From Colwellia sp. (lineage in GTDB: Bacteria; Pseudomonadota; Gammaproteobacteria; Enterobacterales; Alteromonadaceae), in the NCBI GenBank assembly GCA_013215385.1, contig JABSOY010000009.1:186001-250000 (forward strand): DNA of 64,000 nt. Reading direction: 5' to 3'. The notes beneath the pieces are model-generated. The model was not told where the DNA came from. It was given only the letters and a program-made list of their open reading frames with translations, and did not search any database. How positions within the stretch are numbered: the stretch's first letter is position 1; every line of letters begins with the position of its first letter. Shown here in pieces: positions 1-64,000 of the stretch. The position numbers were made by a program, and so were the translations under genes.

Positions 1-791
1 AGTACGACTATGCACTGAGACATTAGTATTACTTTCTGGATATTTTGCTGTTAATTCTTTTGAGTAGGTCATTAATTCTTGTTGAGCGGCTGGTAGTGAA
101 ATATTAGGTTTTAACTGCGCAACTATAGAAACCTGCCAACCCCCTTGCCCTGCCTTTTGATTGGCCGCTACTTTTATTGGCACCCAGACAGATTGATTCC
201 GTGGGTAGGCAAAACCTTCATTCATTACGCCGATAACGGTATGTACCTTGCCGTTGACTTGCACGGTTTTACCAATAACATCTTTGTTTTTATTATAATA
301 GTCTTGCCATACTTGATAACTGATAATCACGACATCAGAGTGATCTGGATTTCTTTCTGTATCAATGAATGCTTTTTTCACATCACTATCAATAAATGTC
401 CGCCCTAAATGGGCGTGCCCGCCAAATAACGAAAAGGCCTTAGGTTCAATAAATGCACCTTCATAGCGTTGCGCTTCTTTACCATTTGATAAACTCAAAC
501 TAATAGATATGTATGCACTGAACTCGGCAAAACTTTGCTGGCGCTGTTTCATATAATCATAATCGTGGGCATAAACATTGCCCTGATTCTCCATACCATC
601 AACAACAGCATCAACCATGACTAAACGTTCATAGTGAGGAATATCTAATTGCTTATAAGCCAGCATATTTATAATGGAAAACATATAAATAGATAAGCCT
701 AAGCCTATTGCCAATACGACCACGGTAATACCGGTAAAACTTGGCGTTTTTAATAATAAGCGCCATGCATATTTAATATCTCTAAACATAA
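1..791 (-). CDS. ABC transporter permease, MacB/FtsX type (partial, C-terminus off the window)
   Basis: Reading the minus strand from the ATG at 791 gives an open frame that runs off the window start. The protein begins MFRDIKYAWRLLLKTPSF, the usual opening of MacB/FtsX-like permeases, followed by one membrane helix (about residues 18-40) and a long periplasmic MacB_PCD-like domain with the typical ending of a 'GKTVQVNG...VIGVM' segment. About 263 residues are visible; the family normally has 400 or 800 residues with three more C-terminal helices, so this is truncated by the window, not by mutation. It lies 35 bp after the ATPase gene and belongs to the same operon. The role, known for the family, is transmitting ATP-driven movement to periplasmic substrates or lipids; the substrate cannot be told. 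Confidence 0.85.
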
Positions 792-826
792 TAAAAATCT
801 CTCCGTTAAATGCTTACGTTAAATAA

Positions 827-1531
827 TTAAGCAGCTTGATTCGATAGATTGGTGTCTTCAACAACTCGGCCATCAAACAGGCTGATGCGTCTTGACGCCG
901 AATCAGCACAATGTTGGTCATGCGTTACCATACAAATTGTTGCGCCTTCTTTATGTAATGCATGCAGTAAATCCATCACCATTTGGGCATTTTTAGAATC
1001 TAAATTTCCGGTCGGTTCATCGGCAAGTAAAATGGAAGGTGAGCCTGCCAATGCTCTAGCAATGGCTACACGTTGTTGCTGACCGCCAGATAATTGTGAA
1101 GGAAAGTGTTTGTTTCTATGTCCCATATCGACTTTAGCTAAGGCATCATTAACCCGTGTTTTTATTTCGGCTTCGGATAAGTCTTTGCGATAAGTCAGTG
1201 GTAATTCAACATTTTCATAGACATCAAGATCGGATATCAAATTGAACGATTGAAAAATAAAGCCTATTTCTTTGTTTCGTATTTTTGCTCGCTCATTTTT
1301 TGATAGCTCACTAGTATCCTGACCATTCAAAACAAACTGCCCTTGTGAAGCTGTATCTAATAACCCTAACAAAGAAAGCAATGTTGATTTTCCACAGCCT
1401 GAAGGGCCGGTAATAGAAACAAACTCGCCCTTGTTAATGGTTAGAACAATACTAGACAATGCCAATGTTTCTACTTCGTCGGTTAAAAATGATTTGTCGA
1501 TACTGTTTAATTCAATAATGCTGTTCATCAC
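827..1531 (-). CDS. ABC transporter ATP-binding protein (LolD/MacB family)
   Basis: This 234-residue protein is a complete ABC ATPase of the MacB/LolD class. Visible motifs are Walker A GPSGCGKST (residues 42-50), Q-loop Q94, signature LSGGQ (147-151), Walker B ILLADEP (167-173) and the H-loop histidine at about 204. The length matches the family. It sits between the membrane-fusion adaptor (57 bp upstream) and the permease (35 bp downstream) on the same strand, forming a tripartite exporter operon in the order adaptor, ATPase, permease. It hydrolyses ATP at the cytoplasmic face to drive the permease. The start could be either of the two leading methionines. Substrate unknown. Confidence 0.93.
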   Translation of the reverse strand: MMNSIIELNSIDKSFLTDEVETLALSSIVLTINKGEFVSITGPSGCGKSTLLSLLGLLDTASQGQFVLNGQDTSELSKNERAKIRNKEIGFIFQSFNLISDLDVYENVELPLTYRKDLSEAEIKTRVNDALAKVDMGHRNKHFPSQLSGGQQQRVAIARALAGSPSILLADEPTGNLDSKNAQMVMDLLHALHKEGATICMVTHDQHCADSASRRISLFDGRVVEDTNLSNQAA

Positions 1532-1588
1532 AATTCCTTTATTTAAAATTGATTGTTCTTGAGTAAATTTTTAATGGATGTTTATAAA

Positions 1589-2854
1589 CTAATTAAGCAA
1601 AACCGTATGATGGCTTTGCCAATTGGTAGTGTCTGACAAGACGATTTCGTCGCCAACCTGTAAGCCCGAAAGTATTTGTATTTGACTGACAGAGCCTTGA
1701 CCTAACTTCACTGAAATTTTTCGTGCATAACCTTCGTCATCCAAGCGATATAAATTGCTACTAACATTGGCTCGCACAAAGGCAGGGCGTTGCACATACA
1801 AAGTATTTTCGAGTTCAGTAACGTTTATTTTTCCGGTAATACTTAAATCTGGACGAGCACTTTTAGGTAAGGTGTCTAGTATTCTTATATCGACTTGCAC
1901 ATTGCCATTATTCACATTCGGGTCAATGCGAATAACTTCGCCAGAAACCAAGCCGTTTCTGGTATCTATGACCGCCGTTTGCCCTAAAACAACCTCACCA
2001 ATGTTTAGTTCAGAAAGTTGCAGTTCGGCAAATAAACTTTTAGGGTCGGCTATTTTTGCCACTAAACCACCAATAGCAATTCGTTGCCCGGGTTTAAGAT
2101 CAGACTCTTGCACAATGCCATTCATCGGAGCGATAATGTTTAACGCGGCAACTCGTTCTTCTGCTCGTTGTAATACTTTAGATAACTTATTTAACTCAGC
2201 ATTTTTAGCTTTAACTTTAGCTTTCATGGTTAATGAAAATTTCTCAGCGAGTTGTTGCTGTATTTCCCAAGTACGCTTTAGTTGCGACACATTCATTTGT
2301 GTTTTCTTGAAGTTTATTTCTGAAACAACACCGGTATTATTTTCAATTAACTGAGTTTCTGCGGTTAATTGTAAATTGGCTGATTGGTAAGAAAATTGGG
2401 CGTGCAGCACTTGTGCTTTTTGTTGTAATAAACTCGATTCCAATTCAGCATTTAACGCTTCAAATTGAGCGAGAAAAGCTTCATAGTCCCATCGGGTTTC
2501 TTCTGCTTTCTGCTCTAATTCAGGGTTTGATAACAACGCGATAACATCGCCCTTAGACACTCGCGTTCCCGCTTTTATCACCACTTGTTCTACACGCCCT
2601 GAAACTCTAGCCGCCAGCCATTGAATATTCTCAGGCACTAAAATGCCATTACCACTGACACTAATAGTTAAAGACCCCTGTAGTACTTTTGAATATATCA
2701 AGTGGTCGGCATTTACTTGCATGCCTGCTGAGGTGAATTTATTGCTTATCGTATAAAAGGTAAAAGCTAAAGCGATTAATACTACTGTCGCTATTAGCTT
2801 AGTATTTCGCCACCAGGCAGGTTTATTGATTTGTCGTTTTATATCCATGGTCAC
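1589..2854 (-). CDS. Periplasmic adaptor (HlyD/MacA-type membrane fusion protein) of ABC exporter
   Basis: This 421-residue protein has one N-terminal membrane anchor (about 19-38), a split biotinyl-lipoyl-like hairpin domain (around 75-112, with SGRVEQVVIKAGTRVSKGD), a long alpha-helical coiled-coil hairpin (about 113-240, rich in Gln, Glu and Ala), the returning lipoyl half (around 240-275 with IIAPMNGIVQESDLKPGQ) and beta-barrel and membrane-proximal domains to the end. This order is the hallmark of RND/ABC adaptor proteins. It is the first gene of the exporter operon. In the family it links the inner-membrane transporter to an outer-membrane channel; no TolC homologue is in the window. 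Confidence 0.9.
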   Translation of the reverse strand: MTMDIKRQINKPAWWRNTKLIATVVLIALAFTFYTISNKFTSAGMQVNADHLIYSKVLQGSLTISVSGNGILVPENIQWLAARVSGRVEQVVIKAGTRVSKGDVIALLSNPELEQKAEETRWDYEAFLAQFEALNAELESSLLQQKAQVLHAQFSYQSANLQLTAETQLIENNTGVVSEINFKKTQMNVSQLKRTWEIQQQLAEKFSLTMKAKVKAKNAELNKLSKVLQRAEERVAALNIIAPMNGIVQESDLKPGQRIAIGGLVAKIADPKSLFAELQLSELNIGEVVLGQTAVIDTRNGLVSGEVIRIDPNVNNGNVQVDIRILDTLPKSARPDLSITGKINVTELENTLYVQRPAFVRANVSSNLYRLDDEGYARKISVKLGQGSVSQIQILSGLQVGDEIVLSDTTNWQSHHTVLLN

Positions 2855-2950
2855 TTTCTTAAAGCAGAATTTAATAGTTTTATAGCGAGTATCGTGCCAA
2901 AAAGATAAGTAACTGATTTTAAATGAATTTTATTGAGTTGACGAAAATGG

Positions 2951-3083
2951 TTCCCATTAGTGGGAGAATACACTTCCCTTGAGTGGGAAAATAGAATACT
3001 GACAGTGAAATGCATTTATCATTAACTTCAGATAAAGTTTCATTAAATTATATATTTCACTTGAATAATGACAGTGAAATGCA
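2951..3083. repeat. Two pairs of short direct repeats in the gap upstream of tRNA-His
   Basis: The 303-bp gap between the exporter operon and tRNA-His holds no convincing gene. It holds two repeat pairs. TTCCCATTAGTGGGAG (2951-2966) and TTCCCTTGAGTGGGAA (2974-2989) are 23 bp apart and each is a TTCCC/GGGAA-like inverted repeat. A 21-bp unit containing GACAGTGAAATGCA occurs at 2994-3014 and 3063-3083 with one mismatch, and the second copy pairs with an upstream ATTTCAC to form an inverted repeat. They could be operator sites for the divergent exporter operon or tRNA promoter region; that is inference only. Confidence 0.5.
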
Positions 3084-3157
3084 ATACAATCCACGCCGTT
3101 ATTAAGGCAGTGCGATTTATACCTTAATACATCAATAAAATTTAGTAACACCTCAGT

Positions 3158-3234
3158 GGTGGCTATAGCTCAGTTGGTAGAGCCCCGGATTGTGATTCCG
3201 GTTGTCGAGGGTTCAAGTCCCTTTAGCCACCCCA
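3158..3234 (+). tRNA. tRNA-His (GTG anticodon)
   Basis: The 77-nt gene folds as a standard cloverleaf. The acceptor stem GTGGCTA pairs with TAGCCAC, and the extra 5' G at 3158 (the G-1 specific to histidine tRNA) faces the discriminator C. The anticodon stem CCGGA/TCCGG encloses the loop TTGTGAT with anticodon GTG. The T arm contains GGTTCAAGTCC and the CCA end is encoded. It is nearly identical to the E. coli tRNA-His as I remember it. The 3' half (3187-3234) is repeated twice downstream, so this gene appears to be an integration site. Confidence 0.97.
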
Positions 3235-3425
3235 TTTCTCCCTATTTTTTCTATCTACCCCCTTAAATTTTTAATACCAAATTTATTATTTTCGCTCCTG
3301 TGCAAAGCCAATTAATATAAAACTTTTTTTCTAAAGTTAGTATTTATCGAAAAAATTCGCGCTATCCTTTTAACTGTTTTTATTGTTATAAATACAGCCA
3401 TCTCATTTTTTCATAGCAACAGTGC

Positions 3426-4286
3426 TTATTTTGATGACATCACCATGGGGTAAATTTCAACGTTTAATGTATCGAAATAGTTAATTCTATGCGCAATAGT
3501 TTCGCTAATAATTTGGTGTAATTCTTCACTGATCCGGTCAGGTTTATAACGTACAGCCAAGTAAGTTACAAAGCTCTCAGCTAAGTCTTCTCGGGTATGA
3601 TGCTGTTGTGCATAAGTTGATATAAAGCCAATGTCTTGTTGTTGTGCAAGTTTCCATTGAACATTTTCAGCGTGAAATTTTTCAAAAACGGCGTGCACGG
3701 CTTCATGGATAAGTGTCTCGGCCAAAATACCCTCAGCAATATACTCCTCCCCTCGCTGAGTGTGAATGAGTAACCAGCCATCTGAAAAGTTAGCGTCTCC
3801 GCTAGAGTCGTATACACCTTCGGAACCGATACGATCACCACTCCAATCGTAATTTCCATCATGCATAAAAACAAACTTAATATGTTTACGTAGGGTAAAA
3901 GGCAACTGACCAATTACACGAGAATATTTTTCTGCTTGATTCATCGCTGAAGTCTGTTCAAATTCGGGGTTTACTTGAATTTCCATCTTGATACCATCAT
4001 CAAATGTAGCAACAAATAAATGAGCATTGTACTCTTTAGTTGTGTCTCCACGCCTATCATACATAGAACGAACGTCTTGACCTGTATAGGTAAGGCCAGC
4101 ATAGGAGGTAGGGTCTGAATCTTTAATCAAATCAGGGGCAATAAAAATAGTACCGTAAAAGGGGGGGGTCTGACCACCCCCGATATCTTTACCGCTTATA
4201 CTGTCACTATCGCCTCCGCAGGCACTTAATAAGTACATCAATACTAAAGGCATAATTCTTGTTTTCAATGAAATAATTTTTCTCAA
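3426..4286 (-). CDS. Putative zinc metallopeptidase lipoprotein (HExxH, gluzincin-like)
   Basis: The 286-residue product has a lipoprotein signal ending LLSAC (lipidated Cys at residue 23) followed by GGDSD, so it is predicted to be anchored in the outer or inner membrane facing the periplasm or outside. Residues 194-198 read HEAVH, a zinc-binding HExxH motif in the helix ETLIHEAVHAVFE, and E237 in EDLAESF fits as the third zinc ligand of a gluzincin; this pattern resembles lethal-factor-like peptidase domains. I do not recognise a specific family. It follows the serine-hydrolase gene by 119 bp and is the last gene before the tRNA. The substrate is unknown; peptidase activity is inferred from the motif only. 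Confidence 0.65.
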   Translation of the reverse strand: MRKIISLKTRIMPLVLMYLLSACGGDSDSISGKDIGGGQTPPFYGTIFIAPDLIKDSDPTSYAGLTYTGQDVRSMYDRRGDTTKEYNAHLFVATFDDGIKMEIQVNPEFEQTSAMNQAEKYSRVIGQLPFTLRKHIKFVFMHDGNYDWSGDRIGSEGVYDSSGDANFSDGWLLIHTQRGEEYIAEGILAETLIHEAVHAVFEKFHAENVQWKLAQQQDIGFISTYAQQHHTREDLAESFVTYLAVRYKPDRISEELHQIISETIAHRINYFDTLNVEIYPMVMSSK

Positions 4287-4405
4287 AAGGGGATTCTCCG
4301 CAATTTTCTACTTAAAGACAGAATGGTCGTATGTGACTCAAGGAAGCGCCTTTATCATGCAAGTATTTAACATTGTATAATAAAAGGCGTTTACTATTTA
4401 ACTGC

Positions 4406-6046
4406 TTAGAAAGAGGTATATTTAAATCCAATTTCATCTAACATACTTAGTACTTCTAAGTTTAAGTCTGCTTCAGTATTTGCTTGGTTAATCCAGGCAA
4501 TAATACGAACATCAATTGGCTGATAATCGAAGGCTTCCACTCCCCAGATACCACTGTGACCTCTATAGGTATAATTGTGGTTTGAATTACCCACAGTATA
4601 GCTTCTTATGTCCATGCCTAATCCATAACCACCACCGTCACCTTCTCCTTCTCCTTCTCCTTCTCCTTCTCCTTCATCATCACCTTCATCAATCTCCCAG
4701 TTATGCAACTCTTGTTGCAGAGCTTCATCAACAATCAAGGTATTATGCTTTAGCGCGGCATAAAAACGGTCCAGATCGGCTAAGGTCGATACTATGCCTG
4801 AGCCAGCCGGGTTATATGAGGTATTAATTCCCAGCTCTATTATGTTTTGGTTACCATACATATATGCTGGCAAACTATCACCATAGTCTGATTCGTTAAC
4901 GTCATAATAATGATCAACTGGAATTGCTAAACTTTGCTGATGCATGTCCATGTAAGTGCTATCCATATTCAGTGGCATGAACACCAAATCTTTCATCGCA
5001 TCATGTAACGGGGTATTCGTCACTTTTTCAATCACAACACCTAAAAGGTGAGTACCACTATTACTATAAAGAAACGCTTCTCCTGACAGCGTATCAAGAT
5101 TTTTTGTTAAACCTCTATCGAGCATATTCGATAGAATGAGTTGCGATGTCCACAGTGCAGGCAACGTTCTTGGCTCATTAGAAAATACCGATTCAAACTC
5201 TAGGTAGTCGGGGGACTCAGGATCACCTAGATAAGAAATGAAATTACGTATACCTGAGCTGTGATCCATCAGCTGGCGTATGGTAATAGTTTTACCTCGT
5301 TTGATACCATCCTTTACATGAAGATCATCTACGCTATAACCTTCGGGGAGATCAGTATCAACCAAAATGTCACCAATAGGAGTATCTAGAGTAAAGTGTC
5401 CTAAATCAATCAATTTTAACGCCGTTGCTGCAGTCATATTTTTACTGACACTGGCTATTCTAAATGAGTCGTTTTCCGTCATCTCAATTTTTTCAGACAC
5501 ATCAGCCAAACCAACGGCCGACTGCCAAACAAAACCAAACTCTTCAAAATTTACCCTTAACGCCATATTCGACACTAATGCCTTATGTTCTTGGAAATGA
5601 TTATTAATCAGCTCCTCTAACCTTGGCACCAAATATTCTTCTATGCTAACAATATTAATCAACATTTCTTTACTACTCTCTAATCCATCAGTGTCGGTTG
5701 CCGTAAGATTAAATTTGTATTCACCCAGCACATTAGGGGCAAGAAACTGAGTGTTTTGTTTCGTACTGTCTTCAATAGTTACCTCTGCTCCTTCGGGGCT
5801 ACTGAGCAAGGTCCATTTTATCGCATCAATATTATTCTCTTGATCACTGATACTCGCAGCTAATGTCACTCTTGCACTTTGCATATATTCTATATTGTCA
5901 GTGGCTAGTATTATAACAGGTGCAGTCTGAGTAGTAGGCATTTTAGCTTTTGGATCAGATGAGCCACCACAGGCAGCTAAACTCAAAGTAAAACCTAATA
6001 CAAATAGATATTTCATTACGATTTTTTTATTATTTTTAAATTTCAT
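4406..6046 (-). CDS. Beta-lactamase-fold serine hydrolase lipoprotein (class C / D-Ala-D-Ala carboxypeptidase type)
   Basis: The 546-residue protein has a lipobox SLAAC (Cys26), an Ig/cadherin-like domain (about 40-135, ending in LTATDTDGLESSK) and a serine beta-lactamase domain. The three active-site elements are visible: SVSK (199-202), YSN (327-329) and HSG (497-499), all as expected for class C-type peptidases and esterases. An acidic GEGEGE low-complexity loop (about 456-470) is inserted before the HSG strand and is encoded by a tandem hexamer. It is an envelope hydrolase whose substrate may be a peptide, ester or muropeptide. It is downstream of the AraC-type regulator and is probably controlled by it. 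M11 is an alternative start that still leaves a lipoprotein signal. Confidence 0.85.
   Translation of the reverse strand: MKFKNNKKIVMKYLFVLGFTLSLAACGGSSDPKAKMPTTQTAPVIILATDNIEYMQSARVTLAASISDQENNIDAIKWTLLSSPEGAEVTIEDSTKQNTQFLAPNVLGEYKFNLTATDTDGLESSKEMLINIVSIEEYLVPRLEELINNHFQEHKALVSNMALRVNFEEFGFVWQSAVGLADVSEKIEMTENDSFRIASVSKNMTAATALKLIDLGHFTLDTPIGDILVDTDLPEGYSVDDLHVKDGIKRGKTITIRQLMDHSSGIRNFISYLGDPESPDYLEFESVFSNEPRTLPALWTSQLILSNMLDRGLTKNLDTLSGEAFLYSNSGTHLLGVVIEKVTNTPLHDAMKDLVFMPLNMDSTYMDMHQQSLAIPVDHYYDVNESDYGDSLPAYMYGNQNIIELGINTSYNPAGSGIVSTLADLDRFYAALKHNTLIVDEALQQELHNWEIDEGDDEGEGEGEGEGEGDGGGYGLGMDIRSYTVGNSNHNYTYRGHSGIWGVEAFDYQPIDVRIIAWINQANTEADLNLEVLSMLDEIGFKYTSF
4641..4676. repeat. CCTTCT hexamer tandem repeat inside the serine hydrolase gene
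   Basis: Five perfect CCTTCT units and one CCTTCA unit lie in tandem within the hydrolase coding region, encoding alternating Glu-Gly. Because the unit is six bases, copy-number change would alter the length of an acidic surface loop without breaking the frame. Confidence 0.85.
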
Positions 6047-6428
6047 TTCAATACCTTAAGTTAATTTAATAGGTGTTACATCTTTGAAAGTGATAATCGA
6101 AATTTTCTTCTTATTGTTTGTCTCAACTTTATCATTCAGAGTACACCTGCCTAATAAAATTTCATGGGTCTTAGAGAGGAATTGAAGCAATAATAATTGT
6201 TGAAAACAAACTTTAAGAAAGTGATTTTTAGTTAACCAATTGCCGATTAACGGGCCGAGTATAACCAGTGATAATATTGATTTTTTAAGACACACAGCGT
6301 GACTACCTTTGAACGTTGTAAGTAGCCACTACCCTGCCATAGTTGTTTGAATGTTATCTCCTTCCCGATAACAAAGGACAGATTATTTCTGTATTTTATC
6401 TAAAAAGTTCCAAATAAAACTAGGCAAG
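6047..6428. other. Intergenic 382 bp between islet 1 regulator and cargo
   Basis: No supportable gene is seen. A 79-codon minus-strand frame at 6056-6295 starts with GTG, lacks a clear ribosome binding site and resembles nothing I know. The segment presumably holds the promoter of the serine-hydrolase/metallopeptidase pair. A short stretch at 6362-6390 (CCCGATAACAAAGGACAG) weakly resembles 11605-11630 in the matching position of islet 2. Confidence 0.4.
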
Positions 6429-7679
6429 TCATGCTTTTGGTATTCCCTGTTTTTTAAACTGGCTAGGGGTTAATTGTGTATGTTTTTTGAAGGCATTATA
6501 AAAAGATGAACTGGAATTAAAGCCTGCTTCAATCGAAACCTCTAAAACATTCATTTTATTTTCGCCATGCAATAAAAATTTCGCATGATCTACACGCAGA
6601 CAATTAATGAAATCAAAAAACGTTTTATTCGCACATTGATTAATAGCTTGTGACAAATGATGTTTGGAGAAACCACTTTTTCGTGCAAGTCGTAAGAGTG
6701 ATAATTCCGGTTCTAAATATAAATTTTGTTGATGAATCAGCTGACTTACTTCTTGAAATACTTTTATTGATAATTCTACTGTTAGAGAAGATTTTTGATA
6801 TTTTTCATCTTTTATAACTTGCTGTTCTTTTGTATTAGTAATGTCGTCTACTTTTTGAGAATCAATCAGTTCTAGACTATCTTTAATACTCTTGGCACGA
6901 GTATTAACGGTAAATATTGCCGGCTGTTTTAAGCCGTATATACTGATCAAGTAAAAGCAAACAACTAGAGCATATTCAGTTAAACTCTTTAAGCTGTTTG
7001 CTATCGACTCGAGTGTCTGACAAGAAACCCCTAATACACTTCCTGAACAAAAATCTACATAAAACGCAATAACTTCGTTAAAAACCCAACATAAAAATAA
7101 CAAACTCATAGTACGGAATAGTCTTATCAGCCAGGTTAAACTTAATTTTTCAACATTAGAAAAATTATCGGCAATATTTGCTTGGTGTTGAATCAATCGT
7201 TGATAAATACTGACCATATATAAAGCTAACAACACTAATTTTATCGGAATAAAAATCATCTCAAAAAGGGTTAAATACCAGAGACCAAGTTGAGTGGTAG
7301 GTATATCAAGAAGCCAAGTAAGTTTGAATTCCGCACTTTGCCAATAAAACGGCAGGGATATTACTATGGCTAATATAAAAGGTAAAAAGTGTAAAAGGTG
7401 TACTCTATAAAATGATGGCGAGGTCAATTTTTGCACGTACAGAAAAAGTAATGGACCAAATAAAAAGGCAATGGACGCATCTAGTTCTATCAAATGAGGT
7501 GTAATAGCAATGAAGCCAGCAACATCTAAAAATATAAAAAAAATTCTTAAAGTAAAACTAAAAACGAGTAAGGCTAGCAATAAATTAGCGTTATTTTCTG
7601 TGTTGTTTTTAATTAGTAATGCAAAAGACAAATAAAACCCATGAGCACTACCTAACAGCAGTACAATAAATTCAATCAT
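6429..7679 (-). CDS. AraC-family regulator with N-terminal multi-pass membrane domain (7TM-AraC), islet 1
   Basis: The 416-residue protein starts with about seven hydrophobic segments (residues 1-245; e.g. MIEFIVLLLGSAHGFYLSFA) and ends with an AraC-type double helix-turn-helix domain (about 310-410, with LSLLRLARKSGFSKHHLSQAIN and VLEVSIEAGFNSSSSFYNAF, the second matching the family signature). It is a membrane-embedded transcription factor, presumably sensing an envelope or external signal and controlling the neighbouring cargo genes. It is a clear paralogue of the protein at 12031-13290; length, domain order and most residues agree. The gene begins 205 bp from the tRNA-His remnant at 7885, the same spacing as in islet 2. 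Confidence 0.9.
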   Translation of the reverse strand: MIEFIVLLLGSAHGFYLSFALLIKNNTENNANLLLALLVFSFTLRIFFIFLDVAGFIAITPHLIELDASIAFLFGPLLFLYVQKLTSPSFYRVHLLHFLPFILAIVISLPFYWQSAEFKLTWLLDIPTTQLGLWYLTLFEMIFIPIKLVLLALYMVSIYQRLIQHQANIADNFSNVEKLSLTWLIRLFRTMSLLFLCWVFNEVIAFYVDFCSGSVLGVSCQTLESIANSLKSLTEYALVVCFYLISIYGLKQPAIFTVNTRAKSIKDSLELIDSQKVDDITNTKEQQVIKDEKYQKSSLTVELSIKVFQEVSQLIHQQNLYLEPELSLLRLARKSGFSKHHLSQAINQCANKTFFDFINCLRVDHAKFLLHGENKMNVLEVSIEAGFNSSSSFYNAFKKHTQLTPSQFKKQGIPKA

Positions 7680-7932
7680 AAAAAGTCAGATAATGTATAC
7701 AAGATGTTGCATGATAGGAATAAAATGATTTATATGCAACTAGCGCAGCGCTATCTTACAATGATACTATTCTGTGAGTTTGCAAAGCTAATAAATTACG
7801 TATGAATCTAATTTATAACATAAACAACCTTTGAAATATCTAGCTTGATATACGTTAATCTAAGCCAATATTTTACAGACAACAGGATTGTGATTCCGGT
7901 TGTCGAGGGTTCAAGTCCCTTTAGCCACCCCA
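7680..7932. repeat. Conserved islet end 1: 205-bp noncoding segment plus 48-bp tRNA-His 3' copy
   Basis: Positions 7885-7932 repeat tRNA-His 3187-3234 with 48 of 48 identical bases (plus three following T). The 5' half of a tRNA is absent, so this is not a functional tRNA. The adjoining noncoding segment 7680-7884 is closely matched by 13291-13496, including shared blocks such as GTATACAAGATGTTGCAT, GAGTTTGCAAAGCTAATAA and ATCTAATTTATAACATAAAC. The segment must contain the AraC promoter and may carry recombinase arm sites. Confidence 0.85.
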
Positions 7933-8220
7933 TTTTTTCTTTTTGTATAAATTGTTTTTCAAACACTTCATTAAAAAATTCCAAAACTCGTACTTTTTCA
8001 TTTTTACATTGAAATGTGAATCCGTGACCAGTCTCAGGCATAAGTTCGACGCGTAAGGTGTCAGGCTCATTAATCGAAGCAATAGCTGCTGAACCGAAAT
8101 CCCCCTGATAAATAACCTGGTCATCTTTAACCACTGTGATTGCGGTACCAGATGGCAGCTTTGACCGGGCTTTCGGTTCGTTGATTATTTTCGCTATTTG
8201 ACTAAAGCGGATTATCTTAT
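7933..8220 (-). pseudogene. Chimeric hydrolase remnant at the islet junction
   Basis: An open minus-strand frame without a credible start reads two unrelated gene pieces in one frame. The N-terminal piece (SKLPSGTAITVVKDDQVIYQ, then GDFGSA) looks like the first strand of a beta-lactamase-fold serine hydrolase. The next piece (LRVELMPETGHGF ... EFFNEVFEKQF) looks like the C-terminus of an alpha/beta hydrolase or prolyl-oligopeptidase-type protein with its catalytic His. The frame then runs into the tRNA-His copy, giving the false peptide KGLEPSTTGITI. It is best read as the fused leftovers of two cargo genes after deletion between them. Confidence 0.6.
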
Positions 8221-8253
8221 TTTAAAATTTTTCAATAGGCAGTTTATGCTTAA

Positions 8254-10350
8254 TTAAAATTTGACACTGAAACCTATTGACGGGATCATGTCACTATCAT
8301 CACCATCAATAGTATCTACCCAGATTACACCATCATCACCATCGATAGTATCTACCCAGAATACATCACCATCAGCTACGATGTAGTCATATGCTAGTTC
8401 CTGAGCAACAGGGTGCTCTGCAGCGAATGCATTAATTATCTCGAATTTAATCAGCCCTTCTAATCCCCAAAACTTGGTAATACGGGTTACACTCAGATCT
8501 AATCGATAATGGTTATCAAAACGCTTAGAGTTTGGTACGCCGTATTCCGCGGTATATTTAACTGGGTTATCTGGCTCATTAACATAAACCCCCGTTACAG
8601 GGGTATAGGCATTACCGCTCCTCGAGGTTAAGTTAATCCCAGCTTTCCACAAGTCATTTATTTCATAACTAAGCACTAAATTCAAAATGATAGGAGTATC
8701 GGCATAAAAGTCGCTAGTAATATCACGTTTCGTATCGGTTCGTTCACTTTTCGAATAACTAAATGAAAACCAACCATACCAATCATCGGTTAAATTTTTG
8801 TTAACTAAAAAGTCGATCCCATAAGCCTCACCTTCAATTTCATTGGTATATAATTCATCAGCAGTATACCAGTGGATTTTTGGTAAATTATCCATTGTTT
8901 TATAATAGCTAGAAACTGACCAACTCCACTCATCTTCAAGGTATTGTGAAAAAGTAAGGCTGCTATGTTTTGCCGTTTGAGATTTTAGTTTAGGGTTACC
9001 TAACTGAGGTGCTATCTTATCTATATCTTGCATACGATTATAATGACCGTATTTTACCGTAATAGTACTATCGTCTGATAAATAATAATCTATTGATAAT
9101 CTAGGTAAAATAAAGGATTCATCGGTATATTTATTTTGCTGGGCTTGCAGACCTAATTGAGTTTGTATTTTTTCAGATACTTGCCAAGTATGATTTAGGC
9201 CAATAAAAGCATGGTCGGCTTTGAGTTTACTATTATTTTGGATCCTATCACCACGCATTCTACTGCAATCGGGAATAAACTCTGAGCATATAAGTTGAAT
9301 TTTATCATAATTTAGATGGTATTCGGTATCATAAAACCCGGCATCAAGTTGAATGCTTTGCAATGGGCTTAATCGGTAATTTAAGTGAGCTTTGTAGGAT
9401 AACTGCTGATGTGACATATTATCAAAATAGCCCTTATGGTTAGCTGTTACTCCAAAACTTGTTTTCTCATTTTTACTCAGTGCACCCAAGCCCACTTTTA
9501 AAGTGAAGTTTTTTGCATAATGATCCCAAATAATACCCTGACTATGGAAATCGTTAATGAATATAGCATCACCTAACAGCTCTGGCTGTTGTGCCAGTAC
9601 CTCGAAGTTTTTATCATTGAATGTTGCACCAGCACTGTCTTCAGCGCCAGTCAGTGAAACTGTCAGTACATTATTTTCATTAATATCCCAAGCCCATTTT
9701 GCCTGATAATCATGATCATCCGGTTCATCATTAAGTATTATGTCATCATCTTCAAATGAGTCCCTGTCAAGCCAGTAAGGCAACATATTTTTACGTGCGG
9801 TAAGATAAAATGCACTATTTTCTGTTAGCTGTCCTTCGACCAGTAGTCCCGAATTAAGTAATGAAACATCTAACTTAGTTTCAATGGCTTGTTTTCTAGG
9901 TTTTCTGAGCGCAATATCAAAAACAGCGCCTGTAGCATTAGAGAACCCCGTGCCAAAAGCGGCAGAATGAAGTCTAAAATCCTGAATAATATTTGGATTA
10001 AAAATAGAGTTACCAAAATCATGGAAAATATAGCCAGCGGGCATAAAGTCAACCTCAAAAAGGTTATCCTTTGGTGATGATCCCCGAACAGCGGGAGAAC
10101 TTACCGAGCCTGCGGCTGCTACAACACCAGGTAAAGCATATACTGCTTTTAATGGATCGCCCATGGCACCTGGCATCTCTATCAACTTTTGAGTGTGCTC
10201 AGTTATTTCGGTGGTAATATCACTTCTGTTTGCTCTAACTTCGATACGCTCAAATTCCTGATGCTCAATTTCCTGATACTCTGCGGCATAACTCATACCT
10301 ATTGAACTGACCATGACCACGTTTACTAATGTTAATTTTGTTGAAAACAT
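8254..10350 (-). CDS. TonB-dependent outer-membrane receptor
   Basis: The 698-residue protein has a signal peptide (cut after about MSYAA, residue 23), a plug domain (about 35-160, with MPGAMGDPLKAVYALPGVV and SSPAVRGSSPKDN, the second like a TonB plug core) and a long beta-barrel region of alternating aromatic strands ending in the outer-membrane terminal motif SIGFSVKF. Length is typical for the family. It imports or binds a specific nutrient, peptide or siderophore using TonB; the substrate cannot be read from sequence. It lies in islet 2 between a metallopeptidase lipoprotein and a hydrolase remnant, which would suit capture and digestion of a peptide or ester. The C-terminal loop contains a 36-bp tandem duplication. 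Confidence 0.88.
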   Translation of the reverse strand: MFSTKLTLVNVVMVSSIGMSYAAEYQEIEHQEFERIEVRANRSDITTEITEHTQKLIEMPGAMGDPLKAVYALPGVVAAAGSVSSPAVRGSSPKDNLFEVDFMPAGYIFHDFGNSIFNPNIIQDFRLHSAAFGTGFSNATGAVFDIALRKPRKQAIETKLDVSLLNSGLLVEGQLTENSAFYLTARKNMLPYWLDRDSFEDDDIILNDEPDDHDYQAKWAWDINENNVLTVSLTGAEDSAGATFNDKNFEVLAQQPELLGDAIFINDFHSQGIIWDHYAKNFTLKVGLGALSKNEKTSFGVTANHKGYFDNMSHQQLSYKAHLNYRLSPLQSIQLDAGFYDTEYHLNYDKIQLICSEFIPDCSRMRGDRIQNNSKLKADHAFIGLNHTWQVSEKIQTQLGLQAQQNKYTDESFILPRLSIDYYLSDDSTITVKYGHYNRMQDIDKIAPQLGNPKLKSQTAKHSSLTFSQYLEDEWSWSVSSYYKTMDNLPKIHWYTADELYTNEIEGEAYGIDFLVNKNLTDDWYGWFSFSYSKSERTDTKRDITSDFYADTPIILNLVLSYEINDLWKAGINLTSRSGNAYTPVTGVYVNEPDNPVKYTAEYGVPNSKRFDNHYRLDLSVTRITKFWGLEGLIKFEIINAFAAEHPVAQELAYDYIVADGDVFWVDTIDGDDGVIWVDTIDGDDSDMIPSIGFSVKF
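8296..8367. repeat. Two tandem 36-bp units in the TonB receptor 3' end
   Basis: Units 8296-8331 and 8332-8367 differ at only a few bases and encode VFWVDTIDGDD and VIWVDTIDGDD one after the other, just before the last barrel strand. The unit is in frame and adds an acidic 12-residue turn. Confidence 0.85.
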
Positions 10351-10641
10351 AATTGTCCTTAAATTTTATTTTGATTTTATCCATTCATCCATGGAATCTG
10401 ATTATCAATAGGTTTCAAGCGCTTCTATTACCTTAGTTTTACTGCACTAACGGAAAGCTTGCTGCATTAGTAGAAATAGCCAAACACAACGTGAAACTTA
10501 AAATAGATACTGGTTGATATAACTTCATTGCATACTTCTCTTTATGATGAATAAAAGTGATTAATAAAATTTCATTTTGGTTACATTGACCACGAAGTGC
10601 CATCTACCTTATATCTCGCTAATTCATGACAAGATAAAGCG
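10351..10641. other. Intergenic 291 bp upstream of TonB receptor gene
   Basis: No gene is visible. It separates the TonB receptor from the metallopeptidase lipoprotein on the same strand and probably holds the receptor promoter. I see no strong hairpin or operator. Confidence 0.3.
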
Positions 10642-11478
10642 TTAAGATTGATTTGAAGTAGCGGGACACAAAGCAATAACCTCTGTGGTAAGTAAATTAT
10701 TTTGTATGAGCATATATAATTCTGGATCATAATCTAAAAGCTTAACTCGAGTATTCATTGCTAACGTTTCTGGCTCATCATCCATTAAATCAAAATAACT
10801 CTGCACTCCATATGCCCAATATTCTAAATGGTCTGCCATCGAATAAGTGTTTGCCCATAGGCCCGAATTTTTAGCGCTTTGGTAGAGTTGTTTAAGCTCA
10901 TCGTCAAAGTCGTTGTTTATCTTATTTACCCCCATTTCATGGAAGGTATGCGCTAATTCATGAATAAAAATACTTGCGCCTTTATAGATATCCTCAGCAA
11001 AACACAAAATGTTTTCTTCTGCTGAAATTGATACCGGGGTATCATCAGTTGCACCTAGCCCTCTATTTGTTTGACTTCCTTCGTACTCTGGCATGTCTGC
11101 TGGTACTTCATCGACACTCATAATTGCAAGTACAACGCCTGCTTCAGCAATTGTTTTCAAAACATCATGTCTAAGTTCGAGCATTTTTGCCCCTTGTATC
11201 CAAGCAACTTCAAGGGCTTTGTCTTGCACCTTGCCTGAACTTACAATCGGTAAACCATACAAAGAACAATATTTCTTATAAAACGTAGGTAGTTTAAGTT
11301 CCTCTGGGGGGCTGGTGACAACACATTCAACATCTGCTGAATTATACTGAAAAGAACGTGACCACTTTAACGTGCTACTTGCTTCTGGGTTTATCTCTGC
11401 AGTTGAATTTGTATCTGAAGAATCATTGCAAGCAGAAGTAGCAATTAAAATAAATAGTAGTAGTAACAATCGTGACAT
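10642..11478 (-). CDS. Putative zinc metallopeptidase lipoprotein (HELAH, gluzincin-like)
   Basis: Starting at the ATG at 11478, which follows AAGGTG at a suitable distance, the product has 278 residues. A longer GTG-type start at 11526 would disrupt the signal. The lipobox is ATSAC (Cys17). HELAH (173-177) is a zinc-binding HExxH motif in GASIFIHELAHTFHEMG, and E219 in DHLEYWAYGVQSYFD fits as the third ligand; the E-Y-W-A-x-G-V-Q-S-Y-F pattern is one I associate with secreted gluzincins. It shares no obvious alignment with the islet 1 metallopeptidase outside this architecture. It is predicted to act at the cell surface or periplasm; the substrate is unknown. Confidence 0.65.
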   Translation of the reverse strand: MSRLLLLLFILIATSACNDSSDTNSTAEINPEASSTLKWSRSFQYNSADVECVVTSPPEELKLPTFYKKYCSLYGLPIVSSGKVQDKALEVAWIQGAKMLELRHDVLKTIAEAGVVLAIMSVDEVPADMPEYEGSQTNRGLGATDDTPVSISAEENILCFAEDIYKGASIFIHELAHTFHEMGVNKINNDFDDELKQLYQSAKNSGLWANTYSMADHLEYWAYGVQSYFDLMDDEPETLAMNTRVKLLDYDPELYMLIQNNLLTTEVIALCPATSNQS

Positions 11479-12030
11479 ATAAAACACCTTGATTTGTCGA
11501 TTGACTGGCCTGCAATATTTGACCAAATATATGTATCAATAATTTGTAAGCCGCCGCCTTTTGAAAGCACAGATTATCGCGTCGTACTAAGAAAATAGTC
11601 GCTCCCGATAAGACAGGACAAATAAATAATAACTATTTTACAAGTAGATAACGTAGAGCGAAGTAAGAAGCTAGCTATGTGAGTACGGTAAGTAAAATTA
11701 AGGATAGCTCTGCTGCTGTCTAGGATTTAACCGAATGATTTTATGCTAACCATAAACGATGATATTTGCTTAGCTAAATATTCTTGAGTTTTGTTGGATG
11801 TTCAGTGAATAACAGAGATCTTAGCTTTATAATGTTGGTGTCGGCATTTATGTCGACGAATATGATTCAATGCATTGCTGATATTTCATTAGTCCATTAA
11901 TGAAATAGTGTATTAGTGTAGCATTGATAGCTGGGTAATGAAGAGTCATGGCTACGCTAAAGTGCTAACGCCAGCCACATCGACTATCATGCTCTTTTGC
12001 TTGTACTCCATCAACCAAATTTCAAGAAAG
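11479..12030. other. Intergenic region between islet 2 regulator and cargo
   Basis: About 550 bp without a supportable gene in any frame. It is AT-rich and probably contains the promoter of the metallopeptidase gene, which the upstream AraC-type protein may control. I see no intact repeat or RNA signal. Confidence 0.35.
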
Positions 12031-13290
12031 TTAGGTAGAGCATGGTTCTGTTGCTTGCTGTTTTTTAAACTGGCTAGGTGTTAACTGTGTATGCTTTTTG
12101 AAAGCATTATAAAAAGTTGAACGAGAATTAAAACCTACTTCAAGAGAAACTTCCAAAACATTCAGGTTATTATCAGCTTGCAATAAAGGTTTCGCATGCT
12201 CTACACGTAGACAGTTAATATAATCAAAAAACGTTTTGTTAGCGTTTTGATTAATGGCTTGTGATAAATGATGTTTAGAAAAGCCACTTTGCAGTGCAAG
12301 TTGTGAAAGTGATAACTCAGGATCAAGATACAAACGATGTTGCGTAACGAATCGATTCAACTCTTGAAATACCTTAATTGATAACTCCTCTGTTAAGGAC
12401 GATCTTTGGTATTTATCCTCCTTTAAAACTTGTTGCTCCTGCGTATCAGTAATACTATTTACGTTTTCTGAGTTATTTAGTGGCTGAGTCATTTCTATGG
12501 AACTAGTTCGAGTATTATCACTAAATATTGCCGGTTGCTTCAACCCGTAAATACTGATCCAATAAAAACAGACGACCATGCCGTATTCATTGATTCGCAT
12601 TAAACTGTTCGATGTCGACTCAAGCAAACCACAAGAAATCCCTATGATACTCTCAGAACAAGTGTCTAAATTAAACTCTATAATTACGTCTAAATACCAA
12701 CATAAGAATAAAAAACCTAGGGTGCTAGATAACCTTATCAACCAAGTGAGACTTATTTTTTCAACATTAGAAAAATTATCAGTTATATCCTTTCTGTGTC
12801 GAATAAGCCGTTGATACACGACAAGTAAGTACATAGCTATCAGCACGAATTCTAATAAAACAAATATGCTTTCAAAAATAACCACATACCATAGCCCAAA
12901 CTGAGAGTTCGGTGTATCTAAAAGCCATGCGAGTTTGAATTCTGCACTTTGCCAGTAGAAAGGCATAGATATAACAATAACCAATATAAACGGAATAAAA
13001 TGTAAGAAGTTAACTTTATAGAACGAAGCAGAAGTCAATTTTTGCACGTAGATATATAGCAATGGTCCGAATAAAAAGGCAATAGGTGCATCCAACCAGA
13101 TCAAGTGTGCAGAAGTGCCTGGAATGTCGGCGACATCTAAGAATATGAGGAAAAGGTTTAGGGCAAAACTAAAAATAAGCAAAGCTAGTAATAAATTAGC
13201 GTTATTTTCTTTATCATTTTTAGTCAGTATTGCAAAAGATAAGTAAAATCCGTGAGCGCTACCTAACAGTAGTAAAATAAATTCGATCAT
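12031..13290 (-). CDS. AraC-family regulator with N-terminal multi-pass membrane domain (7TM-AraC), islet 2
   Basis: The 419-residue protein has about seven hydrophobic segments in residues 1-245 and a C-terminal AraC double helix-turn-helix (about 313-412, including SGFSKHHLSQAINQNANK and VLEVSLEVGFNSRSTFYNAF). It is strongly similar to the islet 1 protein throughout, with long identical stretches such as LLLGSAHGFYLSFA and FYWQSAEFKL, so the two come from one ancestral gene. It reads toward the metallopeptidase and TonB receptor genes and is their likely regulator. Its start is 206 bp from the second tRNA-His remnant. Confidence 0.9.
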   Translation of the reverse strand: MIEFILLLLGSAHGFYLSFAILTKNDKENNANLLLALLIFSFALNLFLIFLDVADIPGTSAHLIWLDAPIAFLFGPLLYIYVQKLTSASFYKVNFLHFIPFILVIVISMPFYWQSAEFKLAWLLDTPNSQFGLWYVVIFESIFVLLEFVLIAMYLLVVYQRLIRHRKDITDNFSNVEKISLTWLIRLSSTLGFLFLCWYLDVIIEFNLDTCSESIIGISCGLLESTSNSLMRINEYGMVVCFYWISIYGLKQPAIFSDNTRTSSIEMTQPLNNSENVNSITDTQEQQVLKEDKYQRSSLTEELSIKVFQELNRFVTQHRLYLDPELSLSQLALQSGFSKHHLSQAINQNANKTFFDYINCLRVEHAKPLLQADNNLNVLEVSLEVGFNSRSTFYNAFKKHTQLTPSQFKKQQATEPCST

Positions 13291-13543
13291 AGAAAATCAG
13301 ATAATGTATACAAGATGTTGCATCATATGAAGAAAGTGGTAAATGTGCAACTAAGCAGTATCTATCTTACGATGATACTATTCCGTGAGTTTGCAAAGCT
13401 AATAAATTACGTTTAAATCTAATTTATAACATAAACAACCTTCGCAATATCTAGCTTGAGATACGTTAATCTAAGTCAATCCTATACTGACAGCCTGATT
13501 GTGATTCCGGTTGTCGAGGGTTCAAGTCCCTTTAACCACCTCA
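13291..13543. repeat. Conserved islet end 2: 206-bp noncoding segment plus diverged tRNA-His 3' copy
   Basis: Positions 13497-13543 match the tRNA-His 3' half over 47 bases with two substitutions, both in the acceptor/CCA end. The preceding 13291-13496 is homologous to 7680-7884. Because the duplicated stretch is noncoding yet as well kept as the adjoining gene, it probably has a function (promoter or recombination arm). Confidence 0.85.
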
Positions 13544-14111
13544 TTTCTTTATAACATAAGTCTCTTAAAATCAATAACTCCTGGTGATTTCCTACTGTAA
13601 TCTGAATTTTGTGATGAATGCTTCTGTGATTAATAACTCGTAAAGTTAAATCACTTAAAAAACAACCACCAAATACTGATAGTAAAGCCAAATAATGTCA
13701 CTTTAAGCGATAATTCTAATAATGCTGCCACAAAAGTAGAGCATCCCCTCAGATAGGTCTGTTTGAATATACAAGGTAATAAAAGAAGATGAGTTGGCGT
13801 TATAGGTAAATCAACTGATGTTATTTTTGTTATGGTTAAGTTAACTTTTACCTAAAGCAGCAAAGATGCCGCAACCGGAATGAATCGTTCAATTTGAGTA
13901 TCCACTGGCAATATTTTTGTTTAATTAGCTCACCAAAAAGCTCTTCAACGACTCTTACAGGCTCACTAAATTGCAATTTCACCATAGCCAGTTATGGCTT
14001 TAGCGATTTTATTTCGTTATTCATAATTACGTTTTGTAAATTCACGCTCATTTTATTTTATATTAAAAGCTAAAATAAAATGACTGAGATTTAAACCTAC
14101 TGAGTCAACCT
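13544..14111. other. Intergenic 568 bp beyond the outer islet boundary
   Basis: No real gene is seen. A 69-codon minus-strand frame (13482-13691) is translated partly from the tRNA copy and is rejected. The end near 14048 holds an inverted repeat described separately. Confidence 0.35.
14048..14083. terminator. AT-rich inverted repeat downstream of the VOC/thioredoxin-fold pair
   Basis: TCATTTTATTTTA (14048-14060) and TAAAATAAAATGA (14071-14083) are perfect 13-base inverted arms around a 10-base loop, 29 bp past the stop of the minus-strand VOC gene. The stem has almost no GC, so it is only a possible transcription terminator or mRNA end structure. Confidence 0.4.
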
Positions 14112-14516
14112 TTAGCTAACATTTTCTCCTAAAGGTTGACCAAAGCTAAACTCAACTCGGTTACCGTCGGGATCTAATAGCCCGCAATAATAACCGACGG
14201 GAAAAGGCTCTTGTTTGGGTGGCCAGAGTAAAATGCCATTGCGTTCTGCTTCTTTGGCAATCGCATCAACCTGTTGTTTACTGGGTAATGCAAAACCTAA
14301 GTGAGAAAAATCGTTTTCAGCCTGTTGATGACCCGGACCACCGGGCAAAATAACAAAAATAAATATTGATGTTTTTTCTGGCTCGGCCAACCAAATAATA
14401 TGTTTACCATGCACATGGCGATCACGGACCAAGACCAAACCAGCATAGTGCTGATAAAAATTAACACAACGCGCAACATCTTTAACATGTAAAGCAATAT
14501 GAGTGAGACAAGCCAT
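14112..14516 (-). CDS. VOC-superfamily (glyoxalase/bleomycin-resistance-like) protein
   Basis: The 134-residue protein has the paired beta-alpha-beta-beta-beta modules of the vicinal oxygen chelate fold. Candidate metal ligands are His6 in THIALHV, the His in FSHLGFAL and the Glu in NRVEFSFGQ; the repeated H...E pattern matches lyase/dioxygenase members. It starts 14 bp after the upstream thioredoxin-fold gene and is likely co-transcribed with it. Specific substrate unknown; lactoylglutathione lyase-like or a dioxygenase-like function cannot be separated here. Confidence 0.82.
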   Translation of the reverse strand: MACLTHIALHVKDVARCVNFYQHYAGLVLVRDRHVHGKHIIWLAEPEKTSIFIFVILPGGPGHQQAENDFSHLGFALPSKQQVDAIAKEAERNGILLWPPKQEPFPVGYYCGLLDPDGNRVEFSFGQPLGENVS

Positions 14517-14530
14517 TTATCAATCTCCTG

Positions 14531-14755
14531 CTAATGGCGGAAAAACTCTTGTAATTCCATCGGTGTCGGTTGATACCTAAAAACCAACTTATCATCAACA
14601 AAAATATTGGGCGAGTGCCTAATATGATTCTCGCTGACCAATTTTTCATTGTCTTCTATATAATCAATATGATAGGTGATTCCGATATTTCTCAACTCAC
14701 CTTCAAGATTTGGTAAACAATAATCGGTATGGGTAACTAACAGTTGAACTTTCAT
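14531..14755 (-). CDS. Small thioredoxin-fold (glutaredoxin-like) protein
   Basis: The 74-residue product resembles the minimal glutaredoxin-like fold: MKVQLLVTHTDYC as the first strand and redox loop, then a helix, then SPNIFVDDKLVFR, in which a cis-Pro-like position precedes a strand. Only one cysteine (Cys13) is in the active-site region; the usual CxxC partner is replaced, so it would be monothiol or non-redox. It is translated immediately before the VOC gene. I do not recognise a named family; the assignment is from pattern alone. Confidence 0.6.
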   Translation of the reverse strand: MKVQLLVTHTDYCLPNLEGELRNIGITYHIDYIEDNEKLVSENHIRHSPNIFVDDKLVFRYQPTPMELQEFFRH

Positions 14756-15084
14756 AACTCACTCCAATGAAATGCACTTTATTATCTTAAGCGTTAAGTA
14801 TAGCCCCCATTTATCAATGAGTTCATTTAGATAGTTAATACCTTGTTTATCACGCCTTATTTGAGCTATATAACAATTACCTTGATGTTTTTGGTCAACT
14901 TAGGGGAGTCAATATGCACGTTTGATTGCCTGTCATAAAAATCAAAGCTAACGCAAATCAGCATACTAAAGACTTTTAAAGCAATGCAAAGTCGCTACGC
15001 ACCATTACCTTTTCAACACTTCAATATCATAGATTGAAAAACTCGCTATTTATCGACTATGTTTAATACTGGGAGTGTATAGAA
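14756..15084. other. Divergent intergenic 329 bp
   Basis: This gap separates the minus-strand VOC pair from a plus-strand VOC gene and should hold both promoters. GGGAG at 15071-15075 is the ribosome binding site for the plus-strand gene. No gene or strong repeat is visible. Confidence 0.35.
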
Positions 15085-15513
15085 ATGATAGAGATTATTG
15101 GTATTGATCACTTAGTGTTGAGAACAACAAAACTTGAAAGAATGTTGGGTTTTTACTGTGATATATTGGGCTGTACAATAGAAAGGCAAACTACTGAGCA
15201 GCTTGGCTTAACACAATTACGGGCAGGTAATGCACTTATTGATTTGGTTAATGTTAACAGCCAACTCGGTAAATTAGGTGGTGGCCCTCCTTCATTAACA
15301 GAAAACAATCTCGACCATTTCTGCTTACAGCTCAAAGCTATATCTCCACAAGCTTTAACCAAACATTTAACTAGCTCTGGCTTAACGTTAGCTGATTTTT
15401 CACTTCGTTATGGTGCTCAAGGATTTGGCCAATCACTGTATATCGAAGATCCAGAGGGTAATGTGGTTGAATTAAAAAGCCAAATTAACAATATCATTCA
15501 CTATGATAACTAA
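15085..15513 (+). CDS. VOC-superfamily protein (glyoxalase-like)
   Basis: This 142-residue protein has the two-module VOC fold. His9 in IDHLVLRTT, His in LDHFCLQL and Glu in NVVELKS are in the positions used as metal ligands, and IEDPEGNVVEL is the typical terminal motif. It starts with a good GGGAG ribosome binding site. It stands alone between divergent and convergent neighbours. It probably catalyses a metal-dependent isomerase, lyase or dioxygenase reaction; the substrate is unknown. Confidence 0.85.
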   Translation: MIEIIGIDHLVLRTTKLERMLGFYCDILGCTIERQTTEQLGLTQLRAGNALIDLVNVNSQLGKLGGGPPSLTENNLDHFCLQLKAISPQALTKHLTSSGLTLADFSLRYGAQGFGQSLYIEDPEGNVVELKSQINNIIHYDN

Positions 15514-15573
15514 AGCCACCTAAAACTACGGCTTTAGTTTAGCATGGGGTTAATCTTTGATATTCACCCGCAA

Positions 15574-15783
15574 TTATTTATGAACCCGGTAGTTTGGATC
15601 TGTCCAACACTTAGGTAACTCTTCTCCAGAAAGGAACACCAAGTCAGACTTATCCAACTCTTGCTGATCTTGCAACTCCTCGCCATTTTGATAACAACCA
15701 AGCACCTTATTATGATACAAGTTTGTCAAATCACGCAGACGACTTATATCAATCATACCGTTGTTTCGACTTTTTAAAAACAT
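15574..15783 (-). CDS. Conserved-looking small hypothetical protein
   Basis: The start at 15783 (MFLKSRNNGM) is preferred over the longer one at 15804 because GGGAG lies the right distance upstream of it. The 69-residue product is soluble and acidic, with ISRLRDLTNLYHNKVLGCYQ and DLVFLSGEELPKCWTDP. I recall similar small proteins of unknown function in other marine Gammaproteobacteria but cannot name a family. It is a single gene converging on the VOC gene. Confidence 0.65.
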   Translation of the reverse strand: MFLKSRNNGMIDISRLRDLTNLYHNKVLGCYQNGEELQDQQELDKSDLVFLSGEELPKCWTDPNYRVHK

Positions 15784-15988
15784 GACAGACTCCCGTAATG
15801 TCAAATAAATTACCCTTAAAGTATAGTCGAAAAATATGGCAGCACGGGTCTAGACCTCATTGTATGCACACAATTAATCAAACAAATGACTGCCAACTAC
15901 AATAGCCAACAAGGTAGGCCGAGGGACAATATTTACATTTGAGCGGCCACTGAACAAAACAGAAAAAGTTAACCAAAATAATCTAAAA

Positions 15989-16195
15989 GACGCTGGTTAT
16001 GCAATTGGTGCGATTATCATAGGTATTATGACGCAATGGTCGCAAGACAGATTACTACCGTTTTGTTTTGTGGGTGCTACCATGTTTTTATCTGCTTCAA
16101 TTGTGGCTTGTAGCCATTTATTCAATACCTTTCTTCAGTGCTCAATATTTCAAATAAAACATCAAAGCTACAATTGTTACTCCAGTATATATTAA
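15989..16195 (+). pseudogene. C-terminal remnant of an MFS-type transporter
   Basis: A plus-strand frame without a start reads DAGYAIGAIIIGIMTQW and then LLPFCFVGATMFLSASIVAC, which looks like the last two transmembrane helices of a major facilitator protein. Beyond about 16130 the frame turns into non-family sequence and stops at 16195. No upstream part survives in the 200 bp before it. The rest of the 526-bp gap contains only the cre promoter region. Confidence 0.55.
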
Positions 16196-16309
16196 GGATT
16201 ATTAACTTTGGTGATATTGTCAGTTTACGGTCTCACTCTTGTGTTGTACTCTTGAAAATCAATTACCTATCGGTAAACTATTAATATTTTTAATAACGAG
16301 AAGTGCTAA

Positions 16310-16993
16310 GTGACAAAGAAACACATTCTAGTAATAGAAGACGAGTCGAGCATTGCAGATAACATCACATACGCTCTTACATCGGAAGGGTTTACTTGCT
16401 CTTGGGTAGGAATTGGTTCAGAGGGATTGGCAGTAATAAAAGCCCAACATGTTGATCTGGTTATCCTTGATGTTGGATTACCTGATATTAATGGTTTTGA
16501 AGTATGTAAAATAATTCGAAAGAGCTCTGATGTACCCATTATTTTTCTAACGGCTCGTGGTGAAGAAATAGACCGTGTTGTTGGTCTAGAAATTGGCGGT
16601 GATGACTATGTTGTTAAGCCTTTTAGTCCACGAGAGCTTGTTGCGAGGGTGAAAGTTATTCTCAAGCGGTTATCTATTAACAGCATCAAAAACAAAGTGA
16701 TAACGAAAACTTTCACTGTAGATGAAGAAAAAAGACGTATTAAATATTGTGATGTTGGATTGGAGCTTACCACTTATGAATATGGTATTTTAAAACTATT
16801 ACTTACTTATCCTGAACGAGTATTTACACGAGAACAACTCATGAACGAAGTTTGGTCGACACCCGAAGAAAGTTTTGATAGAGCCGTTGATACCCACATC
16901 AAAACTATTCGAGCAAAGCTTCGTGCAATAGCTCCCCAAGATAATTCATTAACCACGCATAGAGGCGTTGGTTACAGCATTAAATTAGCATAG
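16310..16993 (+). CDS. creB: CreB-type response regulator (OmpR family)
   Basis: The 227-residue protein starts at a GTG preceded by GAGAAGTG and has a receiver domain (1-120; acidic pocket E10 and D11, phosphoacceptor D54 in VILDVGLPD, conserved Lys in VVKPFSP) followed by an OmpR/PhoB winged helix (about 130-226, ending in THRGVGYSI). With a CreC-like kinase and CreD directly downstream it fits CreB, which in Enterobacteria and Aeromonas (as BlrA) controls creD and, in some species, beta-lactamases. CreC gene follows after 10 bp. Confidence 0.9.
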   Translation: MTKKHILVIEDESSIADNITYALTSEGFTCSWVGIGSEGLAVIKAQHVDLVILDVGLPDINGFEVCKIIRKSSDVPIIFLTARGEEIDRVVGLEIGGDDYVVKPFSPRELVARVKVILKRLSINSIKNKVITKTFTVDEEKRRIKYCDVGLELTTYEYGILKLLLTYPERVFTREQLMNEVWSTPEESFDRAVDTHIKTIRAKLRAIAPQDNSLTTHRGVGYSIKLA

Positions 16994-17003
16994 CGGCGAT
17001 AAG

Positions 17004-18431
17004 ATGAGTCTCAATCTACGAATATTCTTAGCTTACTTCCTCATTGTGGGTGTTGCTACTTACCTATTGCTCAATGTATTTATGTCGGAGTTAAAACCTG
17101 GCATGCGTCAATCAACCGAAGATACTTTAGTTGATATGTCTAATTTGTTGGCCGAGGTGGTAACACGAGAATTTATAGCCGATCCAAATGACATGAAAAA
17201 TTTCACTATCGAAATGAATCGCTTTCTTCACCGCTTTCATAAAGCAAAAATATCTTCCATTGATAAACAAGCAAGTGACATCAGAATATATATTACTGAT
17301 GCTGATGGTATTGTTCGTTATGACTCTGTAAATAGTGATGTAGGCAAAGATTATTCGCAATGGAATGATGTTTATCTGACATTAAGGGGGCAATATGGAG
17401 CTAGAAGTACTAAATCAGATCCAAATAATGAATTGAGTACCGTAATGCATGTTGCCGCACCAATAATGCACAATAAGCAGATAATAGGGGTTTTGACCGT
17501 AGCTAAAGCTAACTTCTCTGTTCAACCCTTTATTGATATGGCTAAAACTAATATTCAAAAACGGGGCTTATGGTTAGTTGTTCTTTCCTTAATTGCCGCA
17601 TTAACTCTTTCTTTTTGGCTAACACGTTCAATCAGAAAGTTGGTTAATTATGCCAGTGAAATTAGCCGAGGACGACAGGTAGCTGTACCTCACTTAGCGG
17701 AAACAGAATTAGCAAAATTAGCTGCTGCTATTAATAACATGCGCCGCGAGTTAGAAGGCAAAGACTATGTGGAAAAATATGTCTACGCATTAACTCATGA
17801 ACTTAAAAGCCCAGTATCGGCAATTAAGGGCGCAAGTGAAATACTTACCCCGGCAATGCCTCCATGTGATCAAGAAAAGTTTATCAATAACATTCAACAT
17901 GAAGTAGAGCGCATTGATGACATGATAAACCGATTATTAAGTCTAGTTACGGTCGAAAAGCAGGATCGATTAGAAAATATTGAACACTTTGATTTAATAT
18001 CCGTGCTACAACAAGTAATAACAACAAAACAGCTTCAACTTTCCAAGCGTTTACTTATAATCGAAACCTCTATTCCATCGGCTCTACCCATCTTTGGTGA
18101 TCGTTTTCTATTGACGCAAGCTATTGACAATTTAATCCAAAATGCTATCGACTTTAGCCCAGAGCAAGGTCTTATCCGTATAGAAGTCAACTCTGCCTCA
18201 CAAACAATTATTGTCATTCAGGATCAGGGGAGCGGTATTCCTAATTATGCTTTAGAGAAGGTATTTGATCGCTTCTATTCTTTAGCTCGACCGTCTACAC
18301 AAAAGAAAAGTTCGGGGTTAGGACTTTGCTTTGTTAGACAAATCGCTGAATTACACCACGGCTCTATAACCGTTGAGAATAGTAATCACGGAGGTGTAAT
18401 TGCTCGATTAATTATTAATACTAAAACCTAA
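17004..18431 (+). CDS. creC: CreC-type sensor histidine kinase
   Basis: The 475-residue inner-membrane kinase has two membrane helices (about 7-26 and 187-207) enclosing a periplasmic sensor domain, a HAMP linker, a HisKA domain with phosphorylatable His265 in YALTHELKSP, and a HATPase domain with N, G1 (DQGSGIP) and G2 (SSGLGL) boxes. The periplasmic domain, the length and its place between CreB and CreD support CreC. It would phosphorylate CreB in response to an envelope or metabolic cue. Confidence 0.9.
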   Translation: MSLNLRIFLAYFLIVGVATYLLLNVFMSELKPGMRQSTEDTLVDMSNLLAEVVTREFIADPNDMKNFTIEMNRFLHRFHKAKISSIDKQASDIRIYITDADGIVRYDSVNSDVGKDYSQWNDVYLTLRGQYGARSTKSDPNNELSTVMHVAAPIMHNKQIIGVLTVAKANFSVQPFIDMAKTNIQKRGLWLVVLSLIAALTLSFWLTRSIRKLVNYASEISRGRQVAVPHLAETELAKLAAAINNMRRELEGKDYVEKYVYALTHELKSPVSAIKGASEILTPAMPPCDQEKFINNIQHEVERIDDMINRLLSLVTVEKQDRLENIEHFDLISVLQQVITTKQLQLSKRLLIIETSIPSALPIFGDRFLLTQAIDNLIQNAIDFSPEQGLIRIEVNSASQTIIVIQDQGSGIPNYALEKVFDRFYSLARPSTQKKSSGLGLCFVRQIAELHHGSITVENSNHGGVIARLIINTKT

Positions 18432-18538
18432 GACTCAAACAGAATAAAATAAAATTAATTTATAAACCTCACACAAAGCACATACTCCCCCCACAAACTG
18501 AGCATATCCTAAATAAAAATTATCACGAGGAGTGCGTC

Positions 18539-19921
18539 ATGCAAACGAGTTTATCGATTAAACTGGCTATTATTGCCTTTGTAACAGTGTTATTACTTAT
18601 TCCATTGAACATGATTTCTGGAAAAATTATTGAAAGATCTCAATTCTTGGAACAAGCAAAAAATAGTGTTAGTCAAAGTTGGACTGGCAAGCAAAAAGTG
18701 ATGAGTGCATTAATTGTCATCCCATACAATATCAATCACAAAGTAACATTAGTGAATAAAGTCACTAAAGAGAAAACGATTCACGTTAACAAGGTTGCCA
18801 AACAAAAATTCGTCATACCAGACAAAATTAATATAGTATCCACCATAGTCAATGAAGTCCGCAGCAAAGGTATTTACAAAATCCCTGTCTATACCACCAA
18901 GCTCGAAATAAGTGGCACAATTCTTCAAAGTACCTTGCAAGCGGCACTAAAAATTATTGAAAAAGAAGCTAATGGCGGCTCTATTGGTACTCCCTACCTC
19001 ACCACAACAGTTTCAGATCCTAGAGGGATTAACAGTATCCCGACTTTACAATGGCAAGACAAACAAGTTTCATTTAAGCCAGGAAGTAAACTGCTAAAAA
19101 ATCACAACGGATTACATGCATATTTACCAGGTTTAAATGAGAGTACTTCTGAACTTATAAGGTTTAAATTTCAGTTAGAATTAAGGGGTATGGAGGAGAT
19201 TTCCTTTATACCGATAGGTAAAGAAGCTGAAATAAGTGTCTCGTCAACATGGCCTCACCCACAATTTATAGGTTCATTCTTACCTATATCTAGAGAGATT
19301 AGTAAAGACGGATATCAAGCAGTGTGGAAGATAACATCATTTGCTAGCAATATTACCGACAAAATAAACAAGTGTGAAAACGGCTCATGTGATGCTCTTT
19401 TTAGCAGTCATTTCGGCGTAAAACATATTGAAGCAGTAGATGTATATTTACAGTCTGAACGTTCAGTAAAATACGGTATGTTATTTATAGGGTTAAGCTT
19501 TATTACCTTCTTTATTTTTGAAGTAATAATGAAGTTACCAATACATCCGATACAATACACCTTAGTTGGATTTGCCATTGCGACCTTTTATTTATTACTT
19601 ATTTCATTATCAGAACACATTAATTTCTTACTTGCCTACATTATTGCTTCTGTCTGCTGCACAAGTTTATTGTTATTCTATTTACGTTATGTGCTTGCTG
19701 GCTATAAACAAGCATTAGCTTTCTCAGGAATATTATTGATTCTCTATTCAGTACTTTATGTCATCATTAGTGCTGAAGATTTAGCATTAGTTATGGGCGC
19801 TATCTTAACATTTACCTCATTGGCTATCGTCATGTTTGCCACCAGAAATATTAATTGGTACCAAGTAGGAGAGCAGTTAAATGATAAGCAAAACGAACCT
19901 CAATCTGCTAAAGAAGACTAA
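18539..19921 (+). CDS. creD: CreD family inner-membrane protein
   Basis: The 460-residue protein begins MQTSLSIKLAIIAFV, has one N-terminal helix, a large periplasmic domain (about 30-315, starting with IPLNMISGKIIERSQF, a well-known CreD block) and a cluster of six C-terminal helices. These are diagnostic of CreD. CreD is the main target of CreBC and affects envelope integrity and beta-lactam or colicin tolerance in other bacteria. It is separated from creC by 107 bp, so it may have its own CreB-activated promoter, although I cannot find a convincing TTCAC-N6-TTCAC tag. Ribosome binding site GAGGAG. Confidence 0.93.
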   Translation: MQTSLSIKLAIIAFVTVLLLIPLNMISGKIIERSQFLEQAKNSVSQSWTGKQKVMSALIVIPYNINHKVTLVNKVTKEKTIHVNKVAKQKFVIPDKINIVSTIVNEVRSKGIYKIPVYTTKLEISGTILQSTLQAALKIIEKEANGGSIGTPYLTTTVSDPRGINSIPTLQWQDKQVSFKPGSKLLKNHNGLHAYLPGLNESTSELIRFKFQLELRGMEEISFIPIGKEAEISVSSTWPHPQFIGSFLPISREISKDGYQAVWKITSFASNITDKINKCENGSCDALFSSHFGVKHIEAVDVYLQSERSVKYGMLFIGLSFITFFIFEVIMKLPIHPIQYTLVGFAIATFYLLLISLSEHINFLLAYIIASVCCTSLLLFYLRYVLAGYKQALAFSGILLILYSVLYVIISAEDLALVMGAILTFTSLAIVMFATRNINWYQVGEQLNDKQNEPQSAKED

Positions 19922-20311
19922 ATGAAAATATTACGAATATTACCTGCATTACTTTTATTTAGTTTTATCGGCTGGGTAATTGTTCAAGCAAATAAAGGTA
20001 GTAACAATATATTTTTCGAACTTGTCCGCTTTATTCCATATGGAGATAAACTAGGCCACTTCATTTTGTTTGGTACTTTGAGTTTATTGACGGTTATAGC
20101 ATTTAACTATAAATACGTATTAGTTTATGATTATCGCCTACCCATTGGTGCAATCATTGTTTTTTTATTAGCTATAGCTGAAGAGATGACGCAATTATTT
20201 TTATCAAATAGAAGCTTTGATATGGCAGATATTTCAGCCGATATTGCTGGAATTTTTATCTTTATGCTGGTATTCAATAAGTTCAGAACGGCCAAAGCAT
20301 GCAAGCCTTAA
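19922..20311 (+). CDS. VanZ-like membrane protein
   Basis: Its ATG directly follows the creD stop codon (TAA/ATG with no gap), so the two are translationally coupled. The 129-residue protein has about four membrane helices and the VanZ-like signature pieces GDKLGHFILFGTLSLL and EEMTQLFLSNRSFDMADISAD, in which the acidic and His residues are conserved. VanZ proteins are associated with teicoplanin resistance in enterococci, but in Gram-negatives the function is unknown. Coupling to CreD suggests an envelope role. Confidence 0.85.
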   Translation: MKILRILPALLLFSFIGWVIVQANKGSNNIFFELVRFIPYGDKLGHFILFGTLSLLTVIAFNYKYVLVYDYRLPIGAIIVFLLAIAEEMTQLFLSNRSFDMADISADIAGIFIFMLVFNKFRTAKACKP

Positions 20312-20412
20312 CCGAGATAACTTAGCAATAAATGCTGAAGGTCCCATTTTTATTTTATAAAATATTCATCTCTAAAAATTGTATTACAAATTTCGTCAAT
20401 TATCGTTATACC

Positions 20413-21366
20413 TTAATTAGGTAAAAACTCAATCGCCCAAATGGTGATCATTACCGCTACGGCTTCTTCAGGGAAGCGTATCGAGCGTAATATCACCTTT
20501 AACTGTCGTTCTAATTTTGCATTATTAAGGCCACTTGATTTGATGTCGACTCGGCTAACCGTGCCGTTAGGCTGAATTTCTATTTCAAACATAACCTTGC
20601 CTTTTAAAAAAGGGTCTTTTCTTAAGGCGCGATTATAAAGGGTATAAAGGCGAGATTTATTGGCTTCAAGTGTTCTGCGTAGACTAATTTCGGTGCGTTG
20701 CCCTGCTTGTGCAGATAACGCTGCTTCTTCGGCCATAGCTCCTTCAGTCGCTAAGACTTCTTCTTCAGCAAGGCGTATATGTTGGGTATTTTTAGAAGAT
20801 AGCGCGTCACTAGTAACCGTTCGACTGACTGATGAAGCGGTTAATCCATCACTTTGTTTATTGACAGCACCCGCTAACAGTTTACGTTTAACTTTAACTT
20901 CTTCAGCTGTATTTTGATTAAGTTTAGTTTTTGCTGCGGGTATTACATCAAAGGCTGCTCGCATTGAAAACAGTTCGTCTTTCATTGCTGCTAGGCCAGA
21001 CGTTTTAGCTTTTGTTCTTGCCGCTTCACGAGTCATTTTTGGCTGTTCAACCAGTTTTTCAGCTGGCTCCTCTTTAGGCTCTTCTTTGATTTTTTCAGGT
21101 TCAATTATTTCTGGTTCTTCTATCTTTTCTGGCAAAGCTAGCTGTTTTTCTTGCAATATAATTTTGGCAAGTTGTACCGGTACCTGCTCTTTTACTGCAC
21201 GAGGAACTTTGACTTGTTCTAACAAAGGCACACCAAGAGCAAAAACTAAATAAACCACCAGCAATATCGATAATATTCGTAGAAATATCTTATCTTGTTG
21301 GCTCGATATAAATAAGTCGCTTTGCGCTTGAAAACCTGTATTCATATTCAAGGTTGCTGTGGTCAT
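20413..21366 (-). CDS. TonB-like / AgmX-PglI C-terminal domain energy-transducer protein
   Basis: From the ATG at 21366 (with GAGGGT before it) the product has 317 residues; a GTG 12 bp earlier is possible. It has one membrane helix (about 31-51), a Pro/Glu/Lys-rich periplasmic spacer (85-120, repeated Glu-Pro), an alpha-helical stretch and a C-terminal TonB/AgmX-type domain with FEIEIQPNGTVSRVDIKSSG and a final EFLPN. It is the last gene of the minus-strand arm, directly after two ExbD-type genes and a TolQ/ExbB-type gene, so it should be the protein that couples that motor to an outer-membrane or periplasmic partner. Confidence 0.82.
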   Translation of the reverse strand: MTTATLNMNTGFQAQSDLFISSQQDKIFLRILSILLVVYLVFALGVPLLEQVKVPRAVKEQVPVQLAKIILQEKQLALPEKIEEPEIIEPEKIKEEPKEEPAEKLVEQPKMTREAARTKAKTSGLAAMKDELFSMRAAFDVIPAAKTKLNQNTAEEVKVKRKLLAGAVNKQSDGLTASSVSRTVTSDALSSKNTQHIRLAEEEVLATEGAMAEEAALSAQAGQRTEISLRRTLEANKSRLYTLYNRALRKDPFLKGKVMFEIEIQPNGTVSRVDIKSSGLNNAKLERQLKVILRSIRFPEEAVAVMITIWAIEFLPN

Positions 21367-21367
21367 A

Positions 21368-21898
21368 TTAACCCTCACCTTGTTTATTTTTCACTTGTCG
21401 CTCAACCGCAAGTGACATATTGCGATAACCCGTATCTGCACATGCTGCCATGATCTGTTTCAATACAACATAAGGAATTGAAGCATCTCCAATAATGGTC
21501 ACTGCGCGCCCCTTTTTTTGTTCGCTATCGGTTAACTCTGGTCGCTTGCTAACGTGATAGTTTAGTTCAGTTTTTAACGCTTCGATAAATTCGTTGTTGT
21601 CTTGCAGCGAAGCACTAATGTCATTATCGGTACTTTGCCAAATGGCTCTTTCTTGCACTAAAACGGTTTTCTCAAAAATAGTGATCACCAAGTTTTCTAC
21701 CGGTAATTGTTCAGCGATTGAGACCGGTAAATTAATTTTTTCAATGTTTTGTAATACGCGCACTTCTGATTGGTTCACTATTAGAAAGAACACTAAAATA
21801 GTAAATATATCCATCAAAGCAACAAGGTTTAGCTTACTGCCAGCGTTGAAACGTTTGTGATGTTTGGCAAGCCTCTTTAATCTTGCTGACTGTTTCAT
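21368..21898 (-). CDS. ExbD/TolR-family protein, copy 2
   Basis: The 176-residue protein has one N-terminal helix with a conserved acid at its start (LNLVALMDIFTILVFFLIVN; the Asp is the proton-pathway residue) and a periplasmic ExbD/TolR-like domain ending GDASIPYVVLKQIMAACADTG, the usual C-terminal half. Cytoplasmic N-terminus is Arg/Lys/His-rich. It overlaps the other ExbD gene by 4 bp and precedes the TonB-like gene by one base. It acts as one of two periplasmic stator arms of the TolQ-like channel. Confidence 0.9.
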   Translation of the reverse strand: MKQSARLKRLAKHHKRFNAGSKLNLVALMDIFTILVFFLIVNQSEVRVLQNIEKINLPVSIAEQLPVENLVITIFEKTVLVQERAIWQSTDNDISASLQDNNEFIEALKTELNYHVSKRPELTDSEQKKGRAVTIIGDASIPYVVLKQIMAACADTGYRNMSLAVERQVKNKQGEG

Positions 21899-22449
21899 TG
21901 TTGCTCTCCTATCGGTTCGCTACTAGACTCGTTAATAGGTTCATCTACAGGTGCATCACCTAAAGATATCAATGGAAATAACTCAGCATCGACCAAGCTG
22001 GCTGCAACCACAGCCTTAAACGAACGTACCGTATCCATAGCAGAAACAATAGTTTGATAGTCAACTGCCGGCTCCAGTAAAATGACAATGTCGTTCTTAT
22101 CTATGGTATTTTGTTGAAAGGTTAGTTTCAAATCTTGTAGATATATAGATAACGCGGCGAAGTCATAACCTTGTTCGGTTACTTCAAAACGTTTTAATAG
22201 TATTCCCGCTGGATAATTTAATTCCAAATGCTCTTTAGTAATGACCAACTCCAAAACTTTCAGTTCTTTTTGGTCTTCAGCTAATTCAGCTTCAGCAAGC
22301 ACAGGAAGTTGTAAATTAAGTATCCGTACATGAGAGAAGACTAAACTCAGCAACAATACCGGCACTAGCACAATCATCAAATTCATGAATGATGTAATAT
22401 CTAATTCCGCATCTTGGTTATTGGCGCGGCGATGACGATGGCGTCTCAT
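21895..22449 (-). CDS. ExbD/TolR-family protein, copy 1
   Basis: This 184-residue protein has a basic N-terminus (MRRHRHRR), then a single helix with the conserved Asp (AELDITSFMNLMIVLVPVLL), and a periplasmic domain with DKNDIVILLEPAVDYQTIVSAMD that matches ExbD. The C-terminus is Glu/Ser-rich. It differs considerably from copy 2, so the pair are two distinct subunits rather than a recent duplication. The ribosome binding site lies 26 bp after the TolQ-like gene. Confidence 0.9.
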   Translation of the reverse strand: MRRHRHRRANNQDAELDITSFMNLMIVLVPVLLLSLVFSHVRILNLQLPVLAEAELAEDQKELKVLELVITKEHLELNYPAGILLKRFEVTEQGYDFAALSIYLQDLKLTFQQNTIDKNDIVILLEPAVDYQTIVSAMDTVRSFKAVVAASLVDAELFPLISLGDAPVDEPINESSSEPIGEQQ

Positions 22450-22475
22450 AATAGTAACCCTCGATTTAAATCAGT

Positions 22476-23108
22476 TTACTTATTAAATGACAAAGAATTT
22501 AACAATTTAATAGCGGCCATTTCAATTGAGTCAACGATGGTAGCTGTTTTTGTTTGCAAGCTAGAATGAAACAATATCAATGGAATAGCGGTAATAAGGC
22601 CAAATGCTGTGGTATTCATTGCCACTGAAATGCTTGAAGATAACAAATTGGCTTTTTCAGCAGGATCTGCACTTGCTACAGCAGAGAATGCAGCGATAAG
22701 CCCCATAATGGTACCTAATAACCCTAATAAGGTGGCTATGTTCGCTAATGTCGCAACAAATGGCGTACGTTTTTCCAGTCGTAACATATACTCCATAATT
22801 GTTTCTTCCATGGCGTATTCGACATCTTCCCGACGTTCCGCGTTACCTAAACGTGATATACCCGATTCGAGTACATCAAACACCGGCGCTTCATTACCCG
22901 CAGCATGCTTACTAATCGCTTCAATATCACCAGATTTTAATGCATGTTGAATTAAAGAAAATGCTTTTTGATTGGTACGATGTGCCTTACTTAAATATAA
23001 CCAACGTTCAATGGTAATTGCCAAGCCGACAACTAATACCAGAGCTATCGGGTAAATAAATGAACCACCATTTTGTAAAAACGCGATAATACTGTCGATA
23101 AAACTCAT
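22476..23108 (-). CDS. MotA/TolQ/ExbB-family proton channel
   Basis: The ATG at 23108, 8 bp after AAGGAAAA, is the likely start, giving 210 residues (MSFIDSIIAFLQNGG); a frame extending to 23162 is less likely. Three membrane helices are visible, with the TolQ/ExbB core RTPFVATLANIATLLGLLGTIMGLIAAF in two segments and the conserved Ala-Thr-Ala-Gly region before the last helix. It forms the pentameric inner-membrane channel driven by the proton motive force. One TolQ-like plus two ExbD-like genes is the AglRQS composition known from Myxococcus. Confidence 0.93.
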   Translation of the reverse strand: MSFIDSIIAFLQNGGSFIYPIALVLVVGLAITIERWLYLSKAHRTNQKAFSLIQHALKSGDIEAISKHAAGNEAPVFDVLESGISRLGNAERREDVEYAMEETIMEYMLRLEKRTPFVATLANIATLLGLLGTIMGLIAAFSAVASADPAEKANLLSSSISVAMNTTAFGLITAIPLILFHSSLQTKTATIVDSIEMAAIKLLNSLSFNK

Positions 23109-23197
23109 TGGATTTTCCTTATTTCTTAAAGTTAGGATGAAATGGTTAAGCTTTTGGTTCATCCAGTAATTGTTACTATGATCTACTAGCGACCAGG

Positions 23198-23533
23198 TTA
23201 TTTATTTTTTGTCGCATTTATTGTTACTTTGTTCGTTTGTCTTAACGCAAAGTCTCTTACTTCTTTTTTAAAGACTTTTGGGTTAATCGGTTTAAATTCG
23301 GGCATGGTTAGTTGTGTTTTTTGATCTTTTATAGTGATGGGATTCACGATACCTTGCCATGGCATAATATAAAGCACCTTTGGCTGCTCTTGAGAACCGG
23401 TCACCTTGCTTTCAATGGTTAATGTTTTCTGTGGTGTTTTTACCGCAGTATCGGGCTTGGGTTTCATCTCTTCAGCGTAAGACATACTGACAACGCCCAT
23501 CAAAAAAACAGTCAATATTTTCGTAATTCTCAT
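23198..23533 (-). CDS. Small exported protein of the cluster, unknown function
   Basis: The 111-residue protein has a signal peptide (cut after MGVVSMSYA) and a short basic mature chain with KVTGSQEQPKVLYIMPWQG and NPITIKDQK. No named domain is recognised. It lies 89 bp before the TolQ-like gene and 1 bp after the TPR lipoprotein, within the same operon. It may be a small periplasmic partner of the motor. I recall comparable genes in the same position in related bacteria but cannot name the family. Confidence 0.7.
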   Translation of the reverse strand: MRITKILTVFLMGVVSMSYAEEMKPKPDTAVKTPQKTLTIESKVTGSQEQPKVLYIMPWQGIVNPITIKDQKTQLTMPEFKPINPKVFKKEVRDFALRQTNKVTINATKNK

Positions 23534-23534
23534 G

Positions 23535-24383
23535 TTAACCTTCCCCTGACTTTGTATGTTGAGCGCTTGACGATAAGTTGTTGTCAGGTTTTTCAGGTAA
23601 TACTAAGCCCGCCCTTTTAATTTTAATTTCGACGCCGGCAAGCCAACGTTGCACTTGTTGGTCGTCCGTTTGCAAGGCAAGGTATGACGAATAATACTTA
23701 TGCGCGTCAAGTAAACGGCCTCGATACAGCTCTAATAGAATGGCGAGATTAACTTGCGCTTCAGGATACTCAGGCCAAATTTCTAAGGCTTTAAGGTAGC
23801 TTTTTTCTGCTTGTTCAAAATGACCACTTAACCGCGCAAGCCTGCCCTTTATTTCATAGGCATAAGGATTGATAGGGTTAACTGCTAAGGCTTCCTTGAG
23901 CTGTTGATTGGCACGACTAAAATCTTTTTGTTGAATGGCAATTAAGGCCTTATTAACATAAGCGCCAGACAGCTGCGGCTGAGCTTTCAGCACTTGATCA
24001 AATAACAGTTCAGCTTTCAACCATTCTTTATTTGTCATTAAGGTTAATGCTTGTTGGTACTTTGCAATCACATGCGCAGGAACAGTGGCTAAGCGTGCCT
24101 GTTTTTGTTCAAGGTATCGGTTTCGCTTGCTTTGAGATGCCGCAAGCATGGCGTTTTCATCCGTTGATAATTGCGCATTCTCCGTGAATACATCAACCAA
24201 ATCAGTCAGCTCTTTGCTTAGCGATTCTGGTGTTTGCTTTTCAGATCCATGCTCATTTTCACTGGTATTCGAACACCCTTGTAGTAGCACAAGTAACAAT
24301 ACCATTATCATGCTATAAACTGACGCCGATTGAGCCTGCAATTTAAAGCCCAAACGATTAATGCATGTCGTCAATAACGTCAT
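23535..24383 (-). CDS. TPR-repeat lipoprotein
   Basis: The 282-residue product has a lipobox LLQGC after a hydrophobic segment (Cys at about 37, or shorter if M26 is the start) and tandem TPR repeats in the second half (for example SGAYVNKALIAIQQKDFSRA, PYAYEIKGRLARLSGHFEQA, PEAQVNLAILLELY). It overlaps the upstream 1052-residue gene by 26 bp. TPR lipoproteins of this type are typical of envelope-spanning machines, where they bind partner proteins on the periplasmic side; in Agl-Glt this recalls GltE/GltD-like parts. Confidence 0.82.
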   Translation of the reverse strand: MTLLTTCINRLGFKLQAQSASVYSMIMVLLLVLLQGCSNTSENEHGSEKQTPESLSKELTDLVDVFTENAQLSTDENAMLAASQSKRNRYLEQKQARLATVPAHVIAKYQQALTLMTNKEWLKAELLFDQVLKAQPQLSGAYVNKALIAIQQKDFSRANQQLKEALAVNPINPYAYEIKGRLARLSGHFEQAEKSYLKALEIWPEYPEAQVNLAILLELYRGRLLDAHKYYSSYLALQTDDQQVQRWLAGVEIKIKRAGLVLPEKPDNNLSSSAQHTKSGEG

Positions 24384-27300
24384 GAGACCGCTCCTGTTTG
24401 TTATAGAGTGCGGGGGCTATTTCAGCCAGTATTGCAAAGCTTTTTGCTACCCATTGGTCGTAGTCATTTTGCCAGGCACGTTGAGCATTACTGAGGTGAA
24501 TTTCAATCGCTTTTTCTTCAAAGGGGTAAGCCAGCTCTTCCAGTAATATTTCATATTCTTCCAACGCTAATTCAGCTAAATCTTTTGGACGTTGTGACTT
24601 GAGCACATCAACGGCTAATTGACGATACATTTCCGCTAAATTAAAGGTCGTTGGCGGCACATCTTGCGCTAGTTGAAAACTGAGCACTTGTTGATAGTAT
24701 TTTATCGCTTGTTTCATCGCTGTTTGTTTACGTTTTAAACTTTTTTGTAAAGGCACGTTTAACTTAACGTACTTAAATGTTTGTTGATGAGCTACACCTA
24801 AGCTAAAGGCTGCCGTTGACGCCAATTCAATGGCACGATGTTGAATTGTTTGTGGTGAAACTTTGCTTTGTTTTGCATGAAAACTCAAAATTTTTCGAAA
24901 CCAAAAGTAGCGTTTATTTGGCTCATTGCTTTGGCGATAAAACTCGCTCATTTTGAAACGTACTTCTTGTGCAATATTAAAAGGTTGGGGGTAAGCATGA
25001 GCATAAGTTCTAAATTCGGCTAACGCCTTAGCAGTGTTGCCCGCTTTTAAATAATAATCTGCGGCTGTGTATTGCGCCTCACGTTTAAGTTCAGCCGACT
25101 CGCTATTTGTAGCGGTGCTGCCATTGGCTAATCCGTTTTCATTGGCAACCAAAATAAGTAATTGCTCTGCCGCTAATTGCCATTGCTGTGTTGCCTCGTA
25201 TGATAAAGCTAACTTAGCCGGAATAGATGCCGTATATTCATGGCCAGGAAAATGTTTTTGTATCTGCAATAACACGTCGATGGCTTGTTGCCATAATTTG
25301 TTTGCTAGCAATAAATTGGCGGCATCAAACTCAGCGATAATTCGGTACGTTGACTCTGGAACAACTGTACCAACCCGCAGGAAATGGGCTACCGCGATTT
25401 GAGGCTGTTTCACCTTATAAGCTTGTGCTTGAAAATAGATACTTGAGGCAAGCAAGTTACGCATTTCTTGCCAAGTATTTATTTTTTTATCGGCATAATC
25501 TAGTGCTAAAAGATACGCGTCTTCTGCTGATTGATAGCGATCTTGTTCGTATAAACTGTGTGCCGTTAATTGGCTGACGATTTGAACTTGTTTTAATGCT
25601 GATGGTGATAGTGATGGTGATGGTGATGGTGATGGTGATAATTTTTTAGTCCGATATGAGGTGCTTACTGCTGAATTTTTTGCTGAATACTTTGCTGGGT
25701 TTTTAACGGTATCTGCCATTAATTGGCTCGCAGGTGGCGCAATGATACCCAGTGTAGTTAGCGTAAAATCACTCATCGTTTGTACGGTTGAAAAATCTTT
25801 TGCATCGAAAGCATACTGTACAACATGTGTTGCTAATTGCACTGAACGTTCGTCATTTGGATACTGCTCAATAAATAATTTATCTAAACGATTTCGTTCA
25901 GTAATACGCTGCTGATATAGGCTATGGTTGTCAGTATCTTTATTGGTGGGGGTAGTATTTAACAATTCACGAATTGTAAGTGTGGTCGCATAAGCTGACT
26001 TTAACTTAACAGAGTTTACATTCGGCGCGGCAAACGGCGAGTAATAAGCTATATTTTCATAACTTTCTAGCGCCTTTACATATTGTTGTGCGGCAAAGTT
26101 GGCATCCGCATAAAGATATTCATCGCTTAAAACATCTCTAGTTAATAGTTCTTTAGCATCGGGTAACTTGGCGAATGCTAAATAAGCGGCTAGCGCCGTG
26201 GCGGCCTCACTAAAGGCATTAATTCTTACTTTACCTTGAGGTTGTGCTTGAGCAAAGGCGTACACTCGACGGGCATGTTCATCACTAAATTGTAATAGGT
26301 GAGGTAATAATTCATCTTTTATTGATAATAAAGCCTTATACCAAAACGTCCCATCCAGCCCGTACTGGACAATATAATTATTTTTTAATTGATGCATCGA
26401 AGAAAACTTGCCATCACGATGATAGATATCCAATAAGGCCAATGAATATCGTGCAGACCAAATATTGTCTCGCTCTAATTCTATATATGCCTGATAGGTA
26501 TGTTCAGCATCAGATTTCAACTCTTTTTTAATTAAAAAATTGGCGAGGTTTTCAAATAAAATATGTTCGTATAAAGGTAAATATTGCGAGGAATTATTAC
26601 TTTTGACCAACTTCAGTAAAGATTGAGCTTGCGCTTGCTGACTTAAAGAAACACTCAATACTCGTTGAGTATCTATCGCCAAATTTTGATAACGATTATT
26701 CAAGGCAGTGAAAGAGAATTCATGTTGATAAGGAAGCTGTTTTTCAGCAGCAATAATGGCTTCAAATACTTTTAAAAATGCAATATCAGCGTCCGCAAAG
26801 CGATTCAATTTGAACAGTGACCAACCTGACATATAAAGACTATTAACCAAGTAATTATCATTATTAGGCGCGTTCATCACCCTATCGTAAGCATTTATTG
26901 CCGCAGAGTATGCTTGTAAATTGTAATAGATTTCGCCACGTCTAAAATTTAACTCGGCTAAATATTTAGTGGTTGGGTACTGTGTTAGTAATAGCTCTAT
27001 TTCAACTAAACTTTCATCTATTCTTCCCTGTAAATCTAGCGCCTTAGCCAGTTGATAACGAATATGCTCATTTGAATTATGTTGCGGATGGTTTTTCAGC
27101 AGGTTTTGATAACTGACCACAAGTTCGCTTAATGCTTGCTCGTCTTTTTTTAGTTGCGTTAAGGTCAGAGCTGTATCATCTGAACCATCATTGTCTGTGC
27201 CGCCAAAAGATTGATTTTCAAATACTTCAGTGTTTATTTGTACTAATCGGTATGCAACCTTAGTTTTCACTTTAGCATCAGGTTCTAAGGTCAATAGTTG

Positions 27301-27516
27301 CTGATATATCTCCGCCAGCTTTTCCGACCTTATCTCCTTCTTTTTAGTGTATTTTGCTAATTGTAGCTCAGCTTGTTGCTCGGCAAGATCAATCAAACTT
27401 GCGCGCTTGTTTTTCGCTGGCTCACTCTTGTTCTCAATAAAGGTACTCATACAACCAGAAATGATTAAACAACTAATGAATAGTGCGACAGAACGATGGA
27501 CAGGAAAAAGTGCCAT
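24358..27516 (-). CDS. Large TPR-repeat lipoprotein (about 1050 residues)
   Basis: The 1052-residue protein has a lipobox IISGC (Cys22) and tetratricopeptide-type helical pairs almost throughout, e.g. around 205-260, 620-720 and 750-830 (LAELNFRRGEIYYNLQAYSA and YKVKQPQIAVAHFLRVGTVV are clear examples). A low-complexity SPSPSP stretch lies near 630, encoded by a hexamer repeat. It overlaps the preceding 727-residue gene by one base. It is probably a periplasmic or outer-membrane scaffold of the machine; no catalytic motif is seen. Confidence 0.82.
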   Translation of the reverse strand: MALFPVHRSVALFISCLIISGCMSTFIENKSEPAKNKRASLIDLAEQQAELQLAKYTKKKEIRSEKLAEIYQQLLTLEPDAKVKTKVAYRLVQINTEVFENQSFGGTDNDGSDDTALTLTQLKKDEQALSELVVSYQNLLKNHPQHNSNEHIRYQLAKALDLQGRIDESLVEIELLLTQYPTTKYLAELNFRRGEIYYNLQAYSAAINAYDRVMNAPNNDNYLVNSLYMSGWSLFKLNRFADADIAFLKVFEAIIAAEKQLPYQHEFSFTALNNRYQNLAIDTQRVLSVSLSQQAQAQSLLKLVKSNNSSQYLPLYEHILFENLANFLIKKELKSDAEHTYQAYIELERDNIWSARYSLALLDIYHRDGKFSSMHQLKNNYIVQYGLDGTFWYKALLSIKDELLPHLLQFSDEHARRVYAFAQAQPQGKVRINAFSEAATALAAYLAFAKLPDAKELLTRDVLSDEYLYADANFAAQQYVKALESYENIAYYSPFAAPNVNSVKLKSAYATTLTIRELLNTTPTNKDTDNHSLYQQRITERNRLDKLFIEQYPNDERSVQLATHVVQYAFDAKDFSTVQTMSDFTLTTLGIIAPPASQLMADTVKNPAKYSAKNSAVSTSYRTKKLSPSPSPSPSLSPSALKQVQIVSQLTAHSLYEQDRYQSAEDAYLLALDYADKKINTWQEMRNLLASSIYFQAQAYKVKQPQIAVAHFLRVGTVVPESTYRIIAEFDAANLLLANKLWQQAIDVLLQIQKHFPGHEYTASIPAKLALSYEATQQWQLAAEQLLILVANENGLANGSTATNSESAELKREAQYTAADYYLKAGNTAKALAEFRTYAHAYPQPFNIAQEVRFKMSEFYRQSNEPNKRYFWFRKILSFHAKQSKVSPQTIQHRAIELASTAAFSLGVAHQQTFKYVKLNVPLQKSLKRKQTAMKQAIKYYQQVLSFQLAQDVPPTTFNLAEMYRQLAVDVLKSQRPKDLAELALEEYEILLEELAYPFEEKAIEIHLSNAQRAWQNDYDQWVAKSFAILAEIAPALYNKQERSHDVIDDMH
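25601..25640. repeat. GGTGAT-type hexamer repeat encoding a Ser-Pro tract
   Basis: About six imperfect 6-base units in tandem encode SPSPSPSPSLSPS in the large TPR lipoprotein. In-frame copy changes would vary linker length only. Confidence 0.8.
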
Positions 27517-29699
27517 TAAAACCCTTCCTTATGATTCAAGTCAGGAGAAGAATTAGACTGGGTGTTATCTTGTTCAGGTTCGTTAAAGTTAATATTTTGT
27601 GCTTTGGTGTGCTTTTTAGCTGGCAGTAACTGTCTTTCAACTCGTTTATCATATTTTGCCATACGTTCTAAAACAGCAGCCATTTCATGTCGAGCAGTTA
27701 ATAAATGCTGTGCTAATATACCGCGTTGCTTATCGACAAATTGTTGAACTTTATCTGCTATTTTAACGCTAGTCATTACCCTTAACTCAGCGGTACTCTT
27801 TAACAGCGTTTTTATCTCCGTTGCACTTGTTGTAATACGGCCAGCCAAATCTGACAGCAATGATGCTGAGTCTGCAAGGATCACAAAGCGCTTTCTTTGC
27901 TGCTCGGCATGTACTAAAAGTTGCTCAATTTCTTTGAGCTGTTTTTTATGCTGCCATAAACGCTCCGGAAGTTCTTGCTGTAGCTGCCAGTTCAATACAG
28001 CTTCAACACGCTTTACTCTTTTTTTATACTCTTCTACATTTTTGTTGCCATCAAGAAAAGTAATCACTTGCTTACTTTGTTTGATACGCGCTAACCATTG
28101 TTCTTGTCTTTGATTTGCAAAAGCATAACCTAGTTTCTCTACCTCAGCTTTAGTGATAATTTTAGCAAGCTGTTGTTTTTTTGCGTTCAGCTCAGTAATA
28201 ATAGAACGATAATGACCTTGTTGTTGCAGCTCAAAAACCTTAGCTTTTCTGGTGCTATTTAATGCCAGCGTATCTTGCAACCATAGGTTTTTTTGTTGCT
28301 GTGTTTGCAAGTGCGCAGTGATTGAATCTAATTCAATCAGTACTTGGTAATCTGCCTTTAATTCGTTATCTAATAGCGCTTTTTGTAACCAAACCGAGTC
28401 CGTAACATAGCTTTTTTGGCTAACGAAAGGCATAGGCAACTCATTGGCGACTACTGTTTCAGGCTTTGACATTGCCACGCTTTTTTTGCCTGGCGCAAAA
28501 CTTAACAAATTATCACTAGCCAAAAAATCTTCCTGAAAATAAGCTAACTCTGCTAAGCGTTGTTGATATAGCCGCTCGGCATTTTGGTAACTGGTCATAC
28601 CCTCTTCTAGCGACATTTGTTCTGCAACTTGTGTGGCAAGTAACAATGCGGCTTGCCAACCTAAATTAGAATACGGGAAGCGTTCTTTCATTAAATTAAA
28701 GAGCTTAAACGACAGGGTATTTTGTTTTATTTTTTGCGCCGAGAAAGCAAAAATAAACAGTGCTGACTCGCTATAAGGACTATCTTGAGGAAAGTTTTTT
28801 AATTCGTAATAAGCCGCTTCATAATTTTCTTGTTTAACATACAGTTGAGCCAACAATAATTGTGCGTAATCATTTACCGCTTGTTGCTGGTTTTTTTCAT
28901 CATTAACTTTCTCGCTAAAACCACCTTCATTATCAGTCGAAAAAGGGCTGAAAAGTAACTGCCAGAAGGTCTTAGATGGTGGTTGCCAAAAAGTATTTTT
29001 AATCTTAGTTAGTAGCGGCTTAGCAAGTTCAAACTCAGCTCGTTCCATATGTAATAAGGCTTGATTCAATTCGATATAAGCAACCGTAATTGATTGTTTA
29101 TTTAAGCCTTCGTCTACATTGTCTTCTGGTTGAACGGCAGAATAAACCGGTAACTCAGGCCAATAAGCGAGCTGATTAAGAATTTGATATTGGTCACTAT
29201 AAGCGTTCGACACTTGGCTGATTTTACTCAGTGTCGCTCTTGCTGTTTTATTGTCACCTTGCTCAATTTGTTGCTCAGCTAATTGTAATAAGGCGATTAA
29301 GGTTAATTCAGCCGGTGATGTATTAGACTTCGACTCTTGTGTATTATCCACCTTAGAAGCAACATCATCAGCGCCTACTTGTTCTCTTTGTAAATGATAA
29401 AGTGATTGCCTTGCTTGATGATGCAAACCCACAGTCACTTGCAAGCCGGCTTCAAACAGACGACTTTGTGATGATTGGCTATTAAAACGCTGACGATTCA
29501 AACTGATTTGGTTAAGCGCTGCGCCGTAATTACCGGTAAAATAAAAATATAAGGCCTGTCGGTATAGTTTATCTTCGAGCTGTGGACTTGCCTCAACAAC
29601 CTCTGCCGATGTTGGCATAACGGTTGTTAAAATCATCATGCCACTGAGCAACGTGACCTTGACGATTTGTTTAAAAAACGAAGCTAGGTTAAAGCGCAT
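27516..29699 (-). CDS. Exported TPR / coiled-coil protein (727 residues)
   Basis: The protein has a signal peptide (ends near TVMPTSA) and TPR-like helices in residues 45-380 (YFYFTGNYGAALNQI, then paired Ala/Gln-rich helices), followed by a long Gln/Lys/Leu-rich helical region (about 450-680) that should form a coiled coil. No catalytic motif is seen. It is one base from the large TPR lipoprotein and 6 bp after the 194-residue gene. It is likely a periplasmic scaffold bridging the motor to outer-membrane parts, as AglT/GltC-like proteins do in gliding machinery. That comparison is inference. Confidence 0.75.
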   Translation of the reverse strand: MRFNLASFFKQIVKVTLLSGMMILTTVMPTSAEVVEASPQLEDKLYRQALYFYFTGNYGAALNQISLNRQRFNSQSSQSRLFEAGLQVTVGLHHQARQSLYHLQREQVGADDVASKVDNTQESKSNTSPAELTLIALLQLAEQQIEQGDNKTARATLSKISQVSNAYSDQYQILNQLAYWPELPVYSAVQPEDNVDEGLNKQSITVAYIELNQALLHMERAEFELAKPLLTKIKNTFWQPPSKTFWQLLFSPFSTDNEGGFSEKVNDEKNQQQAVNDYAQLLLAQLYVKQENYEAAYYELKNFPQDSPYSESALFIFAFSAQKIKQNTLSFKLFNLMKERFPYSNLGWQAALLLATQVAEQMSLEEGMTSYQNAERLYQQRLAELAYFQEDFLASDNLLSFAPGKKSVAMSKPETVVANELPMPFVSQKSYVTDSVWLQKALLDNELKADYQVLIELDSITAHLQTQQQKNLWLQDTLALNSTRKAKVFELQQQGHYRSIITELNAKKQQLAKIITKAEVEKLGYAFANQRQEQWLARIKQSKQVITFLDGNKNVEEYKKRVKRVEAVLNWQLQQELPERLWQHKKQLKEIEQLLVHAEQQRKRFVILADSASLLSDLAGRITTSATEIKTLLKSTAELRVMTSVKIADKVQQFVDKQRGILAQHLLTARHEMAAVLERMAKYDKRVERQLLPAKKHTKAQNINFNEPEQDNTQSNSSPDLNHKEGF

Positions 29700-29705
29700 A
29701 ATAAC

Positions 29706-30290
29706 TTATAAAATCCATTGTTCAACGCTAATATTAGCGCGATAATTTGATTCATTATCTTCGACTTTTAATTCAATCATCACCACGTCATCATCCTTTT
29801 CGAACTGATGAGTGATAGCTTTTTGCGTGGTTCTCCCTTCACCATCAAGCCCGGTAAATATAGCGGTAAGTTGATGTTTACCCACTTTTAAATTTCCTAA
29901 ATAAACCCGTTGAATTCCTCCTTGTTCAAGCGACTTACGTTGCCGTTCGGTATAGAGAAAACCGGCAACATCTTTGTTATTAATTTTTAGCTCTACGCTG
30001 TCAACTTTAAAAAAACGACCGACGTCTACCGAAACGAAAACAGCAATTTGGGTGCTGGCAGGAAATAATAAGTCTTCTTCCAAAATGAACAAATCTCGAT
30101 TTAACTGCAATACTTGCTTTTTTATATCTTCAAGCGCTGTTGATAACTTGCCATTTGTTGCCGAAGAATCCACTGTGACTGCATAACTTTTTACAGCAAC
30201 AGCTAAAGATAAAATCAACATGCTAACAGCAATCAGCAACGCTTTATTTAAGCGTGTAACACTAGGAGAAGATAAAACATTCATGTTCAT
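29706..30290 (-). CDS. Exported protein with coiled coil and beta-sandwich domain
   Basis: The 194-residue product has a signal peptide (cut near VKSYA), a short helix (residues 45-72, LSTALEDIKKQVLQLNRDL) and a beta-sandwich with repeating strands such as VDSVELKINNKDVAGFLYT and LKVGKHQLTAIFTG, the second of PEGA or AT-rich carbohydrate-binding type. No family is recognised. It lies 49 bp after the DUF3570 gene and 6 bp before the TPR gene. Confidence 0.72.
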   Translation of the reverse strand: MNMNVLSSPSVTRLNKALLIAVSMLILSLAVAVKSYAVTVDSSATNGKLSTALEDIKKQVLQLNRDLFILEEDLLFPASTQIAVFVSVDVGRFFKVDSVELKINNKDVAGFLYTERQRKSLEQGGIQRVYLGNLKVGKHQLTAIFTGLDGEGRTTQKAITHQFEKDDDVVMIELKVEDNESNYRANISVEQWIL

Positions 30291-30339
30291 AAGTTAAACC
30301 TAGGACAAGCTTGACCTTGTCGAAATTTAGATAAAAAGA

Positions 30340-31500
30340 TTAAAAGTAAAGGCTATAAAAAGCACGAATTACGTTCGCTGAAAAACCATATAAAGACTCA
30401 TTACCTACGCCACCTTCAGCCATCGGGTTTCTGAAATTATTGTAGTTAAAATCAATATAATCCCATTGTAACGAAGCTTCAGAGCGCGAACTGCCGAACG
30501 ACAAACTATGGGGCAATGAATACGTGACTCCAATGCCAATGGTCATATTGTCGAAGTCGCTCAGTTCTTTGTCTCGGGCGAGATAGTTTTGTGCGTTTTT
30601 ATAGGGAAATAAGTCGCTATAAAACTTCGCTTCGCTTTGTTGATAATAACGTAGCTTTAGTTCTACTTCGAAGGATTCACCAATGGGGTGGCGATAACTT
30701 AACTCAACATCGTTAGATTTTATTTCCCAACTATCGCTAAAATAGCGATAGTGAAAAAATAACGCGGCTCGATAAGGGAGGTAATAACTGGCCGATATTT
30801 TAGTGGCAAATGAGTTACGTGTTTCGGGGTATATTTCCGATTGATAACCCACTCCTGAAGGGATTGAATTGTCGATGTAGCGCACCGTACGATAAGGGTT
30901 ATTAAGGTATCCCTCGTCAGCAACTGCTTCAAAAGTCAAACTGGCGGTTAAATTACGGGTTAATATTTGATTAATACCTGCACGTAACCGGTATTGCTCG
31001 CTTTCTTCTTCAAAGCTCTCGTCGCCATTACGTTTAATTTCATTATCACCATATGAAAACCCCATGCTTAGGTTGGTTAAATCACCAAACATGTCTTGCG
31101 AGACATTGATACTTAACGATTGGGCAAAATAGTCATCTTCATCACTTTGGCGCAGATTAAGCGACATAATGGTTTTGTCATGTAAGTATTCAATGCCTAG
31201 CTGCCCTTCATTACGTTCTTCTGTGTAGGCACTGGCGGTACTTAATACGTCAACCGAAGCCGATGAAATAGTGTCTAAATAATAATAGGCGGTAACCACC
31301 ACAGACTCTGTCGCCTTTTTTCTCAACAGAATTGCTGGTCCGTCTATTTTCATGCCGCCACCTTCGTAGCTGTGATAAAGCACATCTAAACGTTCGGCGC
31401 CTAAAACCGCCGCTTGGCTTAAGCTAGCACTTAAAGCAAAATTAATGACCAGGCTAAAGGTAACAACAAATTTTAGTGCGGATAAAAAGCGTAATTTCAC
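30340..31500 (-). CDS. DUF3570 outer-membrane beta-barrel protein
   Basis: The start at 31500 (GTG, VKLRFLSALKF) gives a clean signal peptide and avoids overlapping the DUF4266 gene; an upstream start at 31563 would overlap it by 44 bp. The mature protein (from about AAVLGAERLDVLYHSY) shows alternating beta strands, including LSMGFSYGDNEIKR and VELSYRHPIGESFEVELKLRYYQQ in parts, and the final strand NVIRAFYSLYF with aromatic C-terminus, an outer-membrane barrel signature. DUF3570 proteins accompany DUF4266, thioredoxin-family and ApbE genes in several bacteria as I remember; their function is unknown. Early GGGMKIDGPAIL is a conserved loop. Confidence 0.85.
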   Translation of the reverse strand: MKLRFLSALKFVVTFSLVINFALSASLSQAAVLGAERLDVLYHSYEGGGMKIDGPAILLRKKATESVVVTAYYYLDTISSASVDVLSTASAYTEERNEGQLGIEYLHDKTIMSLNLRQSDEDDYFAQSLSINVSQDMFGDLTNLSMGFSYGDNEIKRNGDESFEEESEQYRLRAGINQILTRNLTASLTFEAVADEGYLNNPYRTVRYIDNSIPSGVGYQSEIYPETRNSFATKISASYYLPYRAALFFHYRYFSDSWEIKSNDVELSYRHPIGESFEVELKLRYYQQSEAKFYSDLFPYKNAQNYLARDKELSDFDNMTIGIGVTYSLPHSLSFGSSRSEASLQWDYIDFNYNNFRNPMAEGGVGNESLYGFSANVIRAFYSLYF

Positions 31501-31519
31501 TCGCAGCAGACTCTTGAAT

Positions 31520-31756
31520 TTAGTTACAACCACAACCACCACCTTCGGTACTTTCAGCGCCACGTGCGGCTTCTCGAGCGTCTAATACATGAGCAACGTG
31601 CATATTTGCAATAGGGTGTCGAGAGGCGCTCATAATGGGATCCGCTAAATTTTGTCTTTCATAGGGTTTTACCCAAGGCTCGATTGATAAGCTTGCACAG
31701 CCCGTTAAACTAATAAGAGCAAGTAACAAAGTACCTCTAACAATATATTTAATCAC
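31520..31756 (-). CDS. DUF4266 small lipoprotein with Cys-rich C-terminus
   Basis: The 78-residue protein has a lipobox SLTGC (Cys20), the conserved block WVKPYERQNLADPIM and a C-terminus GGGCGCN. This tail and the length are characteristic of DUF4266. The two C-terminal cysteines are in reach of disulfide or metal chemistry. The next gene in the operon upstream encodes a TlpA-type thioredoxin with its own CxxC, so the tail may be its substrate. It precedes the DUF3570 gene, with which DUF4266 usually occurs. Confidence 0.88.
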   Translation of the reverse strand: MIKYIVRGTLLLALISLTGCASLSIEPWVKPYERQNLADPIMSASRHPIANMHVAHVLDAREAARGAESTEGGGCGCN

Positions 31757-31783
31757 CAGTATTCCTTGTTCAATAAGTTTTTA

Positions 31784-32287
31784 TCATTCTCTAATGAGCT
31801 TTTTAATGGCCTTAGCGTACTTTTTTCCATAACCGTCTTTAAAACCACGGTAGACATAGCGCACGATACCATCACGGTCGACAATCACGGTTGTTGGCAT
31901 CGCTTCTACTTGGTAGGTTGCTGACAATTTATTGGTTTCATCGAAAAATATTGAAAAGCTCAAGTCTAGATTAGCAAGAAAATCTCTACCCGCTTGGTTT
32001 TCTTGCTCAACATTAATGCCCCATACTTGCACACCTAAGTCTTTATATTTATCTTCTAGTGCTTGCAAAACGGGCATTTCTTTACGGCATGGACCACACC
32101 AAGACGCCCAAAAATTAATTAAAATAATGTTGCCACGTTGCTCAGTCAAATTTAGGTTCTGACCTTGCATGTTCTTTAAGGTAAAGTCAGGAGCAGGCTG
32201 CCCTATAGTTACCCCATGGGCATTCATTGATAGTACAAGGGCAAAAATAGCCGATAAACCTCTACGCCAGAACTTAATTAACAACAT
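31784..32287 (-). CDS. TlpA-type periplasmic thiol-disulfide oxidoreductase
   Basis: The 167-residue protein has an N-terminal signal (about 1-25), an AhpC/TSA-like thioredoxin fold and the redox motif CGPC in NFWASWCGPCRKEMP. It ends with PTTVIVDRDGIVRYVYRG, the usual cis-Pro loop. It is exported and likely keeps periplasmic thiols reduced, which fits maturation of the CxxCH heme proteins and the Cys tail of DUF4266 in this cluster. Adjacent genes lie 27 and 49 bp away. Confidence 0.93.
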   Translation of the reverse strand: MLLIKFWRRGLSAIFALVLSMNAHGVTIGQPAPDFTLKNMQGQNLNLTEQRGNIILINFWASWCGPCRKEMPVLQALEDKYKDLGVQVWGINVEQENQAGRDFLANLDLSFSIFFDETNKLSATYQVEAMPTTVIVDRDGIVRYVYRGFKDGYGKKYAKAIKKLIRE

Positions 32288-32336
32288 GTATTTTCCTTTA
32301 TATTAAATGACTACATTCAACTTTAAGGGCTCAATA

Positions 32337-33008
32337 TTAAAAATAAATTGAGACCCCGGTAACAAAGTTAAGATTATGTGTTGTTTTAGACTCACCGGTA
32401 ACTTGGGTATCAAAAATATAGTCACTCATGCCGATATCCCATGCCACCCAGTCATTAATAAACACTCGGTAATTGGCGGTAACATTAACGGTAAATTGTT
32501 CATCGCCGGCAAATTCAGTGCTACCAGCACCTAGCTCTATTGAAAAGATGCTATTAAATACTAAATCTTTACTAAAAAAGATTTCACCCGGCAGCAGGTT
32601 ATAACCAATATTTAAACCGTAATACGTTAGCTCTCGCTGTTCATCAGTTAACAAGGGTGCTGAGTTCACCAGTTTTTCGAAGCTAGTTTCGCCACCTTTT
32701 GCTTGGCCATAACGCGCTTTTAGGTAGAAATTTTCAGTAATATGGTAGCCAATATGCGCTGCTAGCCAACCACTACTTTCAAAATCTTCTATTGAAATAA
32801 TACCGCCTTGTATGCCGACTTCAAAATTTTCAGAATCAAGTAAGTCGTCGAAAATTTGGCGTCGTTCAACATCAGCTTTCACTTGTATTTGTGCATTATT
32901 ATCTTGCTCTGCAGCATTTGTTAAAGATGAGAACGATAAAGCAGCGAGTAATAATGTACTTGCGCTGATAAATGGCGTTAAAAAAATACGCTGAAACCTA
33001 TTTTCCAT
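32337..33008 (-). CDS. Outer-membrane beta-barrel protein (OMP_myx_plus-like), copy 2
   Basis: The 223-residue protein has a signal peptide (LSFSSLTNAA), a short linker, and a small beta-barrel of about eight strands ending in FVTGVSIYF, with the terminal aromatic signature. It has the layout of the small outer-membrane barrels found with AgmX-type proteins in myxobacteria and some Gammaproteobacteria (there GltA/GltB). Its ATG lies inside the end of the preceding barrel gene, overlapping by 31 bp. The two barrels in tandem are likely paralogues. Confidence 0.8.
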   Translation of the reverse strand: MENRFQRIFLTPFISASTLLLAALSFSSLTNAAEQDNNAQIQVKADVERRQIFDDLLDSENFEVGIQGGIISIEDFESSGWLAAHIGYHITENFYLKARYGQAKGGETSFEKLVNSAPLLTDEQRELTYYGLNIGYNLLPGEIFFSKDLVFNSIFSIELGAGSTEFAGDEQFTVNVTANYRVFINDWVAWDIGMSDYIFDTQVTGESKTTHNLNFVTGVSIYF

Positions 33009-33724
33009 GTGTGAATCTCTTCATTAGTGTCTCGGTCAGTTAATGCTAACGAGAGCTTATATTCTGCTCGTAATAAAAAGTTACGAGCAATGTGATATTT
33101 AATGCCTGCGGCGGCACTCATTAAGGTACTTTGTCGCTTTTTTGCATCGGCTAAAACGCTGTGAGGTTTAGTATCAATAAAGCCGCCACCAATACCTATG
33201 TAAGGGATTACTGTCCATTCAGGCATAGGTTGACTGATCAGCATAACTTCATACAGATTACTGTCAGAAATATTGCCTAACGCTTTACCGATTGATACTT
33301 CTGCACTAAATACCGATGTAAAGGCATAACCAAGATGAACGTTATAAAAGTTAGCGCCTGCTAAATCACCATACATAACGCCACCTTCAACATCACGACT
33401 CTGAAAGCTTTTTTGAAAATTATCGTCTTGATTTATCGCTTTTCCATACTGGCTTAGACCCAATAAATCATCCTGATGAAGCCAGCCTTCGATACCACGT
33501 TTATCTTTTACCTTCAGCCAAGATGTGCGTTTAACAAGCACGATAACGTCTTCATTTTTTTCGATAATATGAACTACCGGATAACCGGCACTTGGACCCG
33601 AATGCAGTTCAACAAAAGGTACTTCAATATGTAAGGTAATAGCTTGAGCGGAATCAGCTAATAACCTTGGGCTGGTTAAAATAATAACCAGTGACAAAAG
33701 TATTTTTGCAAGCGTATTAAACAT
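32978..33724 (-). CDS. Outer-membrane beta-barrel with N-terminal SH3 domain, copy 1
   Basis: The 248-residue protein has a signal peptide (cut near RLLADSAQA), a bacterial SH3 domain (about 30-88, with VELHSGPSAGYPVVHIIEKN and SWLKVKDKRGIEGWLH) and a C-terminal barrel ending GFSVFF. SH3 domains of this type bind peptidoglycan or cell-wall peptides, so it could tie the outer membrane to the wall. It precedes the second barrel with a 31-bp overlap and follows the HzsA-like gene by 27 bp. Confidence 0.82.
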   Translation of the reverse strand: MFNTLAKILLSLVIILTSPRLLADSAQAITLHIEVPFVELHSGPSAGYPVVHIIEKNEDVIVLVKRTSWLKVKDKRGIEGWLHQDDLLGLSQYGKAINQDDNFQKSFQSRDVEGGVMYGDLAGANFYNVHLGYAFTSVFSAEVSIGKALGNISDSNLYEVMLISQPMPEWTVIPYIGIGGGFIDTKPHSVLADAKKRQSTLMSAAAGIKYHIARNFLLRAEYKLSLALTDRDTNEEIHTWKIGFSVFF

Positions 33725-33751
33725 AAGTTCCTATTTTAAAATTCAACTTGG

Positions 33752-36433
33752 CTAATCCTGTGAATAAAACGGTGTGTTGTAATATTGACCACCAATATCT
33801 AACCATTCACTCAATAATTTTAGTTCATCGTCTGTCATGGTATTTTGATGGATAACATTATTGATAACTTCAAAGAAACGTCCGCTTGCCGCAGCGCTAT
33901 TTGTTGATAGTATTGGCTGTATCGTCACGGTTGTTAATACAGGAATAGCATTACCTTCTGCATCTAAAACAAGCTCACCTTCATTATCAATTTCAAAAAC
34001 GATATTAGCGTTTTCATCCAGTACCGGTATTAATCGATCAATTAAAATACCCTCAATGGTTTCTTGTTCAACATCATTAAAAAACAGCTCGCGATAACTC
34101 GTTAAGTGGGCAATTTGATCACTCGATGGTCTCGCGGATAAATCTAATTGCCCAGCAGGCACTTGTGCAAAACCATCACTATCAGCAATGCTGTGGCAGC
34201 TGGTGCATGTTTTGTTGTCAAAAATTTCAGGTGTTTCGGCGGCTGCAAATTCACGAGGTACATCCCATAACGGCTGAATATGCTCTTGGTAATTGATTTG
34301 AATGCGGCAATATGGTGTCCAGTTTTCAAAACATGCAACGCCATTTGGCGGTACTGTCGACAGATTTTCATAGGAATAATCTATGCTTGGGTTAACCACT
34401 GAAATGTCTGGATTTGTCCAGCGGTCTTGATAAAGAATGCTGGCGGTAAGTTGCGCTAAGCCATTAACCATTTCATCAGCTTCAGCCATGGTTTGCCCTT
34501 GCATCGGGATAATGTCTTGGGTAGCATTGGTATAAGCTGTACCGCCAATTGCGCCGCTATTAATACTTGCCGGTTGAGCATCAATTCTGCCGTGTGGCTG
34601 TTCGCTATTTGCTGTATGGCAGCCATTACACTGTAATACTTCTCCGGGTTTTAAAGTAATCCACTGGCGATGTCGACCATTAATACGTTGGCCATTCTCA
34701 TCTAAGACACTGATAGCAAAAGGCGTGTTTGCCGGTACTTTAACTTTCACCGAACCGTCAGGTTGAATAGGCGTATAGCCCATGATTTCTCGCATTAATT
34801 GATTATTACTGCGACCAAAATCGGTATTAGCAATATCTCTTACTTCATCTGGTGGCATGGGAACACCACGAATTATTCGTAAAAAGCGTGCGGGTAGATT
34901 AACTGCAGGAGTTAGCGATGGATCACTTAAACGAGCGATCCCTTGTGGGTTATTATTTTGCACCGTGACATCTATGCCATCAAAATCATAAACGCTACGA
35001 ATATGAATAGCTGCGGAAAGTTCAGCACTTAATTCAGCATCGAGTTCATTACCAATGACCTTGTCAGCAATAAAGTTTTTTCCTTGCTCGGACGGTCTCA
35101 TCACCAGCGCTTCGGTAATTATGCTACCAGCTTGTGTTGTGGCGACAAGTTGCTGGGTATTATCGGCATTATTCAATAACCATAACTCAAACAATGGCTC
35201 AGCCAATTCGAGTGTTTCATCAGCTAGCTGCTCTGCACTTAATTGACCACATGCTCTGATCACGTCATCAACGACAACACGACAAATATCCCAACTCATT
35301 AAATAACGCTTACTATTGTCAGGTAACGGGTAAAGATAATTTAGTCGCCCCGATGCAGAAAAGTCTGATGAGAAGGTAAAATTCAAACTATCGCTCAAGG
35401 CTAAGTCTGTCACTGCGTTTACTTGAGCGCCTGATGCTATAGTCGCTTGTTCGTTATCAATGTAGTCATTAATGTTGATCAGCACCGGTCTTTTTTGATA
35501 AGCCGTTTCATCCTGCGAACCAAGTAAAATTAAAATATCGCCATTGGCCATTTGCTGCGGTTTAATAAATTCGACCCGTTCGTTTTGCTCATCAAGCATT
35601 AATTGATGTGAATGCCAACCGAAGATAAGAGTATTGTCTGTACCATCTGGATTCATGCGGTAGAGGTTAATACCGTGCTCGCCACCCATAGCATCCCAAC
35701 GGCTATACAATATTTGACCACTATGTAAAACCAAGGGGTAGAAGTCATGACTCAAATTAAAAGTAAGTTGCTCAATTGACGTGCCGTCAGCGTTCATCAC
35801 ATGAATATTGAAAGTTTCGTTATCTCGGCGCTCATCTAAAGCTGTGTATTGTGGTTTGCCCTCGTCGAGTAATATTGCCCGAGATAATCGTTGCCGTGTC
35901 GAGGCAAAAATAATACGGCCATCTGGTAAAAAAGACGCCATTAAATCGTCACCTTGCTCGGCAACTGTGTCACTACTAATAATGCGTGCTAAGTTTTGTG
36001 TCGATGTTTGATAACGCCAGATATTCCATCGAGGCTGGCCTTCCTCGTTAGCATCGGCTAATTCAGGTGCTCTAATTGAAAAAAGCATGGTTTGACCATC
36101 ATCAGATACGCTGAGATCTCGAATATCAATAAGCTGGTCTTCGCCAAATAATAACGCGGTTAAGTTAGTAATGGGTGAGTCGGCAAAGGCATTTCTTTTG
36201 ATTAATAAGCTAGCCCCAGGATTAAAGGTAGCTGGGTCGCGCGCATCAAAACGTACTGGCGTTGCCTCATTTTCGTCGGTTTGCGTATCTAACGTTCGTT
36301 CGATATAGACAACGGGATATTCAACCAGAACAGGATCAGCTGTTTCGTCCTTAATTGCTGTTTCGGTATTACAAGCCGAAAGCAAAAAAATGACCGCTAA
36401 GATTACAACTTTATATCCCAACATCACCCTCAC
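33752..36433 (-). CDS. HzsA-like heme lipoprotein with beta-propeller
   Basis: The 893-residue protein has a lipobox LLSAC (Cys21), a central region with PD40/WD40-like blades (for example DLMASFLPDGRIIFASTR, YPLVLHSGQILYSRWD) and two heme-c CxxCH motifs: CNGCH (602-606) and CTSCH (743-747). The layout matches the hydrazine-synthase-alpha-like family, members of which occur far outside anammox bacteria. It is predicted to be an outer-membrane or periplasmic electron-transfer protein; no hydrazine chemistry is implied. It is the first gene of the minus-strand arm and diverges from the plus-strand arm with 250 bp between them. The ATG at 36424 is an alternative start. Confidence 0.85.
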   Translation of the reverse strand: MRVMLGYKVVILAVIFLLSACNTETAIKDETADPVLVEYPVVYIERTLDTQTDENEATPVRFDARDPATFNPGASLLIKRNAFADSPITNLTALLFGEDQLIDIRDLSVSDDGQTMLFSIRAPELADANEEGQPRWNIWRYQTSTQNLARIISSDTVAEQGDDLMASFLPDGRIIFASTRQRLSRAILLDEGKPQYTALDERRDNETFNIHVMNADGTSIEQLTFNLSHDFYPLVLHSGQILYSRWDAMGGEHGINLYRMNPDGTDNTLIFGWHSHQLMLDEQNERVEFIKPQQMANGDILILLGSQDETAYQKRPVLININDYIDNEQATIASGAQVNAVTDLALSDSLNFTFSSDFSASGRLNYLYPLPDNSKRYLMSWDICRVVVDDVIRACGQLSAEQLADETLELAEPLFELWLLNNADNTQQLVATTQAGSIITEALVMRPSEQGKNFIADKVIGNELDAELSAELSAAIHIRSVYDFDGIDVTVQNNNPQGIARLSDPSLTPAVNLPARFLRIIRGVPMPPDEVRDIANTDFGRSNNQLMREIMGYTPIQPDGSVKVKVPANTPFAISVLDENGQRINGRHRQWITLKPGEVLQCNGCHTANSEQPHGRIDAQPASINSGAIGGTAYTNATQDIIPMQGQTMAEADEMVNGLAQLTASILYQDRWTNPDISVVNPSIDYSYENLSTVPPNGVACFENWTPYCRIQINYQEHIQPLWDVPREFAAAETPEIFDNKTCTSCHSIADSDGFAQVPAGQLDLSARPSSDQIAHLTSYRELFFNDVEQETIEGILIDRLIPVLDENANIVFEIDNEGELVLDAEGNAIPVLTTVTIQPILSTNSAAASGRFFEVINNVIHQNTMTDDELKLLSEWLDIGGQYYNTPFYSQD

Positions 36434-36493
36434 TTATATCCCTTTAAAAATCATTTCAAAAAGTAACACATTTGTCAAAAAGTGTAAAATTTC

Positions 36494-36520
36494 TTGACAT
36501 TATTGCTATCAAGTTACAAT
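36494..36520 (+). promoter_or_regulatory. Putative promoter in the divergent region of the redox cluster
   Basis: TTGACA (36494-36499) and TACAAT (36515-36520) are good -35 and -10 boxes spaced 15 bp, slightly short. It would give a leader of about 155 nt before the ATG at 36684, which has AGGAGA. No obvious opposing promoter is seen for the minus arm. Confidence 0.35.
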
Positions 36521-36683
36521 GTTTCCATACTTTTTACCTACTTATATTTAACTTATTTCTGTTGTTGATTGGTTAAAAGCAACACTAATAAATAGATAGG
36601 TAACTGATTTACCAGTTGTTATCCAAACAATTCTTGATAAATTTATAAACATCATTAACTGAAAATAATTTCAAGGAGAGCAC

Positions 36684-37955
36684 ATGAATATACAAGACCG
36701 TATGAAAATCAGACAAGGTTTGTGTAAAAACATACTCCACTCGAAAATATTTTATCGTGGTTTTCTTCGTTTATTAGTCATAATTATTTCTGTAAATTTA
36801 GTCTCACTTGCCCATGCAGGAACCTTAGAACAAGCGAAACGATTGCACGATAGATTAACAGGTGTTGCTGCGTCAGAAATGACTTTGCTTGAAATGGTCG
36901 CATTGCTTGATGACAATAAACCTATTGAAGCCGCATACAAAGCCATGGAAACACCCGCCTTTTATTCCACTACCCTAAAATTATTTGCAACACCAGCAAC
37001 CAATACCGACCAAGATATTTTTGCGCCGTTAAACGACTATAGTGCAACCTTGATTGGCATGGTCAGAGATGATGTCGATTTTAGAGAAATCCTACAAGCA
37101 GATATCCTTTACATCGGTAAAGACAGCTTAGGTTTACCTGCTTATAACACTAACAATAATGCGCATTATCAGGCACTAGAAGATCAGTTTATAGATTTAT
37201 CCACCGGTTTAGAGCGCACGACACAGTCTAGCTTAAACGGTTTACCTAGCGCTGCAACCGCCGGCGTATTAACAAGTAGAGCCGCAGCGAAAGAGTTTTT
37301 CTATTTGGGCACGAATAGAGCCATGCTTAGATTTACGTTAATGAATCATTTGTGTACTGACTTAGAGCCATTAAAAGACACCACTCGTTCTCCTGATCGA
37401 ATTCGTCAAGATGTTAGTCGCAGCCCTGGTGGCGACAGCCGATTATTTCTTAATAACTGCCTCGGTTGCCATAGTGGCATGGACCCATTGGCTCAAGCTT
37501 TCGCCTATTACGAATATGACTTTGATGGTGAAACAGACCCCACCGGCGAATCAGGCGCAATCTCATACAATCAAGCCGGTCAAACGGATGCAAAAACAGG
37601 TACCCGCGTCCAAAGTAAATATCATAATAATTCAACCACATTTCCCTTCGGCTTTGTCACTAAAGACGACCAATGGCAAAATTATTGGCGTGAAGGTATC
37701 AATCAAAAACTTGGCTGGGATGAAAACTTGACTGGCAAAGGCGTAGGCGCAAAGTCCTTCGGGCAAGAGTTTGCCAACAGCCAAGCCTTTGCACACTGCC
37801 AAGTAAAAAAAGTATTTAACACTGTTTGTCTTCGTGACGCTGAAAGTGCTAATGATTTAGCACAAATTAGCTCAACCACAGAGTCGTTCAAGCAAAACGC
37901 TTATCAGCTTAAGCGGGTCTTTGCTGAAGTTGGCGAATATTGCATGGGAGAGTAA
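36684..37955 (+). CDS. Exported single-heme cytochrome-like protein
   Basis: The 423-residue product has a signal peptide (cut after SLAHA, residue 45) and one heme c motif CLGCH (259-263) in NNCLGCHSGMDPLAQAFAYYEYD, which resembles the CxxCH...MDP motif of planctomycete-type DUF1588/DUF1585 proteins. A central stretch TTQSSLNGLPSAATAGVLTSR also recalls that family. It is the first gene of the plus-strand arm with ribosome binding site AGGAGA. It may hand electrons between the LamG cytochrome and the HzsA-like protein; that link is inference. Confidence 0.8.
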   Translation: MNIQDRMKIRQGLCKNILHSKIFYRGFLRLLVIIISVNLVSLAHAGTLEQAKRLHDRLTGVAASEMTLLEMVALLDDNKPIEAAYKAMETPAFYSTTLKLFATPATNTDQDIFAPLNDYSATLIGMVRDDVDFREILQADILYIGKDSLGLPAYNTNNNAHYQALEDQFIDLSTGLERTTQSSLNGLPSAATAGVLTSRAAAKEFFYLGTNRAMLRFTLMNHLCTDLEPLKDTTRSPDRIRQDVSRSPGGDSRLFLNNCLGCHSGMDPLAQAFAYYEYDFDGETDPTGESGAISYNQAGQTDAKTGTRVQSKYHNNSTTFPFGFVTKDDQWQNYWREGINQKLGWDENLTGKGVGAKSFGQEFANSQAFAHCQVKKVFNTVCLRDAESANDLAQISSTTESFKQNAYQLKRVFAEVGEYCMGE

Positions 37956-37957
37956 AG

Positions 37958-40438
37958 GTGACAAATTTACTGAATAAACACGTTAAAAATTACCTAACAA
38001 AATACTTAACAATACACCTAGCAACATTCGCTTTAGTGTTAGGCCTAGGTGCTTGTGGCGGAGGTGGCGGTGAAGTAGAAACAAATCCACCAGAACAGCA
38101 AGATCCGCAAACCATTGAATATACTGGGCCTGCCCCCGCTACTGAAGACATTCAAAAGTATAAAACATTTCTGTGGGACAATATTTCAACCGCAGATAAG
38201 TGTGGCACCTGTCATACAGAAGGCGGCCAAGCGCCTTATTTTGCCAGCCGTAACGATGTAAATGACGCTTATGCGGCAACCAGCTCACTGGTTAATTTAG
38301 CTAACCCTGCCGCATCTCGCTTAGTGGAAAAAGTAGCAGGTGGCCATAATTGTTGGCTAGCGAGTAACAGTGCTTGTGGCGAAACCATGGCGCAATGGAT
38401 CAAGTTATGGGCTGATGACCGAGTAACGACTGCCAATACTATCGAACTGACCGCGCCAGTGATACGTGAGCCAGGTGCCAGCAAAAATTTTCCTGATCAT
38501 AGCGCACTCTTTAATGAGCATGTCTATCCGATAGTTAACCAATACTGTGTCGGTTGTCATAGCGAGTCAGCCAATGTTTCACAATCGCCCTTCTTTGCTA
38601 GTAACGATGTTGAGCAAGCCTATGAATCAGCAAAACAAGTGATTAATTTAGACAACCCTGCACAATCCAGACTGGTTATACGCTTAGGCAGCGAGTTTCA
38701 TAACTGCTGGAGCGATTGTCAAAGTGATAGTTTAACGATGTTAACTGCCATTACTGCCTTAAGTGATCAAATTGCCGTTGATGAAATATCCCCTGAAATG
38801 GTGGTATCTAAATCATTACGTTTAACTGATGGTATTACTGCATCAAGTGGCGGGCGATTTGAATCAGATATTATCGCTTTGTATCAATTTAAAACCGGCG
38901 AAGGCAATATTGCTTATGATACTTCAGGTATTTCTCCTGCCGCTAACCTAACGTTAGATGGCGATATTGAATGGTTAGGCAGCTGGGGGTTATCGTTCAC
39001 TAACGGTAAAGCACAAGCAAGTACCGCGACCAGCAAAAAATTTCATGATTTAATCACCTCCACCGGTGAGTTTTCCGTAGAAGCATGGCTAACACCTAAT
39101 AACGTTGTGCAAGAAGGTCCGGCACGTATTATTACTTATTCAGCAGGTGATACTGATCGGAATTTCATGCTCGGCCAAAGCCAGTACAACTACGACTTTT
39201 CATTGCGAACCGAAAATTCAAATCCTAACGGCGATCCCGCTCTTAGTACACCTGATGCTGATGAAATACTGCAGGCAACTTTGCAGCATGTTGTACTGAC
39301 TTACCATGCCACAACGGGTCGACGCATTTATGTGAATGGCAATTTAATTGATATTACCGACCAAGATATTGCGCCATTGGCGACTTGGGACGATAGTTTC
39401 GCGCTCATTTTGGGCAAAGAAGCTTCAAATCAACATATTTGGCAAGGCGACATTCGTTTACTGGCGATTTATAATCGCGCCTTGGCGCAAGAACAAATTG
39501 CGCAAAACTATGACGTAGGCGTCGGTGAAAAATTCTTCTTATTATTTTCAATCAGTGAACTTATCAACTTAGCCAATACCTATGTAATGTTTGAAGTCAG
39601 CCAGTTTGATAACTACAGCTACTTATTCAACGGGGCTTCGATAGTCAATATCGATGGCACACCGGTATCAACAGCTTTTGATGTTAAAAGTTTGCGCATT
39701 GGTTTAAATGGTAAAGAAAGTGCACAAGGACAGGCATATAGCAATATTGACCTTACCATCGCTAGCTCACAAGATTTAACAGAGCCATTAAGCATCTCGC
39801 CCTTGGGCACGATTATCGGTCTTGAAAAAGGCGCTAACCAAGACGAATTTTTCTTAACCTTTGAAAAACTTGGCGAACATACTAATGTAAAAATTCCTGG
39901 GGTATTTACCACACCTGACGAAGTACCGGCAAGCACAGAGACGGCGCAAATAGGCATCAGAAATTTTGCTGAAATTAACCATAATATGAGTGTGTTAACC
40001 GGGGTTGCTCAAGAAACCAGCAAGGTTTTTAATACCTATCAATTGGTTAAACGTCAGTTACCGAGTATTGAAAACATTGAAACCTTTATTTCTGCTCAGC
40101 AAATGGGCATTACTCAATTAGCCATAGCCTATTGCGATAGCGCTATTGAAACCGATAATATCCGCAGCACTTGGTTTCCTGATGTCGATTTTACTCAGCC
40201 ACCCAGTATTGCGCTGAGTAGCAGTGAACGAACACATTTGTTAACACCGTTATTAGCGCAATTAATCCCCCTTACGGTGGCAACACAACCTGACAAAAGC
40301 TTGGTCTATAACGAACTCGATAGTTTAATTACCCGATTATCGGTATGTGATGGCAGCTGTACGCAAGAGCGAACACGCACAATAGCTAAAGCAAGTTGTG
40401 CCGCCGTACTTGCCAGTGCTGTGATGTTAGTACAGTAG
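37958..40438 (+). CDS. LamG-domain lipoprotein with two heme c motifs
   Basis: The GTG at 37958 (GGGAG before it) is preferred over the upstream ATG at 37940, which overlaps the preceding gene. Of 826 residues, the lipobox is LGAC (Cys33) followed by a Gly stretch, and two heme motifs are CGTCH (82-86) and CVGCH (197-201). A LamG/concanavalin-like domain lies around 330-520 (EFSVEAWLTPNN, WQGDIRLLAIYNRALAQEQI). It is an outer-membrane-anchored cytochrome with a carbohydrate or protein-binding module. The remaining C-terminal 300 residues have no named domain. Confidence 0.85.
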   Translation: MTNLLNKHVKNYLTKYLTIHLATFALVLGLGACGGGGGEVETNPPEQQDPQTIEYTGPAPATEDIQKYKTFLWDNISTADKCGTCHTEGGQAPYFASRNDVNDAYAATSSLVNLANPAASRLVEKVAGGHNCWLASNSACGETMAQWIKLWADDRVTTANTIELTAPVIREPGASKNFPDHSALFNEHVYPIVNQYCVGCHSESANVSQSPFFASNDVEQAYESAKQVINLDNPAQSRLVIRLGSEFHNCWSDCQSDSLTMLTAITALSDQIAVDEISPEMVVSKSLRLTDGITASSGGRFESDIIALYQFKTGEGNIAYDTSGISPAANLTLDGDIEWLGSWGLSFTNGKAQASTATSKKFHDLITSTGEFSVEAWLTPNNVVQEGPARIITYSAGDTDRNFMLGQSQYNYDFSLRTENSNPNGDPALSTPDADEILQATLQHVVLTYHATTGRRIYVNGNLIDITDQDIAPLATWDDSFALILGKEASNQHIWQGDIRLLAIYNRALAQEQIAQNYDVGVGEKFFLLFSISELINLANTYVMFEVSQFDNYSYLFNGASIVNIDGTPVSTAFDVKSLRIGLNGKESAQGQAYSNIDLTIASSQDLTEPLSISPLGTIIGLEKGANQDEFFLTFEKLGEHTNVKIPGVFTTPDEVPASTETAQIGIRNFAEINHNMSVLTGVAQETSKVFNTYQLVKRQLPSIENIETFISAQQMGITQLAIAYCDSAIETDNIRSTWFPDVDFTQPPSIALSSSERTHLLTPLLAQLIPLTVATQPDKSLVYNELDSLITRLSVCDGSCTQERTRTIAKASCAAVLASAVMLVQ

Positions 40439-40506
40439 GGGAGCCAATATGTTGATACCAAATAACGCTACAAATATGTCGATAAAGTTAATAAAGGGAC
40501 AAAAAT

Positions 40507-42084
40507 ATGACCAGACCTAAGCACTTGCACCCAAACAGTCCTTTATTGTTTCCTGATCATAAAAAGCCGATGACCCGCCGTGACTTTATTACTTCGGGTT
40601 TGCGTACCGGTGGTCATGCGGTGGCCGGTTTGTCTTTGTTCAGTTTATTCGCTAATTCCAATAAAGCGCATGCGACACTTTCTCCAGACTTGGAAGCGTT
40701 AAGAGCATCGTGCGGTATTAACGTCGCAGGAGCTGGAAAAATTCCCTTCATCAGTTTTGACCTAGCCGGTGGTGCTAATATTGCTGGTTCTAATGTCTTG
40801 GTGGGTGGCGCTGGTGGGCAGCAAGATTTTCTCTCAACCGCAGGTTACAACAAGCTCGGCCTACCCGGTGATATGGCACCGTCGATCGCTAATCCTGCGA
40901 GTGGTTTATCAGACTTTATTAATACCGAACTTGGTTTAGCGTTTCATTCAGACTCGCCATTTTTACGCGGTATCATAGAGAAAACCTCAACTGAAACCAG
41001 AGCTCGTATTAATGGCGCTGTGCTGCCAAGTCGTTCAGATAACGATACCAGTAATAATCCGCATAATCCTATGTATGCTATTGCCGCTGCGGGTGCCGAT
41101 GGCTCATTAATGCCGTTAATTGGCTCACGTAATAGTGACTCGGGTGGCAACTCGATGTCAGCAACAAATTTTATCGATTTAAGTAAACGCCCAACTAAAA
41201 TTGATCGCCCGAGTGATGTTACTGGCTTAGTCGATGTTGGCGATTTATTTAATTTACTTTCGCAACAAGACGCGGTCGCCGTTATGGAAAGTATCCAACG
41301 GATAAGTGCGCAAAAGTTAGCATCAGTTAACAGCCAAGTAACCCGAGATGATGTTATTAAAGACTTAGTGAATTGCGGTTATGTGAAAAGTGCTGATTTG
41401 GCTGATCGTTTTGGTGATCCATCTACCCTAAATCCGCTTTTAGACCCTGATATCGTTGGCCCCGCCGGGATATTTACCATCAATGAATTTGATGCAGAAG
41501 CAGAGTTTCAAAAAACCGCTTCGATTATGAAATTAGTGGTTAATGGTTTCTCGGGTGCTGGCACGGTAACTATGGGTGGCTTTGACTATCATACAGGGGA
41601 ACGTGGCACCGGCGAGTTACGCGATTTACGTGCCGGACGTTGTATGGGGGCCTGTTTGGAATATGCCGCTCGACGAAATATGCCATTAATGATGTATGTC
41701 TTTAGTGATGGCTCTGTGGCCAGCAATGGCCGTATTGATGATTCTGTTGAAGGCAGAGGCAAAGGTGAATGGACCGGTGATAATTCATCAACGGGTGCGT
41801 CATTCTTTTTAGTCTTTAACCCTGCGGGTAAACCCCAACTAACCGGTGGCAATGCTGACCAAATGGCGCGACAACAACAAATAGGTTTTATGCGCTCAGA
41901 TGCATCCGTTGATACCGCGTCGGCCCCTTCGGCCAATAACGTCAACTTATTAGTTGAAACCGTACTGCTTAACTACATGGCATTACATGGTGAACAAGGT
42001 GCATTTTCTGCGGTGGCACCACAACAAGGCCTAGGTAATGCAGCAATGTTAGATGCCTTAACGGCGTTTCAACCTATTGTCTGA
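40507..42084 (+). CDS. DUF1501 protein, Tat-exported
   Basis: The 525-residue protein has a twin-arginine signal TRRDFITSGLRTGGHAVAG (RR at 24-25) and the DUF1501 fold (metal-phosphatase/sulfatase-like), with SFDLAGGANIAGSN, GGFDYHTGERGTGELRDL and FSDGSVASNGRI recognised. Members usually sit beside a CxxCH protein, as here. Residues 425-432 read DNSSTGAS, similar to the Dxx[S/T]GA[S/T] consensus used by ApbE, and an ApbE gene is immediately downstream on the opposite strand. Flavinylation here is a hypothesis only. Folded export through Tat is compatible with a cofactor loaded in the cytoplasm. Confidence 0.85.
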   Translation: MTRPKHLHPNSPLLFPDHKKPMTRRDFITSGLRTGGHAVAGLSLFSLFANSNKAHATLSPDLEALRASCGINVAGAGKIPFISFDLAGGANIAGSNVLVGGAGGQQDFLSTAGYNKLGLPGDMAPSIANPASGLSDFINTELGLAFHSDSPFLRGIIEKTSTETRARINGAVLPSRSDNDTSNNPHNPMYAIAAAGADGSLMPLIGSRNSDSGGNSMSATNFIDLSKRPTKIDRPSDVTGLVDVGDLFNLLSQQDAVAVMESIQRISAQKLASVNSQVTRDDVIKDLVNCGYVKSADLADRFGDPSTLNPLLDPDIVGPAGIFTINEFDAEAEFQKTASIMKLVVNGFSGAGTVTMGGFDYHTGERGTGELRDLRAGRCMGACLEYAARRNMPLMMYVFSDGSVASNGRIDDSVEGRGKGEWTGDNSSTGASFFLVFNPAGKPQLTGGNADQMARQQQIGFMRSDASVDTASAPSANNVNLLVETVLLNYMALHGEQGAFSAVAPQQGLGNAAMLDALTAFQPIV

Positions 42085-42129
42085 TTGTCTAAATCTAAGC
42101 CTAAGACAAGCCCAGATTAATCACTTCGT

Positions 42130-43119
42130 TTAAAGAGATTTATTGCGTTGTAGCCCTTTTGATACATGTAAAGTTTGCTGATTATCAATAATTATGGCTT
42201 CATAGTCAGGCAGCTGTTCAATAAAAGCCATGCCCTCTTGCAAACCTTTCACAAATACCGTTGTTGATAACGCATCAACATAAGTCGAATCTTTACCAAT
42301 AATAGAGACACTGACGACCTTTCTTGCTGAGTCGCCGGTTTTAGGATTAATAATGTGATGGTAACGAACACCGTCTTCAATAAAGTAACGTTCGTAATCG
42401 CCCGATGTTGAGATGGATTCATTACTAAGCGGTAGTTTGACCGCAGTTTTTTCTTCAGCTCTCGGATGTTTAATGCCTACATACCAAGGTCGACCACGGC
42501 GATCACCCAATAAACCGGTATCACCACCGGCACTGACTAACGCATGTTTTATGCCTGCAATTTTTAATAACTCAAGACATCTCTTGACCGCATAACCTTT
42601 GGCAATGCCTCCTAAATCAATTTTTACATCTGAGTGGCTAAAACGAACGGTCGACTTTGCTCTGTCTAAAATAACCGCATGATAATCGATGGCTTTTAAT
42701 GCACGCTCAATCGAAGCTTGACTGGGTTTTTGCTTTTTTCGATAGTCGTACTGATATCCAACCGATGCATAAGTAATATCAAACGCGCCATCACTCAGCT
42801 CAGCTATTTTTTGTGACTCATTTAATAACTCAAATAGTTCGCTAGTGATCACAACAGCTTGAGTGCCCGCTTTGCTATTCACTAAACTTAACTCACTCGT
42901 TGTTTTGTAAGGACTCATGGCTCGATCAATACGATGCATTTCCTCTTGCACTAACACAATCAACTGCTGAGAAGTGCTATTGACCTTTGCAGACTCATCT
43001 AACCAAAACTCGATATGTGCTTGGGTGCCCATGACTTTAAAATTATTACTAAACCACTCTGCAGACACAGTGTCAGTAAATAATAAAAGGATAGTGGTAA
43101 ATATTATGCGTTTTGACAT
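42130..43119 (-). CDS. apbE: FAD:protein FMN transferase (ApbE)
   Basis: The 329-residue protein has a signal peptide (ends near DTVSA) and ApbE motifs: NNFKVMGTQAHIEFW, DGAFDITYASVG, KIDLGGIAKGYAVK, HHIINPKTGDSARK and VDALSTTVFVKG, where the Asp before Ala-Leu-Ser binds Mg. ApbE moves FMN from FAD onto Ser/Thr of periplasmic proteins. It converges with the DUF1501 gene (45-bp gap) and completes the redox cluster. An ApbE with DUF3570, DUF4266 and a thioredoxin is a repeated association I recall from flavinylation surveys. Confidence 0.93.
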   Translation of the reverse strand: MSKRIIFTTILLLFTDTVSAEWFSNNFKVMGTQAHIEFWLDESAKVNSTSQQLIVLVQEEMHRIDRAMSPYKTTSELSLVNSKAGTQAVVITSELFELLNESQKIAELSDGAFDITYASVGYQYDYRKKQKPSQASIERALKAIDYHAVILDRAKSTVRFSHSDVKIDLGGIAKGYAVKRCLELLKIAGIKHALVSAGGDTGLLGDRRGRPWYVGIKHPRAEEKTAVKLPLSNESISTSGDYERYFIEDGVRYHHIINPKTGDSARKVVSVSIIGKDSTYVDALSTTVFVKGLQEGMAFIEQLPDYEAIIIDNQQTLHVSKGLQRNKSL

Positions 43120-43442
43120 CGCTAGCTGAACTCTTTTTATAGTTGATATACTGTCTTGACTTACCAGTAAATAAATTCACTTACTAAAGATTTTCGTGGC
43201 AGACAGATGTTAAGTTTAGCATCATGTACGATCATTAATACCACAAAATAGTCTATTCATAATGACTAAAAAACCGCCTCAAAGGACGGTCTTCTTACCG
43301 CTAACAGATATAGTGTAGAACAAGTGCCCGCAGAATTGTATCCGCCATCACACTAGCAGCACTTACTAACACCAGGGTAAATAACAGTACTTTGATGTTA
43401 TAAATATTCTTGTTAGGTGCTTACTGCCGTTAAATTAAAAAA
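43120..43442. other. Intergenic 323 bp upstream of apbE
   Basis: No gene is visible. The 43268-43290 terminator lies in the middle and separates the upstream membrane gene from apbE, whose promoter must be between 43120 and 43265. Confidence 0.35.
43268..43290 (-). terminator. Rho-independent terminator of the small membrane gene
   Basis: On the minus strand the sequence reads a short GC-rich hairpin ACCGTCC-TTTGA-GGCGGT (one mismatch/bulge) followed by six T. It lies 150 bp past the stop of the gene at 43443. Confidence 0.55.
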
Positions 43443-43667
43443 TCATAAGCAACATGTTTTTGATTTGTTTCTCCTCTCGCAGTTAACATCTTTGGATCTT
43501 TCCTGTTTTATGATGCTGGCATGAGAGATATACCAACCACCGACCATAAAGATGAATATAATATTGGTTTGCGCATTACCTTTTATTAAGTATGCCAAAG
43601 TGAGCATTAATACTGCCCAAATAATTGAATGGATTAAGGCAATTTTTTTATCTTTTAAAATACTCAT
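43443..43667 (-). CDS. Small two-helix membrane protein, unknown
   Basis: The 74-residue protein has two hydrophobic segments (about 10-26 and 32-48) and a basic Cys-containing tail. It diverges from the GntR-family regulator by 175 bp that contain repeats, so it may be controlled by that regulator. No family is recognised. Confidence 0.6.
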   Translation of the reverse strand: MSILKDKKIALIHSIIWAVLMLTLAYLIKGNAQTNIIFIFMVGGWYISHASIIKQERSKDVNCERRNKSKTCCL

Positions 43668-43706
43668 AAGTTCACTCTTATCGTTATATTGGAATTAAAT
43701 ACCACT

Positions 43707-43783
43707 TGTACTAGTAGTGCGTATGGTACATCTTGTTTTTGCACTGTATCTTAGTTGTATTATTAGATCAAGTAGTACATCAA
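43707..43783. promoter_or_regulatory. Possible GntR-family operator repeats
   Basis: TGTAC (43707) and GTACA (43726-43730) form an inverted repeat with a 14-bp spacer, and GGTACATCTTG (43725-43735) recurs as AGTACATCAAG (43773-43783). They lie between the divergent small membrane gene and the GntR regulator, where an autoregulatory operator would be expected. Confidence 0.3.
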
Positions 43784-43842
43784 GATACTCTGATGTTATA
43801 CTGCCGCTGTGCAACAACCTTGATAAGCAAAAGAAGTAGTAA

Positions 43843-44220
43843 ATGGATATAGAAATTGACATAGATGATGACACGCCAATATTTTCTCAATTGGTCAATC
43901 AGGTCAAAGAGCGTGTTATTACCGGTGAGCTCGCAACAGGATTTTCCTTACCTTCAATAAGGCAGTTAGCAAATGAATTAGGTGTAAATCAAAACACGGT
44001 AGCCAAGGCATACAAAGTATTAGAGCGCGACGCTATTATTGTTGCCAGGGGCTATCGTGGAACTTTTATCCATGAAAATGCTAAAGAAAATTGCCAAGTA
44101 AACTTAACGGCTAAAGGGGTAACTATCTTGAGTGACTCAATTGCCAATATGCAAGCGCTTGGTTTAACCGATTCTGAGATACGAATTATTTTTTCTTCTG
44201 TGATGAAGCAAGCTAAATAG
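43843..44220 (+). CDS. GntR-family regulator, YtrA-type
   Basis: The 125-residue protein has a winged-helix DNA-binding domain of GntR type (about 10-77, with PIFSQLVNQVKERVITGEL and LPSIRQLANELGVNQNTVAK and AYKVLERDAII) and a short C-terminal helical tail (about 45 residues). That short tail marks the YtrA subfamily, which usually controls ABC transporter or membrane-protein operons. It is 5 bp ahead of the next membrane gene. Regulation probably through the repeats at 43707-43783. Confidence 0.88.
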   Translation: MDIEIDIDDDTPIFSQLVNQVKERVITGELATGFSLPSIRQLANELGVNQNTVAKAYKVLERDAIIVARGYRGTFIHENAKENCQVNLTAKGVTILSDSIANMQALGLTDSEIRIIFSSVMKQAK

Positions 44221-44225
44221 GGCTA

Positions 44226-45077
44226 ATGATGACATTACTTAATCCAGATTTAATGACTGCACTTATTTATTTGGCCGTTATAAGCCAAATTGTTACCATA
44301 TCAATTCTCTTTGCTAACAAATGGTATCAAAGCAAAGTTTTTTTACTGACAACATACCCACCGAAAGACTATCCCAATCTGTATGTTCAATCATCAACTA
44401 CTGAGCTAAATAGAATAAAAATACGAAAATTAATTGATCGCAGCATTGCCTTTATTAGCCTAAGTATTGTTGCCTTTTTTTATCTGACTAAAACTAATTT
44501 GGAGATCGTTTCATCTTCAATATTAGTTATTGCTGCCATACAATTATTGCCTTGGTTTTTAAGCAGTTATTGGCTTAAAGAAAATAACTTATTAATGGCT
44601 AAAAACTTTCCATCAACAAAAAGAAAAAGCAGCTTTACTAATCGCAAACTTATCGACTTTGTTTCACCACTTAAATTAATAGTGGCGGTATTAAGCTATG
44701 CGCTAACCTTATTTTTTGCCCTCACCATTTATGTTGAGCAATTATGGTTTGAGCACTCAAGCAAAGCGTTGCTGCTATTATTAATAAACACTACTATGGT
44801 GATTTATTTAGCTTGGTTATTGTTTATTAGCTTATATGGTAAGAAAAAAGACCACTTCATTAGCAGTGAAGATCGTTTAAAGCTTATCGCAGTAAAATGT
44901 AAAGCGCTTAGTTCTTTTCTTATTATGTATAGTACTTTTATTGTCGGTATTTGTTTAATAAAAACATTTGATATAAATCAGCTTTATATTCCTGCAATGT
45001 CTAGCTTATTTATCCAACTGATCTTTATTTTAGCTTTTACCAAAAGCACAGATAAAAACTATGATGTTTATAAATAG
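44226..45077 (+). CDS. Multi-pass membrane protein of a GntR operon, unknown
   Basis: The 283-residue protein has about six to eight membrane helices in pairs. No transporter signature is visible. It follows the YtrA-type regulator by 5 bp and is certainly co-transcribed. It may be a membrane partner that the regulator controls. I do not recognise a family. Confidence 0.7.
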   Translation: MMTLLNPDLMTALIYLAVISQIVTISILFANKWYQSKVFLLTTYPPKDYPNLYVQSSTTELNRIKIRKLIDRSIAFISLSIVAFFYLTKTNLEIVSSSILVIAAIQLLPWFLSSYWLKENNLLMAKNFPSTKRKSSFTNRKLIDFVSPLKLIVAVLSYALTLFFALTIYVEQLWFEHSSKALLLLLINTTMVIYLAWLLFISLYGKKKDHFISSEDRLKLIAVKCKALSSFLIMYSTFIVGICLIKTFDINQLYIPAMSSLFIQLIFILAFTKSTDKNYDVYK

Positions 45078-45268
45078 CAAGATAGATTTTTGGCACCCGC
45101 ACTAGTTAAAGATATTTATCATAAAATATGAACAAGTAATCGATATTAAATTTTTTGAGACCTTCTATAAAAAGCCTATTATTTAATCCGTTTTAGATAG
45201 CGTTACCTGTACATTAATTGTACGATGTTCGTATTGTTCGAAAAATTTATGTGCTAAATTATTTATAA

Positions 45269-46357
45269 ATGTCTTACTCCGTGTCAATAGGATTATATTC
45301 TTTGCAAGAACAACCTCATGTAAATAACCTCGAAAATGAAGACCCCCAACAACCGCATGTTGCTGCTTTATTTTCATTGGTCGGTATGTCAATGACTGCC
45401 ATCATGGGGTTTATTGGGCTGTTCAACAGGAACTTCATTTTAGCGAGCGCTTTATTCACCGCCTCTTTTATCTATTTCCTTGGTTATTATGCTTTTAAAA
45501 AATTCAAAAACGTAAAATTGAGTTCAGCGATTGTGCTCTATTCACTCTATTTATTAATGTTCTACCTTATTTTCACTGGTGGTGTTGAAAATACCGGGCC
45601 TTTATGGATATTTGTTGTTGCGCCTGTTTCAGTGTTTATTCATGGCTTGAAGCGCGGCTTGATAGATATTGTATTATTCTTTGCAATCATTAGCGCCATA
45701 ATGTTTATACCCACCGATATAGTTACGCATGCGACGTACAGCCTTGAGTTTAAATTACGTTTATTAGCTTCTTTTCTAACGGTGACATTTTTATCAGCCT
45801 TATATGAATACTCAAGAGAACAATCTTATAAACACACCTTAGAATTAAGTAAAAAATATCAGCAACTCGCTCATTTTGATCCCCTAACTCAGTTATCTAA
45901 TCGCCGTGATGCGCTCCATATTTTACAACGAGAACAAGCGAGAATAGTACGTAACAAAGAGCCATTATCGATAATTTTATGCGATGTTGATCACTTTAAA
46001 AAAATTAATGACCACTATGGACACAATGCTGGCGATGCTGTTTTAATAGATTTGGCAAAAATATTTACCAACAATATCAGAGAACAAGATTGTATAGCTC
46101 GCTGGGGCGGAGAAGAATTCTTATTTATTTTACCGCAGACACATGCTAAAAATGCTAATGACTTTGCAGTAAAAATCAAAGAAATAATTCAAAATCATTT
46201 AGTTAATTATGAAGATGAAAAGATAAAGGTTACCGTTAGTATGGGCATTGAACAATTCAATGGTAATCACAGTATTGATGAGATAATAAAAATGGCAGAC
46301 AAGTATTTGTATCAAGCAAAAAATGCCGGAAGAAACCAGGTGTTTCCAAAGATTTAA
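45269..46357 (+). CDS. Diguanylate cyclase with six-helix N-terminal sensor
   Basis: The 362-residue protein has about six membrane helices (38-180; MASE-like) and a GGDEF domain (about 200-360) with active-site GGEEF (280-284). The I-site RxxD (REQD, 271-274) lies five residues upstream, so c-di-GMP product feedback is likely. D in CDVDHFKKIND (239) is a metal ligand. It converts GTP to c-di-GMP. The ATG at 45269 has no good ribosome binding site; a later start would cut the N-terminal tail. A terminator follows. Confidence 0.9.
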   Translation: MSYSVSIGLYSLQEQPHVNNLENEDPQQPHVAALFSLVGMSMTAIMGFIGLFNRNFILASALFTASFIYFLGYYAFKKFKNVKLSSAIVLYSLYLLMFYLIFTGGVENTGPLWIFVVAPVSVFIHGLKRGLIDIVLFFAIISAIMFIPTDIVTHATYSLEFKLRLLASFLTVTFLSALYEYSREQSYKHTLELSKKYQQLAHFDPLTQLSNRRDALHILQREQARIVRNKEPLSIILCDVDHFKKINDHYGHNAGDAVLIDLAKIFTNNIREQDCIARWGGEEFLFILPQTHAKNANDFAVKIKEIIQNHLVNYEDEKIKVTVSMGIEQFNGNHSIDEIIKMADKYLYQAKNAGRNQVFPKI

Positions 46358-46392
46358 TAGCACTACTTGTTAGAAATACGACTTTAAATAAC

Positions 46393-46422
46393 AAAAAAAG
46401 AGCTTTGATAGAGCTCTTTTTT
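46393..46422 (+). terminator. Rho-independent terminator
   Basis: A hairpin with the arms AAAAGAGCT and AGCTCTTTT around TTGATAG and followed by T residues lies 36 bp after the diguanylate cyclase stop. The A-rich left arm makes it work for both strands, so it may also end the minus-strand DUF4097 transcript. Confidence 0.8.
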
Positions 46423-46468
46423 ACTATATAAAACTGCCTACAACTAAGTATTACACAAAGCCATTTAG

Positions 46469-47251
46469 CTATATTTCTTTGATACGTACACTACCACCAC
46501 TGGTTTTAAGGACGAGTTTTGGGCCGCCACCATTGATAGTACCTTTAATAGATCTTTTAGTGACTTTGCCATTAACGGCAAATTCACTTGACGCGCTACC
46601 ACCACTGGTTTTTGCAGATAGATTTACCGCGACATCTTTAGCTAAATAAGCCGTAATCGAGCCGCCTGAGGTTTTCAATTTACTATCTTTAGTCGGATTC
46701 GTTGGTAATTTAAGTTTAATACTGCCACCACTGGTTTTTGCATCAATTTTTCCGATGATATTATCGAGATTTAAACTGCCACCTGAGGTTTTAATATCAA
46801 CGTCCCCTTGCACATTCTCTAATGAAATTGAGCCGCCTGATGTATAAGCATCGACTTCACCTTGCAAATTTTCTATTTCAATAGAGCCACCGCTAGTATC
46901 TAGGTCGACATTATAGGATTGCGGTAAGGTAACTTTATAACTGACTCTTATTTGATTATTACCGAAACCAAAAACGCTACGATCAAAATCGCCTTTAATA
47001 CTGACATCGTCACCATTACTTTCAAAGCTAACCTTCATATCATCTTCATTTTTTCCGGATATTGTTACTTCAACCAAGACCGTTTCTTGCGCGTGTGTTT
47101 CAATATCAATAGCACCAACATCGGTAGCTATTTTCAATAAGCCGCCACTAGCAACAGCAAACTCTTTATTAATTGTTTCTGCTTGTAAGCCACCAGCCAT
47201 TAATAACAATGCTATAGGGGCGTATTTAAAAGTATTTTTTGCGCTGAACAT
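46469..47251 (-). CDS. DUF4097 exported beta-helix-like repeat protein
   Basis: The ATG at 47251, 9 bp after GGAG, gives 260 residues (MFSAKNTF); a longer frame to 47290 is less likely. After a signal peptide (ends LQAET) come about seven repeats of a TSGGS turn between short beta strands (DLDTSGGSIEIENLQG, DAYTSGGSISLENVQG and so on), the DUF4097 pattern. The function is unknown; such proteins form a surface or periplasmic beta-solenoid. Confidence 0.85.
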   Translation of the reverse strand: MFSAKNTFKYAPIALLLMAGGLQAETINKEFAVASGGLLKIATDVGAIDIETHAQETVLVEVTISGKNEDDMKVSFESNGDDVSIKGDFDRSVFGFGNNQIRVSYKVTLPQSYNVDLDTSGGSIEIENLQGEVDAYTSGGSISLENVQGDVDIKTSGGSLNLDNIIGKIDAKTSGGSIKLKLPTNPTKDSKLKTSGGSITAYLAKDVAVNLSAKTSGGSASSEFAVNGKVTKRSIKGTINGGGPKLVLKTSGGSVRIKEI

Positions 47252-47377
47252 AGAATATCTCCATATATTTTTATTAGAATTTTTGGTCATTGTTAAGTGA
47301 GATACGATAAATAAAGAAAAGGTTTAAATATAATTTAAATTATTTATAACCTTAAGGTTATTCGTCTACATAAAAAC

Positions 47378-47470
47378 TTATTCATAGCTAAGTGCTTTTA
47401 TTGTATTTTTTCTCGCCACTTTAGCTGCGTTACTAGCGACTGTGCTCCAAGCAATAATCATCTTTAAAAT
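47378..47470 (-). pseudogene. C-terminal remnant of an FtsX/MacB-type ABC permease
   Basis: Minus-strand translation gives KMIIAWSTVASNAAKVAR and then KNTIKALSYE followed by a stop. This resembles the final helix and the Asn-Pro-x-x-Ala-Leu-x-Tyr-Glu end of MacB-type permeases. No upstream part of such a gene remains in the 110 bp before the EAL-HDOD promoter. The 47252-47575 gap holds only this and promoter sequence. Confidence 0.6.
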
Positions 47471-47575
47471 ATAGTTTTTTGAGCTAGATGAATTTTTTGT
47501 TATTTACATAGAATGATGACTATACTAAATAGTATGTTTATTGATCATAACAAATAGCGTGTGGGAAATTTATTC

Positions 47576-48805
47576 ATGGAAGATGTTAATAATAAGTTCG
47601 TTGCTCGCCAAGCTATTTTTGATCACAATAAAAATACTTATGCTTACGAGCTTTTATATCGTGATAGTTTTGATAATTTCTATAACTGCTCAAACGAAGA
47701 ACAGGCCACTTCCCAAATTATTTATCAACAACACATTTTCGGTGACCTAGACAATCTCTGTTCAAAAAAGGTCGCCTTTATTAATTTTGATGAAAAATCA
47801 ATATTAGCAAACCTGCCATTATTATTTGATAAAAATTCAATCGTGGTTGAGTTATTGGCCGCCATTAATATTACGTCGGATATCATCGAAGCTGTGTCAG
47901 TTTTATACAAGAAAGGTTACACATTAGCGTTAGACGCTTATGACTTTTCGTCGAAATGGGAGTTGCTTTTTCCATATATTTCAATCATTAAGGTTGATAG
48001 AGAAAATATTTCATTTAAGAAAATATCTACTTTAACGAATAGCCAATTTGTTTTAGATAGTGGCATCAAAATAGTGGTTGAAAGAATTGAAACTTATGAA
48101 CAGTTTGAAATACTAAGCGAAATAGGCGTTGATTATTTTCAAGGTTATTTTTTTCATAAACCAGAAATAAATTCAGGTCACTTTATTAAGCCAATTAAAT
48201 TAAATTTATTACAATTATTTGCTGAATCTGTCAGACCTTGCATGGATTTTAAGCTGATGGCAAAAATAATATCTCAAGATGTAAGCCTAATAAATGGCGT
48301 ATTAAAATTAGTAAATTTGGAAACAGAACAAAATCGGGTCGCAGTGACTTCGATTAAACAAGCTGTTATTTTCTTGGGATCTAAAAAAATCAAACAATTC
48401 ATTGCTATCATAGCTATGTCAAATATCTCGTCTGATTGCACCAATGAACTTCTGACAGAGTCATTAGTGCGCGGTAAAATGATGGAATACATAGCCCTTT
48501 CTGCTGCTTTTTCCAAAATAAAAGACTTTGCCTTTATTACGGGTATTTTGAGCCACATAGGCGCGATTATGAATTGCCCTACTGAAAAAATAATTTCTGA
48601 CTTACCTTTAGCAGAAGAGATTAAAACGGCTTTGATTGAGAAAACAGGGCTATTATTTGAAGCGCTCGAAATAGCAAAGTATTTTGAATCGCCATATACA
48701 CAAAATGATATTTTTCCGATCATGACTAAATACCAAGTCTCAGAAGATATATTACTCGACAATTATAATGATGCACTAAAATGGTATGTAACAACTTGCC
48801 GATAA
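47576..48805 (+). CDS. EAL-HDOD (YuxH-type) signalling protein
   Basis: From the ATG at 47576 the product has 409 residues; a GTG at 47561 would add five. The N-terminal half is a degenerate EAL domain (about 10-195) in which the catalytic motif reads VVELLAAIN instead of EAL and later metal ligands are missing, so phosphodiesterase activity is unlikely. The C-terminal half is an HDOD domain (about 205-400, with ISQDVSLINGVLKLVN). Such proteins act as regulators in c-di-GMP or two-component signalling. A receiver gene follows after 83 bp. Confidence 0.88.
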   Translation: MEDVNNKFVARQAIFDHNKNTYAYELLYRDSFDNFYNCSNEEQATSQIIYQQHIFGDLDNLCSKKVAFINFDEKSILANLPLLFDKNSIVVELLAAINITSDIIEAVSVLYKKGYTLALDAYDFSSKWELLFPYISIIKVDRENISFKKISTLTNSQFVLDSGIKIVVERIETYEQFEILSEIGVDYFQGYFFHKPEINSGHFIKPIKLNLLQLFAESVRPCMDFKLMAKIISQDVSLINGVLKLVNLETEQNRVAVTSIKQAVIFLGSKKIKQFIAIIAMSNISSDCTNELLTESLVRGKMMEYIALSAAFSKIKDFAFITGILSHIGAIMNCPTEKIISDLPLAEEIKTALIEKTGLLFEALEIAKYFESPYTQNDIFPIMTKYQVSEDILLDNYNDALKWYVTTCR

Positions 48806-48888
48806 CTATTAGATATACTTATGAGGTAATTAGCCTGATAAAAAATAAAAAAAAGATTTTAAGGACATAAGGAAATAAGGAAATAAAA

Positions 48889-49260
48889 ATGCTTAATATT
48901 ATGGTTATAGATGACTCTAAAGTAATGAACGATATTACCGAAGAAATATTGTCAAAAGAAGTGAAAGCTCAACTTAATATTGGAAAATTTAACTCCGCTG
49001 AAGATGCGAAATATCAATTCACCTCGTTTGAACCAGACTTAGTTATTACCGATATAGAAATGCCTGAAACCGACGGTTACGCACTTATTGAATTTATCAA
49101 AAAAATAAGTGATGTTCCTATCATAGCGATATCTGGTAGCACGGTTAATGACACCGAGACCATTCTACATGTGGCCAAATTAGTCGGTGCTAACTTTACT
49201 TTAGCGAAAAACGATATCCACAAAAAACTACCAGATCTGGTGATGTCTATTCTTTGCTAA
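48889..49260 (+). CDS. Stand-alone CheY-like response regulator receiver
   Basis: The 123-residue protein is a single receiver domain: acidic pocket D8 and D9, phosphoacceptor D55 in VITDIEMPETDG, Thr/Ser in ISGSTV and Lys in LAKND. No output domain is present. It follows the EAL-HDOD gene and probably signals with it by protein-protein contact. Ribosome binding site is weak but the start is clear. Confidence 0.88.
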   Translation: MLNIMVIDDSKVMNDITEEILSKEVKAQLNIGKFNSAEDAKYQFTSFEPDLVITDIEMPETDGYALIEFIKKISDVPIIAISGSTVNDTETILHVAKLVGANFTLAKNDIHKKLPDLVMSILC

Positions 49261-49372
49261 TAGCAACATATCTACACAGTCGCTTTAGATATGTTTTGGC
49301 CATGATAAAACACCTTACTTTACTTTAAAAATAGCCACTTAAGTTATAAGCAGAAGAAAAGCTGGGCAGAAT

Positions 49373-49886
49373 TCACTCTCTAGGTCCTTCAATGCTTCGC
49401 TGAAAAAGATGCTGTTTACTAGTCGGTTTTGCACAGTAAAGTTTAGCGGGTCGATTGCTTCCCACTCTCATTGCTCCTGTTTCAGCGATAATGTCGGCAG
49501 CCAACAAACGCCTTCGAAATGACTTTTTTTCGATAACATAACCTAAGATAAGCTCGAAGGTTTTCTGTAATGCTGACAAAGTAAATATTTCAGGTAATAA
49601 GTTAATCGGCAAAGAGCGGTATTGCACTTTACTTTTAAGTCTTTGGTAGCTTTCGTCCAAAATAGCATGATGGTCAAGGCAAGCTGATAATTATTTTGAA
49701 TTTCTTCAATAGATAACCAAACCACTTCTTCACTACTTTCATCAGACGTTAAGTTGATATTCTTGTTTGAAATGAGTGCCATATAAGTAATAGTTAGTTA
49801 CTGACCAACCGCTAGGATCACGACTTGCACTGCCATAAGTAGCGAATGTTTCTACTAAATTTAAGCGAACAGTAATGGTTACCCCT
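49373..49886 (-). pseudogene. NrtR-like Nudix transcriptional regulator, frameshifted and N-terminally truncated
   Basis: Minus-strand frames in three reading frames together encode the C-terminal two thirds of a Nudix-type regulator. LVETFATYGSASRDPSGWSV (about 49800-49850) is the substrate loop, EEVVWLSIEEIQNNY follows in a second frame, and LPINLLPEIFTLSALQ with KKSFRRRLLAADIIAETG, the winged helix of the NrtR family, follows in a third. Shifts lie near 49778 and 49672. The Nudix box and start are absent upstream, so the gene is broken. NrtR proteins repress NAD or pentose genes. Confidence 0.75.
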
Positions 49887-49920
49887 TTTTATAAAACGAT
49901 AATGAGTTATGGAAAATAAA

Positions 49921-50888
49921 ATGAAAGCTGTCGTATACAACGAATACGGTTTATCTGAGGTACTAACACTTAAAGATGTTAATCAGCGATACCTAAAGAG
50001 AATGAGGTATTAATAAAAGTACACGCCGTTTCCATTAATGATTGGGATTGGGGCTTACTCAGAGGCAAGCCTTTCGTTAATCGCATGATGGCAGGTATTA
50101 TCAAACCCAGTAACAATAAAATTTTAGGCTCTGATATCGCCGGCATAATTGTTGCCATCGGCAAAAACGTTTCACTCTTTAAACCGGGCGATAAAGTTTT
50201 TGGTGATCTATCGGCGGCTGGTTTTGGTGGTTTTGCTGAGTATGTTTGCGCCCCATGCCAAGCGTTAACTTTGAAGCCTGCAGGTATATCGTTCGAACAA
50301 GCAGCGGCCATTCCACAAGCAGCCGTATTGGCTTTACAAGCAGTGCAAGATAAGCGGCCGCAACAAACAGCGCTCCAAGTCCTAATCAATGGTGCTGGAG
50401 GTGGTTCAGGTAGCTTTGCGATACAAATAGCGAAATCCTTTGGTGATGAAGTTACCGCGGTCGACTGTGCCAGTAAGCTTGAATTAATGAAAAGTTTAGG
50501 CGCGGATCACCTGATTGATTATCGAACAATAGACTTTACTCGAAATGGTAAAACCTACGATTTGATCATTGATATGATGGGTTATCATTCTATTTTCGAT
50601 TATAGACGTTCATTAAAGAAAAAGGGCCGGTATGTCATGGTAGGTGGGGGGTCTTCACTTATTGTTCAAAGCTTGTTTATCGGTAGTCTAATTTCACTAT
50701 TTACCGCTAAAAAATTAGCAATATTGCCACACGAACCAAATAAGAATATGGCTGATTTACTGGCCCTTTTTAAAGCAGGGAAAATGAAAGTTACTATTGA
50801 TAAATGCTTTCCATTAACTGAGCTGCAGCAGGCAATGAAATATTTTGGTGACAGAAAAAGTAGAGGAAAAGTTGTCATCACCATATAA
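49921..50888 (+). pseudogene. Zinc-type NAD(P)-dependent quinone/alcohol oxidoreductase, single frameshift
   Basis: The ATG at 49921 starts MKAVVYNEYGLSEVLTLKDV, the normal start of MDR-family quinone oxidoreductases. The frame stops after a few more codons, while the adjacent frame continues PKENEVLIKVHAVSIN... to 50888, with FAEYVCAPCQAL, the NADPH motif GAGGGSGSFAIQIAKSFG and the usual C-terminus GKVVITI. A one-base shift therefore lies at about 49981-49992. The later frame alone begins at an internal start and would lack the N-terminal domain. A sequencing error is the alternative. Confidence 0.82.
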
Positions 50889-51023
50889 GGATGAAAAATA
50901 TATTTTAGTCATCACCATAGAGAGTTTTGCATATATTTTTTAATTACATAGGAAGAAGTCTTCAACGACTTGTGTCGTTGTTTGATAGTCATTAAATAAC
51001 GAAAAGACCTGAGCTGTGTAGAC

Positions 51024-51051
51024 GAGGGAGATAAATGATTTTATCTCCCTC
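51024..51051 (+). terminator. Rho-independent terminator
   Basis: GAGGGAGATAAA (51024-51035) and TTTATCTCCCTC (51040-51051) form a perfect 12-bp stem around TGAT, then TTTC. It lies between the plus-strand oxidoreductase pseudogene and the minus-strand sigma operon and may serve both. Confidence 0.75.
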
Positions 51052-51083
51052 TTTCATCATTAAATAAAACTTATTTTTATACC

Positions 51084-51419
51084 TTAAATCAAATCCGAAT
51101 TTTCGAATGACCAAATCAAAGCAAAGCTCAGTAAAATAACAAATATACCGATGTATTCCATTTGCATAAAAGGTAAAAATTGCTGAGCACTGACTAACCT
51201 TGATGTCGAATTTCCGGCAATTATCATCATTAAATCAGGAATAAATAAAAAGCTAAATAATGTAATCATAACAAGCAATACGGCGTAGAAAATTCTTTTG
51301 CTTTTAGTTTCATGCCAGGCTATTTTTTTAACAACAGAAAAAGAAAAATCATCATCGTTAATGTATTCATCTGATAACTGCTCTTTTAGCCAGTCGTCGT
51401 TATGAAAGTCATTTTTCAT
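51084..51419 (-). CDS. Probable anti-sigma factor-like membrane protein
   Basis: The 111-residue protein has a soluble N-terminal 35 residues and two membrane helices (about 41-63 and 87-106). It overlaps the ECF sigma gene by 11 bp and comes right after it, which is the usual arrangement for an anti-sigma factor. No zinc-binding HxxxCxxC motif is present, so it is not a standard ZAS protein. It is named by position and topology only. Confidence 0.6.
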   Translation of the reverse strand: MKNDFHNDDWLKEQLSDEYINDDDFSFSVVKKIAWHETKSKRIFYAVLLVMITLFSFLFIPDLMMIIAGNSTSRLVSAQQFLPFMQMEYIGIFVILLSFALIWSFENSDLI

Positions 51420-51948
51420 CTGTTTTCTCGCTATTATTAATTTCAGTAAAAGATTTTAATTTCAATCGGCTACGCCTAATTTTTGTCTTAACTGTTCCTA
51501 ATGGTATTTGCATAACAAGCGCTATTTCTTGATGCGTTAAATCATGGCTAAAGTGTAACAAAAAAATTGCCCGCTCGTCGGCTTTAAGGTATTTCAATAA
51601 ATTTTTTACCGTTTTTTCAGCGACAAGTCGACGTTCAAATTGTCCGTCATCGGCTTTATCTTCAACCTCAACGTTAGTCTGTTCAGTTTTCTTTCGAGTA
51701 CTGCTGACAAACTGCTGATAAGCAATTTTAAACAACCAAGATAAAAACTTAGCTTCACCACGATAGGTCTTTATATGCACAAACGCTTTTAAAAAGGTTT
51801 CTTGCGCCAACTCATCAGCAATGCCTTGGTTTTGCAGCGTCAACCGCCTTAAAAACTGGCGAATAGGCGATTGATTTTGTCGCATAAGTTGTTCAAAAGC
51901 ATGATGATCATTATCTCGCTGAACACGCTCAACAAGTTTCGATTCCAT
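51409..51948 (-). CDS. ECF-type RNA polymerase sigma factor (RpoE-like)
   Basis: The 179-residue protein has a sigma-70 region 2 (about 8-80, with IADELAQETFLKAFVHI and FLSWLFKIAYQQFVSS) and region 4 (about 115-165, with LTHQEIALVMQIPLGTVKTKIRRSR, a helix-turn-helix). There is no region 1.1 or 3, so it is extracytoplasmic-function type. It lies 3 bp after the small membrane gene and overlaps the presumed anti-sigma gene by 11 bp. Confidence 0.93.
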   Translation of the reverse strand: MESKLVERVQRDNDHHAFEQLMRQNQSPIRQFLRRLTLQNQGIADELAQETFLKAFVHIKTYRGEAKFLSWLFKIAYQQFVSSTRKKTEQTNVEVEDKADDGQFERRLVAEKTVKNLLKYLKADERAIFLLHFSHDLTHQEIALVMQIPLGTVKTKIRRSRLKLKSFTEINNSEKTDEK

Positions 51949-51951
51949 TAG

Positions 51952-52314
51952 TTATATTTTTGCTGAATTGAGTCGAGAAAATACGATATACACAATTCCG
52001 AGAATGATAGGTAATATGCCAAAGACCCAAGCAAAACCGCCCATCATTTTAAAAATCAACGTCAATACCGTTCCGGTAACAAACAGTAAAACGCCTTTTC
52101 TAAAATCATTTTGTGGTAGCTTTTTTGCTTTTAAGCCTAATGACTCAAGTAATTCTGGCGTGATATCTTTGCCTGTTTCTACGAGTGACTGAATAGTTCT
52201 TTGCTTCGCTATTTTAGAGCGATTAATAAAAAACAAAACAGCGATAATAATAAGCGTTATACATACGCCGGCAGTAAGCTGCATAATAAAATCATAATAA
52301 GCTAAATCGGTCAT
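51952..52314 (-). CDS. Small membrane protein of the sigma operon (DUF6249-like)
   Basis: The 120-residue protein has an N-terminal helix (about 10-28), a short cytoplasmic segment with TIQSLVETGKDITPELLESLG, and two further helices (71-87 and 92-110). The TP-E-L-L-ES pattern with a two-helix end is a feature I associate with small inner-membrane proteins found next to ECF sigma factors. Name uncertain. It lies 59 bp before the serine hydrolase stop on the same strand. Confidence 0.65.
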   Translation of the reverse strand: MTDLAYYDFIMQLTAGVCITLIIIAVLFFINRSKIAKQRTIQSLVETGKDITPELLESLGLKAKKLPQNDFRKGVLLFVTGTVLTLIFKMMGGFAWVFGILPIILGIVYIVFSRLNSAKI

Positions 52315-52373
52315 TTTATTTCCTTAATTGATATGAAGTTTTCTATGAAAGAAGGGCAATCCTTCTTTATCAT

Positions 52374-54080
52374 TTATTTTTCAGCAAGTTCGATCACTGC
52401 AGCTAATTGCTCTTGATAATAAGATGCCTGACGACTTTCGTTACTCTTTGCCAATTTCACTGCTTGTTGATAGTTTTCCTTGGCTAAGTTGATTTGACCA
52501 CTTTCACGATAAGCATCACCTAGACTATCGTAAGCACTCGCTGAATATTGATGATTTAGCTTATTTATCTTAAAGCTTTTTATCGCAAGCTCAAAAGCGT
52601 TTTCTTCGAGAAAGTCGTAACCAATTTGATTCAGCCATTTTTTACTCGGGGTTTGGTAATGACTCAGCATTTCATTGAAAAATATTTCTGCTTGGGCTAA
52701 CTCACCTGCAACTAAATAGAGTTTAATTAATTCCTGATATCCCCATTCAATCATTATCATTTGATAACCTGCTCGTGATGAAAGCTCTTGGAAGTATGCT
52801 CTTAATGCTGGAATACCCCCGTCGTCAAGAAAACCTGCTAGACCATCATTAACATTAGGTAACTTAATATCGCGGACAAATTCGTCCACTTTAATATTTT
52901 GCGCGGCTAAATGCATATTCATTGTTAGCCTTATACTACCCACAGGAGCCACATTCGCTAAATAGATAACCGTTGTGCCATCTTTATACATAGCCAGGTT
53001 ACTCGAATACCCTTCTAACGTGCCACCGTGGCTGAGCAATTGTACCGATGGGTTGAAACGGATCATGTTTTCATGATTAACAAACCAACCATATCCGTAG
53101 CCCCCTAAATTAGGGGTAAACATTTTATCCGTCATTTCTTTTGATAATATTTTATGCTCTTTAATCGCCTGACTCCAAAGGTAGAGATCATCGATGGTAG
53201 AATGCATTCCGCCTGTTGAATAGGCTGTTGATTGATGACGAAATCGACTTTCTTTATACTGCCCTTTTTTATCAAAAAATAATGATTCGAAAAAACCACC
53301 TTCTTGAAAGTTGTAACCTTTGGCAACATGGTTTTCAATATAACTATTATCCGCATAGCCGGTGTTTTTCAACTGCAATGGTTTGGTAATTTTCTCTTCT
53401 ATCAGCTGACTAAATGACTGACCTGAGACTTGCTCAAGAATTGCTCCTAATAAAACATAGTTCATACTAGAGTAATAAAACTGAGTGCCTGGCTGATTAA
53501 TTAGCTCCATTTTTGCAATCAGCTGAGCATAAGACTTTACTGAAATATCATCCTCTCTGAATTTTCGTAAGGGAATATTCAGCCTTCGTAAACCTTCATA
53601 ATGTGGAAGACCTGAAGTATGAGAAAGCAGACGATGAATCGTTAATTCTTTACCCTTATCTTTAGGGAAATAAGGCAGGTAATCATTAATAGTTTTATCT
53701 AACGCTATTGTGCCATGCTCTACTTGTTGCATAACTAACATAGCCGTAAACTGTTTAGTCATTGAGCCAATCAAAAAACGAGAATTTATTGTTAAATTAA
53801 GGTTTTTGTCTTTATCGTGAAAACCGTACGCCTTTTTCAATAATACTTTGCCATTTTTTGTTACCAGCATCACACCATTGAAAGGACTTTCAATACGATT
53901 GTGTTGCCCTTCTTCGGCATAAAGTGCCATTAATGAGGCAACACTATTTTGCCCAAAACTGGAGAAAGTACATAAAAGTATGCTGGTGCACACCAATGTC
54001 TTCAGTACCCAAATATTGATCAACTTATTAAAACTTTGTCTGCTAAGTATTTTTATATCTATAACCATGCCGGTTCCCAT
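52374..54080 (-). CDS. Beta-lactamase-fold serine hydrolase with C-terminal TPR region
   Basis: The 568-residue protein has a signal peptide (ends near SSFGQN), a class C beta-lactamase/penicillin-binding-like domain with SMTK (106-109), YSS (203-205, in place of YxN) and HGG (351-353), and a TPR region (about 490-560, with AYDSLGDAYRESGQINLAKENY). The TPR tail is found in several exported peptidases of this fold. It probably acts on a cell-wall peptide or ester in the periplasm. It is the first gene upstream of the sigma operon and may be transcribed with it. Start at M1 or M5. Confidence 0.85.
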   Translation of the reverse strand: MGTGMVIDIKILSRQSFNKLINIWVLKTLVCTSILLCTFSSFGQNSVASLMALYAEEGQHNRIESPFNGVMLVTKNGKVLLKKAYGFHDKDKNLNLTINSRFLIGSMTKQFTAMLVMQQVEHGTIALDKTINDYLPYFPKDKGKELTIHRLLSHTSGLPHYEGLRRLNIPLRKFREDDISVKSYAQLIAKMELINQPGTQFYYSSMNYVLLGAILEQVSGQSFSQLIEEKITKPLQLKNTGYADNSYIENHVAKGYNFQEGGFFESLFFDKKGQYKESRFRHQSTAYSTGGMHSTIDDLYLWSQAIKEHKILSKEMTDKMFTPNLGGYGYGWFVNHENMIRFNPSVQLLSHGGTLEGYSSNLAMYKDGTTVIYLANVAPVGSIRLTMNMHLAAQNIKVDEFVRDIKLPNVNDGLAGFLDDGGIPALRAYFQELSSRAGYQMIMIEWGYQELIKLYLVAGELAQAEIFFNEMLSHYQTPSKKWLNQIGYDFLEENAFELAIKSFKINKLNHQYSASAYDSLGDAYRESGQINLAKENYQQAVKLAKSNESRQASYYQEQLAAVIELAEK

Positions 54081-54485
54081 TCACTTAATACTAGGTTGAG
54101 TTATTTAAATATTTGCAATTGCTATATTAAAGAACGCAGCTCAAGTTCATTTGGATTCAACTTAGCTTAAAAATATTTTCCTCCTTGAATTGTTGGTAAT
54201 AAGCGTTATTCAGTGCAGCTAATCGAACTAAAAATACACTTGATTGTGATTGCTGTCTTTTAATAAGTTTATGCACTTTTACATTCGCACTAACTCTTTT
54301 ACTGCGTCGCATTTTGCAATTTTAATCTTTAACTTTATCTATTAACACATCCTGAAAATAAAGAAATATAAGTAAATAAAGCTTTATAGTCAGCGCTGAC
54401 GCTAATTATTGAATTTATTGTCTCTGTGGTATGTCTATTGCAATCCAATAGAAATTGCAATCAATACGCAACTAGAGGTTATCTC
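54081..54485. promoter_or_regulatory. Intergenic region with a 12-bp palindrome upstream of the response-regulator operon
   Basis: No gene is seen in this 405-bp divergent gap. GTCAGCGCTGAC (54389-54400) is a perfect palindrome 86 bp from the ATG at 54486 and may be an operator for the operon. Confidence 0.35.
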
Positions 54486-55337
54486 ATGAGGACAGAAAAA
54501 AGAGTACTTATCGTAGACGATGAAGTTGATGTTAGAAATACCCTCATTAGGGGGATACAGCGAAAGTTTAATAAAACAAATAAGCTTGTCTCAATTACTG
54601 AAGCAAGTAATGGTCAAGAAGCAATAGAATTGGCAAACCTTAGCCCTCCTGACTTAATATTGATGGATGTTCGTATGCCTATTATGAATGGCTTAAAGGC
54701 CTGTAGACTATTAAGAAATGACACCAAGTTTGCTGCAACAAAAATAATTATTCTAACCTGTGAAATAACGGAGGAAAGTGAAGGTTTGTTATCGGGTGCA
54801 GACGACTATGTTATAAAACCTTTCGACATCAACACCCTACTTATTCGCATTGAACGCGGATTATTTCAGTCGAACGTCGTCAATAAATTCACTCCAGCAT
54901 ATTTAAATGGTCTATTATCAAAAGAGTGCTTTTTTGATATTTGCTTAAATTTCGAAGTGGCTCGAGCAAAACGTTTTCAACACCCATTAAGCTTGTTATT
55001 ACTGAAAGTTTCACCTAAAGATATAGATGAGGAAAACAAAGAAAGTCAGGAGTTTATTTTAAAATTATTAAAACGTCGACTTTCAGATAAAGTAATAAAT
55101 TGGGGAGAAAACACCTTTGCCATTTTACTGACAGAAACGACTGCAGATGATGCCGCTTTAGTTGCCAAGCACATAGTTTCACGAGTAGACAATAGTCCAG
55201 ATTTTTTACGCACTTGCGTGGGTATTGCTAATTTAGAAGATACGATAACTGATAACTTAGTAGTAAATGCAGAGTCGTCTTTAAAAGAGTCAGTGCGTAC
55301 CGGAGACATCACCTTAAACAGAAAGGCTATCCATTAA
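54486..55337 (+). CDS. Response regulator with receiver and degenerate GGDEF-like output domain
   Basis: The ATG at 54486, after AGAGG, gives 283 residues; a frame from 54426 is less likely. The receiver (1-125) has acidic residues D11/D12, phosphoacceptor D61 in LILMDVRMP and Lys in YVIKPFD. The C-terminal half (about 140-280) has a GGDEF-like layout in which the catalytic loop reads NWGENTFAIL, so cyclase activity is unlikely. The next gene overlaps the stop by one base. Confidence 0.85.
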   Translation: MRTEKRVLIVDDEVDVRNTLIRGIQRKFNKTNKLVSITEASNGQEAIELANLSPPDLILMDVRMPIMNGLKACRLLRNDTKFAATKIIILTCEITEESEGLLSGADDYVIKPFDINTLLIRIERGLFQSNVVNKFTPAYLNGLLSKECFFDICLNFEVARAKRFQHPLSLLLLKVSPKDIDEENKESQEFILKLLKRRLSDKVINWGENTFAILLTETTADDAALVAKHIVSRVDNSPDFLRTCVGIANLEDTITDNLVVNAESSLKESVRTGDITLNRKAIH

Positions 55338-56344
55338 TGGAAAATTTCAGGCTATTTGGGAGTAGGTTAATGCGTTTGTTTACCACTATAATCATGCTGT
55401 TTTCAGTGCCTAGTTATGGAGATTTTTCGGATAACCTCAGGGTTAGTTTAGATGGCAGTGCTCGTCTAAATGTAAATAGCGCGACAAGTAATACCAGTCG
55501 TATTTATGCCTTAGGGTTAGACACCCATAAAGTATTCAGCTCTGTCAATGGCGATATAGGCTACATGGTAGGCCAATTATATTTAACTAAGCTATCAAAC
55601 CAAACTCCTTTTTCTTCGTTGTTTGATTCCCCAGATGATAAACAATTTATTATCCGTGAAGCACACCTAAATTATACCGCGGGTCCTAAGTGGCTTCCTA
55701 ATGTTCGTGTTGGGCATTTCACTTTACCTTTTGGACTTGAAGCGAGTATAGATACCAATGGACGTTTACTTGACTATTACCATGGCAAAAACTTAGGCAC
55801 GAAACTCGATTGGGGTTTAGGGCTGAATAAAGTGCTAACAAATGTTGAATACGAGATTAGCTATACTTTAGGCGGTAAAAATGAACCTAAAACGATTGAT
55901 AGCTCTTATGTTTTCTCTGGCCGTATTGGCTCACTTAGCCATTACGACTTTATTATTGGTTTCTCTTTTTTAGACGCAAAAATAGATAACATTCAAAGGA
56001 AAAGGCTTGCTATTGATTGGCAATATTATTGGCAAACTTGGGGTTTTTTGGGTGAAATAGCGTTTGGTAAAGATGATAAGTTTCAAAATAAGTGGCAAGA
56101 AGAGAGATATAGCTTATTGGAATTAAATAAAACCTCGATTAACGAACAACTGAAATTCTATGGACAGTATATTGTTACCGACCGCGAAAGTGACAAGAAA
56201 AGCCAGCAATTAATAAACATCGGTATAAGTTATCAAATAGATGCAAAATTAGAACTGAGTCTCTCTAGCCGTAAGCAACTCGATACACCGGAATCAGCTA
56301 ATAAACAAAACCTCGTTAGGTTTCAATTAAGGTACAGGTACTGA
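55337..56344 (+). CDS. Outer-membrane beta-barrel protein (porin-like)
   Basis: The ATG overlaps the stop codon of the response-regulator gene. The 335-residue product has a signal peptide (ends near SVPSYG) and about 14-16 alternating strands (for example IREAHLNYTAGPKWLPNVRVG, GFLGEIAFGKDD), ending in FQLRYRY. It has the character of phosphate/pyrophosphate-selective or OprO/P-type porins, but the family cannot be set. It is transcribed between a response regulator and a periplasmic protein and kinase, so it may be part of a sensing unit. Confidence 0.75.
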   Translation: MENFRLFGSRLMRLFTTIIMLFSVPSYGDFSDNLRVSLDGSARLNVNSATSNTSRIYALGLDTHKVFSSVNGDIGYMVGQLYLTKLSNQTPFSSLFDSPDDKQFIIREAHLNYTAGPKWLPNVRVGHFTLPFGLEASIDTNGRLLDYYHGKNLGTKLDWGLGLNKVLTNVEYEISYTLGGKNEPKTIDSSYVFSGRIGSLSHYDFIIGFSFLDAKIDNIQRKRLAIDWQYYWQTWGFLGEIAFGKDDKFQNKWQEERYSLLELNKTSINEQLKFYGQYIVTDRESDKKSQQLINIGISYQIDAKLELSLSSRKQLDTPESANKQNLVRFQLRYRY

Positions 56345-56345
56345 T

Positions 56346-56948
56346 ATGAAAATTTTCATAATAGTAATACTATTCGTTTTTTCACTACAGAATTCGTACG
56401 CTGATGCCTACTGCTCGCTACGCGATCCTGTCGCTCAAATACAACAATTGTACCCACAAAAAACAAATCAATTATCCATAGTAAAAACAGTCGATAGCAG
56501 TACACGAAATTTAGTGAAATTAGCCCTACCGAGTAATGATCTTCATTTTAGTGAATTAGGTCAACACACTTTGTATGTTGCGATGAAAAACACGGAGGCA
56601 TTAGGTTATGTCCATGTGAGATCAGAACAAAGTAAATGGGGATTAGTTGAAATAATATGGGCATTAGACAAAAATTTAAAAATAAAAAACTTCACTTTTC
56701 AACGTTGCCGAAGTCCTAAAAAAAAATTAATTGATAATGAAAGTTTTAAAAATGTCTTCATTGGTAAAAACTATGAAGAACTAAAAAGCCTGCTCAGCAG
56801 TGACGGAATAACCGCTAACAATATACTGCTCGATAAAGCCAAAGATTCCCCTGAACTTGCGAGTGTCGTACTTAGATGTGCACTAAAAACACTTTTAATC
56901 ACGGATATTTTGTGGGGAGAAGAGTTGAAAAAATTTAATCCGAAATGA
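56346..56948 (+). CDS. Exported protein with possible FMN-binding-like fold
   Basis: The 200-residue product has a signal peptide (ends near NSYADA). The stretch GYVHVRSEQSKWGLVEIIWA and KNFTFQRCRSP, followed by a long helical part, is similar in layout to the periplasmic FMN_bind domain of RnfG/NqrC-like proteins, but the SGAT motif is absent. This is a weak structural guess. It is 1 bp after the porin gene and 37 bp before the kinase gene and may present a ligand to that kinase. Confidence 0.5.
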   Translation: MKIFIIVILFVFSLQNSYADAYCSLRDPVAQIQQLYPQKTNQLSIVKTVDSSTRNLVKLALPSNDLHFSELGQHTLYVAMKNTEALGYVHVRSEQSKWGLVEIIWALDKNLKIKNFTFQRCRSPKKKLIDNESFKNVFIGKNYEELKSLLSSDGITANNILLDKAKDSPELASVVLRCALKTLLITDILWGEELKKFNPK

Positions 56949-56985
56949 CCACCTTTAAACTCTCTTTTGAAATGGCAATTAAATT

Positions 56986-58920
56986 ATGAAGATTTCTAAT
57001 TATAATCAGTTGTTAGCAGTTTCAACGCTTTTATCGGGAATGATTATTTTCGCGACGCTTTGGAGCCAATATCAAAAAGTAGAACACATCTCGCGTGCCC
57101 ATTTTGAATCTCAACTACTGGTGCAAACCATTGAACATCTTTCAACCATGTCACAAGTTTGGTTAACCACTCAAGACCTACTTTTTTCGGGCAAACAAAC
57201 CTATTTAGCTAATGGCATAAACGCACAATCTGATCAGCTGACTCAAATGCTTTTAGCCATTGATATTAAAGATAAAAATAAAACCTCTGCTAGTTTAATT
57301 AAACAACTTGTCAGTACGATCAAGAATAATAAAGCAATTATAGCTTCGTTTTCTCAATTATCGATGCTAAATAATCAAGATTGGCAAACGACTATCGCTG
57401 AATCAGATGCTTTAACAACTGATTATGTCTCGACTTTAGAGCAATTATTAGCGCAAGTATTGCAAAAAAACACTTCACTATACAAAGAGTTATCAGTCGC
57501 CAATAGGTACTTAAAAAGTATTACATTGATAACAATTTCTTTGTATCTAGTGTTGATATTTTTTATTGTTACATGGTTTAGCAAATACATTGTTAAACCT
57601 ATTGAAAACATAACCGCTGTCGCCCAACAATCTAACAACGAAGTGCAAAGTGTAGAATTTAGACAAATAAATGCACCTGTCGAAATTATTGCTTTATCTT
57701 CAGCTATCCAATCGTTTACTCAGCGAATAACCATAGAAAAAGAGAAAGCAGAACAAGAGCGGCTCAAGGTCACTCAAATAAATAAACAGATAAATACCAT
57801 CATGAATACTATTCCTTGCACATTACTGCTATTGGATGAGCAAGGAATAATACAAGAGTGTACTCCGGAAGCGAGTAAGTTGTTTTCAAAACCTAAAGAT
57901 GAAATTATTAATAAAAATATTGCTGTTTTTTTACCTGCGCTTGCTACTTTAGATGGTGAATTTGACACAGAAACCGCATTAAAAAGTGCAGAAGAGTCAT
58001 TACTTGCACCTAACTTTGAAAATCCGTATATAGAATTCTCAGGCCGAAAAATTGCTATAAAAGAATCGGTTAGTTACCTATTAACGATCACCGATATCAA
58101 TGAAAGGAAGCATAGCCAAAAAGCATTGTCATCCTTAAATCAACAATTGGTCAATGCTGAAAAGCTCGCATCCATAGGTCAATTATCCGCGGGTATTGCC
58201 CACGAAATTAACAACCCTGTCGGGTATATTCGCAGCAACCTTGACATGCTCGCAGACTATATTAAAGCTTTGATATCTTATATAACTATCGTTAATACCG
58301 CTGAACAGCCGGAGTCAGCTAAAGCCCTCTATCAGGAAGAAGATTTAGCTTATATTCTTAATGATATCGAGCCTTTAATCTCGTCCTCATTAGAAGGCAC
58401 CATAAGAATAAGCAATATAATCAAAGACCTGGGGAATTATGCTCATGCTGACAATATTGAGCCTGAGCTAATATGCATTGATAAGCTGATAGAGCAAAGC
58501 CTAGCACTGGTTGCTAATGAATTAAAATATAAAGTAAACATCGTTAAGTGTCTTGATGCCAATGTTAACATAATGGGTTTCCCGCAAAAATTATTGCAAG
58601 TGTTCATTAATATGTTAGTTAATGCTTCCCATGCCATTACTAGCAACGGACGTATTTCAATAACTTCATATATTGATCAAGACGAAATAAACATTAGTTT
58701 TGAAGATAATGGTTCAGGGATAAGTCAGGCACATTTAAAAAACATATTCGACCCTTTTTTCACCACTAAACCGGTCGGCAAAGGCACAGGTTTAGGGCTT
58801 CATATCGTTAGATCGATTATTGACGATCATAACGGACATATTGAGGTAAGTTCAATTATCGACAAAGGCAGTAAATTTACTATTTATTTACCTATTCACA
58901 AGAAAATTAACTCAGCATAA
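56986..58920 (+). CDS. Membrane-bound PAS-containing sensor histidine kinase
   Basis: The 644-residue kinase has membrane helices at 8-27 and 178-200 around a helical periplasmic sensor, a HAMP linker (about 200-255), a PAS domain (about 262-380), HisKA with His406 in LSAGIAHEINNPVGY and a HATPase domain with DNGSGIS and KGTGLGLHIV. It is the fourth gene of an operon with a receiver, a barrel and a periplasmic protein. It presumably phosphorylates the response regulator at 54486 and may sense a ligand handled by the two envelope proteins. Confidence 0.9.
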   Translation: MKISNYNQLLAVSTLLSGMIIFATLWSQYQKVEHISRAHFESQLLVQTIEHLSTMSQVWLTTQDLLFSGKQTYLANGINAQSDQLTQMLLAIDIKDKNKTSASLIKQLVSTIKNNKAIIASFSQLSMLNNQDWQTTIAESDALTTDYVSTLEQLLAQVLQKNTSLYKELSVANRYLKSITLITISLYLVLIFFIVTWFSKYIVKPIENITAVAQQSNNEVQSVEFRQINAPVEIIALSSAIQSFTQRITIEKEKAEQERLKVTQINKQINTIMNTIPCTLLLLDEQGIIQECTPEASKLFSKPKDEIINKNIAVFLPALATLDGEFDTETALKSAEESLLAPNFENPYIEFSGRKIAIKESVSYLLTITDINERKHSQKALSSLNQQLVNAEKLASIGQLSAGIAHEINNPVGYIRSNLDMLADYIKALISYITIVNTAEQPESAKALYQEEDLAYILNDIEPLISSSLEGTIRISNIIKDLGNYAHADNIEPELICIDKLIEQSLALVANELKYKVNIVKCLDANVNIMGFPQKLLQVFINMLVNASHAITSNGRISITSYIDQDEINISFEDNGSGISQAHLKNIFDPFFTTKPVGKGTGLGLHIVRSIIDDHNGHIEVSSIIDKGSKFTIYLPIHKKINSA

Positions 58921-59267
58921 CTATTCTACCGAGACATTAAGCAACTCAATTGTTTGCTCTGCGACTAAAGCAGTCGAGAAATAATTTCCCTGGTGATAAC
59001 TCGCCCATTATGTTCGTCATTAAAATGTGTATTCGAATAGTAAGACTAAACTAAACTTAATTATTACTAACTATCAGGATTTTTGATAATTTTCATCATG
59101 ATGAAATGAAACTGATAAAAGCCCGTTCTTTATTATGTTAGATAAAATATTAAGCAAAAATGATAAGGTATTTAAGCCTGATTTTTCGACAATCCAGCGC
59201 TTTATTGTTTTAATAAAACCATTCATTCGCTAGTTTATAATGGTTAACCCAATCAACAGGAAAATTT
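58921..59267. promoter_or_regulatory. Intergenic region with a 16-bp palindrome upstream of the hydrolase gene
   Basis: No gene is seen in this 347-bp gap. TTTCATCATGATGAAA (59091-59106) is a perfect palindrome 162 bp before the hydrolase ATG and may be an operator. Confidence 0.35.
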
Positions 59268-60011
59268 ATGAACGCATTTATAAAAATAATATCTGCTGCG
59301 TTATTAACACTTACCGCATCGAGTCAGGCCAACGATCTAACTTTAACAACCAAAAAAGGCTTTGAATTAAAAGCGAGTTACTATCAAAGTAATAAAACAA
59401 GTGATCGCGGCGTATTGTTATTACATCAGTGTAATTACAATAGAAGCATGTATAACGACATTGGGCAGCAATTGTCAGAAAAAGGTGTTCATGCTTTGAG
59501 TCTAGATTTCAGAGGATTTGGTGAAAGTGCCAACGATGAATTCAATGTCGAAGAAGTGCAAGCATTGCCAAGAGAAGAGCGCAGAGCCGCTTGGCAAAAA
59601 ATGTCTAAATATTGGCCTAGTGATGTTCAGCTCGCTTATGACCATTTGAAAAGTAAAATGTCTGATAAAGGCATAATAGGTGTTGTTGGCGCAAGCTGTG
59701 GCGGTTCACAAGCAATTACCTTAGCCGAAAAAAATCCGGTTAATGTTATTGGATTTTTCTCATCAGGCCAACGCAAAGAAAACATTGCTCGTTATACCAA
59801 GACTTTAGCTGACAAACCTACGCTTATTATTGCTTCAGAAAAAGATACCGGTACTTATGAAAGTGCGCAAAAATTATTTACTGCATCGACAAACACCAAT
59901 AGCAAATTTATTGCTTACAAAGGTACTGCACATGGTTACCCATTGTTAGATAGTGATACCCAATTAGCAAGTTATATGGTGAGTTGGTTAGATAGCCACT
60001 TAGTGAATTAA
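59268..60011 (+). CDS. Dienelactone-hydrolase-like exported alpha/beta hydrolase with Cys nucleophile
   Basis: The 247-residue protein has a signal peptide (ends near SSQAND). The alpha/beta hydrolase core shows DFRGFGES (oxyanion region), a nucleophile elbow GASCGG with Cys144 in place of Ser, an Asp at about 198 (SEKDTGTYES) and His at about 222 (KGTAHGYPLL). A cysteine nucleophile is a feature of dienelactone hydrolases. Export is unusual for that family. A terminator follows, so it is monocistronic. Confidence 0.8.
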   Translation: MNAFIKIISAALLTLTASSQANDLTLTTKKGFELKASYYQSNKTSDRGVLLLHQCNYNRSMYNDIGQQLSEKGVHALSLDFRGFGESANDEFNVEEVQALPREERRAAWQKMSKYWPSDVQLAYDHLKSKMSDKGIIGVVGASCGGSQAITLAEKNPVNVIGFFSSGQRKENIARYTKTLADKPTLIIASEKDTGTYESAQKLFTASTNTNSKFIAYKGTAHGYPLLDSDTQLASYMVSWLDSHLVN

Positions 60012-60031
60012 CCGAATAGAATTCAGCTTAC

Positions 60032-60061
60032 GTAAAGCCTGTTTGTTCAAGCAGGCTTTAC
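60032..60061 (+). terminator. Stem-loop terminator after the hydrolase gene
   Basis: GTAAAGCCTG and CAGGCTTTAC (60032-60041 and 60052-60061) pair, with extra pairs in the loop. A T-tract is absent, so it may be a factor-dependent or weak terminator. Confidence 0.55.
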
Positions 60062-60185
60062 AACAGTATTTTAGTTACATGCTTATAGCTTTTACCAATG
60101 CTGATACTGCGCTGATTATTCATTTTTATCACGCCAGCCTCAATAAAGTTTATCTGTGATTTTTGAATAATATATGACTTATTAA

Positions 60186-60293
60186 GACGATGTCAGTAAT
60201 GTAAATTTAACGTCAGACAGTAAAACATTGCTCAGTTCAGGCCCTGACGGAAAAGTAGTGATTTGGGATACCAGTAAATTGTTAAACCGATAA
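60186..60293 (+). pseudogene. WD40-repeat remnant
   Basis: A plus-strand frame without start reads VNLTSDSKTLLSSGPDGKVV and IWDTSKLLNR then a stop. The Ser-Ser-Gly-x-Asp-Gly-x-Val-x-Ile-Trp-Asp pattern is a WD40 blade end. Only one blade remains, at the C-terminus of a lost gene. The rest of the 374-bp gap has nothing else. Confidence 0.55.
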
Positions 60294-60385
60294 CGGCTTA
60301 AAAGACTGATATGCTGTGCGATATAGGGTGTATATCGCGCAGCGACTTGGTAACTTACGGTGGGTTCTAACGATACCAACAGACT

Positions 60386-60793
60386 TTATTTTCGACCGGG
60401 TTCTAAGGCTTCATATCGTGGCAGTTTCGCGTCAAGATCTTCCCAATTTGCTTTTGATGTGACGAAGTTATGTGAGATAGGTCTTTCTGAAATATCTGAC
60501 TCTAGTATCCCTAGACGAAGTCGAAGCCGGGTTGGATCTTGGTCATTTGAACTGAAAACAGGCGAGCCACACTTAGTACAGAAATGACGGTTACGGCCAG
60601 GTTTAAATGAAAAAATCGTCAAACACTTTTCACCTGAGGTAATTTCCAAGTCAGCGCGATTAATAAAACCATTGGTGGCGTACGCCGTACCACTATTTTT
60701 TCGACACAAGGAACAATGACAGTGAATAATATCGCTTATTTCACCTGTTATCTTAATACTTACCGTGCCGCACAAACATTTACCCAGATACAT
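60386..60793 (-). CDS. GFA-family (CENP-V/GFA) zinc protein
   Basis: The ATG at 60793, after AGGAG, gives 135 residues (MYLGKCLCGTV); a frame to 60826 overlaps the next gene and is rejected. The zinc-binding cysteines are C6/C8, HCHCSLCRK (C25/C27/C30) and CTKCG (about residue 80), as in glutathione-dependent formaldehyde-activating-like proteins. Function is uncertain in this subgroup. It is 11 bp after the GNAT gene on the same strand. Confidence 0.9.
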   Translation of the reverse strand: MYLGKCLCGTVSIKITGEISDIIHCHCSLCRKNSGTAYATNGFINRADLEITSGEKCLTIFSFKPGRNRHFCTKCGSPVFSSNDQDPTRLRLRLGILESDISERPISHNFVTSKANWEDLDAKLPRYEALEPGRK

Positions 60794-60804
60794 AATAAGG
60801 TCTC

Positions 60805-61296
60805 CTATGTTATTTTGCCTTGCCAATATCCGGTATCACGCCATTGACCAAATTTAAAACCAACTTCTTCAAAATGCGCAACTTGCTTCATGCCAAATTT
60901 TTCATGTAATGCAATACTTGCCGGATTAGGTAAACTAATACCGCCAATAACTGTATTAATCGACAGATTTTTAAGTTCTTTGAAAAGTGCTGTATATAAT
61001 TGTGTGCCTAGCCCTTGCTGTGCATGATTTACTGACAAATAAACGCTTATTTCAACTGAAAACCGATAAGCAAATCTTTCACGCCATTTACACGCATATG
61101 CATAACCTGTCACTTGCCCTGAATCATCTTCCGCAACAAGCCAAGGTAAGTTATCTGCTGAAACTTTAATAATACGACTGTGCATATCGTCCATAGTTAT
61201 TGCTTGTTCTTCAAAGGTTGCTATGGTTTCTTCAATATAATAATTATAAATATCAATAATTGCGCTGACGTCTGTATCAAGTACTGCTCTGATCAT
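60805..61296 (-). CDS. GNAT acetyltransferase (phosphinothricin/methionine sulfoximine type)
   Basis: The 163-residue protein has the GNAT core with acetyl-CoA loop NHAQQGLGTQLYTALF and IGGISLPNPASIALHEKFGM, the latter matching Pat-type acetyltransferases. Substrate is probably an amino-acid analogue such as phosphinothricin or methionine sulfone; the real target is unknown. It is transcribed with the GFA gene. Confidence 0.9.
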   Translation of the reverse strand: MIRAVLDTDVSAIIDIYNYYIEETIATFEEQAITMDDMHSRIIKVSADNLPWLVAEDDSGQVTGYAYACKWRERFAYRFSVEISVYLSVNHAQQGLGTQLYTALFKELKNLSINTVIGGISLPNPASIALHEKFGMKQVAHFEEVGFKFGQWRDTGYWQGKIT

Positions 61297-61391
61297 AGAA
61301 TGTTAACTGGCTGTGAAGTTACGCTGAGTATTATCTATTATTTTGGAAGGATGTAAATACGTGTTGCTTAAGGAAAAATTTATTACAGATA

Positions 61392-62555
61392 TTAATTGCT
61401 ACACACCTGATTACGACCATTGTTTTTCGCTTCATATAAAGCGTGATCAGCTTTACCCACTAATTGTTGCCAATCAATATCTGTGCCTTGAATACTGGTA
61501 ACGCCAAAGCTAGCAGTGACTTCAAGCCGAGGCGATGTTTCAACGTCAAAGACAGGCTCAGCAATTTTTATTCTTAATTTTTCTGCTATCGTTACTGCCG
61601 TTTCTTCGTTGGTATCAGGTAATAACAACATGAATTCTTCGCCGCCATAGCGCGCCACAATATCATAAGGCCGTAAACTGTCAGTTAAGCGTTGGCTAAA
61701 TTCTTGTAGCACTTCGTCACCTATTTGATGACCATGAATATCGTTCACGAGCTTAAATAAATCGATATCCATTAAAATAATAGCGACATGCGTTTGTTCT
61801 CGTTGCGCACGATTAATTTCTTTTCTGGCAAATTCCTCAAATGCACGACGGTTATATAGATTAGTGAGTGAATCAATGGTCGCTTGTATTTCTAATTTTT
61901 GCGCTAATTCTTGTCCAGCACTCCACGAAAGCGACAAACAACTCGTGATCACCAGTAATTGCATCGCAATCATAGACAGACCATGAACATAACCCGCATC
62001 CATAAAGTCATCTATTGGCGCTGAATTTATAGTGATAACAACACGTGCCAAAAAACTTACGCCACTGCATAAACAGGAAAAAGCTAAAAACCGGGTAAAA
62101 ACACGACCAAATGGATTTACATGACGATAGGTTTTATAAGCTGCAAAAAAAGACTGCCAGCTAATAAAGGCACTGATAACAATAATACGTGCACTGGTAT
62201 TCTCATCGCTATAGGTAAAATAAAGAAAAAGTACGACAAAAAGAACTAATAATACACTCGATATTTTAATGAAACCTTGCTTGGGGTAATGTAAAAATTT
62301 TAGAATACCGGTAATAATAAGGGTTAAGCCAAAAACAATAAAAAAGTTCGCCACTACTATCGAAAAAAAATCATTAATATGCCATCTTAACGCAATTAAA
62401 ATAAAACCGAAGGCAAACAAAAAATAGCCGATACCTAATTGGTAAAAGCCACGAAATGATTTATGTACGCGGGCAAAAACAAAAGAGCCAACGCCTAATA
62501 ATACACAGAGTATTAAGCTGGTCAGCGCTAATGTTCGAATATCAAATCCTTCCAT
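61392..62555 (-). CDS. Diguanylate cyclase with multi-helix N-terminal sensor
   Basis: From the ATG at 62555 (GTG at 62561 possible) the product has 387 residues. It has about six to seven membrane helices (residues 8-210, a 7TM/MASE-like arrangement) and a GGDEF domain (about 225-385) with the active site GGEEF (304-308). The I-site RPYD (295-298) lies five residues upstream, so the enzyme can be inhibited by c-di-GMP. It converts GTP to c-di-GMP. It diverges from recQ. Confidence 0.9.
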   Translation of the reverse strand: MEGFDIRTLALTSLILCVLLGVGSFVFARVHKSFRGFYQLGIGYFLFAFGFILIALRWHINDFFSIVVANFFIVFGLTLIITGILKFLHYPKQGFIKISSVLLVLFVVLFLYFTYSDENTSARIIVISAFISWQSFFAAYKTYRHVNPFGRVFTRFLAFSCLCSGVSFLARVVITINSAPIDDFMDAGYVHGLSMIAMQLLVITSCLSLSWSAGQELAQKLEIQATIDSLTNLYNRRAFEEFARKEINRAQREQTHVAIILMDIDLFKLVNDIHGHQIGDEVLQEFSQRLTDSLRPYDIVARYGGEEFMLLLPDTNEETAVTIAEKLRIKIAEPVFDVETSPRLEVTASFGVTSIQGTDIDWQQLVGKADHALYEAKNNGRNQVCSN

Positions 62556-62629
62556 TTTCACTTCAAGGATAGTAAAACGACATTAATTAACTATAGTGCA
62601 TATATTTTTAATCACGAATCAAGGTAATA

Positions 62630-64000
62630 ATGAACATCAAACAAACACCGGCAATCTCAGCACTAGAAGTTTTACAAAACACTTTTGGTTATTCTGCTTT
62701 TCGTGATCAACAAGCCGAAATTATTGACCAAGCTATCTCAGGTGAGAATGTTTTAGTGTTAATGCCAACGGGCGGCGGCAAGTCGTTGTGTTATCAAATT
62801 CCGGCTTTAGTGCGTAATGGTGTCGGTATTGTTATTTCACCGCTAATTGCGCTGATGCAAGACCAAGTGAGTGCGTTAGAGCAGTTAGGCGTACGGGCCT
62901 GTTTTCTTAATTCAACCTTAGATTTTCAACAAGTACAAGTGATAGAAAAAGCATTACACGCTGGTGAAATAGACTTACTCTACATTGCACCTGAACGCTT
63001 GATTCAGCCCCGAACATTAAACTTACTATCACAACTACAAATTTCATTATTCGCCATAGATGAAGCACACTGTGTTTCGCAATGGGGTCATGACTTTCGT
63101 AGTGATTATTTAAGCTTAAGCCTATTACAGGAACAGTTTCCACATGTTCCAAGAATTGCATTAACCGCAACTGCTGACGAACGTACTAAACAAGAAATAA
63201 TAGAACGCCTACATCTACATAGTGCAAAAAAATATGTCTCCAGTTTCGACCGTCCTAATATTCAATATCGTATTAGCCAGAAAGAAAATGTCAAAAAACA
63301 ACTCGTTCATTTTATTCAACAAAACCATGCAAATGAGTGTGGCATTGTTTATTGTTTATCCCGAAAACGTGTCGAGAGTTTTGCCGAACACTTAACTAAG
63401 CAAGGCTTCACGGCTTTGCCTTATCATGCAGGACTATCAGCCGATCTTAGGCAAACACATCAAAATAGGTTCTTACGTGAAGACAATATAATTATTGTCG
63501 CGACCATTGCATTTGGTATGGGTATAGATAAACCCGATGTTCGCTTTGTTGCGCATGTTGATTTACCTAAATCTATAGAAGCCTATTACCAAGAGACCGG
63601 GCGAGCCGGACGTGACGGTTTACCTTCAACAGCATGGATGATTTACGGCCTACAAGACGTGGTATTTCTGAGTAAGATGATGCAAGATTCACAAGGCTCA
63701 GAGCAATTTAAACGCTCGGAGCGTAATAAATTAGACGCCATGCTGGGTCTTTGTGAAGTGATTGGTTGTCGTCGAAAAGTGCTACGTAACTACTTTAATG
63801 AACAAGCACCCGAACAGTGCGGCAATTGCGACAATTGCTTAACGCCAGTAAAAACTTGGGATGCTAGTGTTGCCGCGCAAAAAGCTCTTTCAACGGTATA
63901 TCGCAGTGAACAACGATTTGGCGCAGTACATTTAATTGATATTTTAATCGGCTCAAACAATCAAAAAATCAAACAATTTAACCATCAAAACTTATCAACC
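62630..64000 (+). CDS. recQ: ATP-dependent DNA helicase RecQ (partial, C-terminus off the window)
   Basis: The frame from ATG 62630 runs to the window end, 457 codons. Motifs are Walker A MPTGGGKSLCYQIPA, DEAH (in AIDEAHCVSQWGHDFR, a RecQ hallmark), SAT-type LTATA and motif VI QETGRAGRDG. A zinc-binding segment with CRRKVLRNYF and CGNCDNC is present near 390. It is 3'-5' helicase of RecFOR repair. The winged-helix and HRDC parts are missing because of the window edge. Confidence 0.96.
   Translation, partial: MNIKQTPAISALEVLQNTFGYSAFRDQQAEIIDQAISGENVLVLMPTGGGKSLCYQIPALVRNGVGIVISPLIALMQDQVSALEQLGVRACFLNSTLDFQQVQVIEKALHAGEIDLLYIAPERLIQPRTLNLLSQLQISLFAIDEAHCVSQWGHDFRSDYLSLSLLQEQFPHVPRIALTATADERTKQEIIERLHLHSAKKYVSSFDRPNIQYRISQKENVKKQLVHFIQQNHANECGIVYCLSRKRVESFAEHLTKQGFTALPYHAGLSADLRQTHQNRFLREDNIIIVATIAFGMGIDKPDVRFVAHVDLPKSIEAYYQETGRAGRDGLPSTAWMIYGLQDVVFLSKMMQDSQGSEQFKRSERNKLDAMLGLCEVIGCRRKVLRNYFNEQAPEQCGNCDNCLTPVKTWDASVAAQKALSTVYRSEQRFGAVHLIDILIGSNNQKIKQFNHQNLST

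Follow-up and report, generated by a model that had tools for sequence, protein, structure and literature searches.

What does a predicted machine that resembles the myxobacterial gliding motor in design do when it is encoded beside heme, flavin and thiol proteins? A 2011 report described the Agl-Glt core complex in Gammaproteobacteria as a machine of unknown function encoded in one region (PMC3169522), and a 2013 proposal treated this core as a basal transporter whose task is set by its cargo (PMC3858216). Here, the question is raised by a 19-gene block of Colwellia sp. located at positions 20413-43119 of the window, i.e., the full 64,000-nucleotide stretch analyzed, for which the original prediction proposed a single envelope machine joined to a new kind of partner, a redox set. 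Consistent with this claim of novelty, no report of a union of motor and redox genes was found in open-licence PubMed Central papers, and ExbB is absent from the main text of the paper on flavinylation clusters (PMC8238504). We consider it reasonably probable that the block encodes a Glt-like proton-driven envelope machine specialized for an outer-membrane module with heme, flavin and thiol groups, which probably also binds carbohydrates.

A Glt-like core encoded with redox proteins

All 19 predicted genes are present, as a minus-strand arm of 15 genes, a plus-strand triad (P1, P2, P3) and a closing apbE, with Pfam and NCBIfam support for the domains named below. In transcription order, the minus arm begins with HZSA and ends with AGMX, and its spacing ranges from a 44-base overlap (DUF4266/DUF3570, if the annotated GTG is used) to a 49-base gap. 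Since this GTG overlaps the DUF4266 gene, the true DUF3570 start is probably further downstream. Signal and terminus counts given below refer to non-identical homologues longer than 80% of the window copy, and relatives are the 33 same-family loci described in the next section.

The motor genes close the minus arm. They encode a TolQ/ExbB/AglR-type proton-channel subunit (22476-23162; MotA_ExbB PF01618, 2e-28), two ExbD/TolR-type subunits (21895-22449 and 21368-21898; PF02472, 2e-8 and 2e-13) in which the membrane residues Asp17 and Asp30, respectively, are near-invariant, and AGMX (20413-21378), which passes the AgmX/PglI (GltG/GltJ) C-terminal domain model NF033768 (60.1 bits, cut-off 40). 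Upstream of these lie the exported core marker BSAN (29706-30290; 33/33 relatives), originally labelled a β-sandwich protein, which matched nothing significantly in Pfam, NCBIfam or PDB sequences, and three TPR proteins whose order is kept in relatives: the exported TPRa (27516-29699; 727 aa; ANAPC3/TPR 2e-6; 31/33 relatives), and the lipoproteins TPRb (24358-27516; 1052 aa; TPR_6 3e-9; lipobox in 44/63) and TPRc (23535-24383; 282 aa; TPR_16 6e-12; 31/33 relatives; lipobox in 30/39). By architecture these are GltC-, GltD- and GltE-like, respectively, with PMC3169522 as the comparison for TPRa. A small exported protein, SMEX (23198-23533), sits between TPRc and TolQ and was found in 30/33 relatives.

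We compared this set to the Agl-Glt/Nfs core (AglR/Q/S with GltC, GltD, GltE and GltG; Luciano et al. 2011, Wartel et al. 2013). Both contain one TolQ-type and two ExbD-type proteins in tandem, an AgmX/TonB-type C-terminus, and three TPR proteins matched by architecture and position, while the published Gammaproteobacterial core occupies one region with an extra gene, as does the block, and the tandem small outer-membrane barrels of the block recall GltB/GltA, which in Myxococcus interact with GltC and with each other (PMC4488436). The predicted likeness to Agl-Glt/Nfs thus holds for composition and architecture, rather than as established orthology to Myxococcus xanthus proteins: among the Glt family profiles, the AgmX/PglI C-terminal domain scored above its cut-off, but the GltG, GltJ and GltE equivalogs (NCBIfam) all remained below theirs (37.7 of 650, 25.3 of 450, and 28.8 of 225 bits). 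AGMX shows no FHA domain and has half the length of GltG, a search of PDB sequences found no relative of it, and the block has no GltI-size protein. Unlike Agl-Glt, the core of the block comes with proteins of heme, flavin, thiol and Tat type.

The motor also resembles Tol-Pal and Ton systems through its TolQ/ExbB and ExbD/TolR families and TonB-like C-terminus, and the PDB sequence nearest to the TolQ-like protein is TolQ (4e-9). However, this protein does not reach the NCBIfam equivalog cut-offs (67.7 vs 221 bits for TolQ, 44.8 vs 206 for ExbB), there are two ExbD proteins, and neither TolA, Pal nor a receptor occurs among the 19 genes. One could envision a TonB-like uptake system, in which the motor would power the import of a metal through DUF3570 or the small barrels, for reduction by the heme and flavin proteins, as suggested by these shared parts and by the 25 published DUF3570-type clusters that hold the iron transporter VIT1 (PMC8238504). 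We regard this as improbable: the 19 genes include no plug-domain receptor and no inner-membrane transporter, and across 61 loci the best Fur-like match between the arms was no better than in shuffled sequences.

The minus arm opens with HZSA (33752-36433), an HzsA-like lipoprotein (lipobox in 81/89) with a PD40 propeller repeat, an HZS_alpha middle domain (PF18582, 1e-17) and two CxxCH motifs, the latter found in 33/33 relatives. It shares with hydrazine synthase alpha this domain of ~90 residues, a propeller-type repeat and CxxCH, and matches the HzsA structure 5c2v (2e-9) over 62 residues, but it differs by its lipoprotein signal and by a score of 51 bits against a cut-off of 800 for the equivalog NF052339. 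Hydrazine synthesis by HZSA can be ruled out, as the match is limited to the 90-residue domain. Next are SH3B (32978-33724), with an SH3 domain and a small outer-membrane β-barrel (SH3_3 7e-8, OMP_b-brl 1e-7), and BARL (32337-33008), a small outer-membrane β-barrel of the OMP_myx_plus family (2e-47; TIGR04565, 161 bits for a cut-off of 60, with SH3B below it at 27 bits). A C-terminal F is found in 84/89 SH3B and 91/91 BARL proteins.

The arm then continues with a published flavin–thiol module of TlpA, DUF4266, DUF3570 and ApbE (PMC8238504). The TlpA/ResA-type thioredoxin (31784-32287; PF00578, 7e-31) carries a near-invariant WASWCxPC, and the DUF4266 lipoprotein (31520-31756; GTG start; PF14086, 6e-12 with a hand-typed N-terminus in the query) has the C-terminus GGGCGCN, with the CGCN tail in 33/33 relatives. 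The divergent DUF3570 (30340-31563; PF12094, 2.5e-43), a predicted 16-strand outer-membrane β-barrel, is discussed below, and apbE (42130-43119, minus strand; PF02424, 6e-81) encodes an FAD:protein FMN transferase. All four gene types, including ApbE, and the CxC tail of DUF4266 are common to the block and the published clusters. The block differs by its divergent DUF3570, a type that never shows two strict [ST]GA[ST] motifs, and by the attached motor and heme lipoproteins.

On the plus strand, P1 (36684-37955) is an exported one-heme protein resembling DUF1585/DUF1588, with one CxxCH in 32/32 relatives and weak PSD2 and PSCyt3 matches in orthologs (8/9, best 4e-5, and 7/9, best 0.03; E 0.19 for the window copy alone). 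P2 (37940-40438) is a lipoprotein (lipobox in 110/112) with two CxxCH, again in 32/32 relatives, and a LamG (ConA-like) domain (PF13385 Laminin_G_3, 4e-21). P3 (40507-42084) is exported by the twin-arginine route and has a predicted alkaline-phosphatase-type, phosphatase/sulfatase-like fold. Pfam gives no support for its original DUF1501 label (no PF07394 match), but the predicted fold and a weak hhalign match to DUF1501 (E 0.006, probability 6%) suggest that the two are perhaps remotely related. A comparison of P3 with BSAN gave no match.

These domains bear on a more specific form of our preferred explanation, namely a Glt/Nfs-like transporter for the movement or assembly of a surface polysaccharide that the heme, flavin and P3 proteins would oxidize, cross-link, desulfate or dephosphorylate. 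Agl-Glt and Nfs contact slime and spore-coat polymer (PMC3858216), P2 carries LamG, motor-less relatives carry CBM60 (see below), the predicted fold of P3 is of sulfatase/phosphatase type, and in Verrucomicrobia PSCyt genes lie near those for LamG proteins and sulfatases (PMC5615132). On the other hand, no glycosyltransferase or polymer export gene occurs among the 19 genes, with Pfam extended to ten flanking genes only. Polymer handling is thus a serious possibility, yet one we hold to be short of probable, while the LamG domain and the PSCyt linkage also favor the broader explanation.

Conservation, co-occurrence and modularity

Next, we evaluated how consistently these genes are found together. 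In 33 same-family relatives from 18 genera with the divergent DUF3570, the 15-gene arm follows one order wherever its genes are detected, and the P1-P2-P3 triad is present in 32, the remaining locus stopping at a contig edge. Together with a published core of the same composition in one Gammaproteobacterial region, this argues for the preferred explanation. In the sampled Gammaproteobacteria, the cluster genes stay together in several distinct arrangements, also in other families: for instance, loci of the Rheinheimera/Arsukibacterium type have P1-P2-P3 after AGMX on the same strand. The tree covers 48 rows: the window, 24 chosen type-A loci, 8 type-B loci without L295 and L296, 12 bare cores and three further loci. 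TolQ/ExbD are missing for 6–7 of these rows. Named loci are the best 80 of at least 547 and hence favor close relatives; apbE is found in 47 of them. In the 33 relatives, apbE lies beside the block in at least 13, a lower bound because their stretches reach 15 kb a side, and this figure weighs against the preferred explanation.

In the class sample, 38 of 39 genomes with a system-type P3 also encode BSAN, compared to 55/369 in the background (hypergeometric 3e-37, uncorrected for kinship and with cut-offs of 680 bits for P3 and 180 bits for BSAN chosen after contexts had been seen), and this includes cases in which contigs part the genes. In a phylum sample, P3 was detected in 7/349 and BSAN in 12/349, with all matches inside the class, the other-class share of the 349 not being listed. 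Synteny, co-occurrence and the same-strand loci thus agree with the functional unity originally claimed, and the variety of arrangements and the co-occurrence both favor the preferred explanation.

Importantly, however, parts of the block also occur separately. We identified 12 loci with bare cores without redox genes, nine in which the stretch read contains the core and heme arm and lacks the triad, and lone P1-P2-P3 triads, along with one genome (G1030) in which core and redox genes lie ~110 kb apart and another (G541) in which HzsA is broken and the core marker was not found. Conversely, motor-less clusters exist in the same family: from nine class-c DUF3570 loci, seven were fetched and five opened, and three of these five combine a heme lipoprotein with a Tat-exported DUF1501 protein, TlpA, DUF3570 and ApbE, two of the three also including DUF4266. 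These clusters resemble the block in their heme lipoprotein, Tat protein, and thiol and flavin set; two of the heme lipoproteins were scanned, and both contain PSCyt3 and CBM60. The clusters differ by two SGAS motifs and a true DUF1501, and searches for the core motor and an HzsA-like protein found neither. Because of these bare cores, triad-less loci, split genome and motor-less redox relatives, the block is a modular assembly and not an indivisible unit. The single machine of the original prediction is accordingly supported in part: most loci read keep the set intact and the 33 relatives keep their order, but a separation of motor and redox genes in related genomes, which that prediction named as counting against it, does occur in other loci.

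This separation weighs against the preferred explanation, as does a patchy presence (cluster-type DUF3570 in 0/4 congeners), whereas the heme, Tat, TlpA, DUF3570 and ApbE pairing repeated in motor-less clusters speaks for it. The same modularity and patchiness would be expected if the block were two or three unrelated operons traveling together by gene transfer, as neighbors with no joint function. We give this little credence, as the set has stayed together through several rearrangements in most loci read, and the 38/39 co-occurrence extends across contig breaks.

A proposed mechanism for the envelope machine

Based on gene content, conservation and signal types, which are direct observations, and on the barrel and phosphatase-type folds, which are models, we infer a single complex driven by the proton-motive force and located at the cell surface, where its substrate would be found. 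The motor would be joined to outer-membrane parts including the two small barrels, the DUF3570 barrel, and the heme and TPR lipoproteins. TlpA and the CxC lipoprotein DUF4266 may form a thiol relay, DUF3570 and ApbE may provide a covalently bound flavin, provided that the altered sites still function, hemes would come from the lipoproteins HZSA and P2 and from P1, and P3 would contribute a Tat-exported phosphatase/sulfatase-like fold. In the most likely mechanism, the motor would pull a periplasmic scaffold and thereby place, cycle or drive an outer-membrane redox and carbohydrate-binding complex, which may carry out redox reactions on a polymer at the surface or some other external substrate.

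In many genera, this orphan core of Agl-Glt type is accompanied by one defined cargo set that brings hemes and thiols together with a lectin domain and a flavin transferase, which offers a testable role for a machine without known function in Gammaproteobacteria. Carriers include culturable and partly manipulable genera, i.e., Shewanella, Alteromonas and Rheinheimera.

The predicted DUF3570 barrel and its possible flavin

The AlphaFold2 (AF2) model of the window DUF3570 is a confident 16-strand outer-membrane barrel (pLDDT 82.5, pTM 0.76), and at E ≤ 1e-3 a Foldseek search with this model matched 441 PDB chains, among which the 50 listed are outer-membrane barrels by title. We thus predict that this protein is an outer-membrane barrel, which, along with the near-invariant ExbD membrane Asp, favors the preferred explanation. 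The DUF3570 family thereby gains a structural prediction and a candidate physical partner. In the model, the flavin-acceptor-like Ser103 and Ser111 are in or at one loop (residues 102-112) after an odd strand. Their Ala-Ser pairs (102-103 and 110-111) are invariant in 25/25 aligned sequences and both kept in the window copy, which, however, lacks both strict [ST]GA[ST] motifs and instead has SSAS and STAS. Flavin attachment to the window DUF3570 is hence uncertain, as both strict ApbE motifs are absent although both pairs persist.

This uncertainty also affects a reading, put forward in the original prediction, in which the hemes, the flavin-carrying DUF3570 barrel and the heme lipoproteins would pass electrons from periplasmic thiols outward, with the motor gating or positioning them. 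Three types of redox cofactor, both serines in one loop after an odd strand, outer-membrane lipoprotein signals and a nearby ApbE are consistent with such electron export. Still, there is no Mtr-type multiheme conduit, the five CxxCH being spread over three proteins (HZSA, P1 and P2), no quinol oxidase is found among the 19 genes, the strict flavin motifs are missing from the window DUF3570, and bare cores exist without a redox part, so that we consider this reading doubtful. We likewise view as unlikely, and slightly more so, a Glt-type motor that moves or gates an outer-membrane heme–flavin assembly, with flavin in an outward barrel loop and the proton-motive force paying for redox work at the outer membrane or outside it.

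Strict motifs in these proteins were counted on joined sequence stretches. Among 93 distinct cluster-type DUF3570 sequences, 54 (window included) have none, 39 have one and none has two, which weighs against the preferred explanation. For the window and its 33 family relatives (n = 34), 22 DUF3570 proteins have one strict motif and 12 have none. Ten further DUF3570 proteins without the search pattern were inspected, and six of the eight type-B ones have one SGAS.

Gene content and conservation within the family

All 19 genes of the original prediction are present at 20413-43119 of the window (G000:C2:186001-250000), and we read the block as a Glt-core-like envelope machine that is both conserved and modular and carries a heme/flavin/thiol module. 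Pfam and NCBIfam confirmed the motor genes, TPR proteins, DUF3570, DUF4266, TlpA and ApbE, and identified a LamG domain in P2, the two-CxxCH lipoprotein of the plus-strand triad P1-P2-P3, and an HZS_alpha middle domain in the HzsA-like lipoprotein (HZSA). The earlier assignment of the twin-arginine exported P3 to DUF1501 was not borne out by Pfam. The ExbD aspartate and TolQ threonine residues are presumably counterparts of the E. coli ExbBD proton path. At 31520-31563, DUF4266 overlaps the listed DUF3570 start in a different frame, and the DUF4266 Gly-Cys tail, translated in the wrong frame, accounts for the Val-rich N-terminus of the long DUF3570 ORF. The genome encodes one copy of the core (the Glt-like motor genes from AGMX, the AgmX-type protein, to BSAN, an exported protein), four apbE and two DUF3570 genes. 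Directly adjoining the block on the plus strand (16310-20311) is a CreBCD-like set, with genes for a response regulator, a sensor kinase and CreD (PF06123, 7e-139) in succession and a VanZ-like gene after them; beyond the block (43843-46357, plus strand) lie a GntR-type regulator, a 283-aa protein unmatched in Pfam, and a MASE6-GGDEF diguanylate cyclase.

When 147 genomes of the family were searched for DUF3570, the scores fell into three groups: about 420-590 bits for the canonical kind, 169-213 bits for "class c" (9 loci), and 88-139 bits for a divergent cluster kind found in the window and 33 relatives (18 genera). Neighborhoods were read for all 33, up to 15 kb a side. Where genes were detected, the minus-strand arm kept the order AGMX-ExbD-ExbD-TolQ-SMEX-TPRc-TPRb-TPRa-BSAN-DUF3570-DUF4266-TlpA-BARL-SH3B-HZSA in 33/33 relatives (TPRa and TPRc each went undetected in 2, the small exported SMEX in 3), and the triad was found in 32, the remaining contig (G031) ending first. 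In G063 and G126, the triad lies downstream of AGMX on the same strand, and apbE adjoins in 13/33 of these stretches. CxxCH numbers are constant (two in HZSA across 33 relatives; one in P1 and two in P2 across 32), as is a C-terminal CGCN in DUF4266 (33/33). Since cluster-type DUF3570 was found in 0/4 sampled congeners, the block is patchily present.

Distribution beyond the family

Scanning named genomes for P3 relatives yielded at least 547 loci, and the best 80, which by name we take to be all gammaproteobacterial, were kept. Among these 80, the triad was complete in 78 and arm or core genes adjoined in 79 (the exception being a 3.7-kb contig); HZSA and P1 were divergent in 61, AGMX preceded P1 on one strand in 16, and the core followed P3 in 7, including five of the 61. 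Class-level loci added further arrangements, with apbE between P3 and BSAN or P1 divergent from BSAN. P3 was detected in 44/394 order, 50/369 class and 7/349 phylum genomes, every match within the class, and BSAN in 83/369 class and 12/349 phylum genomes. With cut-offs chosen after looking (system-type P3 ≥680 bits, high BSAN >180 bits) and kinship uncorrected, high BSAN occurred in 38/39 class genomes with system-type P3, versus 55/369 overall. The lone system-type-P3 genome without a BSAN match, G541, has a broken HzsA-like gene: its triad (L256-L257) adjoins this gene, which is split into two fragments, and no core genes were found in 40 kb; either decay or sequencing error would account for this.

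Motor and redox modules together and apart

The single-machine reading stood in part: the genes do occur together in most loci read, but the modules also occur apart, as bare cores, triad-less loci, a split genome and a motor-less redox set. Nine loci (20 kb read) carry HZSA-SH3B-BARL-TlpA-DUF4266-DUF3570-core without the triad, eight having three CxxCH in HZSA and seven an adjoining apbE. Twelve are bare cores of eight or nine genes (L297-L303, L306-L308, L313, L315), and the ten inspected further are set among housekeeping-looking genes; by eye, the neighbors at L307 resemble pnp-rpsO-truB-rbfA-infB. Lone divergent triads occur at seven loci, and four loci (G524, G542, G684, G790) have arm genes with no HZSA found. 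The one split full system seen, G1030 (L309, L310), has core and apbE ~110 kb from HZSA-DUF3570 and P1-P3. In G1020 (L312), the small barrels SH3B and BARL sit next to the core; the HzsA-like match there is weak and no DUF3570 was found in 20 kb, possibly pointing to a further kind of cargo.

In a TPRb+TolQ+ExbD+ExbD tree, full, core+arm and bare loci were clustered by type far more strongly than in shuffles (7 versus 17.6 label changes), none forming a single clade; bare cores were mostly interspersed among the others in a drawing rooted provisionally at its midpoint.

As far as our searches go, the combination of a Glt-like core with a heme/flavin/thiol module is new. In the literature, the GltC/D/E/G and AglR/Q/S core complex is reported as a complex without known function whose genes, together with one additional gene, form a cluster in Gammaproteobacteria (PMC3169522, "cytochrome" being absent from the main text); the Glt core has been suggested to be a stand-alone basal transport machine whose cargo may define function (PMC3858216); and GltB and GltA are paralogous outer-membrane barrels interacting with GltC (PMC4488436). 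ApbE is reported to flavinylate DUF3570, in clusters including thioredoxin and DUF4266 (PMC8238504, the main text naming neither ExbB nor DUF1501), PSCyt genes lie near LamG and sulfatase genes (PMC5615132), and many HZS_alpha-domain proteins have no known function (PMC12758564).

No core genes were found by search at the class-c DUF3570 loci of the family; the redox set thus also stands alone, with the motor as a module that is either added to it or can be separated from it. Three of five opened class-c loci (L098:551-7422; L104:595-6093; L108:862-8459) encode a heme lipoprotein, a Tat DUF1501 protein, TlpA, DUF3570 with two SGAS motifs, and ApbE; in two of them DUF4266 was noted as well. Both heme lipoproteins scanned, of three, exceed the PSCyt3 and CBM60 cut-offs, and all three Tat DUF1501 proteins scanned score above cut-off.
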